From positions 1 through 64,000 of the forward strand of contig JAWWNJ010000134.1 of the NCBI GenBank assembly GCA_037176885.1: DNA of 64,000 bases, read 5' to 3'. Below the pieces are notes generated by a model. The model was not told the origin of the DNA, ran no database searches, and saw only the letters and a program-made list of their open reading frames with translations. Shown here piece by piece: positions 1 to 64,000 of this stretch; position 1 is the stretch's first letter; every line of letters starts with the position of its first letter. The stretch comes from Favolaschia claudopus. Taxonomy: Eukaryota; Basidiomycota; Agaricomycetes; Agaricales; Mycenaceae. The position numbers and the translations under genes were made by a program.

Positions 1-191
1 ACCCTAACCCTAACCCTAACCCTAACCCTAACCCTAACCCTAACCCTAACCCTAACCCTAACCCTAACCTAACCCTAACCCTAACCCTAACCCTAACCCT
101 AACCCTAACCCTAACCCTAACCCTAACCCTAACCCTAACCCTAACCCTAACCCTAACCCTAACCCTAACCCTAACCCTAACCCTAACCCTA
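1..191. repeat. Telomere, (CCCTAA)n
   Basis: About 31 tandem CCCTAA repeats (TTAGGG on the G strand), almost perfect, with one 5-nt variant (CCTAA) near position 67. The C-rich strand reads 5' to 3' into the window, so the physical chromosome end is on the left. The array stops in a CCCTAG at 191-192, directly against the interior of a family B unit. Confidence 0.98.
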
Positions 192-1070
192 GAGCGGCTA
201 GTTCGCCAATGTCTTCCTGGGTTCCGTTGCTAACCCGTGCATTGCCTTGCTGGATTGCTGGTCCGCGGTTTCCTTTCCGAACCTGCCGAAAAAATTTTAT
301 ATTCTTGTGAATTCCATCGGGGGAGGGGGACCACTAACCTTAACGTATGTGCTGGGGAGTTGTCCCAAACCTTAACGTCCGTGCTCTGGTATTGCCTTGT
401 GTATTCCGTATGGCTTCGAACACAGTGTTTGACCAAGTCGGGAATGTCAGGTGACCTGCGACTCAATCGCTGAGGACACAATCTTATAGCCCTCCTCGAA
501 CGCTTCAATTCGAGCCTATACCCAAGGCAATCGGTGCTCAATTGACTGTCGTATTCTGGTTTCGGTCCAAGCCTTACGTTTTCCCTTCAAGTCAATATAG
601 CACCTCAACGAGACCTGTTCGGGTGTTTGCGGTGACACTAGGCTGACTTGTAGGCTATTTGGCACCTTTTTGGTCTCCCCCATTTTTCCTGATTTCTTAC
701 AAGGCCTCAGAGTCGGCTATTTTAATTTGCATTTCTTATAAGCCTTGGCTCTGGCTTATAATTTTTTTTGGCAGTGAGTCGCAATTCTTATAAGGCCGGG
801 CTGGTGACTATAAGAGTCGGGTTGTTTTGTTGTTGTTCCTTTCAGTCAGTGGTGAGTGCTTATGATTATTTTGAGTCAAGCAGACAGTTGCGGTATGTTG
901 ATTCGATTGGGCTGGATTTGAGTCCTTGGGGTGAATTCCGGTGGTTTCAGGGGGTGAATCACAATCTTGGGCTGAATTCCCTCCCACGGTGTCAACCTTG
1001 GGCTGAATTCCGCTGTTTCAGGACCCTCTTTCACGGAATCCGTCAACGGATTCCCGGGGAAGATAGCTAG
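192..1070 (+). mobile_element. Terminal unit 1, family B, truncated by the telomere
   Basis: The outermost unit. It begins at the GAGCGGCTAG stretch of the shared core and runs to the family B 3' end: palindrome GGAATCCGTCAACGGATTCC at 1035-1054, then a 16-nt tail ending in CTAG at 1055-1070. TGGGCTGAATTCC repeats precede the palindrome. It differs from the interior B copies at several bases, for example a missing T near 269 and a T for G near 305, so it is more diverged than the interior copies are from each other. No credible gene. Confidence 0.8.
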
Positions 1071-1219
1071 TGTGAGCTGTGGATTCCGACAATCTGAGGT
1101 CGAGTTTCACCCTGGTGCACTGATGAGCTGTGGATTCCTCCCACGACGCTATGGATTCCGGTTGCTTGGGGGACCTGTTGCACGGAATTGAGCTCTCAAT
1201 TCCCCGTTACCGTAGCTAG
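1071..1219 (+). mobile_element. Terminal unit 2, family C, 149-bp 5'-truncated copy
   Basis: Begins right after the CTAG of unit 1 with TGTGAGCTGTGG. A longer family C unit shows the same sequence with its natural upstream bases at 55085 (CCAG then TGTGAGC). Three GTGGATTCC/ATGGATTCC repeats lead to palindrome 1184-1203, arms GGAATTGAG and CTCAATTCC, and a 16-nt tail ending in CCGTAGCTAG (1204-1219). Confidence 0.8.
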
Positions 1220-1718
1220 TGCTTTTGTAGCTTCCACTTTGCATCTGAGTTGGTTTGAACACACAACTTCGCATTTTGGATCAATTTAACGGCCTTGGAC
1301 CTTAAAGAAATGTCCAACTTCGCATTTTTGACTCAATTCATAGTCCCTGCTCTACATCCGTTACCAGATTGTCTACTATGTAGTAATACCCATGAATCCC
1401 TTTAATCCCCCAAATCCAACCCCCGGATCCCTCCAAACCCCTAAATCCAACCCCCGAATCCCTCCAAACCCCTGAATCCAACCCCCAAATCCCTCTAAAC
1501 CCCTGAATCCAACCCCTAAATCCCTATATCGTGCGCTAAAATGCTCAAGTTGCCCATATTTCGCATGAATCACAGTCATTTTAACGTCTATGATGGTTAA
1601 ATAACAACCCCCAAATCCCTGTTAACCCCCGAATCCAACCCCAGAATCCCTCCAAACCCCCGAATCCCCCAAAAAGGAAAGCGGATTCAGGGCCCTGATT
1701 CTCGGATGAGATTATTAG
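1220..1718 (+). mobile_element. Terminal unit 3, family L 3' fragment (499 bp)
   Basis: The last 499 bp of the long L element, whose long copy ends at 39155. The 5' edge lies just after an AG in the long copy (38686-38687). It contains C-rich repeats of the type CCCCTGAATCCAACCCCC (about 1400-1530 and 1605-1670), palindrome 1683-1702 and a 16-nt tail ending GATTATTAG (1703-1718). This fragment recurs five more times before the long copy. Confidence 0.8.
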
Positions 1719-2908
1719 GGGAGACCTCTGTTCCTTATAGCTGCTCAGACGGATGTACTTGCGGTGATACAAGTTGGCTTGATGCGGCGTCGTTTTGTAG
1801 AAATCAAAACTGCAAGTCAAGCAGGTGCTGCTCTGACTCAAAGTGGCCTGGTGGGTAGAGCACTCTGAATGTGTTCGACAGGGTCAGACTGGGTTGATTG
1901 GCTACTATAAGCCTCTGTGGTGTACCGTACTTGGTGATGTACTGTTGGTCTTGGTGTTGTACACTTGAGTACGTCCTCCTGTTGACTCGGTGCCCCGTGA
2001 TTTCCTTTACGTTCTAGCGAGCAGCTGTGAGCGGCTAGTTCGCCAATGTCTTCCTGGGTTCCGTTGCTAACCCGTGCATTGCCTTGCTGGATTGCTTGGT
2101 CCGCGGTTTCCTTTCCGAACCTGCCGAAAAAATTTTATATTCTGGTGAATTCCATCGGGGGAGGGGGACCACTAACCTTAACGTATGTGCTGGGGAGTTG
2201 TCCCAAACCTTAACGTCCGTGCTCTGGTATTGCCTTGTGTATTCCGTATGGCTTCGAACACAGTGTTTGACCAAGTCGGGAATGTCAGGTGACCTGCGAC
2301 TCAATCGCTGAGGACACAATCTTATAGCCCTCCTCGAACGCTTCAATTCGAGCCTATACCCAAGGCAATCGGTGCTCAATTGACTGTCGTATTCTGGTTT
2401 CGGTCCAAGCCTTACGTTTTCCCTTCAAGTCAATATAGCACCTCAACGAGACCTGTTCGGGTGTTTGCGGTGACACTAGGCTGACTTGTAGGCTATTTGG
2501 CACCTTTTTGGTCTCCCCCATTTTTCCTGATTTCTTACAAGGCCTCAGAGTCGGCTATTTTAATTTGCATTTCTTATAAGCCTTGGCTCTGGCTTATAAT
2601 TTTTTTTGGCAGTGAGTCGCAATTCTTATAAGGCCGGGCTGGTGACTATAAGAGTCGGGTTGTTTTGTTGTTGTTCCTTTCAGTCAGTGGTGAGTGCTTA
2701 TGATTATTTTGAGTCAAGCAGACAGTTGCGGTATGTTGATTCGATTGGGCTGGATTTGAGTCCTTGGGGTGAATTCCGGTGGTTTCAGGGGGTGAATCAC
2801 AATCTTGGGCTGAATTCCCTCCCACGGTGTCAACCTTGGGCTGAATTCCGCTGTTTCAGGACCCTCTTTCACGGAATCCGTCAACGGATTCCCGGGGAAG
2901 ATAGCTAG
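1719..2908 (+). mobile_element. Family B unit (1190 bp)
   Basis: Starts after the L tail with GGGAGACCTCTG; the uninterrupted version, GGCTAG followed by GGGAGACC, is at 4969-4981. It contains the shared core near 2031-2230 (CTAGTTCGCCAATG, CTAACCCGTGCATTGCC, GCCGAAAAAATTTTATATTC), TATAAGG-type motifs near 2570-2655, four ATTCC repeats and the B palindrome (2873-2892) plus tail (2893-2908). Confidence 0.8.
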
Positions 2909-3057
2909 TGTGAGCTGTGGATTCCGACAATCTGAGGTCGAGTTTCACCCTGGTGCACTGATGAGCTGTGGATTCCTCCCACGACGCTATGGATTCCGGT
3001 TGCTTGGGGGACCTGTTGCACGGAATTGAGCTCTCAATTCCCCGTTACCGTAGCTAG
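2909..3057 (+). mobile_element. Family C unit (149 bp)
   Basis: Same 5'-truncated C unit as at 1071-1219: three ATTCC repeats, palindrome 3022-3041 and the CCGTAGCTAG tail ending at 3057. Directly followed by an A unit that starts TCTTTCTGGAT. Confidence 0.8.
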
Positions 3058-4584
3058 TCTTTCTGGATTCCCCTCAGCATTCCAAGCTATATAGCCAAGG
3101 TTTTGCACCATTACAAGGCATTGACTCTGGCTGTTGGTACATGGGCTCAACTGTGTTCACTTGGCTGGTGCAACACAGTCTTGTATTGGTTTGGCCACCT
3201 TGAACACTATAAGGCTCTGGTTGTATTGGGTACTGTTCAGGCCTGATAATGGTTGCTTGGTCTTTGAATACGTCCTTCTGTTCACTGTGATGACCCTTGA
3301 AGCCTTGCATTAAGTCTTTGTGCTATGTGGTCTTATAATTGTTGGTTGCTACTTGAATACGCCTCTTCCCTCACTCTGATGACCTTGGTTTCCTTTACGA
3401 TAGCGGGGAGGTTTGAGTGTCTAGTTCGCCAATGTCTTGCTGCATTCCGTTGTTAACCCGTGCACTGCCTTGCTGGATTGTGTGCTCTTCGATTTCCTTT
3501 CCGAAGCTGCCGAAAAAATTTTATATTCTGGTGAATTCCGTCGGGGGAGTGGGGTCGCTAACCTTAACGTCCGTGCTCTTGGGTTGTCGCCAACCTTAAC
3601 ATCCCTGCTCTGGTGTTGCCTTGCTGGATTCCGTATTGGTTCAATTGCAGTGTTCAATGCTTGTCCCCTCTGTGCAGTGTCTATACCCATTGAAGTCGAT
3701 ATCCCTAAACCTTGCCAGGACACCAGAGACCTGTAATGCGTGGCTTTGAAGGCCTATCAGTGAGACGTATTCAATTGATGCAGTGCACTTGTCTCTGCAC
3801 GCAAATGACCGTATATATTCAACGCGTCCCAGTACTTGAGTACCTTCAAGTGGTTCGCTTCAGCCGGTCATAGTCCACCCTTGTATCCCTATTCAAATGC
3901 TTCAATTCGACCCTACAACCAAGGCAATCGGTGCACAATTGATTCTGCTATCAGAGTTCCGGTTTTTGCCGTACGGTTTCCGTTCGAGGCCATATAGCAA
4001 GTCAACGAGACCTGTCAGGCTATTCGCGGTGAGGCTACCATGGTTTGTAAGCCATTTGGGACATATTTGATTCCAACAATATTTTTACTGTGCCTTATAA
4101 GGCCCTGACTTTGACAATAATTAGTGTCGCCGTTTATTTCGCATTAATTATTAGGGCTCGTGTGCCATTATAATTATTCGTTTGGGTGTTTGGGTTGGCT
4201 GTGAGAGTTCCTTTTGAGTTGCGTTCATTACAAGGCTTGGCTGTTGGCTATAAGGAGCGTCTCTGTTTTGTCGTTCCATTTAGTTGGTGGTGAGCGGTTA
4301 TAAGTATTTTGGGAAAACCGTAGAAAATCCAGGGAAAGTTCAACTTCGCAGTGGATTCCACTGGTGTGAGGGGGCTGATCACAACTTCGCAGTGGATTCC
4401 ACCAGTTTGGGAGGGCAAATGTCAACTTCGCAGTGGATTCCGGCGGTTTGAGTCGGGTTTTTCCAACTTCGCAGTGGATTCCACCAGTTTGAGAGGGCTT
4501 TTTCACAGCTTCGCAGTGGATTCCCATGAATTTGGAGTGGTTTTTGACGGAATCCGTCGACGGATTCTCCATTACCGTAGCTAG
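3058..4584 (+). mobile_element. Family A unit (1527 bp), possible intact 5' end
   Basis: Begins TCTTTCTGGATTCC immediately after a CTAG; several unrelated units begin with the same bases, so this may be a genuine 5' terminus starting TC. The shared core is at about 3400-3600 and TATAAGG motifs near 4085-4290. Five repeats of CTTCGCAGTGGATTCC lie at about 4343, 4384, 4425, 4473 and 4507. Palindrome GGAATCCGTCGACGGATTCT at 4549-4568 and a tail ending CCGTAGCTAG at 4584. Confidence 0.8.
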
Positions 4585-6163
4585 TCTTTCTGGATATCCC
4601 TCTGGATTCCAGCAGTCTGAAGTCGACGTCCCTAAACCTTGTCAGGATATCAGGGCCTTGTAATGCTTGGCTTTGAGTGCGGGTCGCTGAGAATACCCAG
4701 ATGCATTCTATCCATACGGCTGACTTGCGTTCAAAGGCGATATTCAAGTCAGTGCCCTACTTGAGTGTCTCGATGCCCTCAGATATTCCCGCCAGCCATA
4801 TAGCCTTATAATGCTGGTCAAATGCCTCGTTTCGAGCCTATACCCAAGGCAATGAGTGGCTAATTGAGTCTGGTACGTTGTGTTTGACTTGAGTACAATT
4901 TCCGATCAGCAGGGTCTGTTCGCTATAGGAGACTCAAACGCAGCCTTTGAAGGCCGGTAGTTGTGCCGGCTAGGGGAGACCTCTGTTCCTTATAGCTGCT
5001 CAGACGGATGTACTTGCGGTGATACAAGTTGGCTTGATGCGGCGTCGTTTTGTAGAAATCAAAACTGCAAGTCAAGCAGGTGCTGCTCTGACTCAAAGTG
5101 GCCTGGTGGGTAGAGCACTCTGAATGTGTTCGACAGGGTCAGACTGGGTTGATTGGCTACTATAAGCCTCTGTGGTGTACCGTACTTGGTGATGTACTGT
5201 TGGTCTTGGTGTTGTACACTTGAGTACGTCCTCCTGTTGACTCGGTGCCCCGTGATTTCCTTTACGTTCTAGCGAGCAGCTGTGAGCGGCTAGTTCGCCA
5301 ATGTCTTCCTGGGTTCCGTTGCTAACCCGTGCATTGCCTTGCTGGATTGCTTGGTCCGCGGTTTCCTTTCCGAACCTGCCGAAAAAATTTTATATTCTGG
5401 TGAATTCCATCGGGGGAGGGGGACCACTAACCTTAACGTATGTGCTGGGGAGTTGTCCCAAACCTTAACGTCCGTGCTCTGGTATTGCCTTGTGTATTCC
5501 GTATGGCTTCGAACACAGTGTTTGACCAAGTCGGGAATGTCAGGTGACCTGCGACTCAATCGCTGAGGACACAATCTTATAGCCCTCCTCGAACGCTTCA
5601 ATTCGAGCCTATACCCAAGGCAATCGGTGCTCAATTGACTGTCGTATTCTGGTTTCGGTCCAAGCCTTACGTTTTCCCTTCAAGTCAATATAGCACCTCA
5701 ACGAGACCTGTTCGGGTGTTTGCGGTGACACTAGGCTGACTTGTAGGCTATTTGGCACCTTTTTGGTCTCCCCCATTTTTCCTGATTTCTTACAAGGCCT
5801 CAGAGTCGGCTATTTTAATTTGCATTTCTTATAAGCCTTGGCTCTGGCTTATAATTTTTTTTGGCAGTGAGTCGCAATTCTTATAAGGCCGGGCTGGTGA
5901 CTATAAGAGTCGGGTTGTTTTGTTGTTGTTCCTTTCAGTCAGTGGTGAGTGCTTATGATTATTTTGAGTCAAGCAGACAGTTGCGGTATGTTGATTCGAT
6001 TGGGCTGGATTTGAGTCCTTGGGGTGAATTCCGGTGGTTTCAGGGGGTGAATCACAATCTTGGGCTGAATTCCCTCCCACGGTGTCAACCTTGGGCTGAA
6101 TTCCGCTGTTTCAGGACCCTCTTTCACGGAATCCGTCAACGGATTCCCGGGGAAGATAGCTAG
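4585..6163 (+). mobile_element. Family B' unit (1579 bp), longest B form
   Basis: Begins TCTTTCTGGATATCC after CTAG. It carries all of the B sequence at 1719-2908 plus 389 bp of additional 5' sequence, so it shows the natural upstream context of the truncated B starts (AGGGGAGACC near 4972, AGGATATCAGG near 4643). Ends with the B palindrome (6128-6147) and the GAAGATAGCTAG tail at 6163. Confidence 0.8.
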
Positions 6164-6312
6164 TGTGAGCTGTGGATTCCGACAATCTGAGGTCGAGTTT
6201 CACCCTGGTGCACTGATGAGCTGTGGATTCCTCCCACGACGCTATGGATTCCGGTTGCTTGGGGGACCTGTTGCACGGAATTGAGCTCTCAATTCCCCGT
6301 TACCGTAGCTAG
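6164..6312 (+). mobile_element. Family C unit (149 bp)
   Basis: Repeat of the truncated C unit between the B' unit and the L fragment. Palindrome GGAATTGAGCTCTCAATTCC at 6277-6296, 16-nt tail 6297-6312. Confidence 0.8.
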
Positions 6313-6811
6313 TGCTTTTGTAGCTTCCACTTTGCATCTGAGTTGGTTTGAACACACAACTTCGCATTTTGGATCAATTTAACGGCCTTGGACCTTAAAG
6401 AAATGTCCAACTTCGCATTTTTGACTCAATTCATAGTCCCTGCTCTACATCCGTTACCAGATTGTCTACTATGTAGTAATACCCATGAATCCCTTTAATC
6501 CCCCAAATCCAACCCCCGGATCCCTCCAAACCCCTAAATCCAACCCCCGAATCCCTCCAAACCCCTGAATCCAACCCCCAAATCCCTCTAAACCCCTGAA
6601 TCCAACCCCTAAATCCCTATATCGTGCGCTAAAATGCTCAAGTTGCCCATATTTCGCATGAATCACAGTCATTTTAACGTCTATGATGGTTAAATAACAA
6701 CCCCCAAATCCCTGTTAACCCCCGAATCCAACCCCAGAATCCCTCCAAACCCCCGAATCCCCCAAAAAGGAAAGCGGATTCAGGGCCCTGATTCTCGGAT
6801 GAGATTATTAG
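6313..6811 (+). mobile_element. Family L 3' fragment (499 bp)
   Basis: Same 499-bp L fragment as at 1220-1718, with the same AG-bounded 5' edge, C-rich AATCC repeats, palindrome 6776-6795 and the GATTATTAG end at 6811. Confidence 0.8.
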
Positions 6812-9800
6812 GGGAGACCTCTGTTCCTTATAGCTGCTCAGACGGATGTACTTGCGGTGATACAAGTTGGCTTGATGCGGCGTCGTTTTGTAGAAATCAA
6901 AACTGCAAGTCAAGCAGGTGCTGCTCTGACTCAAAGTGGCCTGGTGGGTAGAGCACTCTGAATGTGTTCGACAGGGTCAGACTGGGTTGATTGGCTACTA
7001 TAAGCCTCTGTGGTGTACCGTACTTGGTGATGTACTGTTGGTCTTGGTGTTGTACACTTGAGTACGTCCTCCTGTTGACTCGGTGCCCCGTGATTTCCTT
7101 TACGTTCTAGCGAGCAGCTGTGAGCGGCTAGTTCGCCAATGTCTTCCTGGGTTCCGTTGCTAACCCGTGCATTGCCTTGCTGGATTGCTTGGTCCGCGGT
7201 TTCCTTTCCGAACCTGCCGAAAAAATTTTATATTCTGGTGAATTCCATCGGGGGAGGGGGACCACTAACCTTAACGTATGTGCTGGGGAGTTGTCCCAAA
7301 CCTTAACGTCCGTGCTCTGGTATTGCCTTGTGTATTCCGTATGGCTTCGAACACAGTGTTTGACCAAGTCGGGAATGTCAGGTGACCTGCGACTCAATCG
7401 CTGAGGACACAATCTTATAGCCCTCCTCGAACGCTTCAATTCGAGCCTATACCCAAGGCAATCGGTGCTCAATTGACTGTCGTATTCTGGTTTCGGTCCA
7501 AGCCTTACGTTTTCCCTTCAAGTCAATATAGCACCTCAACGAGACCTGTTCGGGTGTTTGCGGTGACACTAGGCTGACTTGTAGGCTATTTGGCACCTTT
7601 TTGGTCTCCCCCATTTTTCCTGATTTCTTACAAGGCCTCAGAGTCGGCTATTTTAATTTGCATTTCTTATAAGCCTTGGCTCTGGCTTATAATTTTTTTT
7701 GGCAGTGAGTCGCAATTCTTATAAGGCCGGGCTGGTGACTATAAGAGTCGGGTTGTTTTGTTGTTGTTCCTTTCAGTCAGTGGTGAGTGCTTATGATTAT
7801 TTTGAGTCAAGCAGACAGTTGCGGTATGTTGATTCGATTGGGCTGGATTTGAGTCCTTGGGGTGAATTCCGGTGGTTTCAGGGGGTGAATCACAATCTTG
7901 GGCTGAATTCCCTCCCACGGTGTCAACCTTGGGCTGAATTCCGCTGTTTCAGGACCCTCTTTCACGGAATCCGTCAACGGATTCCCGGGGAAGATAGCTA
8001 GTGTGAGCTGTGGATTCCGACAATCTGAGGTCGAGTTTCACCCTGGTGCACTGATGAGCTGTGGATTCCTCCCACGACGCTATGGATTCCGGTTGCTTGG
8101 GGGACCTGTTGCACGGAATTGAGCTCTCAATTCCCCGTTACCGTAGCTAGTCTTTCTGGATTCCCCTCAGCATTCCAAGCTATATAGCCAAGGTTTTGCA
8201 CCATTACAAGGCATTGACTCTGGCTGTTGGTACATGGGCTCAACTGTGTTCACTTGGCTGGTGCAACACAGTCTTGTATTGGTTTGGCCACCTTGAACAC
8301 TATAAGGCTCTGGTTGTATTGGGTACTGTTCAGGCCTGATAATGGTTGCTTGGTCTTTGAATACGTCCTTCTGTTCACTGTGATGACCCTTGAAGCCTTG
8401 CATTAAGTCTTTGTGCTATGTGGTCTTATAATTGTTGGTTGCTACTTGAATACGCCTCTTCCCTCACTCTGATGACCTTGGTTTCCTTTACGATAGCGGG
8501 GAGGTTTGAGTGTCTAGTTCGCCAATGTCTTGCTGCATTCCGTTGTTAACCCGTGCACTGCCTTGCTGGATTGTGTGCTCTTCGATTTCCTTTCCGAAGC
8601 TGCCGAAAAAATTTTATATTCTGGTGAATTCCGTCGGGGGAGTGGGGTCGCTAACCTTAACGTCCGTGCTCTTGGGTTGTCGCCAACCTTAACATCCCTG
8701 CTCTGGTGTTGCCTTGCTGGATTCCGTATTGGTTCAATTGCAGTGTTCAATGCTTGTCCCCTCTGTGCAGTGTCTATACCCATTGAAGTCGATATCCCTA
8801 AACCTTGCCAGGACACCAGAGACCTGTAATGCGTGGCTTTGAAGGCCTATCAGTGAGACGTATTCAATTGATGCAGTGCACTTGTCTCTGCACGCAAATG
8901 ACCGTATATATTCAACGCGTCCCAGTACTTGAGTACCTTCAAGTGGTTCGCTTCAGCCGGTCATAGTCCACCCTTGTATCCCTATTCAAATGCTTCAATT
9001 CGACCCCACAACCAAGGCAATCGGTGCACAATTGATTCTGCTATCAGAGTTCCGGTTTTTGCCGTACGGTTTCCGTTCGAGGCCATATAGCAAGTCAACG
9101 AGACCTGTCAGGCTATTCGCGGTGAGGCTACCATGGTTTGTAAGCCATTTGGGACATATTTGATTCCAACAATATTTTTACTGTGCCTTATAAGGCCCTG
9201 ACTTTGACAATAATTAGTGTCGCCGTTTATTTCGCATTAATTATTAGGGCTCGTGTGCCATTATAATTATTCGTTTGGGTGTTTGGGTTGGCTGTGAGAG
9301 TTCCTTTTGAGTTGCGTTCATTACAAGGCTTGGCTGTTGGCTATAAGGAGCGTCTCTGTTTTGTCGTTCCATTTAGTTGGTGGTGAGCGGTTATAAGTAT
9401 TTTGGGAAAACCGTAGAAAATCCAGGGAAAGTTCAACTTCGCAGTGGATTCCACTGGTGTGAGGGGGCTGATCACAACTTCGCAGTGGATTCCACCAGTT
9501 TGGGAGGGCAAATGTCAACTTCGCAGTGGATTCCGGCGGTTTGAGTCGGGTTTTTCCAACTTCGCAGTGGATTCCACCAGTTTGAGAGGGCTTTTTCACA
9601 GCTTCGCAGTGGATTCCCATGAATTTGGAGTGGTTTTTGACGGAATCCGTCGACGGATTCTCCATTACCGTAGCTAGTCTTTCTGGATATCCCTCTGGAT
9701 TCCAGCAGTCTGAAGTCGACGTCCCTAAACCTTGTCAGGATATCAGGGCCTTGTAATGCTTGGCTTTGAGTGCGGGTCGCTGAGAATACCCAGATGCATT

Positions 9801-11903
9801 CTATCCATACGGCTGACTTGCGTTCAAAGGCGATATTCAAGTCAGTGCCCTACTTGAGTGTCTCGATGCCCTCAGATATTCCCGCCAGCCATATAGCCTT
9901 ATAATGCTGGTCAAATGCCTCGTTTCGAGCCTATACCCAAGGCAATGAGTGGCTAATTGAGTCTGGTACGTTGTGTTTGACTTGAGTACAATTTCCGATC
10001 AGCAGGGTCTGTTCGCTATAGGAGACTCAAACGCAGCCTTTGAAGGCCGGTAGTTGTGCCGGCTAGGGGAGACCTCTGTTCCTTATAGCTGCTCAGACGG
10101 ATGTACTTGCGGTGATACAAGTTGGCTTGATGCGGCGTCGTTTTGTAGAAATCAAAACTGCAAGTCAAGCAGGTGCTGCTCTGACTCAAAGTGGCCTGGT
10201 GGGTAGAGCACTCTGAATGTGTTCGACAGGGTCAGACTGGGTTGATTGGCTACTATAAGCCTCTGTGGTGTACCGTACTTGGTGATGTACTGTTGGTCTT
10301 GGTGTTGTACACTTGAGTACGTCCTCCTGTTGACTCGGTGCCCCGTGATTTCCTTTACGTTCTAGCGAGCAGCTGTGAGCGGCTAGTTCGCCAATGTCTT
10401 CCTGGGTTCCGTTGCTAACCCGTGCATTGCCTTGCTGGATTGCTTGGTCCGCGGTTTCCTTTCCGAACCTGCCGAAAAAATTTTATATTCTGGTGAATTC
10501 CATCGGGGGAGGGGGACCACTAACCTTAACGTATGTGCTGGGGAGTTGTCCCAAACCTTAACGTCCGTGCTCTGGTATTGCCTTGTGTATTCCGTATGGC
10601 TTCGAACACAGTGTTTGACCAAGTCGGGAATGTCAGGTGACCTGCGACTCAATCGCTGAGGACACAATCTTATAGCCCTCCTCGAACGCTTCAATTCGAG
10701 CCTATACCCAAGGCAATCGGTGCTCAATTGACTGTCGTATTCTGGTTTCGGTCCAAGCCTTACGTTTTCCCTTCAAGTCAATATAGCACCTCAACGAGAC
10801 CTGTTCGGGTGTTTGCGGTGACACTAGGCTGACTTGTAGGCTATTTGGCACCTTTTTGGTCTCCCCCATTTTTCCTGATTTCTTACAAGGCCTCAGAGTC
10901 GGCTATTTTAATTTGCATTTCTTATAAGCCTTGGCTCTGGCTTATAATTTTTTTTGGCAGTGAGTCGCAATTCTTATAAGGCCGGGCTGGTGACTATAAG
11001 AGTCGGGTTGTTTTGTTGTTGTTCCTTTCAGTCAGTGGTGAGTGCTTATGATTATTTTGAGTCAAGCAGACAGTTGCGGTATGTTGATTCGATTGGGCTG
11101 GATTTGAGTCCTTGGGGTGAATTCCGGTGGTTTCAGGGGGTGAATCACAATCTTGGGCTGAATTCCCTCCCACGGTGTCAACCTTGGGCTGAATTCCGCT
11201 GTTTCAGGACCCTCTTTCACGGAATCCGTCAACGGATTCCCGGGGAAGATAGCTAGTGTGAGCTGTGGATTCCGACAATCTGAGGTCGAGTTTCACCCTG
11301 GTGCACTGATGAGCTGTGGATTCCTCCCACGACGCTATGGATTCCGGTTGCTTGGGGGACCTGTTGCACGGAATTGAGCTCTCAATTCCCCGTTACCGTA
11401 GCTAGTGCTTTTGTAGCTTCCACTTTGCATCTGAGTTGGTTTGAACACACAACTTCGCATTTTGGATCAATTTAACGGCCTTGGACCTTAAAGAAATGTC
11501 CAACTTCGCATTTTTGACTCAATTCATAGTCCCTGCTCTACATCCGTTACCAGATTGTCTACTATGTAGTAATACCCATGAATCCCTTTAATCCCCCAAA
11601 TCCAACCCCCGGATCCCTCCAAACCCCTAAATCCAACCCCCGAATCCCTCCAAACCCCTGAATCCAACCCCAAATCCCTCTAAACCCCTGAATCCAACCC
11701 CTAAATCCCTATATCGTGCGCTAAAATGCTCAAGTTGCCCATATTTCGCATGAATCACAGTCATTTTAACGTCTATGATGGTTAAATAACAACCCCCAAA
11801 TCCCTGTTAACCCCCGAATCCAACCCCAGAATCCCTCCAAACCCCCGAATCCCCCAAAAAGGAAAGCGGATTCAGGGCCCTGATTCTCGGATGAGATTAT
11901 TAG
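6812..11903 (+). repeat. Higher-order repeat copy 2 (5092 bp)
   Basis: Same order as copy 1: B 6812-8001, C 8002-8150, A 8151-9677, B' 9678-11256, C 11257-11405, L fragment 11406-11903. Visible differences from copy 1 are a T to C in the A unit (GACCCCACAACC near 9005) and one C missing from a C-run in the L fragment (near 11670), which accounts for the one-base shorter length. Confidence 0.9.
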
Positions 11904-14900
11904 GATATCAGGGCCTTGTAATGCTTGGCTTTGAGTGCGGGTCGCTGAGAATACCCAGATGCATTCTATCCATACGGCTGACTTGCGTTCAAAGGCGATA
12001 TTCAAGTCAGTGCCCTACTTGAGTGTCTCGATGCCCTCAGATATTCCCGCCAGCCATATAGCCTTATAATGCTGGTCAAATGCCTCGTTTCGAGCCTATA
12101 CCCAAGGCAATGAGTGGCTAATTGAGTCTGGTACGTTGTGTTTGACTTGAGTACAATTTCCGATCAGCAGGGTCTGTTCGCTATAGGAGACTCAAACGCA
12201 GCCTTTGAAGGCCGGTAGTTGTGCCGGCTAGGGGGGACCTCTGTTCCTTATAGCTGCTCAGACGGATGTACTTGCGGTGATACAAGTTGGCTTGATGCGG
12301 CGTCGTTTTGTAGAAATCAAAACTGCAAGTCAAGCAGGTGCTGCTCTGACTCAAAGTGGCCTGGTGGGTAGAGCACTCTGAATGTGTTCGACAGGGTCAG
12401 ACTGGGTTGATTGGCTACTATAAGCCTCTGTGGTGTACCGTACTTGGTGATGTACTGTTGGTCTTGGTGTTGTACACTTGAGTACGTCCTCCTGTTGACT
12501 CGGTGCCCCGTGATTTCCTTTACGTTCTAGCGAGCAGCTGTGAGCGGCTAGTTCGCCAATGTCTTCCTGGGTTCCGTTGCTAACCCGTGCATTGCCTTGC
12601 TGGATTGCTTGGTCCGCGGTTTCCTTTCCGAACCTGCCGAAAAAATTTTATATTCTGGTGAATTCCATCGGGGGAGGGGGACCACTAACCTTAACGTATG
12701 TGCTGGGGAGTTGTCCCAAACCTTAACGTCCGTGCTCTGGTATTGCCTTGTGTATTCCGTATGGCTTCGAACACAGTGTTTGACCAAGTCGGGAATGTCA
12801 GGTGACCTGCGACTCAATCGCTGAGGACACAATCTTATAGCCCTCCTCGAACGCTTCAATTCGAGCCTATACCCAAGGCAATCGGTGCTCAATTGACTGT
12901 CGTATTCTGGTTTCGGTCCAAGCCTTACGTTTTCCCTTCAAGTCAATATAGCACCTCAACGAGACCTGTTCGGGTGTTTGCGGTGACACTAGGCTGACTT
13001 GTAGGCTATTTGGCACCTTTTTGGTCTCCCCCATTTTTCCTGATTTCTTACAAGGCCTCAGAGTCGGCTATTTTAATTTGCATTTCTTATAAGCCTTGGC
13101 TCTGGCTTATAATTTTTTTTGGCAGTGAGTCGCAATTCTTATAAGGCCGGGCTGGTGACTATAAGAGTCGGGTTGTTTTGTTGTTGTTCCTTTCAGTCAG
13201 TGGTGAGTGCTTATGATTATTTTGAGTCAAGCAGACAGTTGCGGTATGTTGATTCGATTGGGCTGGATTTGAGTCCTTGCGGTGAATTCCGGTGGTTTCA
13301 GGGGGTGAATCACAATCTTGGGCTGAATTCCCTCCCACGGTGTCAACCTTGGGCTGAATTCCGCTGTTTCAGGACCCTCTTTCACGGAATCCGTCAACGG
13401 ATTCCCGGGGAAGATAGCTAGTGTGAGCTGTGGATTCCGACAATCTGAGGTCGAGTTTCACCCTGGTGCACTGATGAGCTGTGGATTCCTCCCACGACGC
13501 TATGGATTCCGGTTGCTTGGGGGACCTGTTGCACGGAATTGAGCTCTCAATTCCCCGTTACCGTAGCTAGTCTTTCTGGATTCCCCTCAGCATTCCAAGC
13601 TATATAGCCAAGGTTTTGCACCATTACAAGGCATTGACTCTGGCTGTTGGTACATGGGCTCAACTGTGTTCACTTGGCTGGTGCAACACAGTCTTGTATT
13701 GGTTTGGCCACCTTGAACACTATAAGGCTCTGGTTGTATTGGGTACTGTTCAGGCCTGATAATGGTTGCTTGGTCTTTGAATACGTCCTTCTGTTCACTG
13801 TGATGACCCTTGAAGCCTTGCATTAAGTCTTTGTGCTATGTGGTCTTATAATTGTTGGTTGCTACTTGAATACGCCTCTTCCCTCACTCTGATGACCTTG
13901 GTTTCCTTTACGATAGCGGGGAGGTTTGAGTGTCTAGTTCGCCAATGTCTTGCTGCATTCCGTTGTTAACCCGTGCACTGCCTTGCTGGATTGTGTGCTC
14001 TTCGATTTCCTTTCCGAAGCTGCCGAAAAAATTTTATATTCTGGTGAATTCCGTCGGGGGAGTGGGGTCGCTAACCTTAACGTCCGTGCTCTTGGGTTGT
14101 CGCCAACCTTAACATCCCTGCTCTGGTGTTGCCTTGCTGGATTCCGTATTGGTTCAATTGCAGTGTTCAATGCTTGTCCCCTCTGTGCAGTGTCTATACC
14201 CATTGAAGTCGATATCCCTAAACCTTGCCAGGACACCAGAGACCTGTAATGCGTGGCTTTGAAGGCCTATCAGTGAGACGTATTCAATTGATGCAGTGCA
14301 CTTGTCTCTGCACGCAAATGACCGTATATATTCAACGCGTCCCAGTACTTGAGTACCTTCAAGTGGTTCGCTTCAGCCGGTCATAGTCCACCCTTGTATC
14401 CCTATTCAAATGCTTCAATTCGACCCTACAACCAAGGCAATCGGTGCACAATTGATTCTGCTATCAGAGTTCCGGTTTTTGCCGTACGGTTTCCGTTCGA
14501 GGCCATATAGCAAGTCAACGAGACCTGTCAGGCTATTCGCGGTGAGGCTACCATGGTTTGTAAGCCATTTGGGACATATTTGATTCCAACAATATTTTTA
14601 CTGTGCCTTATAAGGCCCTGACTTTGACAATAATTAGTGTCGCCGTTTATTTCGCATTAATTATTAGGGCTCGTGTGCCATTATAATTATTCGTTTGGGT
14701 GTTTGGGTTGGCTGTGAGAGTTCCTTTTGAGTTGCGTTCATTACAAGGCTTGGCTGTTGGCTATAAGGAGCGTCTCTGTTTTGTCGTTCCATTTAGTTGG
14801 TGGTGAGCGGTTATAAGTATTTTGGGAAAACCGTAGAAAATCCAGGGAAAGTTCAACTTCGCAGTGGATTCCACTGGTGTGAGGGGGCTGATCACAACTT

Positions 14901-17324
14901 CGCAGTGGATTCCACCAGTTTGGGAGGGCAAATGTCAACTTCGCAGTGGATTCCGGCGGTTTGAGTCGGGTTTTTCCAACTTCGCAGTGGATTCCACCAG
15001 TTTGAGAGGGCTTTTTCACAGCTTCGCAGTGGATTCCCATGAATTTGGAGTGGTTTTTGACGGAATCCGTCGACGGATTCTCCATTACCGTAGCTAGTCT
15101 TTCTGGATATCCCTCTGGATTCCAGCAGTCTGAAGTCGACGTCCCTAAACCTTGTCAGGATATCAGGGCCTTGTAATGCTTGGCTTTGAGTGCGGGTCGC
15201 TGAGAATACCCAGATGCATTCTATCCATACGGCTGACTTGCGTTCAAAGGCGATATTCAAGTCAGTGCCCTACTTGAGTGTCTCGATGCCCTCAGATATT
15301 CCCGCCAGCCATATAGCCTTATAATGCTGGTCAAATGCCTCGTTTCGAGCCTATACCCAAGGCAATGAGTGGCTAATTGAGTCTGGTACGTTGTGTTTGA
15401 CTTGAGTACAATTTCCGATCAGCAGGGTCTGTTCGCTATAGGAGACTCAAACGCAGCCTTTGAAGGCCGGTAGTTGTGCCGGCTAGGGGAGACCTCTGTT
15501 CCTTATAGCTGCTCAGACGGATGTACTTGCGGTGATACAAGTTGGCTTGATGCGGCGTCGTTTTGTAGAAATCAAAACTGCAAGTCAAGCAGGTGCTGCT
15601 CTGACTCAAAGTGGCCTGGTGGGTAGAGCACTCTGAATGTGTTCGACAGGGTCAGACTGGGTTGATTGGCTACTATAAGCCTCTGTGGTGTACCGTACTT
15701 GGTGATGTACTGTTGGTCTTGGTGTTGTACACTTGAGTACGTCCTCCTGTTGACTCGGTGCCCCGTGATTTCCTTTACGTTCTAGCGAGCAGCTGTGAGC
15801 GGCTAGTTCGCCAATGTCTTCCTGGGTTCCGTTGCTAACCCGTGCATTGCCTTGCTGGATTGCTTGGTCCGCGGTTTCCTTTCCGAACCTGCCGAAAAAA
15901 TTTTATATTCTGGTGAATTCCATCGGGGGAGGGGGACCACTAACCTTAACGTATGTGCTGGGGAGTTGTCCCAAACCTTAACGTCCGTGCTCTGGTATTG
16001 CCTTGTGTATTCCGTATGGCTTCGAACACAGTGTTTGACCAAGTCGGGAATGTCAGGTGACCTGCGACTCAATCGCTGAGGACACAATCTTATAGCCCTC
16101 CTCGAACGCTTCAATTCGAGCCTATACCCAAGGCAATCGGTGCTCAATTGACTGTCGTATTCTGGTTTCGGTCCAAGCCTTACGTTTTCCCTTCAAGTCA
16201 ATATAGCACCTCAACGAGACCTGTTCGGGTGTTTGCGGTGACACTAGGCTGACTTGTAGGCTATTTGGCACCTTTTTGGTCTCCCCCATTTTTCCTGATT
16301 TCTTACAAGGCCTCAGAGTCGGCTATTTTAATTTGCATTTCTTATAAGCCTTGGCTCTGGCTTATAATTTTTTTTGGCAGTGAGTCGCAATTCTTATAAG
16401 GCCGGGCTGGTGACTATAAGAGTCGGGTTGTTTTGTTGTTGTTCCTTTCAGTCAGTGGTGAGTGCTTATGATTATTTTGAGTCAAGCAGACAGTTGCGGT
16501 ATGTTGATTCGATTGGGCTGGATTTGAGTCCTTGGGGTGAATTCCGGTGGTTTCAGGGGGTGAATCACAATCTTGGGCTGAATTCCCTCCCACGGTGTCA
16601 ACCTTGGGCTGAATTCCGCTGTTTCAGGACCCTCTTTCACGGAATCCGTCAACGGATTCCCGGGGAAGATAGCTAGTGTGAGCTGTGGATTCCGACAATC
16701 TGAGGTCGAGTTTCACCCTGGTGCACTGATGAGCTGTGGATTCCTCCCACGACGCTATGGATTCCGGTTGCTTGGGGGACCTGTTGCACGGAATTGAGCT
16801 CTCAATTCCCCGTTACCGTAGCTAGTGCTTTTGTAGCTTCCACTTTGCATCTGAGTTGGTTTGAACACACAACTTCGCATTTTGGATCAATTTAACGGCC
16901 TTGGACCTTAAAGAAATGTCCAACTTCGCATTTTTGACTCAATTCATAGTCCCTGCTCTACATCCGTTACCAGATTGTCTACTATGTAGTAATACCCATG
17001 AATCCCTTTAATCCCCCAAATCCAACCCCCGGATCCCTCCAAACCCCTAAATCCAACCCCCGAATCCCTCCAAACCCCTGAATCCAACCCCCAAATCCCT
17101 CTAAACCCCTGAATCCAACCCCTAAATCCCTATATCGTGCGCTAAAATGCTCAAGTTGCCCATATTTCGCATGAATCACAGTCATTTTAACGTCTATGAT
17201 GGTTAAATAACAACCCCCAAATCCCTGTTAACCCCCGAATCCAACCCCAGAATCCCTCCAAACCCCCGAATCCCCCAAAAAGGAAAGCGGATTCAGGGCC
17301 CTGATTCTCGGATGAGATTATTAG
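11904..17324 (+). repeat. Higher-order repeat copy 3 (5421 bp, variant entry point)
   Basis: B'' 11904-13421 (1518 bp), C 13422-13570, A 13571-15097, B' 15098-16676, C 16677-16825, L fragment 16826-17324. The first B unit is truncated at a different AG from other copies: the L tail is followed by GATATCAGGG instead of GGGAGACC, so 328 bp more of B is retained. Single-base differences: GGGGGGACC near 12236 and CCTTGCGG near 13280. Confidence 0.9.
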
Positions 17325-20300
17325 GGGAGACCTCTGTTCCTTATAGCTGCTCAGACGGATGTACTTGCGGTGATACAAGTTGGCTTGATGCGGCGTCGTT
17401 TTGTAGAAATCAAAACTGCAAGTCAAGCAGGTGCTGCTCTGACTCAAAGTGGCCTGGTGGGTAGAGCACTCTGAATGTGTTCGACAGGGTCAGACTGGGT
17501 TGATTGGCTACTATAAGCCTCTGTGGTGTACCGTACTTGGTGATGTACTGTTGGTCTTGGTGTTGTACACTTGAGTACGTCCTCCTGTTGACTCGGTGCC
17601 CCGTGATTTCCTTTACGTTCTAGCGAGCAGCTGTGAGCGGCTAGTTCGCCAATGTCTTCCTGGGTTCCGTTGCTAACCCGTGCATTGCCTTGCTGGATTG
17701 CTTGGTCCGCGGTTTCCTTTCCGAACCTGCCGAAAAAATTTTATATTCTGGTGAATTCCATCGGGGGAGGGGGACCACTAACCTTAACGTATGTGCTGGG
17801 GAGTTGTCCCAAACCTTAACGTCCGTGCTCTGGTATTGCCTTGTGTATTCCGTATGGCTTCGAACACAGTGTTTGACCAAGTCGGGAATGTCAGGTGACC
17901 TGCGACTCAATCGCTGAGGACACAATCTTATAGCCCTCCTCGAACGCTTCAATTCGAGCCTATACCCAAGGCAATCGGTGCTCAATTGACTGTCGTATTC
18001 TGGTTTCGGTCCAAGCCTTACGTTTTCCCTTCAAGTCAATATAGCACCTCAACGAGACCTGTTCGGGTGTTTGCGGTGACACTAGGCTGACTTGTAGGCT
18101 ATTTGGCACCTTTTTGGTCTCCCCCATTTTTCCTGATTTCTTACAAGGCCTCAGAGTCGGCTATTTTAATTTGCATTTCTTATAAGCCTTGGCTCTGGCT
18201 TATAATTTTTTTTGGCAGTGAGTCGCAATTCTTATAAGGCCGGGCTGGTGACTATAAGAGTCGGGTTGTTTTGTTGTTGTTCCTTTCAGTCAGTGGTGAG
18301 TGCTTATGATTATTTTGAGTCAAGCAGACAGTTGCGGTATGTTGATTCGATTGGGCTGGATTTGAGTCCTTGGGGTGAATTCCGGTGGTTTCAGGGGGTG
18401 AATCACAATCTTGGGCTGAATTCCCTCCCACGGTGTCAACCTTGGGCTGAATTCCGCTGTTTCAGGACCCTCTTTCACGGAATCCGTCAACGGATTCCCG
18501 GGGAAGATAGCTAGTGTGAGCTGTGGATTCCGACAATCTGAGGTCGAGTTTCACCCTGGTGCACTGATGAGCTGTGGATTCCTCCCACGACGCTATGGAT
18601 TCCGGTTGCTTGGGGGACCTGTTGCACGGAATTGAGCTCTCAATTCCCCGTTACCGTAGCTAGTCTTTCTGGATTCCCCTCAGCATTCCAAGCTATATAG
18701 CCAAGGTTTTGCACCATTACAAGGCATTGACTCTGGCTGTTGGTACATGGGCTCAACTGTGTTCACTTGGCTGGTGCAACACAGTCTTGTATTGGTTTGG
18801 CCACCTTGAACACTATAAGGCTCTGGTTGTATTGGGTACTGTTCAGGCCTGATAATGGTTGCTTGGTCTTTGAATACGTCCTTCTGTTCACTGTGATGAC
18901 CCTTGAAGCCTTGCATTAAGTCTTTGTGCTATGTGGTCTTATAATTGTTGGTTGCTACTTGAATACGCCTCTTCCCTCACTCTGATGACCTTGGTTTCCT
19001 TTACGATAGCGGGGAGGTTTGAGTGTCTAGTTCGCCAATGTCTTGCTGCATTCCGTTGTTAACCCGTGCACTGCCTTGCTGGATTGTGTGCTCTTCGATT
19101 TCCTTTCCGAAGCTGCCGAAAAAATTTTATATTCTGGTGAATTCCGTCGGGGGAGTGGGGTCGCTAACCTTAACGTCCGTGCTCTTGGGTTGTCGCCAAC
19201 CTTAACATCCCTGCTCTGGTGTTGCCTTGCTGGATTCCGTATTGGTTCAATTGCAGTGTTCAATGCTTGTCCCCTCTGTGCAGTGTCTATACCCATTGAA
19301 GTCGATATCCCTAAACCTTGCCAGGACACCAGAGACCTGTAATGCGTGGCTTTGAAGGCCTATCAGTGAGACGTATTCAATTGATGCAGTGCACTTGTCT
19401 CTGCACGCAAATGACCGTATATATTCAACGCGTCCCAGTACTTGAGTACCTTCAAGTGGTTCGCTTCAGCCGGTCATAGTCCACCCTTGTATCCCTATTC
19501 AAATGCTTCAATTCGACCCTACAACCAAGGCAATCGGTGCACAATTGATTCTGCTATCAGAGTTCCGGTTTTTGCCGTACGGTTTCCGTTCGAGGCCATA
19601 TAGCAAGTCAACGAGACCTGTCAGGCTATTCGCGGTGAGGCTACCATGGTTTGTAAGCCATTTGGGACATATTTGATTCCAACAATATTTTTACTGTGCC
19701 TTATAAGGCCCTGACTTTGACAATAATTAGTGTCGCCGTTTATTTCGCATTAATTATTAGGGCTCGTGTGCCATTATAATTATTCGTTTGGGTGTTTGGG
19801 TTGGCTGTGAGAGTTCCTTTTGAGTTGCGTTCATTACAAGGCTTGGCTGTTGGCTATAAGGAGCGTCTCTGTTTTGTCGTTCCATTTAGTTGGTGGTGAG
19901 CGGTTATAAGTATTTTGGGAAAACCGTAGAAAATCCAGGGAAAGTTCAACTTCGCAGTGGATTCCACTGGTGTGAGGGGGCTGATCACAACTTCGCAGTG
20001 GATTCCACCAGTTTGGGAGGGCAAATGTCAACTTCGCAGTGGATTCCGGCGGTTTGAGTCGGGTTTTTCCAACTTCGCAGTGGATTCCACCAGTTTGAGA
20101 GGGCTTTTTCACAGCTTCGCAGTGGATTCCCATGAATTTGGAGTGGTTTTTGACGGAATCCGTCGACGGATTCTCCATTACCGTAGCTAGTCTTTCTGGA
20201 TATCCCTCTGGATTCCAGCAGTCTGAAGTCGACGTCCCTAAACCTTGTCAGGATATCAGGGCCTTGTAATGCTTGGCTTTGAGTGCGGGTCGCTGAGAAT

Positions 20301-22417
20301 ACCCAGATGCATTCTATCCATACGGCTGACTTGCGTTCAAAGGCGATATTCAAGTCAGTGCCCTACTTGAGTGTCTCGATGCCCTCAGATATTCCCGCCA
20401 GCCATATAGCCTTATAATGCTGGTCAAATGCCTCGTTTCGAGCCTATACCCAAGGCAATGAGTGGCTAATTGAGTCTGGTACGTTGTGTTTGACTTGAGT
20501 ACAATTTCCGATCAGCAGGGTCTGTTCGCTATAGGAGACTCAAACGCAGCCTTTGAAGGCCGGTAGTTGTGCCGGCTAGGGGAGACCTCTGTTCCTTATA
20601 GCTGCTCAGACGGATGTACTTGCGGTGATACAAGTTGGCTTGATGCGGCGTCGTTTTGTAGAAATCAAAACTGCAAGTCAAGCAGGTGCTGCTCTGACTC
20701 AAAGTGGCCTGGTGGGTAGAGCACTCTGAATGTGTTCGACAGGGTCAGACTGGGTTGATTGGCTACTATAAGCCTCTGTGGTGTACCGTACTTGGTGATG
20801 TACTGTTGGTCTTGGTGTTGTACACTTGAGTACGTCCTCCTGTTGACTCGGTGCCCCGTGATTTCCTTTACGTTCTAGCGAGCAGCTGTGAGCGGCTAGT
20901 TCGCCAATGTCTTCCTGGGTTCCGTTGCTAACCCGTGCATTGCCTTGCTGGATTGCTTGGTCCGCGGTTTCCTTTCCGAACCTGCCGAAAAAATTTTATA
21001 TTCTGGTGAATTCCATCGGGGGAGGGGGACCACTAACCTTAACGTATGTGCTGGGGAGTTGTCCCAAACCTTAACGTCCGTGCTCTGGTATTGCCTTGTG
21101 TATTCCGTATGGCTTCGAACACAGTGTTTGACCAAGTCGGGAATGTCAGGTGACCTGCGACTCAATCGCTGAGGACACAATCTTATAGCCCTCCTCGAAC
21201 GCTTCAATTCGAGCCTATACCCAAGGCAATCGGTGCTCAATTGACTGTCGTATTCTGGTTTCGGTCCAAGCCTTACGTTTTCCCTTCAAGTCAATATAGC
21301 ACCTCAACGAGACCTGTTCGGGTGTTTGCGGTGACACTAGGCTGACTTGTAGGCTATTTGGCACCTTTTTGGTCTCCCCCATTTTTCCTGATTTCTTACA
21401 AGGCCTCAGAGTCGGCTATTTTAATTTGCATTTCTTATAAGCCTTGGCTCTGGCTTATAATTTTTTTTGGCAGTGAGTCGCAATTCTTATAAGGCCGGGC
21501 TGGTGACTATAAGAGTCGGGTTGTTTTGTTGTTGTTCCTTTCAGTCAGTGGTGAGTGCTTATGATTATTTTGAGTCAAGCAGACAGTTGCGGTATGTTGA
21601 TTCGATTGGGCTGGATTTGAGTCCTTGGGGTGAATTCCGGTGGTTTCAGGGGGTGAATCACAATCTTGGGCTGAATTCCCTCCCACGGTGTCAACCTTGG
21701 GCTGAATTCCGCTGTTTCAGGACCCTCTTTCACGGAATCCGTCAACGGATTCCCGGGGAAGATAGCTAGTGTGAGCTGTGGATTCCGACAATCTGAGGTC
21801 GAGTTTCACCCTGGTGCACTGATGAGCTGTGGATTCCTCCCACGACGCTATGGATTCCGGTTGCTTGGGGGACCTGTTGCACGGAATTGAGCTCTCAATT
21901 CCCCGTTACCGTAGCTAGTGCTTTTGTAGCTTCCACTTTGCATCTGAGTTGGTTTGAACACACAACTTCGCATTTTGGATCAATTTAACGGCCTTGGACC
22001 TTAAAGAAATGTCCAACTTCGCATTTTTGACTCAATTCATAGTCCCTGCTCTACATCCGTTACCAGATTGTCTACTATGTAGTAATACCCATGAATCCCT
22101 TTAATCCCCCAAATCCAACCCCCGGATCCCTCCAAACCCCTAAATCCAACCCCCGAATCCCTCCAAACCCCTGAATCCAACCCCCAAATCCCTCTAAACC
22201 CCTGAATCCAACCCCTAAATCCCTATATCGTGCGCTAAAATGCTCAAGTTGCCCATATTTCGCATGAATCACAGTCATTTTAACGTCTATGATGGTTAAA
22301 TAACAACCCCCAAATCCCTGTTAACCCCCGAATCCAACCCCAGAATCCCTCCAAACCCCCGAATCCCCCAAAAAGGAAAGCGGATTCAGGGCCCTGATTC
22401 TCGGATGAGATTATTAG
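17325..22417 (+). repeat. Higher-order repeat copy 4 (5093 bp)
   Basis: B 17325-18514, C 18515-18663, A 18664-20190, B' 20191-21769, C 21770-21918, L fragment 21919-22417. Identical in length and order to copy 1. Confidence 0.9.
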
Positions 22418-25400
22418 GGGAGACCTCTGTTCCTTATAGCTGCTCAGACGGATGTACTTGCGGTGATACAAGTTGGCTTGATGCGGCGTCGTTTTGTAGA
22501 AATCAAAACTGCAAGTCAAGCAGGTGCTGCTCTGACTCAAAGTGGCCTGGTGGGTAGAGCACTCTGAATGTGTTCGACAGGGTCAGACTGGGTTGATTGG
22601 CTACTATAAGCCTCTGTGGTGTACCGTACTTGGTGATGTACTGTTGGTCTTGGTGTTGTACACTTGAGTACGTCCTCCTGTTGACTCGGTGCCCCGTGAT
22701 TTCCTTTACGTTCTAGCGAGCAGCTGTGAGCGGCTAGTTCGCCAATGTCTTCCTGGGTTCCGTTGCTAACCCGTGCATTGCCTTGCTGGATTGCTTGGTC
22801 CGCGGTTTCCTTTCCGAACCTGCCGAAAAAATTTTATATTCTGGTGAATTCCATCGGGGGAGGGGGACCACTAACCTTAACGTATGTGCTGGGGAGTTGT
22901 CCCAAACCTTAACGTCCGTGCTCTGGTATTGCCTTGTGTATTCCGTATGGCTTCGAACACAGTGTTTGACCAAGTCGGGAATGTCAGGTGACCTGCGACT
23001 CAATCGCTGAGGACACAATCTTATAGCCCTCCTCGAACGCTTCAATTCGAGCCTATACCCAAGGCAATCGGTGCTCAATTGACTGTCGTATTCTGGTTTC
23101 GGTCCAAGCCTTACGTTTTCCCTTCAAGTCAATATAGCACCTCAACGAGACCTGTTCGGGTGTTTGCGGTGACACTAGGCCGACTTGTAGGCTATTTGGC
23201 ACCTTTTTGGTCTCCCCCATTTTTCCTGATTTCTTACAAGGCCTCAGAGTCGGCTATTTTAATTTGCATTTCTTATAAGCCTTGGCTCTGGCTTATAATT
23301 TTTTTTGGCAGTGAGTCGCAATTCTTATAAGGCCGGGCTGGTGACTATAAGAGTCGGGTTGTTTTGTTGTTGTTCCTTTCAGTCAGTGGTGAGTGCTTAT
23401 GATTATTTTGAGTCAAGCAGACAGTTGCGGTATGTTGATTCGATTGGGCTGGATTTGAGTCCTTGGGGTGAATTCCGGTGGTTTCAGGGGGTGAATCACA
23501 ATCTTGGGCTGAATTCCCTCCCACGGTGTCAACCTTGGGCTGAATTCCGCTGTTTCAGGACCCTCTTTCACGGAATCCGTCAACGGATTCCCGGGGAAGA
23601 TAGCTAGTGTGAGCTGTGGATTCCGACAATCTGAGGTCGAGTTTCACCCTGGTGCACTGATGAGCTGTGGATTCCTCCCACGACGCTATGGATTCCGGTT
23701 GCTTGGGGGACCTGTTGCACGGAATTGAGCTCTCAATTCCCCGTTACCGTAGCTAGTCTTTCTGGATTCCCCTCAGCATTCCAAGCTATATAGCCAAGGT
23801 TTTGCACCATTACAAGGCATTGACTCTGGCTGTTGGTACATGGGCTCAACTGTGTTCACTTGGCTGGTGCAACACAGTCTTGTATTGGTTTGGCCACCTT
23901 GAACACTATAAGGCTCTGGTTGTATTGGGTACTGTTCAGGCCTGATAATGGTTGCTTGGTCTTTGAATACGTCCTTCTGTTCACTGTGATGACCCTTGAA
24001 GCCTTGCATTAAGTCTTTGTGCTATGTGGTCTTATAATTGTTGGTTGCTACTTGAATACGCCTCTTCCCTCACTCTGATGACCTTGGTTTCCTTTACGAT
24101 AGCGGGGAGGTTTGAGTGTCTAGTTCGCCAATGTCTTGCTGCATTCCGTTGTTAACCCGTGCACTGCCTTGCTGGATTGTGTGCTCTTCGATTTCCTTTC
24201 CGAAGCTGCCGAAAAAATTTTATATTCTGGTGAATTCCGTCGGGGGAGTGGGGTCGCTAACCTTAACGTCCGTGCTCTTGGGTTGTCGCCAACCTTAACA
24301 TCCCTGCTCTGGTGTTGCCTTGCTGGATTCCGTATTGGTTCAATTGCAGTGTTCAATGCTTGTCCCCTCTGTGCAGTGTCTATACCCATTGAAGTCGATA
24401 TCCCTAAACCTTGCCAGGACACCAGAGACCTGTAATGCGTGGCTTTGAAGGCCTATCAGTGAGACGTATTCAATTGATGCAGTGCACTTGTCTCTGCACG
24501 CAAATGACCGTATATATTCAACGCGTCCCAGTACTTGAGTACCTTCAAGTGGTTCGCTTCAGCCGGTCATAGTCCACCCTTGTATCCCTATTCAAATGCT
24601 TCAATTCGACCCTACAACCAAGGCAATCGGTGCACAATTGATTCTGCTATCAGAGTTCCGGTTTTTGCCGTACGGTTTCCGTTCGAGGCCATATAGCAAG
24701 TCAACGAGACCTGTCAGGCTATTCGCGGTGAGGCTACCATGGTTTGTAAGCCATTTGGGACATATTTGATTCCAACAATATTTTTACTGTGCCTTATAAG
24801 GCCCTGACTTTGACAATAATTAGTGTCGCCGTTTATTTCGCATTAATTATTAGGGCTCGTGTGCCATTATAATTATTCGTTTGGGTGTTTGGGTTGGCTG
24901 TGAGAGTTCCTTTTGAGTTGCGTTCATTACAAGGCTTGGCTGTTGGCTATAAGGAGCGTCTCTGTTTTGTCGTTCCATTTAGTTGGTGGTGAGCGGTTAT
25001 AAGTATTTTGGGAAAACCGTAGAAAATCCAGGGAAAGTTCAACTTCGCAGTGGATTCCACTGGTGTGAGGGGGCTGATCACAACTTCGCAGTGGATTCCA
25101 CCAGTTTGGGAGGGCAAATGTCAACTTCGCAGTGGATTCCGGCGGTTTGAGTCGGGTTTTTCCAACTTCGCAGTGGATTCCACCAGTTTGAGAGGGCTTT
25201 TTCACAGCTTCGCAGTGGATTCCCATGAATTTGGAGTGGTTTTTGACGGAATCCGTCGACGGATTCTCCATTACCGTAGCTAGTCTTTCTGGATATCCCT
25301 CTGGATTCCAGCAGTCTGAAGTCGACGTCCCTAAACCTTGTCAGGATATCAGGGCCTTGTAATGCTTGGCTTTGAGTGCGGGTCGCTGAGAATACCCAGA

Positions 25401-28400
25401 TGCATTCTATCCATACGGCTGACTTGCGTTCAAAGGCGATATTCAAGTCAGTGCCCTACTTGAGTGTCTCGATGCCCTCAGATATTCCCGCCAGCCATAT
25501 AGCCTTATAATGCTGGTCAAATGCCTCGTTTCGAGCCTATACCCAAGGCAATGAGTGGCTAATTGAGTCTGGTACGTTGTGTTTGACTTGAGTACAATTT
25601 CCGATCAGCAGGGTCTGTTCGCTATAGGAGACTCAAACGCAGCCTTTGAAGGCCGGTAGTTGTGCCGGCTAGGGGAGACCTCTGTTCCTTATAGCTGCTC
25701 AGACGGATGTACTTGCGGTGATACAAGTTGGCTTGATGCGGCGTCGTTTTGTAGAAATCAAAACTGCAAGTCAAGCAGGTGCTGCTCTGACTCAAAGTGG
25801 CCTGGTGGGTAGAGCACTCTGAATGTGTTCGACAGGGTCAGACTGGGTTGATTGGCTACTATAAGCCTCTGTGGTGTACCGTACTTGGTGATGTACTGTT
25901 GGTCTTGGTGTTGTACACTTGAGTACGTCCTCCTGTTGACTCGGTGCCCCGTGATTTCCTTTACGTTCTAGCGAGCAGCTGTGAGCGGCTAGTTCGCCAA
26001 TGTCTTCCTGGGTTCCGTTGCTAACCCGTGCATTGCCTTGCTGGATTGCTTGGTCCGCGGTTTCCTTTCCGAACCTGCCGAAAAAATTTTATATTCTGGT
26101 GAATTCCATCGGGGGAGGGGGACCACTAACCTTAACGTATGTGCTGGGGAGTTGTCCCAAACCTTAACGTCCGTGCTCTGGTATTGCCTTGTGTATTCCG
26201 TATGGCTTCGAACACAGTGTTTGACCAAGTCGGGAATGTCAGGTGACCTGCGACTCAATCGCTGAGGACACAATCTTATAGCCCTCCTCGAACGCTTCAA
26301 TTCGAGCCTATACCCAAGGCAATCGGTGCTCAATTGACTGTCGTATTCTGGTTTCGGTCCAAGCCTTACGTTTTCCCTTCAAGTCAATATAGCACCTCAA
26401 CGAGACCTGTTCGGGTGTTTGCGGTGACACTAGGCTGACTTGTAGGCTATTTGGCACCTTTTTGGTCTCCCCCATTTTTCCTGATTTCTTACAAGGCCTC
26501 AGAGTCGGCTATTTTAATTTGCATTTCTTATAAGCCTTGGCTCTGGCTTATAATTTTTTTTGGCAGTGAGTCGCAATTCTTATAAGGCCGGGCTGGTGAC
26601 TATAAGAGTCGGGTTGTTTTGTTGTTGTTCCTTTCAGTCAGTGGTGAGTGCTTATGATTATTTTGAGTCAAGCAGACAGTTGCGGTATGTTGATTCGATT
26701 GGGCTGGATTTGAGTCCTTGGGGTGAATTCCGGTGGTTTCAGGGGGTGAATCACAATCTTGGGCTGAATTCCCTCCCACGGTGTCAACCTTGGGCTGAAT
26801 TCCGCTGTTTCAGGACCCTCTTTCACGGAATCCGTCAACGGATTCCCGGGGAAGATAGCTAGTGTGAGCTGTGGATTCCGACAATCTGAGGTCGAGTTTC
26901 ACCCTGGTGCACTGATGAGCTGTGGATTCCTCCCACGACGCTATGGATTCCGGTTGCTTGGGGGACCTGTTGCACGGAATTGAGCTCTCAATTCCCCGTT
27001 ACCGTAGCTAGTCTTTCTGGATTCCCCTCAGCATTCCAAGCTATATAGCCAAGGTTTTGCACCATTACAAGGCATTGACTCTGGCTGTTGGTACATGGGC
27101 TCAACTGTGTTCACTTGGCTGGTGCAACACAGTCTTGTATTGGTTTGGCCACCTTGAACACTATAAGGCTCTGGTTGTATTGGGTACTGTTCAGGCCTGA
27201 TAATGGTTGCTTGGTCTTTGAATACGTCCTTCTGTTCACTGTGATGACCCTTGAAGCCTTGCATTAAGTCTTTGTGCTATGTGGTCTTATAATTGTTGGT
27301 TGCTACTTGAATACGCCTCTTCCCTCACTCTGATGACCTTGGTTTCCTTTACGATAGCGGGGAGGTTTGAGTGTCTAGTTCGCCAATGTCTTGCTGCATT
27401 CCGTTGTTAACCCGTGCACTGCCTTGCTGGATTGTGTGCTCTTCGATTTCCTTTCCGAAGCTGCCGAAAAAATTTTATATTCTGGTGAATTCCGTCGGGG
27501 GAGTGGGGTCGCTAACCTTAACGTCCGTGCTCTTGGGTTGTCGCCAACCTTAACATCCCTGCTCTGGTGTTGCCTTGCTGGATTCCGTATTGGTTCAATT
27601 GCAGTGTTCAATGCTTGTCCCCTCTGTGCAGTGTCTATACCCATTGAAGTCGATATCCCTAAACCTTGCCAGGACACCAGAGACCTGTAATGCGTGGCTT
27701 TGAAGGCCTATCAGTGAGACGTATTCAATTGATGCAGTGCACTTGTCTCTGCACGCAAATGACCGTATATATTCAACGCGTCCCAGTACTTGAGTACCTT
27801 CAAGTGGTTCGCTTCAGCCGGTCATAGTCCACCCTTGTATCCCTATTCAAATGCTTCAATTCGACCCTACAACCAAGGCAATCGGTGCACAATTGATTCT
27901 GCTATCAGAGTTCCGGTTTTTGCCGTACGGTTTCCGTTCGAGGCCATATAGCAAGTCAACGAGACCTGTCAGGCTATTCGCGGTGAGGCTACCATGGTTT
28001 GTAAGCCATTTGGGACATATTTGATTCCAACAATATTTTTACTGTGCCTTATAAGGCCCTGACTTTGACAATAATTAGTGTCGCCGTTTATTTCGCATTA
28101 ATTATTAGGGCTCGTGTGCCATTATAATTATTCGTTTGGGTGTTTGGGTTGGCTGTGAGAGTTCCTTTTGAGTTGCGTTCATTACAAGGCTTGGCTGTTG
28201 GCTATAAGGAGCGTCTCTGTTTTGTCGTTCCATTTAGTTGGTGGTGAGCGGTTATAAGTATTTTGGGAAAACCGTAGAAAATCCAGGGAAAGTTCAACTT
28301 CGCAGTGGATTCCACTGGTGTGAGGGGGCTGATCACAACTTCGCAGTGGATTCCACCAGTTTGGGAGGGCAAATGTCAACTTCGCAGTGGATTCCGGCGG

Positions 28401-30765
28401 TTTGAGTCGGGTTTTTCCAACTTCGCAGTGGATTCCACCAGTTTGAGAGGGCTTTTTCACAGCTTCGCAGTGGATTCCCATGAATTTGGAGTGGTTTTTG
28501 ACGGAATCCGTCGACGGATTCTCCATTACCGTAGCTAGTCTTTCTGGATATCCCTCTGGATTCCAGCAGTCTGAAGTCGACGTCCCTAAACCTTGTCAGG
28601 ATATCAGGGCCTTGTAATGCTTGGCTTTGAGTGCGGGTCGCTGAGAATACCCAGATGCATTCTATCCATACGGCTGACTTGCGTTCAAAGGCGATATTCA
28701 AGTCAGTGCCCTACTTGAGTGTCTCGATGCCCTCAGATATTCCCGCCAGCCATATAGCCTTATAATGCTGGTCAAATGCCTCGTTTCGAGCCTATACCCA
28801 AGGCAATGAGTGGCTAATTGAGTCTGGTACGTTGTGTTTGACTTGAGTACAATTTCCGATCAGCAGGGTCTGTTCGCTATAGGAGACTCAAACGCAGCCT
28901 TTGAAGGCCGGTAGTTGTGCCGGCTAGGGGAGACCTCTGTTCCTTATAGCTGCTCAGACGGATGTACTTGCGGTGATACAAGTTGGCTTGATGCGGCGTC
29001 GTTTTGTAGAAATCAAAACTGCAAGTCAAGCAGGTGCTGCTCTGACTCAAAGTGGCCTGGTGGGTAGAGCACTCTGAATGTGTTCGACAGGGTCAGACTG
29101 GGTTGATTGGCTACTATAAGCCTCTGTGGTGTACCGTACTTGGTGATGTACTGTTGGTCTTGGTGTTGTACACTTGAGTACGTCCTCCTGTTGACTCGGT
29201 GCCCCGTGATTTCCTTTACGTTCTAGCGAGCAGCTGTGAGCGGCTAGTTCGCCAATGTCTTCCTGGGTTCCGTTGCTAACCCGTGCATTGCCTTGCTGGA
29301 TTGCTTGGTCCGCGGTTTCCTTTCCGAACCTGCCGAAAAAATTTTATATTCTGGTGAATTCCATCGGGGGAGGGGGACCACTAACCTTAACGTATGTGCT
29401 GGGGAGTTGTCCCAAACCTTAACGTCCGTGCTCTGGTATTGCCTTGTGTATTCCGTATGGCTTCGAACACAGTGTTTGACCAAGTCGGGAATGTCAGGTG
29501 ACCTGCGACTCAATCGCTGAGGACACAATCTTATAGCCCTCCTCGAACGCTTCAATTCGAGCCTATACCCAAGGCAATCGGTGCTCAATTGACTGTCGTA
29601 TTCTGGTTTCGGTCCAAGCCTTACGTTTTCCCTTCAAGTCAATATAGCACCTCAACGAGACCTGTTCGGGTGTTTGCGGTGACACTAGGCTGACTTGTAG
29701 GCTATTTGGCACCTTTTTGGTCTCCCCCATTTTTCCTGATTTCTTACAAGGCCTCAGAGTCGGCTATTTTAATTTGCATTTCTTATAAGCCTTGGCTCTG
29801 GCTTATAATTTTTTTTGGCAGTGAGTCGCAATTCTTATAAGGCCGGGCTGGTGACTATAAGAGTCGGGTTGTTTTGTTGTTGTTCCTTTCAGTCAGTGGT
29901 GAGTGCTTATGATTATTTTGAGTCAAGCAGACAGTTGCGGTATGTTGATTCGATTGGGCTGGATTTGAGTCCTTGGGGTGAATTCCGGTGGTTTCAGGGG
30001 GTGAATCACAATCTTGGGCTGAATTCCCTCCCACGGTGTCAACCTTGGGCTGAATTCCGCTGTTTCAGGACCCTCTTTCACGGAATCCGTCAACGGATTC
30101 CCGGGGAAGATAGCTAGTGTGAGCTGTGGATTCCGACAATCTGAGGTCGAGTTTCACCCTGGTGCACTGATGAGCTGTGGATTCCTCCCACGACGCTATG
30201 GATTCCGGTTGCTTGGGGGACCTGTTGCACGGAATTGAGCTCTCAATTCCCCGTTACCGTAGCTAGTGCTTTTGTAGCTTCCACTTTGCATCTGAGTTGG
30301 TTTGAACACACAACTTCGCATTTTGGATCAATTTAACGGCCTTGGACCTTAAAGAAATGTCCAACTTCGCATTTTTGACTCAATTCATAGTCCCTGCTCT
30401 ACATCCGTTACCAGATTGTCTACTATGTAGTAATACCCATGAATCCCTTTAATCCCCCAAATCCAACCCCCGGATCCCTCCAAACCCCTAAATCCAACCC
30501 CCGAATCCCTCCAAACCCCTGAATCCAACCCCCAAATCCCTCTAAACCCCTGAATCCAACCCCTAAATCCCTATATCGTGCGCTAAAATGCTCAAGTTGC
30601 CCATATTTCGCATGAATCACAGTCATTTTAACGTCTATGATGGTTAAATAACAACCCCCAAATCCCTGTTAACCCCCGAATCCAACCCCAGAATCCCTCC
30701 AAACCCCCGAATCCCCCAAAAAGGAAAGCGGATTCAGGGCCCTGATTCTCGGATGAGATTATTAG
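22418..30765 (+). repeat. Higher-order repeat copy 5 (8348 bp, internal triplet duplicated)
   Basis: B 22418-23607, C 23608-23756, A 23757-25283, B' 25284-26862, C 26863-27011, A 27012-28538, B' 28539-30117, C 30118-30266, L fragment 30267-30765. It is the 5093-bp unit plus one extra C-A-B' triplet (3255 bp), as expected from unequal exchange between flanking C or B units. One T to C change near 23181 opens a reading frame that is closed in the other copies. Confidence 0.9.
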
Positions 30766-31790
30766 GATCACAGTGGATTCCGTCCCTAACCCTGCATTGC
30801 CTTGCTGGATTGCGTGCTGGAGGGTTTCATCCCGGACAGGCCGAAAGATTTTCTATTTTGGTGGATTCCGTTGGGGGAGGGACGTCGCCAACCCTAACAT
30901 CCGTGCTGCGCGTTTTCGCCCCAGAATCAATTCCCGCCGCCTCCATTTACCACCCGCCAGCCTTAAATACCACCGTCAACCCTACAAGGCTTTAGCCACC
31001 GCATGGACTCCAATTCAATCAACGCTACAAGGCTTTGCCCAAGTGTAACCTCAGTGACCCAATAATCACCGACTCGTAATCACCCAACTCGTTTCAATTC
31101 AAGCGACCCCGGTAATTCAAGACTATAAGGCTTCGGGTCGCCCGCGATATAGCGGGGACGTCAGAATGGCTAGTTCGCCAACGTCTTGCTGGATTCCGTC
31201 GCTAACCCCTGCATTGCCTTGCTGGATTGCGTGCTAGAGGGTTTCATCCCGGACAGGCCGAAAGATTTTCTATTTTGGTGGATTCCGTTGGGGGAGGGAC
31301 GTCGCCAACCCTAACATCCGTGCTGCGCGTTTTCGCCCCAGAATCAATTCCCGCCGCCTCCATTTACCATCCGCCAGCCTTAAATAATTCACAGTCGCCA
31401 CCGTCAACCCTACAAGGCCGTACCCGCCTCAATCCAGATGATCACCAACTCGTAATCGTTCTCGGCCCCTTGACTTCAATTCAAAGCTACAAGGCTTCGA
31501 CTCACAGCTTGACTCAATCGTAACCGCATTGACCACCTCCAACGCTATAAGGCTTGGCCGAATTGTAACCGCTTTGACCCCAATCGTGACCGCAAGCACC
31601 ACCGACTCCTAGTTGAGTCCGTTGTCTTCAATTCAAGGCTATAAGGCTTTGAGTCGCTCTATACCGCCCCAACCCAGATGTTCACCGCCAATTCGACGCT
31701 ATGAGGGTTCGAGTCACCCGCGATTGCCCTGACGATATAGCGGGGGTGTCAGAATGGCTAGTTCGCCAACGTCTTGCTGGATTCCGTGTG
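30766..31790 (+). repeat. Duplicated core modules in the 5' part of element L
   Basis: A segment of about 200 bp (CATTGCCTTGCTGGATTGCG, TCCCGGACAGGCCGAAAG, CAACCCTAACATCCGTGC, TTCCCGCCGCCTCC) occurs at about 30785-30965 and again at 31200-31385. A third, partial core starts near 31755. The intervening sequence has many YACAAGGC or TATAAGGC motifs. No gene seen. Confidence 0.7.
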
Positions 31791-31837
31791 ATTATGTAAG
31801 TACTACGTAATACAATTAGTGTAATGTGTTTGTTTTA

Positions 31838-32185
31838 TTCTCTCTCAGCTGGTTACGTGTACTGTTCTCTGTACCGTTTGCGAGCTTTGAACCCATATGG
31901 TTTATTCAACACCGGTCCCTCTTAAATTGCTCGTGCTCGTCATTGAAAGCGTATTTTCTCTCAGCTGGTTACGTGTACTGTTCTCTGTACCGTTTGCGAG
32001 CTTTGAACCCATATGGTTTATTCAACACCAGTCCCTCTTAAATTACTCGTGCTCGTCATTGAAAGCGTATTTTCTCTCGGCTGGATACATCTACTGTTCT
32101 GTGTGCTCTTTGTTGAAACCCCTTATGATTTATTCATCACTAGCCTCCGTTAAATTGCTTGTGCTCGTTATTGAAGTATTTCGTC
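31838..32185 (+). repeat. Three tandem 116-bp repeats
   Basis: Unit landmarks: CTCTCAGCTGGTTACGTG, CTGTACCGTTTGCGAGC, ACCCATATGGTTTATTC, CTCGTGCTCGTCATTG. The TCAGCT or TCGGCT landmark falls at 31845, 31961 and 32077, an exact 116-bp period; the third copy is the most diverged. The short reading frames here follow from the repetition. Confidence 0.85.
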
Positions 32186-32930
32186 TCTTTCATCTCTCCG
32201 GTGAGCTGCGATTTCCTTTACGATATAGCGGGGATGTATGAGTGGCTAGTTCGCCAACGCTTTGCTGGATTCCGTTGCTAACCCCGTACACTCATTTGCT
32301 GGATTGCGTGTTCGCCGATTTCCTGACGAAAGTGAAGAAAAAATTTTCTATTTGGGTGAATTCCGTTGGGGAGTGATGTCGCTAACCCTAACTCCGTATC
32401 ATTGCATTTTCACGAACCTTAACGTCTCTGCAGTGCTGATTTCGCCATCCATTTGCTTGGACGTCTATATAACTCAAAGTCGATATCCCACTGTAGCATT
32501 AAAGTAGCTTGACGCATTTCGATTTGCTTTGGTGTCACTTCAAGCCTACTCCGAGGCAATCAGTCCTAGCCGACTTTATGTCTTCACACCACGATCTGAC
32601 CTTGTTTCGTTCTTCTTAGCGAGTTCACTGTGATTATCGCCTCTGAGAAACAACAACGCTTTTAGACTGTATGCTTTACGACGTTTAATTCCTAGAGTTT
32701 ATTTAACAGCGGTAGCTCTTAAATCTAGGGTGCTCTCGTTATTGGCGTTAGCTCGTTCGTTACATCCTTGCTAGCGATTATGCTGTTTATTTAACAACTG
32801 TTGCTTCTAAATAATCTTCAAGTCAAGCTGTGTCACTCCTCTTCATTTAACATCTTTCAGGCTTAAATAATAGTGTGAAGACATGCGTGCAATAAAACAG
32901 AGAAAACAAAAATACAAAACAAAAACTACA
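32186..32930 (+). repeat. Core copy and TTTAACA motifs 3' of the GQHR gene
   Basis: A diverged shared core lies at 32210-32400 (GATATAGCGGGGATG, GGCTAGTTCGCCAACG, GAAAAAATTTTCTATTTGGG, CGCTAACCCTAAC). Further right are three copies of a TTTAACA...TTAAAT or TAAAT motif (near 32700, 32788, 32845). No reading frame of interest; it probably also contains the 3' untranslated region and terminator of the minus-strand gene. Confidence 0.55.
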
Positions 32931-35900
32931 CTAAGAGGTTCTGGCTTTCTTAGCTACAGGCTCTTCATCTTCAATGTCATCCTTCTCTTCATCATCATCA
33001 TCATCCTCAATCTCATCCTCCTCTTCACCATTCTCCTCCCTCTTCCTCTTCAGTTGGTTGGCTTTGTTGAGGGATAAAGAGGCCTCAATAGCTGCAAGGA
33101 GGTCTTCCATAGTCCCAAAGCCAACAGGAAGATCCCACTCCTTATCAAGCCTTAGGTCCTGGTCAACTGTTACAGGCAATGCTAGGTCCTCAACATTGAC
33201 CAAGGTCCCCATGTGTAAAGCTTTGCTGTCTTCATGAGCAGCACAGCTCATCTACAAAGCTTCTAATCAGTACAAGTCATAGATCAGTTTGAAGAAAGTC
33301 TGACCTTATAACCTACTTGCAAACCATGCACCAGACCAGGATGTAGTACATTGCCTTGAGGGGTGGAGATAGATGCAATCCCAGACTTGCTAAGAGCAAT
33401 CACCAGATTCTTCCAGGCCATGTGGAAGTTTTTGTCCATCATCCTGATGTTCTTGTGACTAGCACTGTTGGCAACCAGCTCAAAGTCTGTCCCTGCTGCC
33501 CTGGCACACTCCACATCTTCTGAGGTAGGCTCTGCAAGCTTGTACCAGGGCCTGTAGAACTCCAAGCCATCACAGTTTTTCATGATAGCCAGGAGCTCAT
33601 CCACAAAGCCCACCAAGCATGCATCTCCTTCAATGAGCTCAGCCCTCTGCCTGAAAAGACAGGCCTCTTGAATGAAGTGTTTAGCAAACCTGCCATGGAC
33701 AGTGTTGGTGTTGGTGCCCCCCTTGCTCCTGAGCCAGTTGTAGGAGCATCTGAAAGAGGCCTTGGATAACCATGTCAGGAAACCCCTCTAGCTGCTTGCC
33801 CACTTTCTTGGTGGGCCATGTTACCAGAGGCTGAGCATTGACCCATCTGGGAGTGATGACATCCAGCTTCTGGCCCTTGTGACCCTTGATACATCTTTTG
33901 GCAGAGGTCCAGGTTTTCAGACATAAAGTTCAGCAAGGTTGTGTGGGCATCAGACTCAAACCCATACAGCTCTGGGTTGAAGGCAGGCTCAGCCTTGGAA
34001 GGGTGTTGGCAGCCACAATCTCTGCCTCAGAAAGCAAAAGCTTGGCTCTAGAGGTGAGCAAGAGGCCATAGACCTGGGGACAAGGGTTTAGTATCCAATC
34101 AAAAGAAAGGAATTGACATGTTCTGACCTTGAGAGCACCCACCCATAGATTCCAATCTTCATCAATGAACTTGTAGTTGGGAGCAGAAGTCTGGGACCAG
34201 TTAAATCCCTTGACATTCCAGCCTTTGAAGCATTGCATGTGGTGAATCAAGGAATCAGAGTGAGAAAGGAATTCTCCATCTACAGTTCTCCCATTCCTCA
34301 GACTCTGTTGTCCAGGATGTTGGGGACAAAGAGAGAGGTGATCTATGAAGATGCTTCAGACACAAGGGGATAGGCAACAAGGCCAGCAAGCACTCACAAA
34401 TGTGATGGTGGGGGCCATAGTGTTGAGAAGAGAGTTCAAAGCCTTGAGCCAGCTTGGGCAGAGAAGAGGGATGCCTCTTCCCTTTATATCAGGAAAGAGA
34501 GGATATCCTGAGAACTGCCCTTGCACAATGTACTGCAGCTTCTTGTAAAGGGTTTTGAGCACCCTTAAGCTGATCAGGGGGTGTTTCCTTGTTCTTTTTA
34601 GCTTCAAGAACCCAAGCTTCCAATAGAGCTGCAAATCTCTGTCCAATAGGCTTGGAAAGCTCTTTGCAAAGGCATACAGTCTTCCAAGCCAAAATACTGG
34701 ATGACTGGACCCAGGTGGTTGACAAAAGCATCCTCAGCTATGTCCACAATGTCATTGGCAAACCACAGATCAATGGAGTACTCTCCAGAGAGAGTTGTGT
34801 CATACAAGTCAGAGGTGAGGTCCAACCTTGAGTCAGGGTTGGGGATGTGGATGAGGTTGGTGAGGTAGAGGAGTTGGCATTGCCCTCCCTTGATGAAAGT
34901 GACCAACATGCCCCATGTAACAGTCTGGGTGTCTAGCCACTGCCTAGGGGTTAAGCCTTGGAGACGAATGCCTCCATGGCATACAGCTGCCTGATGACCA
35001 GACAGACATCAGGGTACTTGTCCATGAGGGTTTTGACTTCCTTGGAGGTGGTGCTCTGGAGATACTTCAGACAGCTCTGTTCATCCTGTTTGTTTTTACT
35101 GTTTCTGAGTGCCCTGAGAAGTGTGCTGAAGAAATGGCTGGGAGTGTCTTTCATGGGGGCCAAAGAGATGTTGGTGAACAGTTGGAGCAAAAGGGTCTCC
35201 CTGTTGTCATCCAGAAGCAGGTCCACTTTAAGGATGATGAGTGTTAAATAAACCTGAAAAGAAGAAACTCCTTACTGTTGTAGAAAGTCACTAGCCAAGT
35301 CCCCTGTACCAAAAGCTTCTGATGCAGCTTCTCCTTCTCATCACCTTCAGGCATCTCCTTCCAGAGCTGGTAGCTAGGTTCCAAGACCTTCCTCAGGGCT
35401 GCAACTCTGTGCTGCCCAGCAACCAGATAGAAGAAGGATCCTTTGGCATCATCACTCCATTGCACAAGGATATAAGATCCAGGGTCAGCTGATTCAGGAT
35501 TTTTATGTCCTTTTCAAAGGCCAGGCAGATGAGACTATGCTTGGGATCTTGCCTGAGCCACCCTTGGCCTTGAGGACCTCCAATGTGGATAATGTCATTG
35601 ACATTCCTAGAGCTAAGGGGCCTTTGATTGTGGATAGGCCTGATTTCAGGAGACCTGGAATCAATGCCAGGCAGGAAGTTGACCAATGCAGTGGTTAGGA
35701 TGTGGTTGGCTCCAGACTGCAGGATGGTGGTTCAAACTCAAGGTTTTTCTGAAAGCAATCTTATTTAACAACTCTGGCTGTTAAAGAAAGTGAACAACAT
35801 ACCAGTGCATCAAGTCTAGCCTGTTTGGCCTAGAATCTATGTTCTTCCTAGTGGTTTTAGCATGTTCCTGAAGCTTGATTTAAGGCCCTTGGATGTTAAA

Positions 35901-36066
35901 TAAAAAATCAGAAACATACACTGAGTTCCTCCTTGCTGAACTGCTCTAGAGATTCATCATCACTATCATCAGCAGACTGCTTCTTCTGTTTGGTGGGAGC
36001 GTTGCTAGGTCTCTTGGCTTGTAACTGGTTTGGAGGGGGAGCAGACATATGAGATAAGCTAGACAT
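32931..36066 (-). pseudogene. GQHR-motif (ParB/sulfiredoxin-like) gene, frame-disrupted
   Basis: A long minus-strand gene that I do not recognise as a named family. It starts at ATG 36066 (product begins MSSLSHMSAPPP), with a TATA box about 55 nt upstream, and stops at 32931. Likely introns include GTATGT...CAG after 35920, a 50-nt GTAAGG...AAAG intron at 35275-35226, a GTGAGT intron after 34398, and one near 34130-34080. Landmarks are an acidic, lysine-rich N-terminus (KQKKQSADDSDDES), a LVAGQHRVAALRK segment near 35400-35430 and an acidic C-terminus with KRKRE and KKARTS basic stretches that could be nuclear signals. GxHR is the signature of the ParB/sulfiredoxin fold, so a DNA-related role is possible but unproven. 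The frame must change about eight times, mostly as if one base were missing, with no nonsense codons otherwise. It is therefore a recent pseudogene, an indel-prone sequence, or a gene with unmodelled introns. The product would be roughly 850-900 residues. Confidence 0.55.
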
Positions 36067-36118
36067 GAGGGGAGCGTTTGGGGGGAAATAATTGACGAGA
36101 GCCTGAGTTGTGGTGGCC

Positions 36119-36126
36119 CTTTTATA
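36119..36126 (-). promoter_or_regulatory. TATA box of the GQHR gene
   Basis: TATAAAAG on the minus strand, about 55 nt upstream of the ATG at 36066, which suits a short 5' leader. It faces away from the gene at 37999, so the two genes diverge from the central repeat field. Confidence 0.6.
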
Positions 36127-36213
36127 TCGCTCAGGCCACTGGCTTGTCGTCCATCTGGCTATTGCTCTTTTAGGAAGGTCATTGTTCCATATATCATTGT
36201 CTTCGTTATATTA

Positions 36214-36349
36214 CTCGTTTGGGAAGGTCATTGTCGTCCTCCTATGACTCGTTTAGGAATGTCATTGTCGTCCTCCTATGACTCGTTTAGGAATGTCATT
36301 GTCGTCCTCCTATCACTTGTTTAGGAAGGTCATTGTGTTCCTAGTGAGA
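36214..36349 (-). repeat. Four tandem 34-bp repeats upstream of the GQHR gene
   Basis: Consensus on the plus strand: CTCGTTTAGGAATGTCATTG followed by TCGTCCTCCTATGA. The GTTTAGG landmark is at 36217, 36251, 36285 and 36319, an exact 34-bp period, with a partial copy near 36170. The position about 100-230 nt upstream of the TATA box suggests a multi-site activator element. Confidence 0.7.
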
Positions 36350-36413
36350 CGATTCAGCTATTGTTCTATTGTACAATTTATTTAGTAGCCTTAGACGATA
36401 AAGAAAAGCTCTG

Positions 36414-37632
36414 GTGCGCATTTTTGAGTGTTTTTTTTGTAATTGCTTTGATTCAACCAAGAGTTCAACTCTGAACTTCGCATTTTTGGTTCATTACTTT
36501 GATTCAATGCAGAAGTTTCTAGCTCTGACTTCGCATTTTTGGTTCATTTCCTTGATTTGATACAAAGTTTGAAGGCTCAACTTCGTATTTTTGAAGTCCC
36601 TTTGAGGGTTAGAATGACTTGTTGCTCTGCTTTCACCCTGTTCCCTTATCATTTTCGCATTTTACAATCTATTTATCAGCTTGGGGTTCATTTCCCTTTA
36701 TTGAATACAGAAGTTCAAGCTTCAACTTCGCATTTTTGGTTTATTCCTTTGGTCTAATACAAAGGTTGAAGGTTAAATTTCGCATTTTTGGTTCATTACT
36801 TTGATTCTACCAAGAGTTAAAGCTTTGACTTCGCATTTTTGGTTGATTTCTATGAGGCAATACATGAAATCCAACCTCAACTTCGCATTTTTAGGTCATT
36901 CCTTTCATTGTACCAAGAGTTCAAGCCTTAACTTCGCATTTTTGGTTGATTTCTATGATGCAATACAAAGGTTCCAGGCTCTGGTGCGCATTTTTGACAG
37001 CTTTTAACACTCAACTTCGCATTTTGGGTTGATTCCTTTGATTCTACCTAGTATTCAACCCTCAACTTCGCATTTTTGAAGTGCTTGGAAGGGACAGAAT
37101 GTCTTGTTTTACCCTGTTCTGTTCTGATTTTCGCATTTTTTCATTTATTTAGCAGCCTTGAGCCATAAAGAAAGCCTCTGGTGCGCATTTTCTACTATTT
37201 TTTGTCATTGCTTTGATTCAACTCTGAACTTCGCATTTTTGGTTGATTTCAATGCTTTAATTAAGCCTCAACTTCGCATTTTTGGTTCCTTACTTTGATT
37301 TAATACAGTGGTTCAAGCCTTAACTTCGCATTTTTGGTTGCTTTCTGTGATTGAATACAAAGGTTCAAGGCTCAACTTCGCATTTTGACAGCTTTTGATA
37401 CTCAATTTCGCATTTTGGGTTGATTCTTTGATTCGACCTAGTATTCAAGCCTCAACTTCGCATTTTTGGTTCATTTCTTTCAATCAATACAGAAGTTCAA
37501 AGCTCAACTTCGCATTTTGGGTTCCTTTGAATGATTCAACCAGCAATTCAACTCTCAACTTCGCATTTTTTGATTATTTAGCAGCCTTGGGCCATAAAGA
37601 AGAGATTGGGGCGCATTTTTTGACTGTTTTTT
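36414..37632. repeat. CTTCGCATTTTTG iteron field between the divergent genes
   Basis: More than twenty copies of AACTTCGCATTTTTGGTT or close variants (GTGCGCATTTTTGA, TTTTCGCATTTT), spaced about 45-55 bp apart. They are separated by variable spacers such as GATTCAATACAGAAGTTCAA. Larger blocks ending in ATTTAGCAGCCTTGGGCCAT recur near 36380, 37145 and 37575. More copies lie 3' of the second gene (38588-38800). No coding potential is expected; translated frames show only repeated NFAF and SHFWFI strings. Confidence 0.85.
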
Positions 37633-37644
37633 GGAAGGAGAACG

Positions 37645-37795
37645 TTCAGGCCACCCCATTGTCAATGCAGTCTCATTGTACAAGTTCAGGGCCCACCTCA
37701 TTGTCAATGCAGTCTCATTGTACAAGTTCAGGCCACCCTATTGTCAATGCAGTCTCATTGTACAAGTTCAGGCCATCCCATTGTCAATGCAATCC
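37645..37795 (+). repeat. Four direct repeats upstream of the acidic-protein gene
   Basis: Four copies of a 40-42 bp unit (CATTGTCAATGCAGTCTCAT followed by TGTACAAGTTCAGGCCACC), with landmarks at 37658, 37700, 37740 and 37780; the last is truncated. They sit 60-200 nt upstream of the TATA box at 37855, the place expected for an upstream activating array. The CATTGTC word also occurs in the 34-bp repeats of the divergent gene. Confidence 0.75.
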
Positions 37796-37854
37796 TTTTG
37801 TTTTCGAGTTTTGGCTCTGTTTGACAGGGGTGGCAGGTGGCCAGAGGAAAAAGG

Positions 37855-37862
37855 TATATAAG
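37855..37862 (+). promoter_or_regulatory. TATA box of the acidic-protein gene
   Basis: TATATAAG followed by GAGGAGC, about 140 nt upstream of ATG 37999. Between them is a pyrimidine- and CA-rich leader without upstream ATGs (CACTCACACTCACACCCC), typical of an expressed fungal 5' untranslated region. Confidence 0.65.
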
Positions 37863-37998
37863 GAGGAGCTTTTCCTGCCACTCCCCAGCATTCTGCACTT
37901 CCCAACTGCCACACAAACACCACTCACACTCACACCCCATCCTTGCCACCCACATCCCTACCTCTGCCACCCACAACCACACCCTCCCCTCTGCCACT

Positions 37999-38562
37999 AT
38001 GTCCCTCCCTACCCCCAAAACCTTTGAGCAGTTCTATAAACTAGCTCTGGACGATATCTATCCCCCCCTTCCTACCTTCCCCATCCTGCCCAGCCACATG
38101 AATAAGGCTTCTGCAACCCTGGAGAACCTGCTAGACGATTACAAAGTCAGCCCCCCTCTGTTGTCCCTGTACACAACCCTTGTGGATGGGTATAACAAGC
38201 AAATCTTGGACGCAGACATCGACACTCCCAATTTGGAGGCTGCCTACTACCAGTCTTGGCACAATGTGAAGAAGTTGCAGGAGTTGACCAAGTGGCATGA
38301 AGAGGAGTATAACAAGGAGGAGCAACGTCTGAAAACCAACTTGGATGATGCATATGCCCATTGCCAGGAGTATTGGGTCGATCCAGAGCCCCCCTCAGAC
38401 GGTGAGGAGGAGGATGATGAAAACCGGGCTAACCTGAAAGAGGAACTCAGACACCAGGTGTTGATTGCATGGGAAGAATGGGATGACTTGCATCGATTTT
38501 ACTCTATGGAGTTTACAGAGGAGGAGGAGGAGGAGGAAGAGGAGGAAGAGGAAGAGGCTTAA
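37999..38562 (+). CDS. Small acidic protein of element L, unknown function
   Basis: Intronless frame of 187 residues. I chose ATG 37999 because it lies after the TATA box and leader; the frame stays open further upstream but there it reads through the 40-bp repeats and promoter. The product begins MSLPTPKTFEQFYKLAL, has a predicted mostly helical, charged middle (WHEEEYNKEEQRLKTNL near residues 98-114), an acidic SDGEEEDDEN stretch near residue 133 and ends in a run of 13 glutamates followed by alanine. No catalytic motif, signal peptide or membrane segment is visible. Acidic tails like this occur in histone- or DNA-mimic proteins and chaperones, but that is only an analogy. It diverges from the GQHR gene within the same element, so the two may act together. 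The frame is intact, unlike its neighbour. Confidence 0.6.
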   Translation: MSLPTPKTFEQFYKLALDDIYPPLPTFPILPSHMNKASATLENLLDDYKVSPPLLSLYTTLVDGYNKQILDADIDTPNLEAAYYQSWHNVKKLQELTKWHEEEYNKEEQRLKTNLDDAYAHCQEYWVDPEPPSDGEEEDDENRANLKEELRHQVLIAWEEWDDLHRFYSMEFTEEEEEEEEEEEEEA

Positions 38563-39155
38563 GGACTAGTCTTATGATTATGTATCCAAATTCGCATTTT
38601 TGGCTCACTTTATTGCTTTATTTTCGCATTTTTGCTTCAGTAAAACTATGTTTGAATGAATTAAAGAGTCATCTTCGCATTTTTGAGTGCTTTTGTAGCT
38701 TCCGCTTTGCATCTGAGTTGGTTTGAACACACAACTTCGCATTTTGGATCAATTTAACGGCCTTGGACCTTAAAGAAATGTCCAACTTCGCATTTTTGAC
38801 TCAATTCATAGTCCCTGCTCTACATCCGTTACCAGATTGTCTACTATGTAGTAATACCCATGAATCCCTTTAAACCCCTAAATCCAACCCCCGAATCCCT
38901 CCAAACCCCTGAATCCAACCCCCAAATCCCTCTAAACCCCTGAATCCAACCCCTAAATCCCTATATCGTGCGCTAAAATGCTCAAGTTGCCCATATTTCA
39001 CATGAATCACAGTCATTTTAACGTCTATGATGGTTAAATAACAACCCCCAAATCCCTGTTAACCCCCGAATCCAACCCCAGAATCCCTCCAAACCCCCGA
39101 ATCCCCCAAAAAGGAAAGCGGATTCAGGGCCCTGATTCTCGGATGAGATTATTAG
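38563..39155 (+). repeat. 3' region of element L with telomere-like C-rich repeats
   Basis: Starts with further CTTCGCATTTTTG copies, then the 468-bp segment shared with the array fragments. C-rich iterons (CCCCTAAATCCAACCCCC, CCCCTGAATCCAACCCC) resemble degenerate CCCTAA telomere repeats. The terminal palindrome core TCAGGGCCCTGA (39124-39135) is preceded by GGAT; GGATTCAGGG is the exact reverse complement of the iteron word CCCTGAATCC. The tail ends GATTATTAG at 39155. Compared with the array fragments a short C-rich stretch is missing near 38870. Confidence 0.8.
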
Positions 39156-40054
39156 GACACCAGGGACCTGTAATGCTTCCTTCTGAACACCTATCAGTGA
39201 CACGTATGCAATTGATGCAGTACACTTGTGTCTGCCATATAGCTTCGATTGGCGTGTTCGGTGCTTGTATTGTTTACGCAGTGTCTGTACTGTCTGAAGT
39301 CGCTATGCCTAAACCTTGCCAGGACACCAGAGACCTATAATGTGTGGCTTTCAAGTCCTATCAGTGAGACACATTCAATCGATGCAGTGCACTTGTCTCT
39401 GCACGCAAATGACCGTATATATTCAACACGTCCCAATACCTGAGTACCTTGACTTAGTTCAATGCGATCGCTGGCAGTGTAGCCTTGTAGCGGCATTCAA
39501 ACGCTTCAATTCGAGCCTACAACCAAGGCAATCGGTGCACAATTGACTCTGCTATCAGAGTTCCGGTTTTCGCTGTACGGTTTCCGTTCCAGGCCGTATA
39601 GCAAGTCGACGAGACCTGTCAGGCCTTTTGCGGTGACCCTACCATGGTTTGTAGGCCATCTGGGACATATTTGGTTCGAACAATATTTTTCTGCACCGTC
39701 ATTATAGCGTCCAACCGGTGACTATAATAATGATTTTAGTTGGCATTAATTATAAGGGCTGTCACTTGGCTATAATTTTTTCGCATTTATTATAAGGGCT
39801 GGGGGTCGTCTATAAGAATCCTTTTGCACTTTCGAGTGGGTGTTGAGATTTTTGTAGGGTGTTCCTTTTCATTTTCCTGCTGTCGGAGGGCTGAGAGACG
39901 ACACACTGAATTCCGGCGATTTGGGTGAGCTTTTCACCATCAAAATTGATGCGCACTGAATTCCTTCCCACGCTAGGGGTTGCGCACGTAATTCCACCGT
40001 TTTCAGTCCCCTTTTCACGGAATTACGATCGTAATTCCCGGGTAAGATAGCTAG
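39156..40054 (+). mobile_element. Family D unit (899 bp)
   Basis: Begins GACACCAGGGACC after the L tail; the natural context CCAGGACACCAG is seen near 39322. TATAAGGGCT motifs lie near 39690-39810. Repeats CACTGAATTCC and CACGTAATTCC precede palindrome GGAATTACGATCGTAATTCC (40019-40038), which is perfect, and a tail ending AGATAGCTAG (40039-40054). The iteron word CGTAATTCC equals the palindrome arm. Confidence 0.8.
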
Positions 40055-40320
40055 GCCTGGCTGGTGACTATAAGAGTCGGGTTGTTTTGTTGTTGTTCCT
40101 TTCAGTCAGTGGTGAGTGCTTATGATTATTTTGACTCAAGCGGTATGTTGATTCGATTGGGCTGGATTCCAGTCCTTGGGGTGAATTCCGGTGGTTTCAG
40201 GTGGTGAATCACAATCTTGGGCTGAATTCCCTCCCACGGTGTCAACCTTGGGCTGAATTCCGCTGTTTCAGGACCCTCTTTCACGGAATCCGTCGACGGA
40301 TTCCCGGGGAAGATAGCTAG
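40055..40320 (+). mobile_element. Family B2 unit (266 bp, 5'-truncated)
   Basis: Begins GCCTGGCTGGTGACT after CTAG; the intact context TATAAG then GCCTGGCTGG is at about 43990. Three CTGAATTCC or GTGAATTCC repeats, palindrome 40285-40304 with CGTCGACG centre instead of the CGTCAACG of B, tail to 40320. Confidence 0.8.
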
Positions 40321-41726
40321 TCTTTGTGGATTCTCCTCCACATTCCAAGCTATATCACCAACATTTTGCACCATTACAAGGCATTGACTCTGGCTGTTGG
40401 TACATGGGCTCCACCGTGTTCACTTGGCTGGTGCAACACAGTCTTGTATGGTATTGACTCAATTGAACACTATAAGGCTCTGGCTGTATTGGGTACTATT
40501 CTGGTCTTATAATGGTTGCTTAGCCTTTGAATACGTCCTCCTGTTCACTGTGATGACTCTTAAAGCCTTGTATTGAGTCTCTATGCAATCTGGCCTTATA
40601 ATGGTTGGTCGCTACTTGAATACGTCTCTTCCCTTCACTCTGATGACCTTGGTTTCCTTTACGTTCTAGCGGGCAGCTATGAGCGGCTAGTTCGCCAATG
40701 TCTTGCTGCATTCCGTTGTTAACCCGTACACTGCCTTGCTGGATTGTGTGCTCTTCGATTTCCTTTCCGAACCTGCCAAAAAAATTTAGGATAACAGTGG
40801 ATTCCATCGGGGGAGTGATGTCGCCAACCCTAACATCTGTGCTGTTGAGTTGTCGCCAACCTTAACGTCTCTGCTCTGGTGGTGCCTTGCTGGATTCCGT
40901 ATAGCTTCGATAGGCGTGTTTGGGTTTACGCAGTGTCTCTACCCATTGAAGTCGATATCCCTAAACCTTGCCAGGACACCAGAGACCTGTGATCCGTGGT
41001 TTCGAAGGCCTATCAGTGAGACGTATTCAATTGATGCAGTGCAGTTGTCTCTGCAAGCAAATGACCGTATATGATCAACGTGTCCCAGTACTTGAGTCCC
41101 TTGATGCGGCTCGATAAGGCTGATCATGGCAGACCCTTGTAGCTCTATTCGAACGCTTCAATTCGAGCCTATACCCAAGGCAATCGGTGCACAATTGACT
41201 GTGCTATCAGAGTTTCGGTTTTCGCCCTACGGTTTCCGTTCGAAGCCATATAGCAGGTCAATGAGACCTGTCAGGCCATTTCTGGTGACACTACCATGGT
41301 TTGTAGCCCATTTGGGACATCTTTGGTTCCCACAATATTTTTTGGCAGCGTTAATATAGTGCGGTACAGTCGACTATAATAATGATTTTAATTGGCATTT
41401 ATTATATGGCCTCACACTTGGCTATAATTTTTCCGCATTTATTATAAGGGCTAGGGCTCGTCTATAAGAATCCTTTTGCACTTTCGAGTTGGTGCTGGGA
41501 TTTTTGTAGGGTGTTTCTTTTTGTTTTGCTGCTGTCGGAGGGCTGAGAGACGACGCACTGAATTCCTGTCGTCGCACTGAATTCCGGCGATTTGGGTGAG
41601 CTTTTCACAATCAAAATTGATGCGCACTGAATTCCTTCCCACGCTGGGGGTTGTCGCACGTAATTCCACCGTTTTCAGTCCCCTTTTCACGGAATTACGA
41701 TCGTAATTCCCGGGGAAGATAGCTAG
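40321..41726 (+). mobile_element. Family D unit (1406 bp), possible intact 5' end
   Basis: Begins TCTTTGTGGATTCTCC after CTAG, close to the starts of the A, B' and long C units. Shared core at 40660-40870, TATAAGG motifs near 41360-41470, three CACTGAATTCC repeats and one CACGTAATTCC, palindrome 41691-41710 (same as the D unit at 40019) and tail ending at 41726. Confidence 0.8.
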
Positions 41727-41740
41727 GATGAGATACATAG
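41727..41740 (+). mobile_element. 14-nt remnant unit: a family K tail only
   Basis: GATGAGATACATAG sits between the CTAG of the D unit and unrelated sequence. It is identical to the last 14 nt of the K unit ending at 43004, where it is preceded by AG. I read it as a K unit truncated to its last 14 nt before the D unit was joined. Confidence 0.6.
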
Positions 41741-41976
41741 CCTCCCCCAAAACACCACCAGTTTCCAAGCAGCTGCGGGAGTGCCAGGGTCGGAAAATCT
41801 CCCTTTATACTGTGGCTCGGAACCAGTGAGTCATGGCCGCATATACGTGTTTCTCCTCGGGTAGAGTCTGGTAGATAATCAAAACGGATAAAAAGAGCGT
41901 CAACCGGAGTAGAAAGAACAATTGAATAGGCACCAGCTTTAGAGCCACTGATTCCTGCCGTATACCCGGGCTCCAT
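41741..41976 (-). pseudogene. Possible SRA/YDG-domain gene fragment inside unit K
   Basis: The minus strand encodes a short stretch with AGISGSKAGAYSIVLS, which resembles the start of SRA/YDG domains (AGI-G-K---GAYSIVLSGGY). SRA domains bind modified or hemimethylated DNA in chromatin proteins. The resemblance ends after IVLS, and the remainder (LPDSTRGETRICGHDSLV) is not something I recognise. At most it is a captured or decayed fragment, or chance similarity. Confidence 0.2.
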
Positions 41977-43004
41977 TTTATTTATTTGTCGGCCCCATTG
42001 CCCTCTCGAACCAGCGGACCCCTTCAGTTTGGTCGCTCCGCACTCTCTTGTGGTCTCCCGGCCTAACCCTTCAGCTCAAAGGCCTGGTCCGTCTCCCCGG
42101 GTTCTCATCCCCGAAGCCGCAGAGGTCAAACGCACTCACATGGCGGATCCGCAACGTTTATGAACACGAACAGTGGCTTTGTTCAACAACAGCTCCCAGG
42201 CCTTGTTGAACCAGGTTCCAAGACGTGCAGGCCTTTGCATTCAATGACGCTAAAAATATTCCCGACTTCCCGCCAGCCATCCCTTGGCTCCGGTGGCACC
42301 CCAGGGCAGTACCCCTGCTCGTACCCTTTGATTCTATGAAGCTCTCTTCAAAGGACCGACGTTGAATACGATATCCAACAGCACCGGATAACCCAGTCGT
42401 AGCTGAGTGTCCACCGCTGCCTTTGGTAAGTATATCGACATAGATTGATTTTTTGGATCAAATTCGGGTTCCGACTCCTAGTCGTCCGTGTCAGAGGAAG
42501 CAGTTCCTGCGTCTGAATTGTCCGTGTCCGTGTCAGAATCATCAATGCAATAGTGGTCAACCGTTGTTCTGCTTGAAGTGTGACAAGCCGATTTCTCAGC
42601 AGAGCCTCAACAACAGCTCCCAGGCCTTGTTGAACCAGGTTCCAGGACGTGCAGGCCTCTGCGTTAAATGACGTGAAAAATATTCCCGACTTCCCGCCAG
42701 ACAGTGGACGGCTCCGGTGGCACCCCAGGGCAGTACCCCTGCTCGTACCCTTTGATTTGCCTCTGCACCCAAGGCAGTCCCCTCCGCCTTGCCGGCGATC
42801 TCCCGGTTTCGCTGGTTCCCCCCCTACCGCTATATTCCGCCGCTGTTTTCCCCCCTACCGCTATATTCCGCCGCTGTTTTCCCACTCACCGCTATATTCC
42901 GCCGCTGTTTTCCCCCTTGCCGCTGTATTCCGTTCAGCAGCCCTCAATTCGCCCTTGTTGAACAAATCGGAATATAGCGCTATTTTCCAGGATGAGATAC
43001 ATAG
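41741..43004 (+). mobile_element. Family K unit (1264 bp)
   Basis: Unrelated in body to the other families: no shared core was recognised. A segment of about 150 bp (AACAACAGCTCCCAGGCC, CCCGACTTCCCGCCAG, GGTGGCACCCCAGGGCAG) occurs twice, at about 42186-42332 and 42608-42756. Four tandem repeats of CCGCTATATTCCGCCGCTG or variants lie at 42828-42935. Palindrome GGAATATAGCGCTATTTTCC at 42969-42988 (one mismatched pair) and a 16-nt tail ending GATACATAG at 43004. The iteron word CGCTATATTCC is the exact reverse complement of the palindrome's left arm. Confidence 0.75.
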
Positions 43005-43794
43005 GGTTTACGCAGTGTCTCTACCGGTTGAAGTCGATATCCCTAAACCTTGCCAGGACACCAGAGACCTGTAATGCGTGGCTTTGAAGGCCTATCAGTG
43101 AGACGTATTCAATTGATGCAGTGCACTTGTCTCTGCACCCAAATGACCGTATATATTCAACACGTCCCAGTACTTGAGTCCCTTGATGCGGTTCGATGAG
43201 GCTGATCATGGCAGACCCTTGTAGCTCTATTCAAACGCTTCAATTCGAGCCTATACCCAGGGCAATCGGTGCCCAATTGACTGTGCTATCAGAGTTTCGG
43301 TTTTCGCCCTACGGTTTCCGTTCGAAGCCATATAGCAAGTCAATGACACCTGTCAGGTCATTTGTGGTAGGACTAGCATGGTTTGTAGCCCATTTGGGAC
43401 ATCTTTGGTTCCCACAATATTTTTTGGCAGCGTTAATATAGTGCTGTACGGTCGACTATAATAACGATTTCAATTGGCATTAATTATAAGGGCTCGCACT
43501 TGGTTATAATTTTTTGGCATTTAATATAAGGGCTTGGGCTCGTCTATAAGAATCCTTTTGCACTTTCGAGTTGGTGCCTTTGACTGTGGGCTGTTTTGTT
43601 TTCCTGTTGGCAGAGGGTTGAGAGGCGATACTCTGAGTGGCGGCATAGATTCCGGTGATTTGAGGGAGCTTTTCCCAATCGAAATTGATGCGGACTAGAT
43701 TCCCTCCCACGCTGCCAAAGGCGGCTTAGATTCCAGTGGTTTGAGGCCTCTGGTTCACGGAATGCATGCATGCATTCTCCATTACCGTAGCTAG
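43005..43794 (+). mobile_element. Family G unit (790 bp)
   Basis: Begins GGTTTACGCAGTGTC after the K tail; intact context is TTTGGGTTTACGC near 40920. TATAAGGGCT motifs near 43440-43550, repeats ending TAGATTCC (CATAGATTCC, ACTAGATTCC, CTTAGATTCC), palindrome GGAATGCATGCATGCATTCT at 43759-43778 and a tail ending CCGTAGCTAG at 43794. Confidence 0.8.
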
Positions 43795-44262
43795 TCAATA
43801 TAGCACCTCAACGATACCTGTTCAGGTGTTTGCGGTGACACTAGGCTGATTTGTAGGCTATTTTGCACCTTTTTTGTCTCCACCATTTTTCCTGGTTTCT
43901 TACAAGGCCTCAGAGTCGGCTATTTTAATTGCATTTCTTATAAGCCTTGGCTCTGGCTTATAATTTTTTTGGGCAGTGAGTCGCAATTCTTATAAGGCCT
44001 GGCTGGTGACTATAAGAGTCGGGTTGTTTTGTTGTTGTTCCTTTCAGTCAGTGGTGAGTGCTTATGATTATTTTGACTCAAGCGGTATGTTGATTCGATT
44101 GGGCTGGATTCCAGTCCTTGGGGTGAATTCCGGTGGTTTCAGGTGGTGAATCACAATCTTGGGCTGAATTCCCTCCCACGGTGTCAACCTTGGGCTGAAT
44201 TCCGCTGTTTCAGGACCCTCTTTCACGGAATCCGTCGACGGATTCCCGGGGAAGATAGCTAG
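43795..44262 (+). mobile_element. Family B2 unit (468 bp)
   Basis: Begins TCAATATAGCACC after CTAG; intact context CAAG then TCAATATAGC at 45020-45035. The 3' 266 bp are the same as the B2 unit at 40055-40320. Palindrome with CGTCGACG centre at 44227-44246, tail to 44262. Confidence 0.8.
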
Positions 44263-45492
44263 TCTTTGTGGATTCTCCTCCACATTCCAAGCTATATCAC
44301 CAACATTTTGCACCATTACAAGGCATTGACTCTGGCTGTTGGTACATGGGCTCCACCGTGTTCACTTGGCTGGTGCAACACAGTCTTGTATGGTATTGAC
44401 TCAATTGAACACTATAAGGCTCTGGCTGTATTGGGTACTATTCTGGTCTTATAATGGTTGCTTAGCCTTTGAATACGTCCTCCTGTTCACTGTGATGACT
44501 CTTAAAGCCTTGTATTGAGTCTCTATGCAATCTGGCCTTATAATGGTTGGTCGCTACTTGAATACGTCTCTTCCCTTCACTCTGATGACCTTGGTTTCCT
44601 TTACGTTCTAGCGGGCAGCTATGAGCGGCTAGTTCGCCAATGTCTTGCTGCATTCCGTTGTTAACCCGTACACTGCCTTGCTGGATTGTGTGCTCTTCGA
44701 TTTCCTTTCCGAACCTGCCAAAAAAATTTAGGATAACAGTGGATTCCATCGGGGGAGTGATGTCGCCAACCCTAACATCTGTGCTGTTGAGTTGTCGCCA
44801 ACCTTAACGTCTCTGCTCTGGTGGTGCCTTGTGTATTCCGTATGGCTTTGAACGCAGTGTTTGACCAAGTCGTAAATGTCAGGTGACCTGCGACTCAATC
44901 GCTGATGACATAACCTTATAGTCCTCGTCAAACGCTTCCATTCGAGCCTATACCCAAGGCAATCAGTGCCCAATTCACTGTCGTACCAAGCTTTCGGTCC
45001 AAGCTGTACGATTTCCATTCAAGTCAATATAGCACGTCAACGAGACCTGTTTGGGTGTTTGCGGTGACACTAGGCTGATTTGTAGGCTATTTGGCACCCT
45101 TTTGGTCTCCACTATTTTTCCTGGTTTCTTACAACCCCTCAGAGTCGGCTATTTTAATTTGCATTTCTTATAAGCCTTGGCTCTGGCTTATAATTTTTCT
45201 TGGCAGTGAGTCGCAATTCTTATAAGGCCTGGCTGGTGACTATAAGAGTCGGGTTGTTTTCTTGTTGTTCCTTTCAGTCAGTGGTGAGTGCTTATGATTA
45301 TTTTGACTCAAGCGGTATGTTGATTCGATTGGGCTGGATTCCAGTCCTTGGGGTGAATTCCGGTGGTTTCAGGTGGTGAATCACAATCTTGGGCTGAATT
45401 CCCTCCCACGGTGTCAACCTTGGGCTGAATTCCGCTGTTTCAGGACCCTCTTTCACGGAATCCGTCAACGGATTCCCGGGGAAGATAGCTAG
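44263..45492 (+). mobile_element. Chimeric unit: D-type 5' part, B-type 3' part (1230 bp)
   Basis: Starts TCTTTGTGGATTCTCC and matches the D units at 40321 and 46658 until about 44828. There GGTGGTGCCTTG continues as the B body (GTGTATTCCGTATGGC) rather than the D body (CTGGATTCCGTATAGC). Ends with a B palindrome (CGTCAACG centre, 45457-45476) and tail to 45492. A recombinant within the shared core. Confidence 0.75.
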
Positions 45493-48063
45493 GACACCAG
45501 GGACCTGTAATGCTTCCTTCTGAACACCTATCAGTGACACGTATGCAATTGATGCAGTACACTTGTGTCTGCCATATAGCTTCGATTGGCGTGTTCGGTG
45601 CTTGTATTGTTTACGCAGTGTCTGTACTGTCTGAAGTCGCTATGCCTAAACCTTGCCAGGACACCAGAGACCTATAATGTGTGGCTTTCAAGTCCTATCA
45701 GTGAGACACATTCAATCGATGCAGTGCACTTGTCTCTGCACGCAAATGACCGTATATATTCAACACGTCCCAATACCTGAGTACCTTGACTTAGTTCAAT
45801 GCGATTGCTGGCAGTGTAGCCTTGTAGCGGCATTCAAACGCTTCAATTCGAGCCTACAACCAAGGCAATCGGTGCACAATTGACTCTGCTATCAGAGTTC
45901 CGGTTTTCGCTGTACGGTTTCCGTTCCAGGCCGTATAGCAAGTCGACGAGACCTGTCAGGCCTTTTGCGGTGACCCTACCATGGTTTGTAGGCCATCTGG
46001 GACATATTTGGTTCGAACAATATTTTTCTGCACCGTCATTATAGCGTCCAACCGGTGACTATAATAATGATTTTAGTTGGCATTAATTATAAGGGCTGTC
46101 ACTTGGCTATAATTTTTTCGCATTTATTATAAGGGCTGGGGGTCGTCTATAAGAATCCTTTTGCACTTTCGAGTGGGTGTTGAGATTTTTGTAGGGTGTT
46201 CCTTTTCATTTTCCTGCTGTCGGAGGGCTGAGAGACGACACACTGAATTCCGGCGATTTGGGTGAGCTTTTCACCATCAAAATTGATGCGCACTGAATTC
46301 CTTCCCACGCTAGGGGTTGCGCACGTAATTCCACCGTTTTCAGTCCCCTTTTCACGGAATTACGATCGTAATTCCCGGGTAAGATAGCTAGGCCTGGCTG
46401 GTGACTATAAGAGTCGGGTTGTTTTGTTGTTGTTCCTTTCAGTCAGTGGTGAGTGCTTATGATTATTTTGACTCAAGCGGTATGTTGATTCGATTGGGCT
46501 GGATTCCAGTCCTTGGGGTGAATTCCGGTGGTTTCAGGTGGTGAATCACAATCTTGGGCTGAATTCCCTCCCACGGTGTCAACCTTGGGCTGAATTCCGC
46601 TGTTTCAGGACCCTCTTTCACGGAATCCGTCGACGGATTCCCGGGGAAGATAGCTAGTCTTTGTGGATTCTCCTCCACATTCCAAGCTATATCACCAACA
46701 TTTTGCACCATTACAAGGCATTGACTCTGGCTGTTGGTACATGGGCTCCACCGTGTTCACTTGGCTGGTGCAACACAGTCTTGTATGGTATTGACTCAAT
46801 TGAACACTATAAGGCTCTGGCTGTATTGGGTACTATTCTGGTCTTATAATGGTTGCTTAGCCTTTGAATACGTCCTCCTGTTCACTGTGATGACTCTTAA
46901 AGCCTTGTATTGAGTCTCTATGCAATCTGGCCTTATAATGGTTGGTCGCTACTTGAATACGTCTCTTCCCTTCACTCTGATGACCTTGGTTTCCTTTACG
47001 TTCTAGCGGGCAGCTATGAGCGGCTAGTTCGCCAATGTCTTGCTGCATTCCGTTGTTAACCCGTACACTGCCTTGCTGGATTGTGTGCTCTTCGATTTCC
47101 TTTCCGAACCTGCCAAAAAAATTTAGGATAACAGTGGATTCCATCGGGGGAGTGATGTCGCCAACCCTAACATCTGTGCTGTTGAGTTGTCGCCAACCTT
47201 AACGTCTCTGCTCTGGTGGTGCCTTGCTGGATTCCGTATAGCTTCGATAGGCGTGTTTGGGTTTACGCAGTGTCTCTACCCATTGAAGTCGATATCCCTA
47301 AACCTTGCCAGGACACCAGAGACCTGTGATCCGTGGTTTCGAAGGCCTATCAGTGAGACGTATTCAATTGATGCAGTGCAGTTGTCTCTGCAAGCAAATG
47401 ACCGTATATGATCAACGTGTCCCAGTACTTGAGTCCCTTGATGCGGCTCGATAAGGCTGATCATGGCAGACCCTTGTAGCTCTATTCGAACGCTTCAATT
47501 CGAGCCTATACCCAAGGCAATCGGTGCACAATTGACTGTGCTATCAGAGTTTCGGTTTTCGCCCTACGGTTTCCGTTCGAAGCCATATAGCAGGTCAATG
47601 AGACCTGTCAGGCCATTTCTGGTGACACTACCATGGTTTGTAGCCCATTTGGGACATCTTTGGTTCCCACAATATCTTTTGGCAGCGTTAATATAGTGCG
47701 GTACAGTCGACTATAATAATGATTTTAATTGGCATTTATTATATGGCCTCACACTTGGCTATAATTTTTCCGCATTTATTATAAGGGCTAGGGCTCGTCT
47801 ATAAGAATCCTTTTGCACTTTCGAGTTGGTGCTGGGATTTTTGTAGGGTGTTTCTTTTTGTTTTGCTGCTGTCGGAGGGCTGAGAGACGACGCACTGAAT
47901 TCCTGTCGTCGCACTGAATTCCGGCGATTTGGGTGAGCTTTTCACAATCAAAATTGATGCGCACTGAATTCCTTCCCACGCTGGGGGTTGTCGCACGTAA
48001 TTCCACCGTTTTCAGTCCCCTTTTCACGGAATTACGATCGTAATTCCCGGGGAAGATAGCTAG
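45493..48063 (+). repeat. Second copy of the 2571-bp D-B2-D block
   Basis: D 45493-46391, B2 46392-46657, D 46658-48063, each the same length as in the block at 39156-41726. Only a few single-base changes were noticed (GCGATTGCTGG near 45804, AATATCTTTTGG near 47672). The copies lie 6337 bp apart in the same orientation. The flanks differ, so this is a segmental duplication or conversion rather than independent joining. Confidence 0.85.
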
Positions 48064-49054
48064 GTGGCCTGGTGGGTAGAGCACTCCGAACGTGTTCGAC
48101 AGGGTCAGACTGGGTTGATTGCTTGCTATTTTACTTCTTGATGTATGGTTGACCATTGTCTTGTACACTTGAGTACGTGCTTCCATTGACTCGGTTGCCC
48201 GCGACTTCCTTTACGTTCTAGCGGGCAGCTGTGAGCGGCTAGTTCGCCAATGTCTTGCTGGTTTGCGTCATCTAACCCGTGCATTGCCTTGCTGGATTGC
48301 TTGGTCCGCTGTTTCCTTTCCGAAGCTGCCGAAAAATTTTTATATTCTGGTGGATTCCGTCGGGGGAGTGGGACCACTAACCTTAACGTCTGTGCTGAGT
48401 AGTTGTCTCAAACCTTAACGCCTGTGCTTTGGTATTGCCTTGTGCATTCCGTATGGCTTCGAACGCAGTGCGTGACCAAGTCGTAAATGTCAGGTGACCT
48501 GCGACTCGATCGCTAATGACATGCTCTTATAGTCCTCGTCAAACGCTTCCATTCAGGCCTACAACCAAGGCAATTGGTGCTCAATTGACGGTGCTCTTGA
48601 GGTTTCGGTCCAAGCCTTACGTTTTCCGTTCAAGTCAACACAGCAAGTCAACGAGACCTGTTTGGGCATTTGCGGTGACACTAGGCTGACTTGTAGGCTA
48701 TTTGGCACCCTTTTGGTCTCCACCATTTTTTCCCGATGGCTTGAGTCGGCTGTTCAATCACATTTCTTATAAGCCTTGGCTCTGGCTTATAATTTTTTCT
48801 GGCAGTGACTCGCAATTCTTATAAGGCCTTGCTTGCCGCTATAAGAATCCTTTGCTCTTTGAGTTTCATTTGCACCTCTGAATTGGGTGTTCTGCCCTAT
48901 TCCCAGTTGTTCTGCCCTATTCCAAGGTTTCGAGCCCTTTTTCCAAGTTGTTCTGCCCTATTCCCTCCCACGCTGTCTATGCCCATATGAATTCCACCGG
49001 TTTGGGAGCCCATTGCACGGAATAGGGCACCCTATTCCCGGGGAAGATAGCTAG
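48064..49054 (+). mobile_element. Family E unit (991 bp)
   Basis: Begins TGGCCTGGTGGGTAG after CTAG; intact context CAAAG then TGGCCTGG near 1840. The shared core at about 48190-48430 includes a GCCCGC...GCGGGC stem (48197-48226). Three TCTGCCCTATTCC repeats (48888-48965), palindrome GGAATAGGGCACCCTATTCC at 49019-49038, tail to 49054. The iteron word CCCTATTCC is identical to the palindrome arm. Confidence 0.8.
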
Positions 49055-50208
49055 AAGCCTTGTATTGAGTCTCTGTGCTATGTGGTATTATAATGGTTGG
49101 TCGCCACTTGAATACGTCTGTTCCCTTCACTCCGATGACCTTGGTTTCCTTTACGATAGCGGGGAGGCCTGAGTGGCTAGTTCGCCAATGCTTTGCTGCA
49201 TTCCGTTGTTAACCCGTACACTGCCTTGCTGGATTGTGTGCTCTTCGATTTCCTTTCCGAAGCTGCCGAAAAAATTTTGGATTTTGGTGAATTCCGTCGG
49301 GGGAGGGGGGTCGCTAACCTTAACGTCCGTGCTGCTGGGTTGTCCCCAACCTTAACGTCTCTGCTCTGGTGTTGCCTTGCTGGATTCCGTATTTGTTCGG
49401 TTGCAGTGTTCGATGCTTGTCCCCTCTACGCAGTGTCTATACCATCTGAAGTCGATATCCCTAAACCTTGCCAGGACACCAGAGACCAATAATGTGTGGC
49501 TTTCAAGTCCTATCAGTGAGACACACTCAATCGATGCAGTGCCCTTGTCTCTGCACGCAAATGACCGAATATATTCAACACGTCCCAATACCTGAGTACC
49601 TTGACTTAGTTCAATGCGATCGCTGGCAGTGTAGCCTTGTAGCTCTGTTCAAACGCTTCAATTCGAGCCTATACCCGAGGCAATCGGTGCACAATTGACT
49701 GTGCTATCAGAGTTTCGGTTTTCGACCTACGATTTCCGTTCGAGGCCATATACCAAGTCAACGAGACCTGTCAGGCCATTCGCGGTGACACTACCATGGT
49801 TTGTAGGCCATTTGGGACGTATTTGGTTCCAGCCATATTTTCCGCACTGTCCAACCGGTGACTATAATAATGATTTTAGCTGGCATTTATTATAAGGGCT
49901 GGTGAGCCGTTATAATAATTCGTTTGGGCAATTGCGTCGGCTGAGAGGGTTTCCTTCGAGTTGCATTTATTATAAGGCCTTGCTTGGGGCTATAAGAGTT
50001 GAGTGCATTTGTTTCTTGTCTGACAATTCTGGCAGAGTTCGTGTTGCTCCCTATTCCAGCTGTTGCTCCGAATTCCCTCGATTTGGGGGGCATTTTTTTC
50101 GGAGTTGCCCCCTATTCCCTCCCACGCTGTCGTTGTTGCCCCGAATTCCCCTTGGTTTGGGACCCTTTTGAAGGAATTGGGTGCCCAATTCCCGGGTAAG
50201 ATAGCTAG
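49055..50208 (+). mobile_element. Family I unit (1154 bp)
   Basis: Begins AAGCCTTGTATTGAG after CTAG. Shared core at 49150-49370, TATAAGG motifs near 49860-49995. Alternating CCCTATTCC and CCCCGAATTCC or CTCCGAATTCC repeats at 50047-50150, palindrome GGAATTGGGTGCCCAATTCC at 50173-50192 and a tail ending AGATAGCTAG at 50208. Confidence 0.8.
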
Positions 50209-52953
50209 GCGTCAACATTTGACGTGGATCCAACCACGGGAAGTGTCAACGCCTCCTTGAGCCAAAACGGATGTGGAATAAGCCACTGGTTGGGGGATCT
50301 AGTGGCGAATCTCCACAACGGACGAAAAAACAAATATGGCTCTGATATGGTTGGGAAGCTGTGGTCCGTGCCGAAAAGGGTATCCATTCAGTTTTTCCAT
50401 TTTGGGAATGTATAGAGTGCAATGAGGGGATGTCTATTGATTTTCAAAAACCAATAGCTACCAGTTCTCTACGTTGTATTGAAGGCACTTGTGTATGGTA
50501 AGACTCGAGTGTCTGGGGAAATAAGCTTTGATATAGGGTATATGAGTTGGTGTTACCAGTTTTGTGTGGGGCCGCATTGATCGCATAGACATTCCTTTCG
50601 AGACTTTGGCACCCCAAATCTGACAGAGGCAGAATGCCCAAGTCTTGTTGAACACGGATTCCTGGAACTACTACATAAGTGGTGGACCTGGAGCTTTAAA
50701 CTAGGGTGGAGGAGGTGTAATGGTATGGTATCGCACAGTTTCTGAATTTATAAGTAAGGGGAAGGACACAGTGAATAAAGAGACTAGCCTCTCATACAAC
50801 GGAGGAAATATACCTCATTGCCGTTCAGGGATGCCGGGATTAAAACCTCCTATATCGTCCAGGAACCTCCCTGGAAAGGTTCCCCTGGTCAAACGGAGCA
50901 TTTTTCAAACAGGGGTACCATCGATCACATGACTCCTCCCCTCGCAATGGAGCAAACACCGAAAACAGCCTATTCCACTGTGCAAGGCCCGCGGCTGCGA
51001 AAATCTTCGCGTCACCCATCCCAGATCGTGAGAGTGAGGCATGTGATCATATTCTGACACAGGGCTAGCCCCCGTCACCTCCCGCGGCCTTGATATTGCC
51101 TTTTCCGGTAATTTTTCGCACTAGAGAGGTTCGACTCCCCCGTTGGTGGCGCGGCGCTCCCGCGGGTGTTAGTTTGGGATGAAACATAGTCTGTGGACCC
51201 ATACCCACCCATTAGTACCATATTTGGACATGGCTTGCCCACCATTGCAATCCGAGTGCTTGATTGTCAACCACTGGTATATTCAGTACCTTTGAACTCG
51301 TCGCCCGCAATTTCCTTGGCGATATAGCGGGGAGGTGTGAGTGGCTAGTTTGTCAATGTCTTGCGGGATCCCGTTGCTAACCCCCGCATTCATTAGCTGG
51401 ATTGCGTGCTCTTCGACTTCATGCCGAGAGTGCCGAAAAAATTTAGGATAACAGTGGATTCCGTCGGGGGAGGGAGGTCGCTAACCTTAACGTCCGTGTT
51501 TGAGGGGGTTTCGTGCTCTGTTATTGACTTGCGGGACAACCTACTTGGCCCAAGTAGGTGCACTTCCAAGGCGGGAGCGCGCTTACGCACCTCTCAATCA
51601 ATACTTGCTCAAACGGCTCGATGCAAGGGAGAAGTTGAAGGTTACACAAACAAAAGCACAGATTAGTAAGCAATTTCTTACCACATGCTTTGTCAGCAAA
51701 TACCCATACATGCCTTGGGCCTGATCAACTCGCCCTATAGCCCTATGCGATACTTATTACTGCATATTAGGGTGCATTAAAGGTCGGGAATTCTACGTAA
51801 GCCCCACTGGTAAACCAACCTAAACTATACAAAGATTGGTAAGCAATGTCCCACCATATGCTTTGTCAGCAAATGTGCATTCCCTCTGCCTCCTCACCTT
51901 GTCGAGAACTGGTTTAGATACTTATTACTGCATAGCAGGGTGTGATGAGCGAACCCCCTAGATTGTCCAGGGACCTCCCTGGAAATGTTCCCCTGGTCAA
52001 CTAGAGCATCTTATGAAATCGGAGTGCAGCGCTCTGATGATTCCTTGTCTCGCAACAGCCGTTTCGGTCTCTTCGCCCTTGTAAGCGGTACACCAGAGTC
52101 CAACTCGCCCAACACTGCTCCGATCGCCATGATTTTTCGCTCAGATCATAGCCTGGGAACAGGGATCTGATATTCTCGCCAGGTTGTGTCCCGCGGTCAC
52201 CTGGCGGCAGAGCCTTGGTCGCTCGTACCAGCCAAGTACGCTATTTTCACCTTTCGAACGCTTGCCCTCGTTCCCGCCTAATACTGCTGCGATAGACTGG
52301 GCATTGGCAGGGGGAGGCTTCTACTTTTGGATTCCCTCCGCAGGCGTCAACATTTGACGTGGATCCAACCACGGGAAGTGTCAACGCCTCCTTGAGCCAA
52401 AACGGATGTGGAATAAGCCACTGGTTGGGGGATCTAGTGGCGAATCTCCACAACGGACGAAAAAACAAATATGGCTCTGATATGGTTGGGAAGCTGTGGT
52501 CCGTGCCGAAAAGGGTATCCATTCAGTTTTTCCATTTTGGGAATGTATAGAGTGCAATGAGGGGATGTCTATTGATTTTCAAAAACCAATAGCTACCAGT
52601 TCTCTACGTTGTATTGAAGGCACTTGTGTATGGTAAGACTCGAGTGTCTGGGGAAATAAGCTTTGATATAGGGTATATGAGTTGGTGTTACCAGTTTTGT
52701 GTGGGGCCGCATTGATCGTATAGACATTCCTTTCGAGACTTTGGCACCCCAAATCTGACAGAGGCAGAATGCCCAAGTCTTGTTGAACACGGATTCCTGG
52801 AACTACTACATAAGTGGTGGACCTGGAGCTTTAAACTAGGGTGGAGGAGGTGTAATGGTATGGTATCGCACAGTTTCTGAATTTATAAGTAAGGGGAAGG
52901 ACACAGTGAATAAAGAGACTAGCCTCTCATACAACGGAGGAAATATACCTCAG
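50209..52953 (+). mobile_element. Atypical segment without a 3' terminus (2745 bp)
   Basis: Begins GCGTCAACATTTGAC after CTAG. It contains a 609-bp direct duplication (50209-50817 and 52344-52952). A diverged shared core lies at 51295-51520 with a CCCGC/GCGGG stem. Two related segments of about 115 bp (TGCTTTGTCAGCAAAT, GATACTTATTACTGCAT) are at 51661-51775 and 51833-51945. A repeat with CCAGGAACCTCCCTGGAAA or a variant is at 50860 and 51968. No palindrome plus tail ends it: after the second duplicate the sequence passes directly into TCGATATCCC of the next unit. I recognise no gene here. Confidence 0.55.
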
Positions 52954-53709
52954 TCGATATCCCTAAACCTTGCCAGGACACCAGAGACCTCTAATCCATG
53001 GTTTTGAAGGCCTATCAGTGAGACGTATTCAATTGATGCATTGTAGTTGTCTGACCAACCAAATCACCGAATATGTTCAACGCGTCCCAGTACTTGAGTA
53101 CCTCGGCCATAGTCCATCCTTGTAGCCCTATTCAAACGCTTCAATTCGAGCCTACAACCCAGAGAATCGGTTGAGAATTGACTCTGCTACCAGAGTTTCG
53201 GTTTTCGCTCTACGGTTTCCGTTCGAAGCCATATAGCAAGTCAACAGGACCTGTTGGGCCATTCGTGGTGAGACTACCATGGTTTGTATCCCATTTGGGA
53301 CATCTTTGGTTCCCACAATATTTTTTGGCAGCGTTAATATAGTGCTGTACGGTCGACTATAATAATGAATTTAATTGGCATTAATTATAAGGGCTCGCAC
53401 TTGGTTATAATTTTTTCGCATTTAATATAAGGACTTGGGCTCGTCTATAAGATTTCTTGTGCACTTTCGAGTCGGTGCTGAGATTGTTTGACAGTGTTCT
53501 TTTTATTTTTCTGTTGGCAGAGGGTTGGCAGACGACGCTGTGGATTCCGTGCGACGCCATGGATTCCGGTGATTTGAGGTCCAGTTTACACCTTGTTGCA
53601 TTGATGCGCTGTGGATTCCTTCCCACGATCTCAACGACGCTGTGGATTCCAGTAGATTCAGAGACCTTTTCACGGAATGCCGCCCTGCATTCCCCGTTAC
53701 CGTAGCTAG
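52954..53709 (+). mobile_element. Family H unit with CCGTAGCTAG tail (756 bp)
   Basis: Begins TCGATATCCCTAAACC; intact context GAAG then TCGATATCC near 3685. TATAAGGGCT motifs near 53350-53450. Four GACGCTGTGGATTCC-type repeats between 53535 and 53650. Palindrome arms GGAATGC and GCATTCC at 53674-53693, and a 16-nt tail of the CCGTTACCGTAGCTAG type. Confidence 0.8.
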
Positions 53710-55256
53710 TCTTTCTGGATATCCCTCTGGATTCCAGCAGTCTGAAGTCGACGTCCCTAAACCTTGCCAGGATATCAGGGCCTTGTAATGCTTGGCTTTG
53801 AGTGCAAGTCATTGAGAATATCCAGATGCATTCAATCAATACAACCGACTTGCGTTCAAAGGCGATATTCAAGTCAGTGCCCTACTTGAGTGCCTCGATG
53901 CCCTCAGATGTTCCCGCCAGCCATATAGCCTTATAATGCTGGTCAAATGCTTCGTTTCGAGCCTATACCCAAGGCAATGAGTGGCTAATTGAGCCTGGTA
54001 CGTTGTGTTTGACTTGAGTACAATTTCCGATCAGCAGGGTCTGTTTGCTATTGGAGACCCCAATGCAGCCTTTGAAGGCCGGTAGTTGTGCCGGCTATGA
54101 GAGACCTCTGTTCCTTATAGCTGCTCAGGCGGATGTACTTGTGGTGATACAAGTTGGCTTGATGCAGTGTCGTTTTGTAGAAATCAAAACTACAAGGCAA
54201 GCAGGTGCTGCTCTGACTCAAAGTGGCCTGGTGGGTAGAGCCCTCTGAATGTGTTCGACAGGGTCAGACTGGGTTGATTGGCTACTATAAGGCTCTGTGG
54301 TGTACCATACTTGGTGATGTACTGTTGGTCTTCGTGTTGTACACTTGAGTACATCCTCCTGTTGACTCGGTGCCCTGCAATTTCCTTTACGTTCTAGCGG
54401 GCAGCTGTGAGCGGCTAGTTCGCCAATGTCTTCCTGGATTCCGTTGCTAACCTGTGCATTGCCTTGCTGGATTGCTTGGTCCACGGTTTCCTTTCCGAAG
54501 CTGCCGAAAAAATTTTATATTCTGGTGAATTCCGTCGGGTGAGTGAGACCACTGACCTTAACGTATGTGCTAGGTAGTTGTCGCAAACCTTAACCTCCGT
54601 GCTTTGGGGTTGCCTTGTGTATTCCGTATGGCCTCAAACGCAGTGTTTCACCCAGCCGTGAATGTCAGGTGACCTGGGACTCGATCGCTGGTGACATCAT
54701 CCTATAGTTCTCGTCAAACGCTTCCATTCGGGCCTATACCCAAGGCAATCGGTGCCCAATTCACTGTCGTACCAAGCTTTCGGTCCAAGCCTTACGTTTT
54801 CCATTCAAGTCAACACAGCAAGTCAACGAGACCTGTTTGGGCATTTGCGGTGACACTAGGCTGATTTGTAGGCTATTTGGCACCCTTTTGGTCTCCACCA
54901 CTTTTACCGATTTCTTACGAGGCCTCAGAGTCAGCTATTTTAATTGCATTTCTTATAAGCCTTGGCTCTGGCCTATAATTTTTTTTGGCAGTGAGTCGCA
55001 ATTCTTATAAGGCCTTGCTGGTCACTATAAGTTGTTTTGCAGTTCCTAATGACTGAGGGCAGATCTGACTGTGCTGTGGATTCCAGTGTGAGCTATGGAT
55101 TCCGGCAATCTGAGGTTGAGTTTCACCCTGGTGCACTGATGAGCTGTGGATTCTTCCCACGACGCTATGGATTCCTCCCACGGAGCCGTGGATTCCGGTG
55201 GTTTGAGGGACCTGTTGCATGGAATTGAGCTCTCAATTCTCCGTTACCGTAGCTAG
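53710..55256 (+). mobile_element. Long family C unit (1547 bp), possible intact 5' end
   Basis: Begins TCTTTCTGGATATCC like the B' units, and shares the B' body through the core (about 54410-54610). It then ends with C-type repeats: CTATGGATTCC, CTGTGGATTC, GCCGTGGATTCC. Palindrome 55221-55240, tail to 55256. It supplies the natural upstream sequence of the 149-bp C units (AG at 55085-55086). Confidence 0.8.
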
Positions 55257-56508
55257 TACAATTTCCGATCAGCAGGGTCTGTTTGCTATTGGAGACTCAA
55301 ATGCAGCCTTTGAAGGCCGGTAGTTGTGCCGGCTATGAGAGCCCTCTGTTCCTTATAGCTGCTCAGACGGATGTCCTTGCGGTGATACAAGTTGGCTTGA
55401 TGCGGCGTCGTTTTGTAAAAATCAAAACTGCCAGTTAAGCAGGTGCTGCTCTGACGGTGAGTAGAGCACTCTGAATGTACCTGTTGCTGTTGTTGCAAGG
55501 GATGATACTCACTAGGCAGTCTGGGTTGATCGCCTCCATTGAGTTCTTTGATGTATTGTTGACCATTGCCGCCGTACACTTGAGTACGTGCTTCTGTTGA
55601 CTCGGTGCCCCTTGATTTCCTTTACGATAGCGGGGAGGTTTGAGTGGCTAGCTCGCCAATGTCTTGCTGGATTCCAGTGCTAACCCGTGCATTGCCTTGC
55701 TGGATTGCTTGGACCGCGGTTTCCTTTCCGAAGCTGCCGAAAAAATTTTATATTCTGGTGAATTCCATCGGGGGAGTTGGGACCACTAACCTTAACATCC
55801 CTGTTGTGGTGTTGACCCAAACCTTAACATCCGTGCTTCGGTGTGGCCTTGTGCATTCCGTACGGCCTCGAACGCAGTGTTTCACCCAGTCGTGAGGGTC
55901 AGGTGACCTGCGACTCGATTGCTGATAGCAGGCTCTTATAGCCCTCGTCAAACGCTTCCATTCAGGCCTACAACCAAGGGAATCGGTGCTCAATTGACGG
56001 TGCTATTGAGGTCTCAGTCCAAGCCTTACGTTTTCCCTTGAAGTCAATATAGCACCTCAACGGGACCTATTCGGGTGTTTGCGGTGACACTAGGCTGATT
56101 TGTAGGCTATTACACACCCTTTTGGTTTCCACCAATTTTTCCCGATGGCTTGAGTTGGCTGTTCAATCACATTTCTTATAAGCCTTGGCTGTGGCTTATA
56201 ATTTTTTCTGGCAGTGACTCGCAATTCTTATAAGGCCTTGCTGGTGACTATAAGAGTTGCTTGCTCTCTTTCGTTCTATGTCTGACTTGGGGTGCAACCA
56301 GAATTCCCGTTGTCAAGCAGAATTCCTGTGGTTTCGGTGGCTGAATCACAACTGCAACCAGAATTCCTGAGACTTGGCTCATTTGAGACCTGTTGTTAAG
56401 CACGTCAACCAGAATTCCCTCCCACGGTGTCAATTGCAAGCAGAATTCCACTGGTTTCAGTACCCTTTTCACGGAATCTGGATCCAGATTCCCGGGGAAG
56501 ATAGCTAG
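55257..56508 (+). mobile_element. Family F unit (1252 bp)
   Basis: Begins TACAATTTCCGATCAGC after CTAG; intact context TTGAG then TACAATTTCC near 54016. Core at 55630-55830, TATAAGCC or TATAAGGCC motifs near 56175-56240. Repeats AACCAGAATTCC or AAGCAGAATTCC at 56290-56450, perfect palindrome GGAATCTGGATCCAGATTCC at 56473-56492, tail to 56508. The iteron CCAGAATTCC differs from the palindrome arm CCAGATTCC by one extra A. Confidence 0.8.
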
Positions 56509-57766
56509 GCTCTGGTTGTATTCGGTACTGTTCAGGCCTTATAATGGTTGGTGATTGTGTGAATACCACGTCTTGTTCACTCTGTACCATTTGACGTGTT
56601 GTATTGCAGCTCGGTGGTCTCTGGCCTTGCAGTCATAGGTCTCTGGCTGAATACGTTGCTTCCCTCACTCCAATGACCTTGCTTTCCTTTACGTTCTAGC
56701 GGGCAGCTGTGAGCGGCTAGTTCGCCAATGCCTTGCTGCATTCTGTTGTTAACCCGTACACTGCCTTGCTGGATTGCGTGGTCTTCGATTTCCTTTCCGA
56801 AGCTGCCGAAAAAATTTTATATTCTGGTGAATTCCGTCGGGGGAGTGGGGTCGCTAACCTTAACGTCTGTGCTCTTGGGTTGTCGCCAACCTTAACGTCT
56901 CTGCTCTGGTGTTGCCTTGCTGGATTCCGTATTTGTTCGGTTGCAGTGTTCGATGCTTGTCCCCTCTACGCAGTGTCTATACCATCTGAAGTCGATATCC
57001 CTAAACCTTGCCAGGACACCAGAGACCTATAATGTGTGGCTTTCAAGTCCTATCAGTGAGACACATTCAATCAATGCAGTGCACTTGTCTCTGCACGCAA
57101 ATGACCGTATATATTCAACACGTCCCAATACCTGAGTACCTTGACTTAGGTCAATGCGATCGCTGGCAGTGTAGCCTTGTAGCCGCATTCAAACGCTTCA
57201 ATTCGAGCCTACAACCAAGGCAATCGGTGCATAATTGACTCTGCTATCAGAGTTCCGGTTTTCGCCGTACGGTTTCCGTTCGAGGCCATATAGCAAGTCA
57301 ACGAGACCTGTCAGGCCATTCGTGGTGACACTACCATGGTTTGCAAGCCATTTGGGACATATTTGGTTCCAGCAATATTTTTCTGCACCGTCATTATAGT
57401 GTCCAACCGGTGACTATAATAATGATTTTAGCTGGCATTAATTATAAGGGCTCGCACTTGGCTATAATTTTTTCGCATTTAATATAAGGGCTAGGGCTCG
57501 TCTATAAGATTCTTTTTGCAGTTTCGAGTTGGTGCTGAAATTGTTTGACAGTGTTCTTTTTATTCTCCTGTTGGCAGAGGGTAGACAGACGACGCCGTGG
57601 ATTCCTTGCGACGCCATGGATTCCGGTGATTTGAGGTTCAATTTACACCCTGTTGCATTGATGCGCCGTGGATTCCTTCCCACGATCCCAACGACGCCGT
57701 GAATTCCAGTAGATCCAGAGACCTTTTCACGGAATGCCGCCCTGCATTCCCGGGGAAGATAGCTAG
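56509..57766 (+). mobile_element. Family H unit with GATAGCTAG tail (1258 bp), innermost unit
   Basis: Begins GCTCTGGTTGTATTCGG after CTAG; related intact context TATAAG then GCTCTGGTTG near 3214. Core at 56690-56900. GACGCCGTGGATTCC-type repeats at 57590-57710, palindrome 57731-57750 identical to the other H unit, but with the GGGAAGATAGCTAG tail. It abuts unique chromosomal sequence at 57766/57767. Confidence 0.8.
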
Positions 57767-57971
57767 CTCGTCGATGGGGGCCCCAGCGAACGTGAGTTCC
57801 GCGTCAGTGGTGGCGATCCAGTCCTTCATGGCCGCGACGCTGACGATGCCGGCGGGCAAGGACGGGGAGGGCTATGGGAGGTTGAGCACGATGGTCATCT
57901 GAGGATGAAGAATTTACCGCGGCGCTGGTGGTTGCAGCGAGGGCAAAAGCGAGGAGGATCTCGAAGCGCAT
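57767..57971 (-). pseudogene. Secreted-protein gene truncated by the array
   Basis: ATG at 57971, 35 nt after a TATA box. Exon 1 (57971-57918) encodes MRFEILLAFALAATTSAA, a typical signal peptide. A 46-nt intron (57917-57872, GTAAAT...ATAG, branch-like CTCAAC) is followed by exon 2 (57871-57767), reading PSPSLPAGIVSVAAMKDWI, then ATTDAELTFAGAPIDE. The frame then meets the CTAG of the H unit, and the rest of the gene is absent. It resembles the N-terminus of small secreted proteins of Agaricomycetes, from memory and without a confirmed family. The break marks the inner end of the array; the gene is non-functional unless intact elsewhere. Confidence 0.65.
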
Positions 57972-58002
57972 GTTTTCGCTGCAGAGAAAGGGAGGTTAAG
58001 AG

Positions 58003-58012
58003 CCCTTTTATA
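58003..58012 (-). promoter_or_regulatory. TATA box of the truncated secreted-protein gene
   Basis: TATAAAAGGG on the minus strand, 32-41 nt upstream of ATG 57971, with a pyrimidine-rich CTCCCTTTCTCTGCAG leader. The promoter side of the gene was retained. Confidence 0.6.
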
Positions 58013-58445
58013 CCTGGTTGATGTGAAGTTATTTCCTCCTGAGTTAGGGTTGTATGCACCTGAATTGGAACAGAGAATGCACTCAACCGCAATGTTCAAC
58101 GTCGTGCCCAGTTTAGCCATCTTGCCGTGGCGAAAGGCGAGAATAGCTGGAATGAGCTTCTCAATCAAGTTCCGCTCCCGTTGTGCGAAAAGACTCAAGA
58201 GCGAGGTTCTGCGGCTGCCTTCCCTCGATCTGCGTGATAGATACCGAGGTCAGTAAAACGAACTACACGCCCCTCGGTGGAGGCTGCCTGAGACGAAGAA
58301 CTGGGTACATATTCTGACTTGCTTGACAGTCTGAGGTTTTGGCACGCGTCAGGATCAGAACAGACAGCGCTAGATGCGGGAACTCACGGTCTGGCAGGGG
58401 AGTGAAGTTCACAGCGTTTTCTGTGCTTTTGCGGGGTTGTTGGGA
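58013..58445. other. Intergenic, nothing recognised
   Basis: Low-copy sequence upstream of the truncated gene. Only short frames without recognisable domains; it probably holds upstream regulatory sequence of the truncated gene. Confidence 0.5.
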
Positions 58446-58655
58446 GGACCGATGATAATGCTATCAAAGGTTGGCGACAAAAGTTCGGACAAAATTTTGG
58501 AAAAACTTGACCAAAATTTTTCGAAAAATGACCGCCTTGCGAAATAACTCGTTTTGGCCGGTTCAGAAACCGTGGGAACAAAAAATTAGTTCGGACAAAA
58601 TCTCCTCGAGGGCCGATTTTTTGTCGCCAACCTCCAAGAGCATAATCATCGGTCC
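58446..58655. mobile_element. Inverted-repeat (MITE-like) element, about 210 bp
   Basis: Outer arms GGACCGATGATAATGCT (58446-58462) and its imperfect complement AGCATAATCATCGGTCC (58639-58655), and inner arms GGTTGGCGACAAAA (58469-58482) and TTTTGTCGCCAACC (58619-58632, perfect), together form an inverted repeat of about 37 bp per side. The interior is AT-rich and has a duplicated GTTCGGACAAAAT. It could fold into a long hairpin and is too small to encode a transposase. Confidence 0.55.
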
Positions 58656-60291
58656 TTTGTTGGGAGACTCCTGGGCGTCTGATCGAGTCGTACCGAACTG
58701 AGAAGTTAAGCCGTCATTCTCGCACTTCGGTTTCCCGTAAAGGTCACAAATACACCAGGGGCAAGCCTAAAAAAAAGCCGCAAATCCGACTGCAGTCCTG
58801 CTTCCCATAAGACGGGGTTACAACAGTTGGGCGAAGGGGTATGATTTTATACAGTATGCGAAAATGGCAAGTTCACACAGTAGGCCATTAAGCGGCCCGT
58901 GAAAAGTCAACCCACAACTCCGACCTTCAACGCGGCCGGAGGGGAATCATTTCAGCGAAAAGGACGAGCCGTTCTGAGTGGACGCGAATTCCCTCACCCA
59001 GTGAATCACGGTTCATGCACAGTCAGAGGACCAAATAAAGCTGAGTGGCTTGAAAGCAGCCTGAACCGGGGGGACATACAGCGGAATCTCGGTGAGCGAT
59101 AACTAAACGGAAGTTGGTGTCTTCGACGAGTGGATCCAACCTACAATGATTCATCCAGACTAGGGTCGACGAGTAAACAATTGAGATTTCCCGAATCCCA
59201 AGAACACTTGAAAGGCGATTATCGAGGAAATAACACACCGTAGCATTCCGCGAGTTGGAGCAGAGCGAGAAACAGATGACGCGTACGAACAAACGGTCGA
59301 CCGAAGATGACTTGACTCCAACGGGGAACGGAGGAAAATGATCTGCAGAGAAAGTCATTACCATCACAATACCCCACAAATAGCATACGCGGAAAAGAAA
59401 GCATGGAAGACACGCACAGATCTTCATTCAAAACGTCTCCCTCACCCGCACGTTCACCGCCAAGTTCGCAGCTTCTGGTTCACCGTATCGTGGCGTTCCC
59501 GCGCGCCATTGATCACGCTCAACGCCTGACCCCGAATCCTCTGTGCGCATTCCAGTCTCGAAGGCGGAGATTCTACAAGCGCCGACCGACCGCAGAGAGA
59601 GAGACAAAAAGTACGAAGAAAACAAGCAAAGCGAAGAGAATCAAGAGTACTGTAGTCGGGTCGGTCGATTGGACGACGGAATTCAAAGCGTCAGCAACGG
59701 CCAGGGTGCCAATACAATGGAGGGAGGGATAGGTGAGTGAGTGATTGCATCAAGGACAGTCGAAACTCGCGTTGACCGTGAGCACGCTGATGGACGATGA
59801 CGGTGAGGAGCAGGCGCAGAGTGTTTGGTCGTGATTGCCAGATGCCTCTGATGCGATCAAAGTCCTTTTGCTTCCATACCGCCATGTCCTCTTTCCGATT
59901 CCAAGCCACTGGGACTTCTGGCAACGTTTCCACCTGGCGATGCTATCCATACGGATGCTAAACCCACGTACTGCTGCTTTTTCTCGAGAACCTAAGTGCC
60001 GGCTGCACACTTGGATTCAGCTCGAACTTCACGATCGTCGATCCCCGAGTCAAAAAAAAAACGAAACTGTCGTACTGCTTCACTGCGGAGCTGCACCGGT
60101 CACTTCAACTCTGCGACTCAATTCTCCAGCCGTATCTCTCAAGCTCCTCCTCAGGTTTATCATCCAACTAGTCGTTACAGTCCCCGAGTTGACGACTTCC
60201 AAAACCGTGGATATTCATAGTGGAACCCGAATTCAGTCTCAACATTCCACTTGTTCTCGGTCAGAGCCATCACTACCTGCGTACTCTACCC
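58656..60291. other. Low-copy region, no gene recognised
   Basis: Several frames of 60-200 codons occur on both strands, for instance at 59023-59427 minus and 59835-60434 plus. They lack recognisable domains, overlap each other and have no clear promoter and intron structure. A decayed or unfamiliar gene cannot be excluded. Confidence 0.4.
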
Positions 60292-60381
60292 AGGGTCTAT
60301 CGGCCAGCGAGCGCCGATCAGTTGAGATTCCGCGTACAATGTACCTTTGCGCTCGTACCGAGTTCGAGTCTCGGAGACCCT
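60292..60381 (+). ncRNA. tRNA-like structure 1 (90 nt)
   Basis: AGGGTCT (60292-60298) pairs with AGACCCT (60375-60381) as a 7-bp acceptor. CGGC and GCCG form a 4-bp D-like stem around an 8-nt loop (60301-60316). CCGAG-TTCGAGT-CTCGG (60358-60374) is a perfect T arm with 7-nt loop. A run of T lies about 30 nt downstream, suitable for Pol III termination. I could not draw a canonical anticodon arm in the 41 nt between the D and T arms, so a tRNA pseudogene, intron-bearing tRNA or tRNA-derived SINE are all possible. Confidence 0.35.
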
Positions 60382-60667
60382 CTGTGCCCGTTGTCAAATT
60401 TCATGCTTTTTTTTTTTTGCTTCCTTGTTTGTAACTCGACGCAACCATTCCCTAGTGTCTGTCTATGTGTTTTTTTCCGCAAGAAAACCAATGTATTCGA
60501 CTCATTCAAGCTCATATTCACCACACTCTTCGCTTCACAATGAATCACATCGGAATTCCTTCCCCCATCGATCACGCTCCTCAAATCACAAACAAACGTC
60601 AGTAGTACACCTCCCGAACACTCCGCCTCAATCATTTGCGTCGTCTGATCTGAGGAGTGTATTTGGC

Positions 60668-60684
60668 CCGAGTTCGACGCTCGG
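60668..60684 (+). other. Isolated T-arm-like hairpin
   Basis: CCGAG-TTCGACG-CTCGG matches the T arms of the neighbouring tRNA-like structures and is followed by CGACCC and a T-run, but no matching 5' acceptor or D arm was found. Confidence 0.3.
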
Positions 60685-60921
60685 CGACCCTTTATAGCAT
60701 AGATGAAGCAGAACTCTTTTTTATTTTCTTCATGGTGTTTATCCTGACTGTAAATCTCTCTCAAAATTTGACTCTTCCGAGGTGCGTATGTATGCCCGTG
60801 TAACACTCCACATAACCACCATCTCACCTATCCCTTCTGTGATAGGCCATCTCCCCGCACATACGCGTTCTCATTTACTAACCAAGCCCCCTCCTTCCCA
60901 CCTAGACTTTGTTCGTTAAAT

Positions 60922-61012
60922 CAGGGTCACCGCTCACTGAACAGCGCTCGTCATTCAACCGGAGTTTGTTCAACGCTCAATCCGGATTCCGAGTTCGATT
61001 CTCGGGATCCTT
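60922..61012 (+). ncRNA. tRNA-like structure 2 (91 nt)
   Basis: CAGGGTC (60922-60928) pairs with GATCCTT (61006-61012) apart from the outer base, with one G-T pair. CGCT and AGCG form a 4-bp D-like stem around an 8-nt loop. CCGAG-TTCGATT-CTCGG (60989-61005) is a perfect T arm. A T6 run lies about 25 nt downstream. Size and layout match structure 1, but the sequence between D and T arms differs and no anticodon stem is evident. Confidence 0.35.
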
Positions 61013-62061
61013 TGGAATTAACTGAATCCTGAGATTTTTTATTACTTGCATTATTCCTTAAGCACCAACGTTCCGGCGCGCGCAGTTGAACTTTTCTCCG
61101 CACCGGATAGCTCTCAACCGGGTTTTGAAATTCTGCCAGTCCTGGTGTACAGATGCATTCTGAATTCAGCTTCAGGCGATACTAGATCACCATGGACGGT
61201 AACGACCAGTCAAGTGTGCAAAACGGGATGAACAGAAGTCGGTCAATGTTTGATTCGGGTTCGAACCGCATGGACCTATGTTTCAGAATTTTTTTGCACG
61301 ATGCTTCCGGGTGTTGGACAATATCTCTCCAATCGAAGCCGGAATCTCTACTAAAAGGGAAATTCAGGAATAAACGCGACCCAGTCTCCTCCAGCCAATC
61401 GATTCCCTTCCCACCCCTCTACCGCTACGTATGAGCAGCCTTCGTTCTAACTTGAGATCACGAATCTTCACAATGACCATAGCACCTCTCTCCGCCGGCG
61501 CACCGCTGCATCGATTACATTTCCAGGTATGATCGTCGGAGTCGCAATCGCGCATCCACGATTGACTGGTCGTTCACCCCGACTCCTGCTTTGTACTCTT
61601 CAAAATCGCATCTAGGCCACCCGCCATCTTGTAAACAAGACCCGGTGCGGAGAAATCAAAGAGTAAGCTGGCGAGGAAAGCCAATGATGAGGATCTTGTG
61701 AGTATCGAGAATTTCAATGCAACCCTAAAAATCAATTCTGCTTACTGGAATTCAACTTCCCCCAGGCGCAAAAGACGTAGCCACGAAGTATAAGGACTGA
61801 AGCAACATCGAATCCAGTAAACAGATAGACTTGAATAGCTTGGTAGATACGGCTAGACTGTTGAAAGTGACCGTCGTGACCCGCCAGTGAAGTACCACGT
61901 CGGTTTCGTTGTTTTTTTGAGTCAGAGAACGTGAAGTCCGAGTCTGGAGCCAGCACAGTGTTTACTCGAGTACAAAGGAGCGACTAGTAGTTGTATCAGA
62001 GTTTGATTCGAGTTTGCTGAGTAAAAACGTCGCCTGAAGACCCGAGGAATGGCCAAAAGGA
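61013..62061. other. Low-copy region, no gene recognised
   Basis: One 80-codon frame at 61192-61434 (plus) starts in a favourable context (ACCATGGAC) but has no recognisable domain or neighbours supporting it. Nothing else identified. Confidence 0.4.
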
Positions 62062-62242
62062 TGGGAGTGGGACTCGGGTAAACCCCGGAAAAAGGCTGAT
62101 AGTGGGACTCGGATGCTCGGATAGAAAGATTTCAGCTCTGATAGTGGGACTCGGCTGATCGGCACATTAATATAAATGATGTAGATCACAGCTCGTAATT
62201 AGCTTGAAAATACCGCCCCGACGCTTTAAAATATTCCCTAGC

Positions 62243-62336
62243 TCCACGCAGTGGGCCTCCGCGGCGAGCGGTAGCACCACGCAGTGGGCCCAGCGGCGAG
62301 CGACTGCACCACGCAGTGGGCCTAGCGGCGAGCGTC
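62243..62336. repeat. Three hairpin repeats CCACGCAGTGGGCC
   Basis: Copies start at 62243, 62277 and 62309, each containing the CCAC-GCA-GTGG hairpin followed by GGCGAGCG. They lie inside the terminal-inverted-repeat element. Confidence 0.7.
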
Positions 62337-62346
62337 AAGGGGGGTC

Positions 62347-62365
62347 CGCGGGGGTCTCCCCCGCG
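62347..62365. other. GC-rich perfect hairpin
   Basis: CGCGGGGG-TCT-CCCCCGCG, 8-bp stem with a 3-nt loop, directly after the three hairpin repeats. It is the strongest small hairpin in this part of the window. Confidence 0.7.
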
Positions 62366-62658
62366 CGACATGAATTAAATTTACAGAGTAAACAGCAGAA
62401 AAAACTCGAATTACTGTGTAAAATTCATCAGATATGCCGTCAGGCTGAAGGAGGGGGGTCTGAAGGGAACCACGTTCCCCACTGGGAATATAACAGTGCC
62501 GAAATAACCCGAGAAAGACATTAAACAGATAAAATACACTCCTCGGCTCTGAATGCCGAGGATTGATGAATCGTTGATTTACTGATCGCCGGTTGATTGC
62601 AGTTGATGCAGAACTGATCAATAGTGGGACTCGCTTAAATAGCCGAGTCCCACTCCCA

Positions 62659-63510
62659 CTGTTCTGGCATATACTCGGAAGACCCAGAGTCTCAGAATTG
62701 CGAGGAGAGCATGGTGGTACGGAATCAAAAGGTGATTGATCGAATCAGAGGACACTGCCAATCACAACCAAGCACTTTAAATTTGCTCTTCACGGTCATC
62801 GTGCTTCTGCGTCGCGGTCAGCTCGCAGACTCCTGGCTTTCACTGCGTCTTCGAATTGTCTCAATCCCATAGTTGCCCCTCCCTCGAACGTAGTGCCACC
62901 CTGGACGAAACCGGGAAGTATATGAGGGGACGTTCACGGACCAGGTGACGGTCCAGGTCAGGGCGAGCAGGAAAGGGATCGGTGGTGCGAATGGAGAGTT
63001 CTGTGCGTGTACTCCGCTTTGGTTTCCGCATACACGATCGAAGGGATAGTTATAACGGTAACGACCTCGCCTAGACAATATTCTCCTTCTTTCTCCGTCG
63101 GACTTTCAGTCTGAGTGCATGCCAATAAATCTTTGATGCTCGGTGCCTTTCCTCGATCAAGGCGAACTAGGTTCTTGATGTTCACTGCGCGAGAAACGCC
63201 GCCAGGTACGGATTCGAGTTATCTACGACGTGGGGATGGAGTGACATGCGATATGGCTTTACTAGCATTCCCTCGTTCGAAGATAGCGCGGTATCTCCCC
63301 AGCGGCAAGCCACAGACTGTTCGGCTCCCGATCAAGGAACACGATATGTCGCCATTCTTGGAATTCTAAAACAAACCGAATATGTTATGGTTCGTTATAG
63401 GTACGCGAAGTGGTTCTACTGTGATAAATTCCATTCAGCATGCCGGCGTCTTTCTCCCTATCGCGGAAAGGAGCGTCAACATTCGTCCAGCTGACACCCT
63501 GCCAAACAAG
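62659..63510. other. Low-copy region upstream of the right-edge gene
   Basis: Short frames only, on both strands. No recognised gene; its right part probably includes upstream control sequence of the gene starting at 63654. Confidence 0.4.
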
Positions 63511-63518
63511 TATATAAT
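63511..63518 (+). promoter_or_regulatory. TATA box of the right-edge gene
   Basis: TATATAAT about 135 nt upstream of ATG 63654, leaving room for a leader of about 100 nt. Confidence 0.45.
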
Positions 63519-63653
63519 ACTCGGACCTTTTGCAACCCAAAAACAACATCTATCGTTCATTTATAGGTGCGCAAAGTCATCTGCTCGTGATTTCTATCAA
63601 CCTTTGAGTCCTACAAATATGCCAGGCAAGACTTTGCATCCACCATCCCCACG

Positions 63654-64000
63654 ATGCGCTCCCTTCTCTTCCTCACCGCATCCATATGCATACTAGGTTC
63701 TACATTCTCTGCTGGTTCGTCGTACCCCGCATTGCTAAGAAATCCCAGGCTCAACTAACCACCCTTCAGCCTCGGCTGCCTCGCCTCAGACAAGCCTCAC
63801 AATCACCGTACCCAGCGCCCCCACCGCCCTCACCGGTGAGTGAGATTAATTTTCCTAATGACCACACGGCATATTGTATTGTACAATCTAATGACCGCTG
63901 CAGAAACATTCGTCGATGGGACTACTACGATTTTCTTCGGCGCCAACGCAGGGAGTGGGTCGCAGAACGTAGTCGAGGCATGCAGCGTTTGCACCCCCTG
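63654..64000 (+). CDS. Secreted-protein gene, cut by the window end
   Basis: ATG 63654 gives exon 1 (63654-63714) encoding MRSLLFLTASICILGSTFSA, a signal peptide. Intron 1 is 63715-63769 (55 nt, GTTCGT...TTCAG with a clear ACTAAC branch site). Exon 2 is 63770-63835 (SAASPQTSLTITVPSAPTAL). Intron 2 is 63836-63903 (68 nt, GTGAGT...TGCAG with CTAATGAC). Exon 3 starts at 63904 (ETFVDGTTTIFFGANAGSGS) and runs off the window at CSVCTP, phases agreeing throughout. Threonine- and serine-rich start, then cysteines, as in small extracellular fungal proteins. Family not recognised. The GT...ACTAAC...AG introns support a basidiomycete or other filamentous fungus. Confidence 0.7.

What the first reader, a model, noticed from the sequence alone, without database searches (positions are those of the whole stretch)
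1071..57766. Every unit junction falls at an AG: evidence for repeated end-truncation and terminal addition
Seen directly: the sequence after each tail is the interior of another unit, and where an intact copy of that interior exists it has AG just before the junction. Examples: TGTGAGC (55085), TGCTTTTG (38686), GGGAGACC (4972), TGGCCTGG (1840), TCAATATAG (45028), TACAATTTCC (54016), GCGTCAAC (52342). The replaced outer part of the inner unit is not found on the far side of the joined unit, so this is replacement, not insertion. Inference: an eroded chromosome end whose 3' strand ends in CT is joined to the AG end of a new element. This could be RNA-templated priming, as for telomeric retroelements, or a Rep-like transfer to AG sites.
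Basis: partly seen in the sequence, partly recalled or inferred. Interest (0 to 1): 0.9.

Follow-up and report, generated by a model that had tools for sequence, protein, structure and literature searches.

The report
Hairpin-tailed units rebuild chromosome ends
At this chromosome end, and at others of the same genome, short, apparently non-coding DNA units with a folded tail have been stuck one after another onto worn-down ends, mostly right after the letters AG, which looks like a chromosome-end repair system that uses a two-letter match.

Summary
Units end in a covarying hairpin plus a linker ending in TAG (mostly GCTAG), tail pointing inward. In 47 of 59 distinct junctions the closest un-truncated parent has AG at the breakpoint (background 4.8%); with parents of at least 95% identity, 32 of 35. 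Telomere repeats, by contrast, attach at AG in 0 of 8 cases. Three junctions whose acceptor is not a unit were testable, and all read AG in intact copies. All 78 in-array unit 5' ends found abut a tail, so units replace rather than interrupt. "Every" is too strong: exceptions exist, and intact 5' ends form a second class without AG. Best explanation: an eroded chromosome 3' end in CT pairs with the AG-3' end of a unit copy and is extended. The template is more likely RNA than Rep-made single-stranded DNA, but the tail matches the textbook Helitron 3' end. No reverse transcriptase partner (that search did not complete) and no Helitron sharing this tail was found. A new variant of chromosome-end addition: apparently non-coding units, several tail families, a 2-nt rule, beside TTAGGG telomeres.

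The parts
1..191 (.). telomere repeat (CCCTAA)n, joined to a truncated unit at G192
1035..1070 (+). A-type tail: hairpin GGAATCCG-TCAA-CGGATTCC + CGGGGAAGATAGCTAG
1071..1219 (+). 149-bp inner remnant starting TGTGAGC after AG, ending in a B-type tail
1184..1219 (+). B-type tail: hairpin GGAATTGAGCTCTCAATTCC + CCGTTACCGTAGCTAG
1683..1718 (+). C-type tail: GGATTCAGGGCCCTGATTC (holds the palindrome TCAGGGCCCTGA; weak predicted fold) + TCGGATGAGATTATTAG
1716..30766 (+). macro-repeated block (period about 5.1 kb, about 99.9% identical) of A, B and C units
3058..4584 (+). full-length unit, 5' end TCTTTCTGGATTCC, B tail
4585..6163 (+). full-length unit, 5' end TCTTTCTGGATATC, A tail; holds the AG|GGGAGACC parent site (AG at 4972-4973)
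30766..39155 (+). 8.4-kb C-tailed element with ORFs of no known family; holds the AG|TGCTTTTG parent site (AG at 38686-38687)
39156..48063 (+). run of truncated and full A/B units; 39156-41727 is repeated at 45493-48064
50209..52952 (+). D-type element: truncated 3' copy (50209-50817) joined to a longer copy ending ..AAATATACCTCAG; parent site AG|GCGTCAAC (AG at 52342-52343)
53710..55256 (+). full-length unit (TCTTTCTGGATATC .. B tail); holds parent sites AG|TACAATTTCC (about 54016) and AG|TGTGAGC (about 55085)
56509..57766 (+). innermost unit, A tail, joined to chromosomal DNA at 57766|57767
57767..58900 (.). chromosomal acceptor; 97-98% identical pieces on contig C10, which continues outward with AG at this point

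Best explanation
These are chromosome-end-specific, apparently non-coding mobile units with a structured 3' end (hairpin plus linker ending in TAG). Shown by sequence: where a chromosome end has been cut back, a unit sits with its fixed 3' end at the breakpoint, its 5' end points outward, and the lost outer part is replaced. Inferred: the recessed 3' strand, ending in CT, pairs over two bases with the 3'-terminal AG of a single-stranded unit copy, most likely its RNA, and a reverse transcriptase working in trans on a free DNA end copies the unit outward. If the copy reaches the template's 5' end, the enzyme adds an untemplated base and jumps to the next template, giving tail|N|CTTTCTGGAT junctions without AG. 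Telomerase then caps whatever end remains, at sites that do not follow the AG rule.
For: AG in 47 of 59 best parents against 4.8% background, rising with closeness of the parent to 32 of 35 at >=95% identity; control: telomere repeats join units at AG in 0 of 8. C tail: 4 of 4 testable. Three of three testable non-unit acceptors read AG, in 1 of 1, 4 of 4 and 3 of 3 of the intact copies that I read. 78 of 78 unit 5' ends found abut a tail. Hairpin arms covary: 77 of 84 stem pairs Watson-Crick, shuffles 32.6 +- 4.5. Neighbouring units in 10 of 10 pairs that met the length limits are different subfamilies (69.6-80.7% identity over 481-944 bp), so arrays are not concatemers of one copy. The first base of intact 5' ends varies, T19 G4 C3 A1 in 27 events, as expected of an untemplated base. 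[quoted passage not shown] A telomerase RNA-binding domain is encoded.
Against: No reverse transcriptase was linked to the units: the genome search with PF00078 did not complete, and the 15 ORFs that I scanned, a part of those listed, gave no reverse-transcriptase hit. There is no poly(A) and no known reason for an RNA to end exactly at UAG. Annealing alone predicts longer matches too, yet T at -3 is depleted (3 of 47 against 21%, p 0.005) and G at +1 is enriched (27 of 47 against 26%), which hints at an enzyme preference rather than simple pairing. The tail fits the published Helitron 3' end. 12 of 59 best parents lack AG, and for some junctions only the closest copy has it. The C tail folds only weakly, and of two D junctions one reads CTCA|T, not AG.
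Confidence: 0.5

Rival explanations
1. Rep-made DNA: the units are non-autonomous Helitron-type elements. A Rep/helicase releases single-stranded unit DNA with a 3' CTAG end, which is joined at AG to a broken chromosome end, either by Rep strand transfer or by microhomology end joining of two 3' ends.
For: The 3' end matches the Helitron definition (16-20-nt hairpin about 12 nt before CTRR; Pleurotus Helitrons end CT[A/T]G, 5' T[C/G]; PMC4289320 passages). The most common 5' end is TC (19 of 27). The genome holds at least 167 PF14214 matches, many with long open frames.
Against: Acceptor is AG|N, not A|T. No two-flanked insertions were seen. Neighbouring units are different subfamilies. The one local Helitron 3' end that I resolved ends ..GGGTGCTAA with another hairpin. 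C and D tails end TTAG and CTCA(G). No Rep gene was found in the array ORFs scanned; C137, where one lies 1.9 kb from a contig start, shows no tails in its first 4 kb.
Confidence: 0.28
2. Recombination: broken ends copy other chromosome-end arrays by microhomology-mediated break-induced replication or gene conversion, and the hairpin merely stalls or starts the copying.
For: Large near-identical macro-repeats and duplicated segments show that recombination does act on these arrays. The same inner segment is capped at one AG by two different tails.
Against: The donor side begins at the last base of a tail, which template choice by 2-nt homology would not give. A/B and C tails do the same. Acceptors include DNA unrelated to the units.
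Confidence: 0.12
3. Ordinary transposon insertion into sites next to AG, followed by loss of the outer half through erosion.
For: Erosion certainly occurs, since truncated units are capped by telomere repeats.
Against: With 27 distinct intact 5' ends, none retains an outer flank. The listed tails are oriented one way at both kinds of contig end.
Confidence: 0.05

Closest known systems
HeT-A / TART / TAHRE telomeric non-LTR retrotransposons (Drosophila)
   Same: Chromosome-end additions on the 3' OH of the DNA end, endonuclease dispensable; HeT-A lacks its own reverse transcriptase (PMC4700185 passages; 3'-inward orientation recalled)
   Different: Oligo(A) 3' end and no AG rule (recalled); no telomerase gene there. 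Here the 3' end is a hairpin plus TAG, and TTAGGG telomeres and a telomerase RNA-binding domain are present
FoTeR telomeric retrotransposons (Fusarium); MoTeR (Pyricularia, recalled)
   Same: Fungal chromosome-end-specific elements, some truncated, found with telomere-linked helicases (PMC12857005 abstract and section 19)
   Different: They sit in telomere repeats and carry TAACCC copies at the 3' junction; here no telomere repeat lies at the unit 3' junctions examined
Endonuclease-lacking Penelope-like elements / terminons (rotifers; Coprina in basidiomycetes), recalled
   Same: Need a free 3' end; attached at chromosome ends (recalled); Penelope-like elements reported at two telomere-less ends of Agaricus bisporus (PMC7473861 passages)
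   Different: Telomere-repeat junctions and a coding reverse transcriptase (recalled); not tested here
Helitrons (rolling-circle, HUH Rep)
   Same: 3' hairpin about 12 nt before CTAG, mostly 5' TC
   Different: No A|T target, no flanked insertions, confined to chromosome ends, different tail from the one local Helitron resolved
R2 reverse transcriptase template jumping (biochemistry)
   Same: 1-2-nt complementary overhang and untemplated bases at jumps (PMC8857657 abstract and passages)
   Different: An enzyme property measured in vitro; no R2-type protein was found or searched for here

Membership tests
Helitron | 16-20-nt 3' hairpin about 12 nt upstream of CTRR | tested here: met
   A and B tails: 8-bp stem, 4-nt loop, 12 nt, CTAG; C tail ends TTAG instead
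Helitron | 5' TC end | tested here: inconclusive
   19 of 27 distinct intact 5' ends begin TC; the rest GC, CC, AC
Helitron | insertion between A and T with both flanks kept | tested here: not met
   acceptor AG|N in 47 of 59; no outer flank at 78 of 78 unit 5' ends found
Helitron | ends shared with an autonomous RepHel element in the genome | tested here: inconclusive
   one local 3' end resolved..GGGTGCTAA, differs; a second family's end was not reached; the other families were not examined
Telomeric non-LTR retrotransposon | found at chromosome ends, 3' end inward | tested here: met
   listed part of 332 pattern matches, two exceptions on C21; lengths of C36, C43 and C76 not seen; C tail likewise where lengths are known, except C120
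Telomeric non-LTR retrotransposon | added to a free end, replacing lost DNA | tested here: met
   the free end itself is inferred
Telomeric non-LTR retrotransposon | reverse transcriptase in the element or a partner sharing the 3' end | not tested
   PF00078 genome search did not complete; 15 ORFs scanned gave none
Telomeric non-LTR retrotransposon | poly(A) or simple-repeat 3' tail | tested here: not met
   tails end in hairpin + linker + TAG
MoTeR/FoTeR | telomere repeats at the 3' junction | tested here: not met
   acceptors are unit or chromosomal DNA
Penelope-like terminon | PLE reverse transcriptase; hammerhead motif | tested here: inconclusive
   no Rfam hammerhead in the window at E<=1; reverse transcriptase not searched

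The most novel reading that the evidence does not exclude
A Helitron-type Rep system, or an equivalent that makes 3'-hairpin single-stranded DNA, has become a chromosome-end builder: it delivers non-coding units with a CTAG 3' end one-sidedly to broken chromosome ends at AG, alongside telomerase. That would be a DNA-based, non-telomerase mode of end healing with no counterpart that I know of.
Probability: 0.25. Interest if true: 0.92.

Novelty: new variant of a known kind. Interest (0 to 1): 0.76.

Why it matters
How non-telomerase elements choose and prime on a chromosome end is mostly known from a few retroelements. Here dozens of junctions in one genome give a quantitative 2-nt rule, a covarying 3' structure, a second junction class explainable by template jumping, and a pair of homologous contigs showing one acceptor with and without the added units. 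It makes the chemistry of end addition testable, and shows such addition beside TTAGGG telomeres and a telomerase RNA-binding domain.

Tried and rejected
Helitron membership: rejected as a filing (target and flanks fail), kept as a rival mechanism. Interior copies as proof of retrotransposition: rejected. C120 at 383.3 kb carries telomere repeats + a 102-bp unit remnant + AG + parent, that is, a captured piece of a chromosome end. L038 on C21 is a short 3' fragment between other repeats, and L059 on C21 is an interior array with a Helitron 3' end in it. Rep gene on C137 near a contig start: no tails and no telomere in its first 4 kb. C83 end: RepHel but no A/B tails in the 20 kb read. Non-unit acceptors: 6 examined (C134, C27, C61, C5, C58, C10); 3 had intact copies across the junction, all AG. 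C5 and C10 had none, and the C58 homologue starts 83 nt inside. I read 4 of the C27 repeat copies and 3 of the C61 copies found. Other junctions without a parent (for example in L022 and L033) were not pursued. A 167-aa ORF of the C element has no homologue at E<=0.001. The host was not identified; a fungus is my inference. Papers: seven answered searches listed no title or abstract that describes an AG rule for terminal addition; subscription papers and preprints are mostly outside that library.
Full report
Setting. The window is the start of contig C134 (644 kb) of a 264.6-Mb, 460-contig genome, eukaryotic by its size and telomere. Bases 1-191 are (CCCTAA)n. A telomerase RNA-binding domain is encoded on C51 and C91 with identical scores, and on C23. 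The first 57.8 kb are a patchwork of related units. None of the five ORFs that I scanned there reaches a Pfam cut-off (four, one).

Anatomy of a unit. Units were cut at tails: an 8-bp stem with a 4-nt loop (GGAAT...ATTC), then a linker ending AAGATAGCTAG (A) or TTACCGTAGCTAG (B). The held loci, some overlapping, contain 251 tails of 64 distinct sequences. The inner stem varies but keeps pairing: 77 of 84 variable-arm pairs in 28 distinct hairpins are Watson-Crick and 2 are G-T; 2000 shuffles gave 32.6 +- 4.5, maximum 47. The same hairpin occurs with both linkers. A separate family (C) has another palindrome, which folds only weakly alone, and ends GATTATTAG; its longest copy here is 8.4 kb, 30766-39155. 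A third (D, 50209-52952) ends ..ATATACCTCA(G). Full-length A/B units are about 1.35-1.6 kb and begin N-CTTTCTGGAT or a variant.

Position and direction. The exact B-tail pattern occurs 332 times in the genome, 170 forward and 162 reverse, and 0 times read backwards. The listing is capped. In it, forward hits lie within 69 kb of contig starts, and reverse hits within about 90 kb of contig ends where lengths are known, except two on C21; the lengths of C36, C43 and C76 were not seen. C-tail matches fit the same pattern where lengths are known, except one on C120. The C120 case is a piece of chromosome end captured inside a contig: telomere repeats, 102 bp of unit, AG, parent.

The AG rule. For each distinct junction I aligned the sequence after the tail to copies that continue outward. 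Of 99 junctions, 18 are the intact-5'-end class; 63 of the other 81 have a parent of >=80% identity, 59 after collapsing like breakpoints: 47 have AG in the best parent, background 4.8%, p = 6e-51. With parents that are themselves tails removed it is 47 of 58; at >=90% identity 41 of 49; at >=95% 32 of 35. The rule thus sharpens as the parent gets closer. Against it, the more distant copies often differ: AG is the majority reading over all parents in 45 of 58, mean fraction 0.69. Of the 12 without AG, 7 keep the G. For C tails 4 of 4 testable junctions have AG. T is depleted at -3 (3 of 47), and G is enriched and C depleted at +1 (27 and 2 of 47). Breakpoints, mapped for 65 of 99 junctions, are spread along the unit with a few repeated sites. 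Control: at 8 telomere-unit joints the parent reads GT, TT, GT, TG, CA, CG, GA and TT, so AG in 0 of 8.

Acceptors that are not units. At the window's innermost junction, 57766|57767, contig C10 carries 97-98% identical sequence that runs on outward, and reads ..gacgccgAG|CTCGTCGATG. C10 carries units itself in its first 10.6 kb, so C134 lacks at least 43 kb present there, if the two are homologous ends. On C27 the acceptor is a dispersed repeat; 4 of 4 copies read have ..tatttcAG|GACGTG. On C61 it is another dispersed repeat; 3 of 3 copies read have ..taacaAG|GTTT. Three other inner junctions could not be tested. So the rule is not a by-product of the units' own sequence.

Replacement, not insertion. 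All 78 occurrences of the unit 5'-end motifs in arrays, 27 distinct events, directly follow a tail; none follows the outer half of an interrupted unit. Six more motif hits are not unit 5' ends (gene, Helitron or chromosomal DNA). In the 10 neighbouring pairs that met the length limits the two units are different subfamilies (69.6-80.7% identity over the aligned part), so the arrays are not concatemers of one copy.

How it most likely works. Shown: ends are cut back, a unit is joined by its exact 3' end, AG is shared by both partners, and the outer part is gone. Inferred: the recessed strand ends ..CT-3' and pairs with ..AG-3' of a single-stranded unit copy, which is then copied outward. For an RNA template this is target-primed reverse transcription on a free end; R2 reverse transcriptase prefers 1, at most 2, complementary overhang nucleotides and needs untemplated bases when it jumps (PMC8857657 abstract and passages). 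This accounts for the AG rule and for the extra base (T19 G4 C3 A1) at intact 5' ends. For a DNA template it would be one-sided capture of Rep-made single strands; the A/B tail fits the Helitron definition (PMC4289320 passages). I favour RNA because the units are confined to ends, different subfamilies follow each other, A/B and C tails share the rule, and the one local Helitron end that I resolved differs. But the reverse transcriptase search did not complete, so no partner gene is shown. I put terminal addition by itself at about 0.85 and the RNA route at 0.5.

Against this reading. An RNA ending exactly at UAG has no precedent that I know. The flanking preferences (-3 not T, +1 G) look like an enzyme's choice. 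Helitrons are abundant here (at least 167 PF14214 matches). One of the two D junctions does not end in AG. The literature check is limited to open-access papers (seven answered searches).

Noticed in passing
window 39156-41727 and 45493-48064: Near-identical (99.9%) inner segments are capped at the same acceptor AG|GACACC by two different tails (C at 39155, A at 45492), as if one worn end had received two different additions before the copies were brought together.
   Followed up: partly
C120, about 383296-383775 (L058): A captured chromosome-end fragment inside a contig: telomere repeats, a 102-bp unit remnant and parent DNA, a snapshot of an end.
   Followed up: yes
C27:1754-1923 (L053): Interstitial (CCCTAA)n with gene-like DNA outward of it (it looks like a UCH37-type hydrolase by eye, not searched); a fusion or a chimeric contig.
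   Followed up: no
C21:2048000-2049600 (L059): Unit array about 224 kb from a contig end, holding a short stretch whose 3' end matches the local Helitron end ..GGTGCTAA.
   Followed up: partly
L034:3-1193: DEAD-box helicase ORF inside the C17 array, probably a telomere-linked helicase (that name is recalled).
   Followed up: no
window 30766-39155: The 8.4-kb C-tailed element carries an antisense multi-ORF region and a 187-aa sense ORF; no Pfam family at a curated cut-off for four ORFs and no homologue for the one searched.
   Followed up: partly
window 2034, 31169, 32245, 54414 and others: A conserved internal block around GGCTAGTTCGCCAA in many units, including the C element; function unknown, possibly a promoter.
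   Followed up: no
C83, C129, C194 near 13.2 kb; C286, C436: Five contigs have RepHel matches with identical scores, three at the same distance from the contig start: perhaps a duplicated chromosome end, without A/B tails in the 20 kb of C83 that I read.
   Followed up: partly
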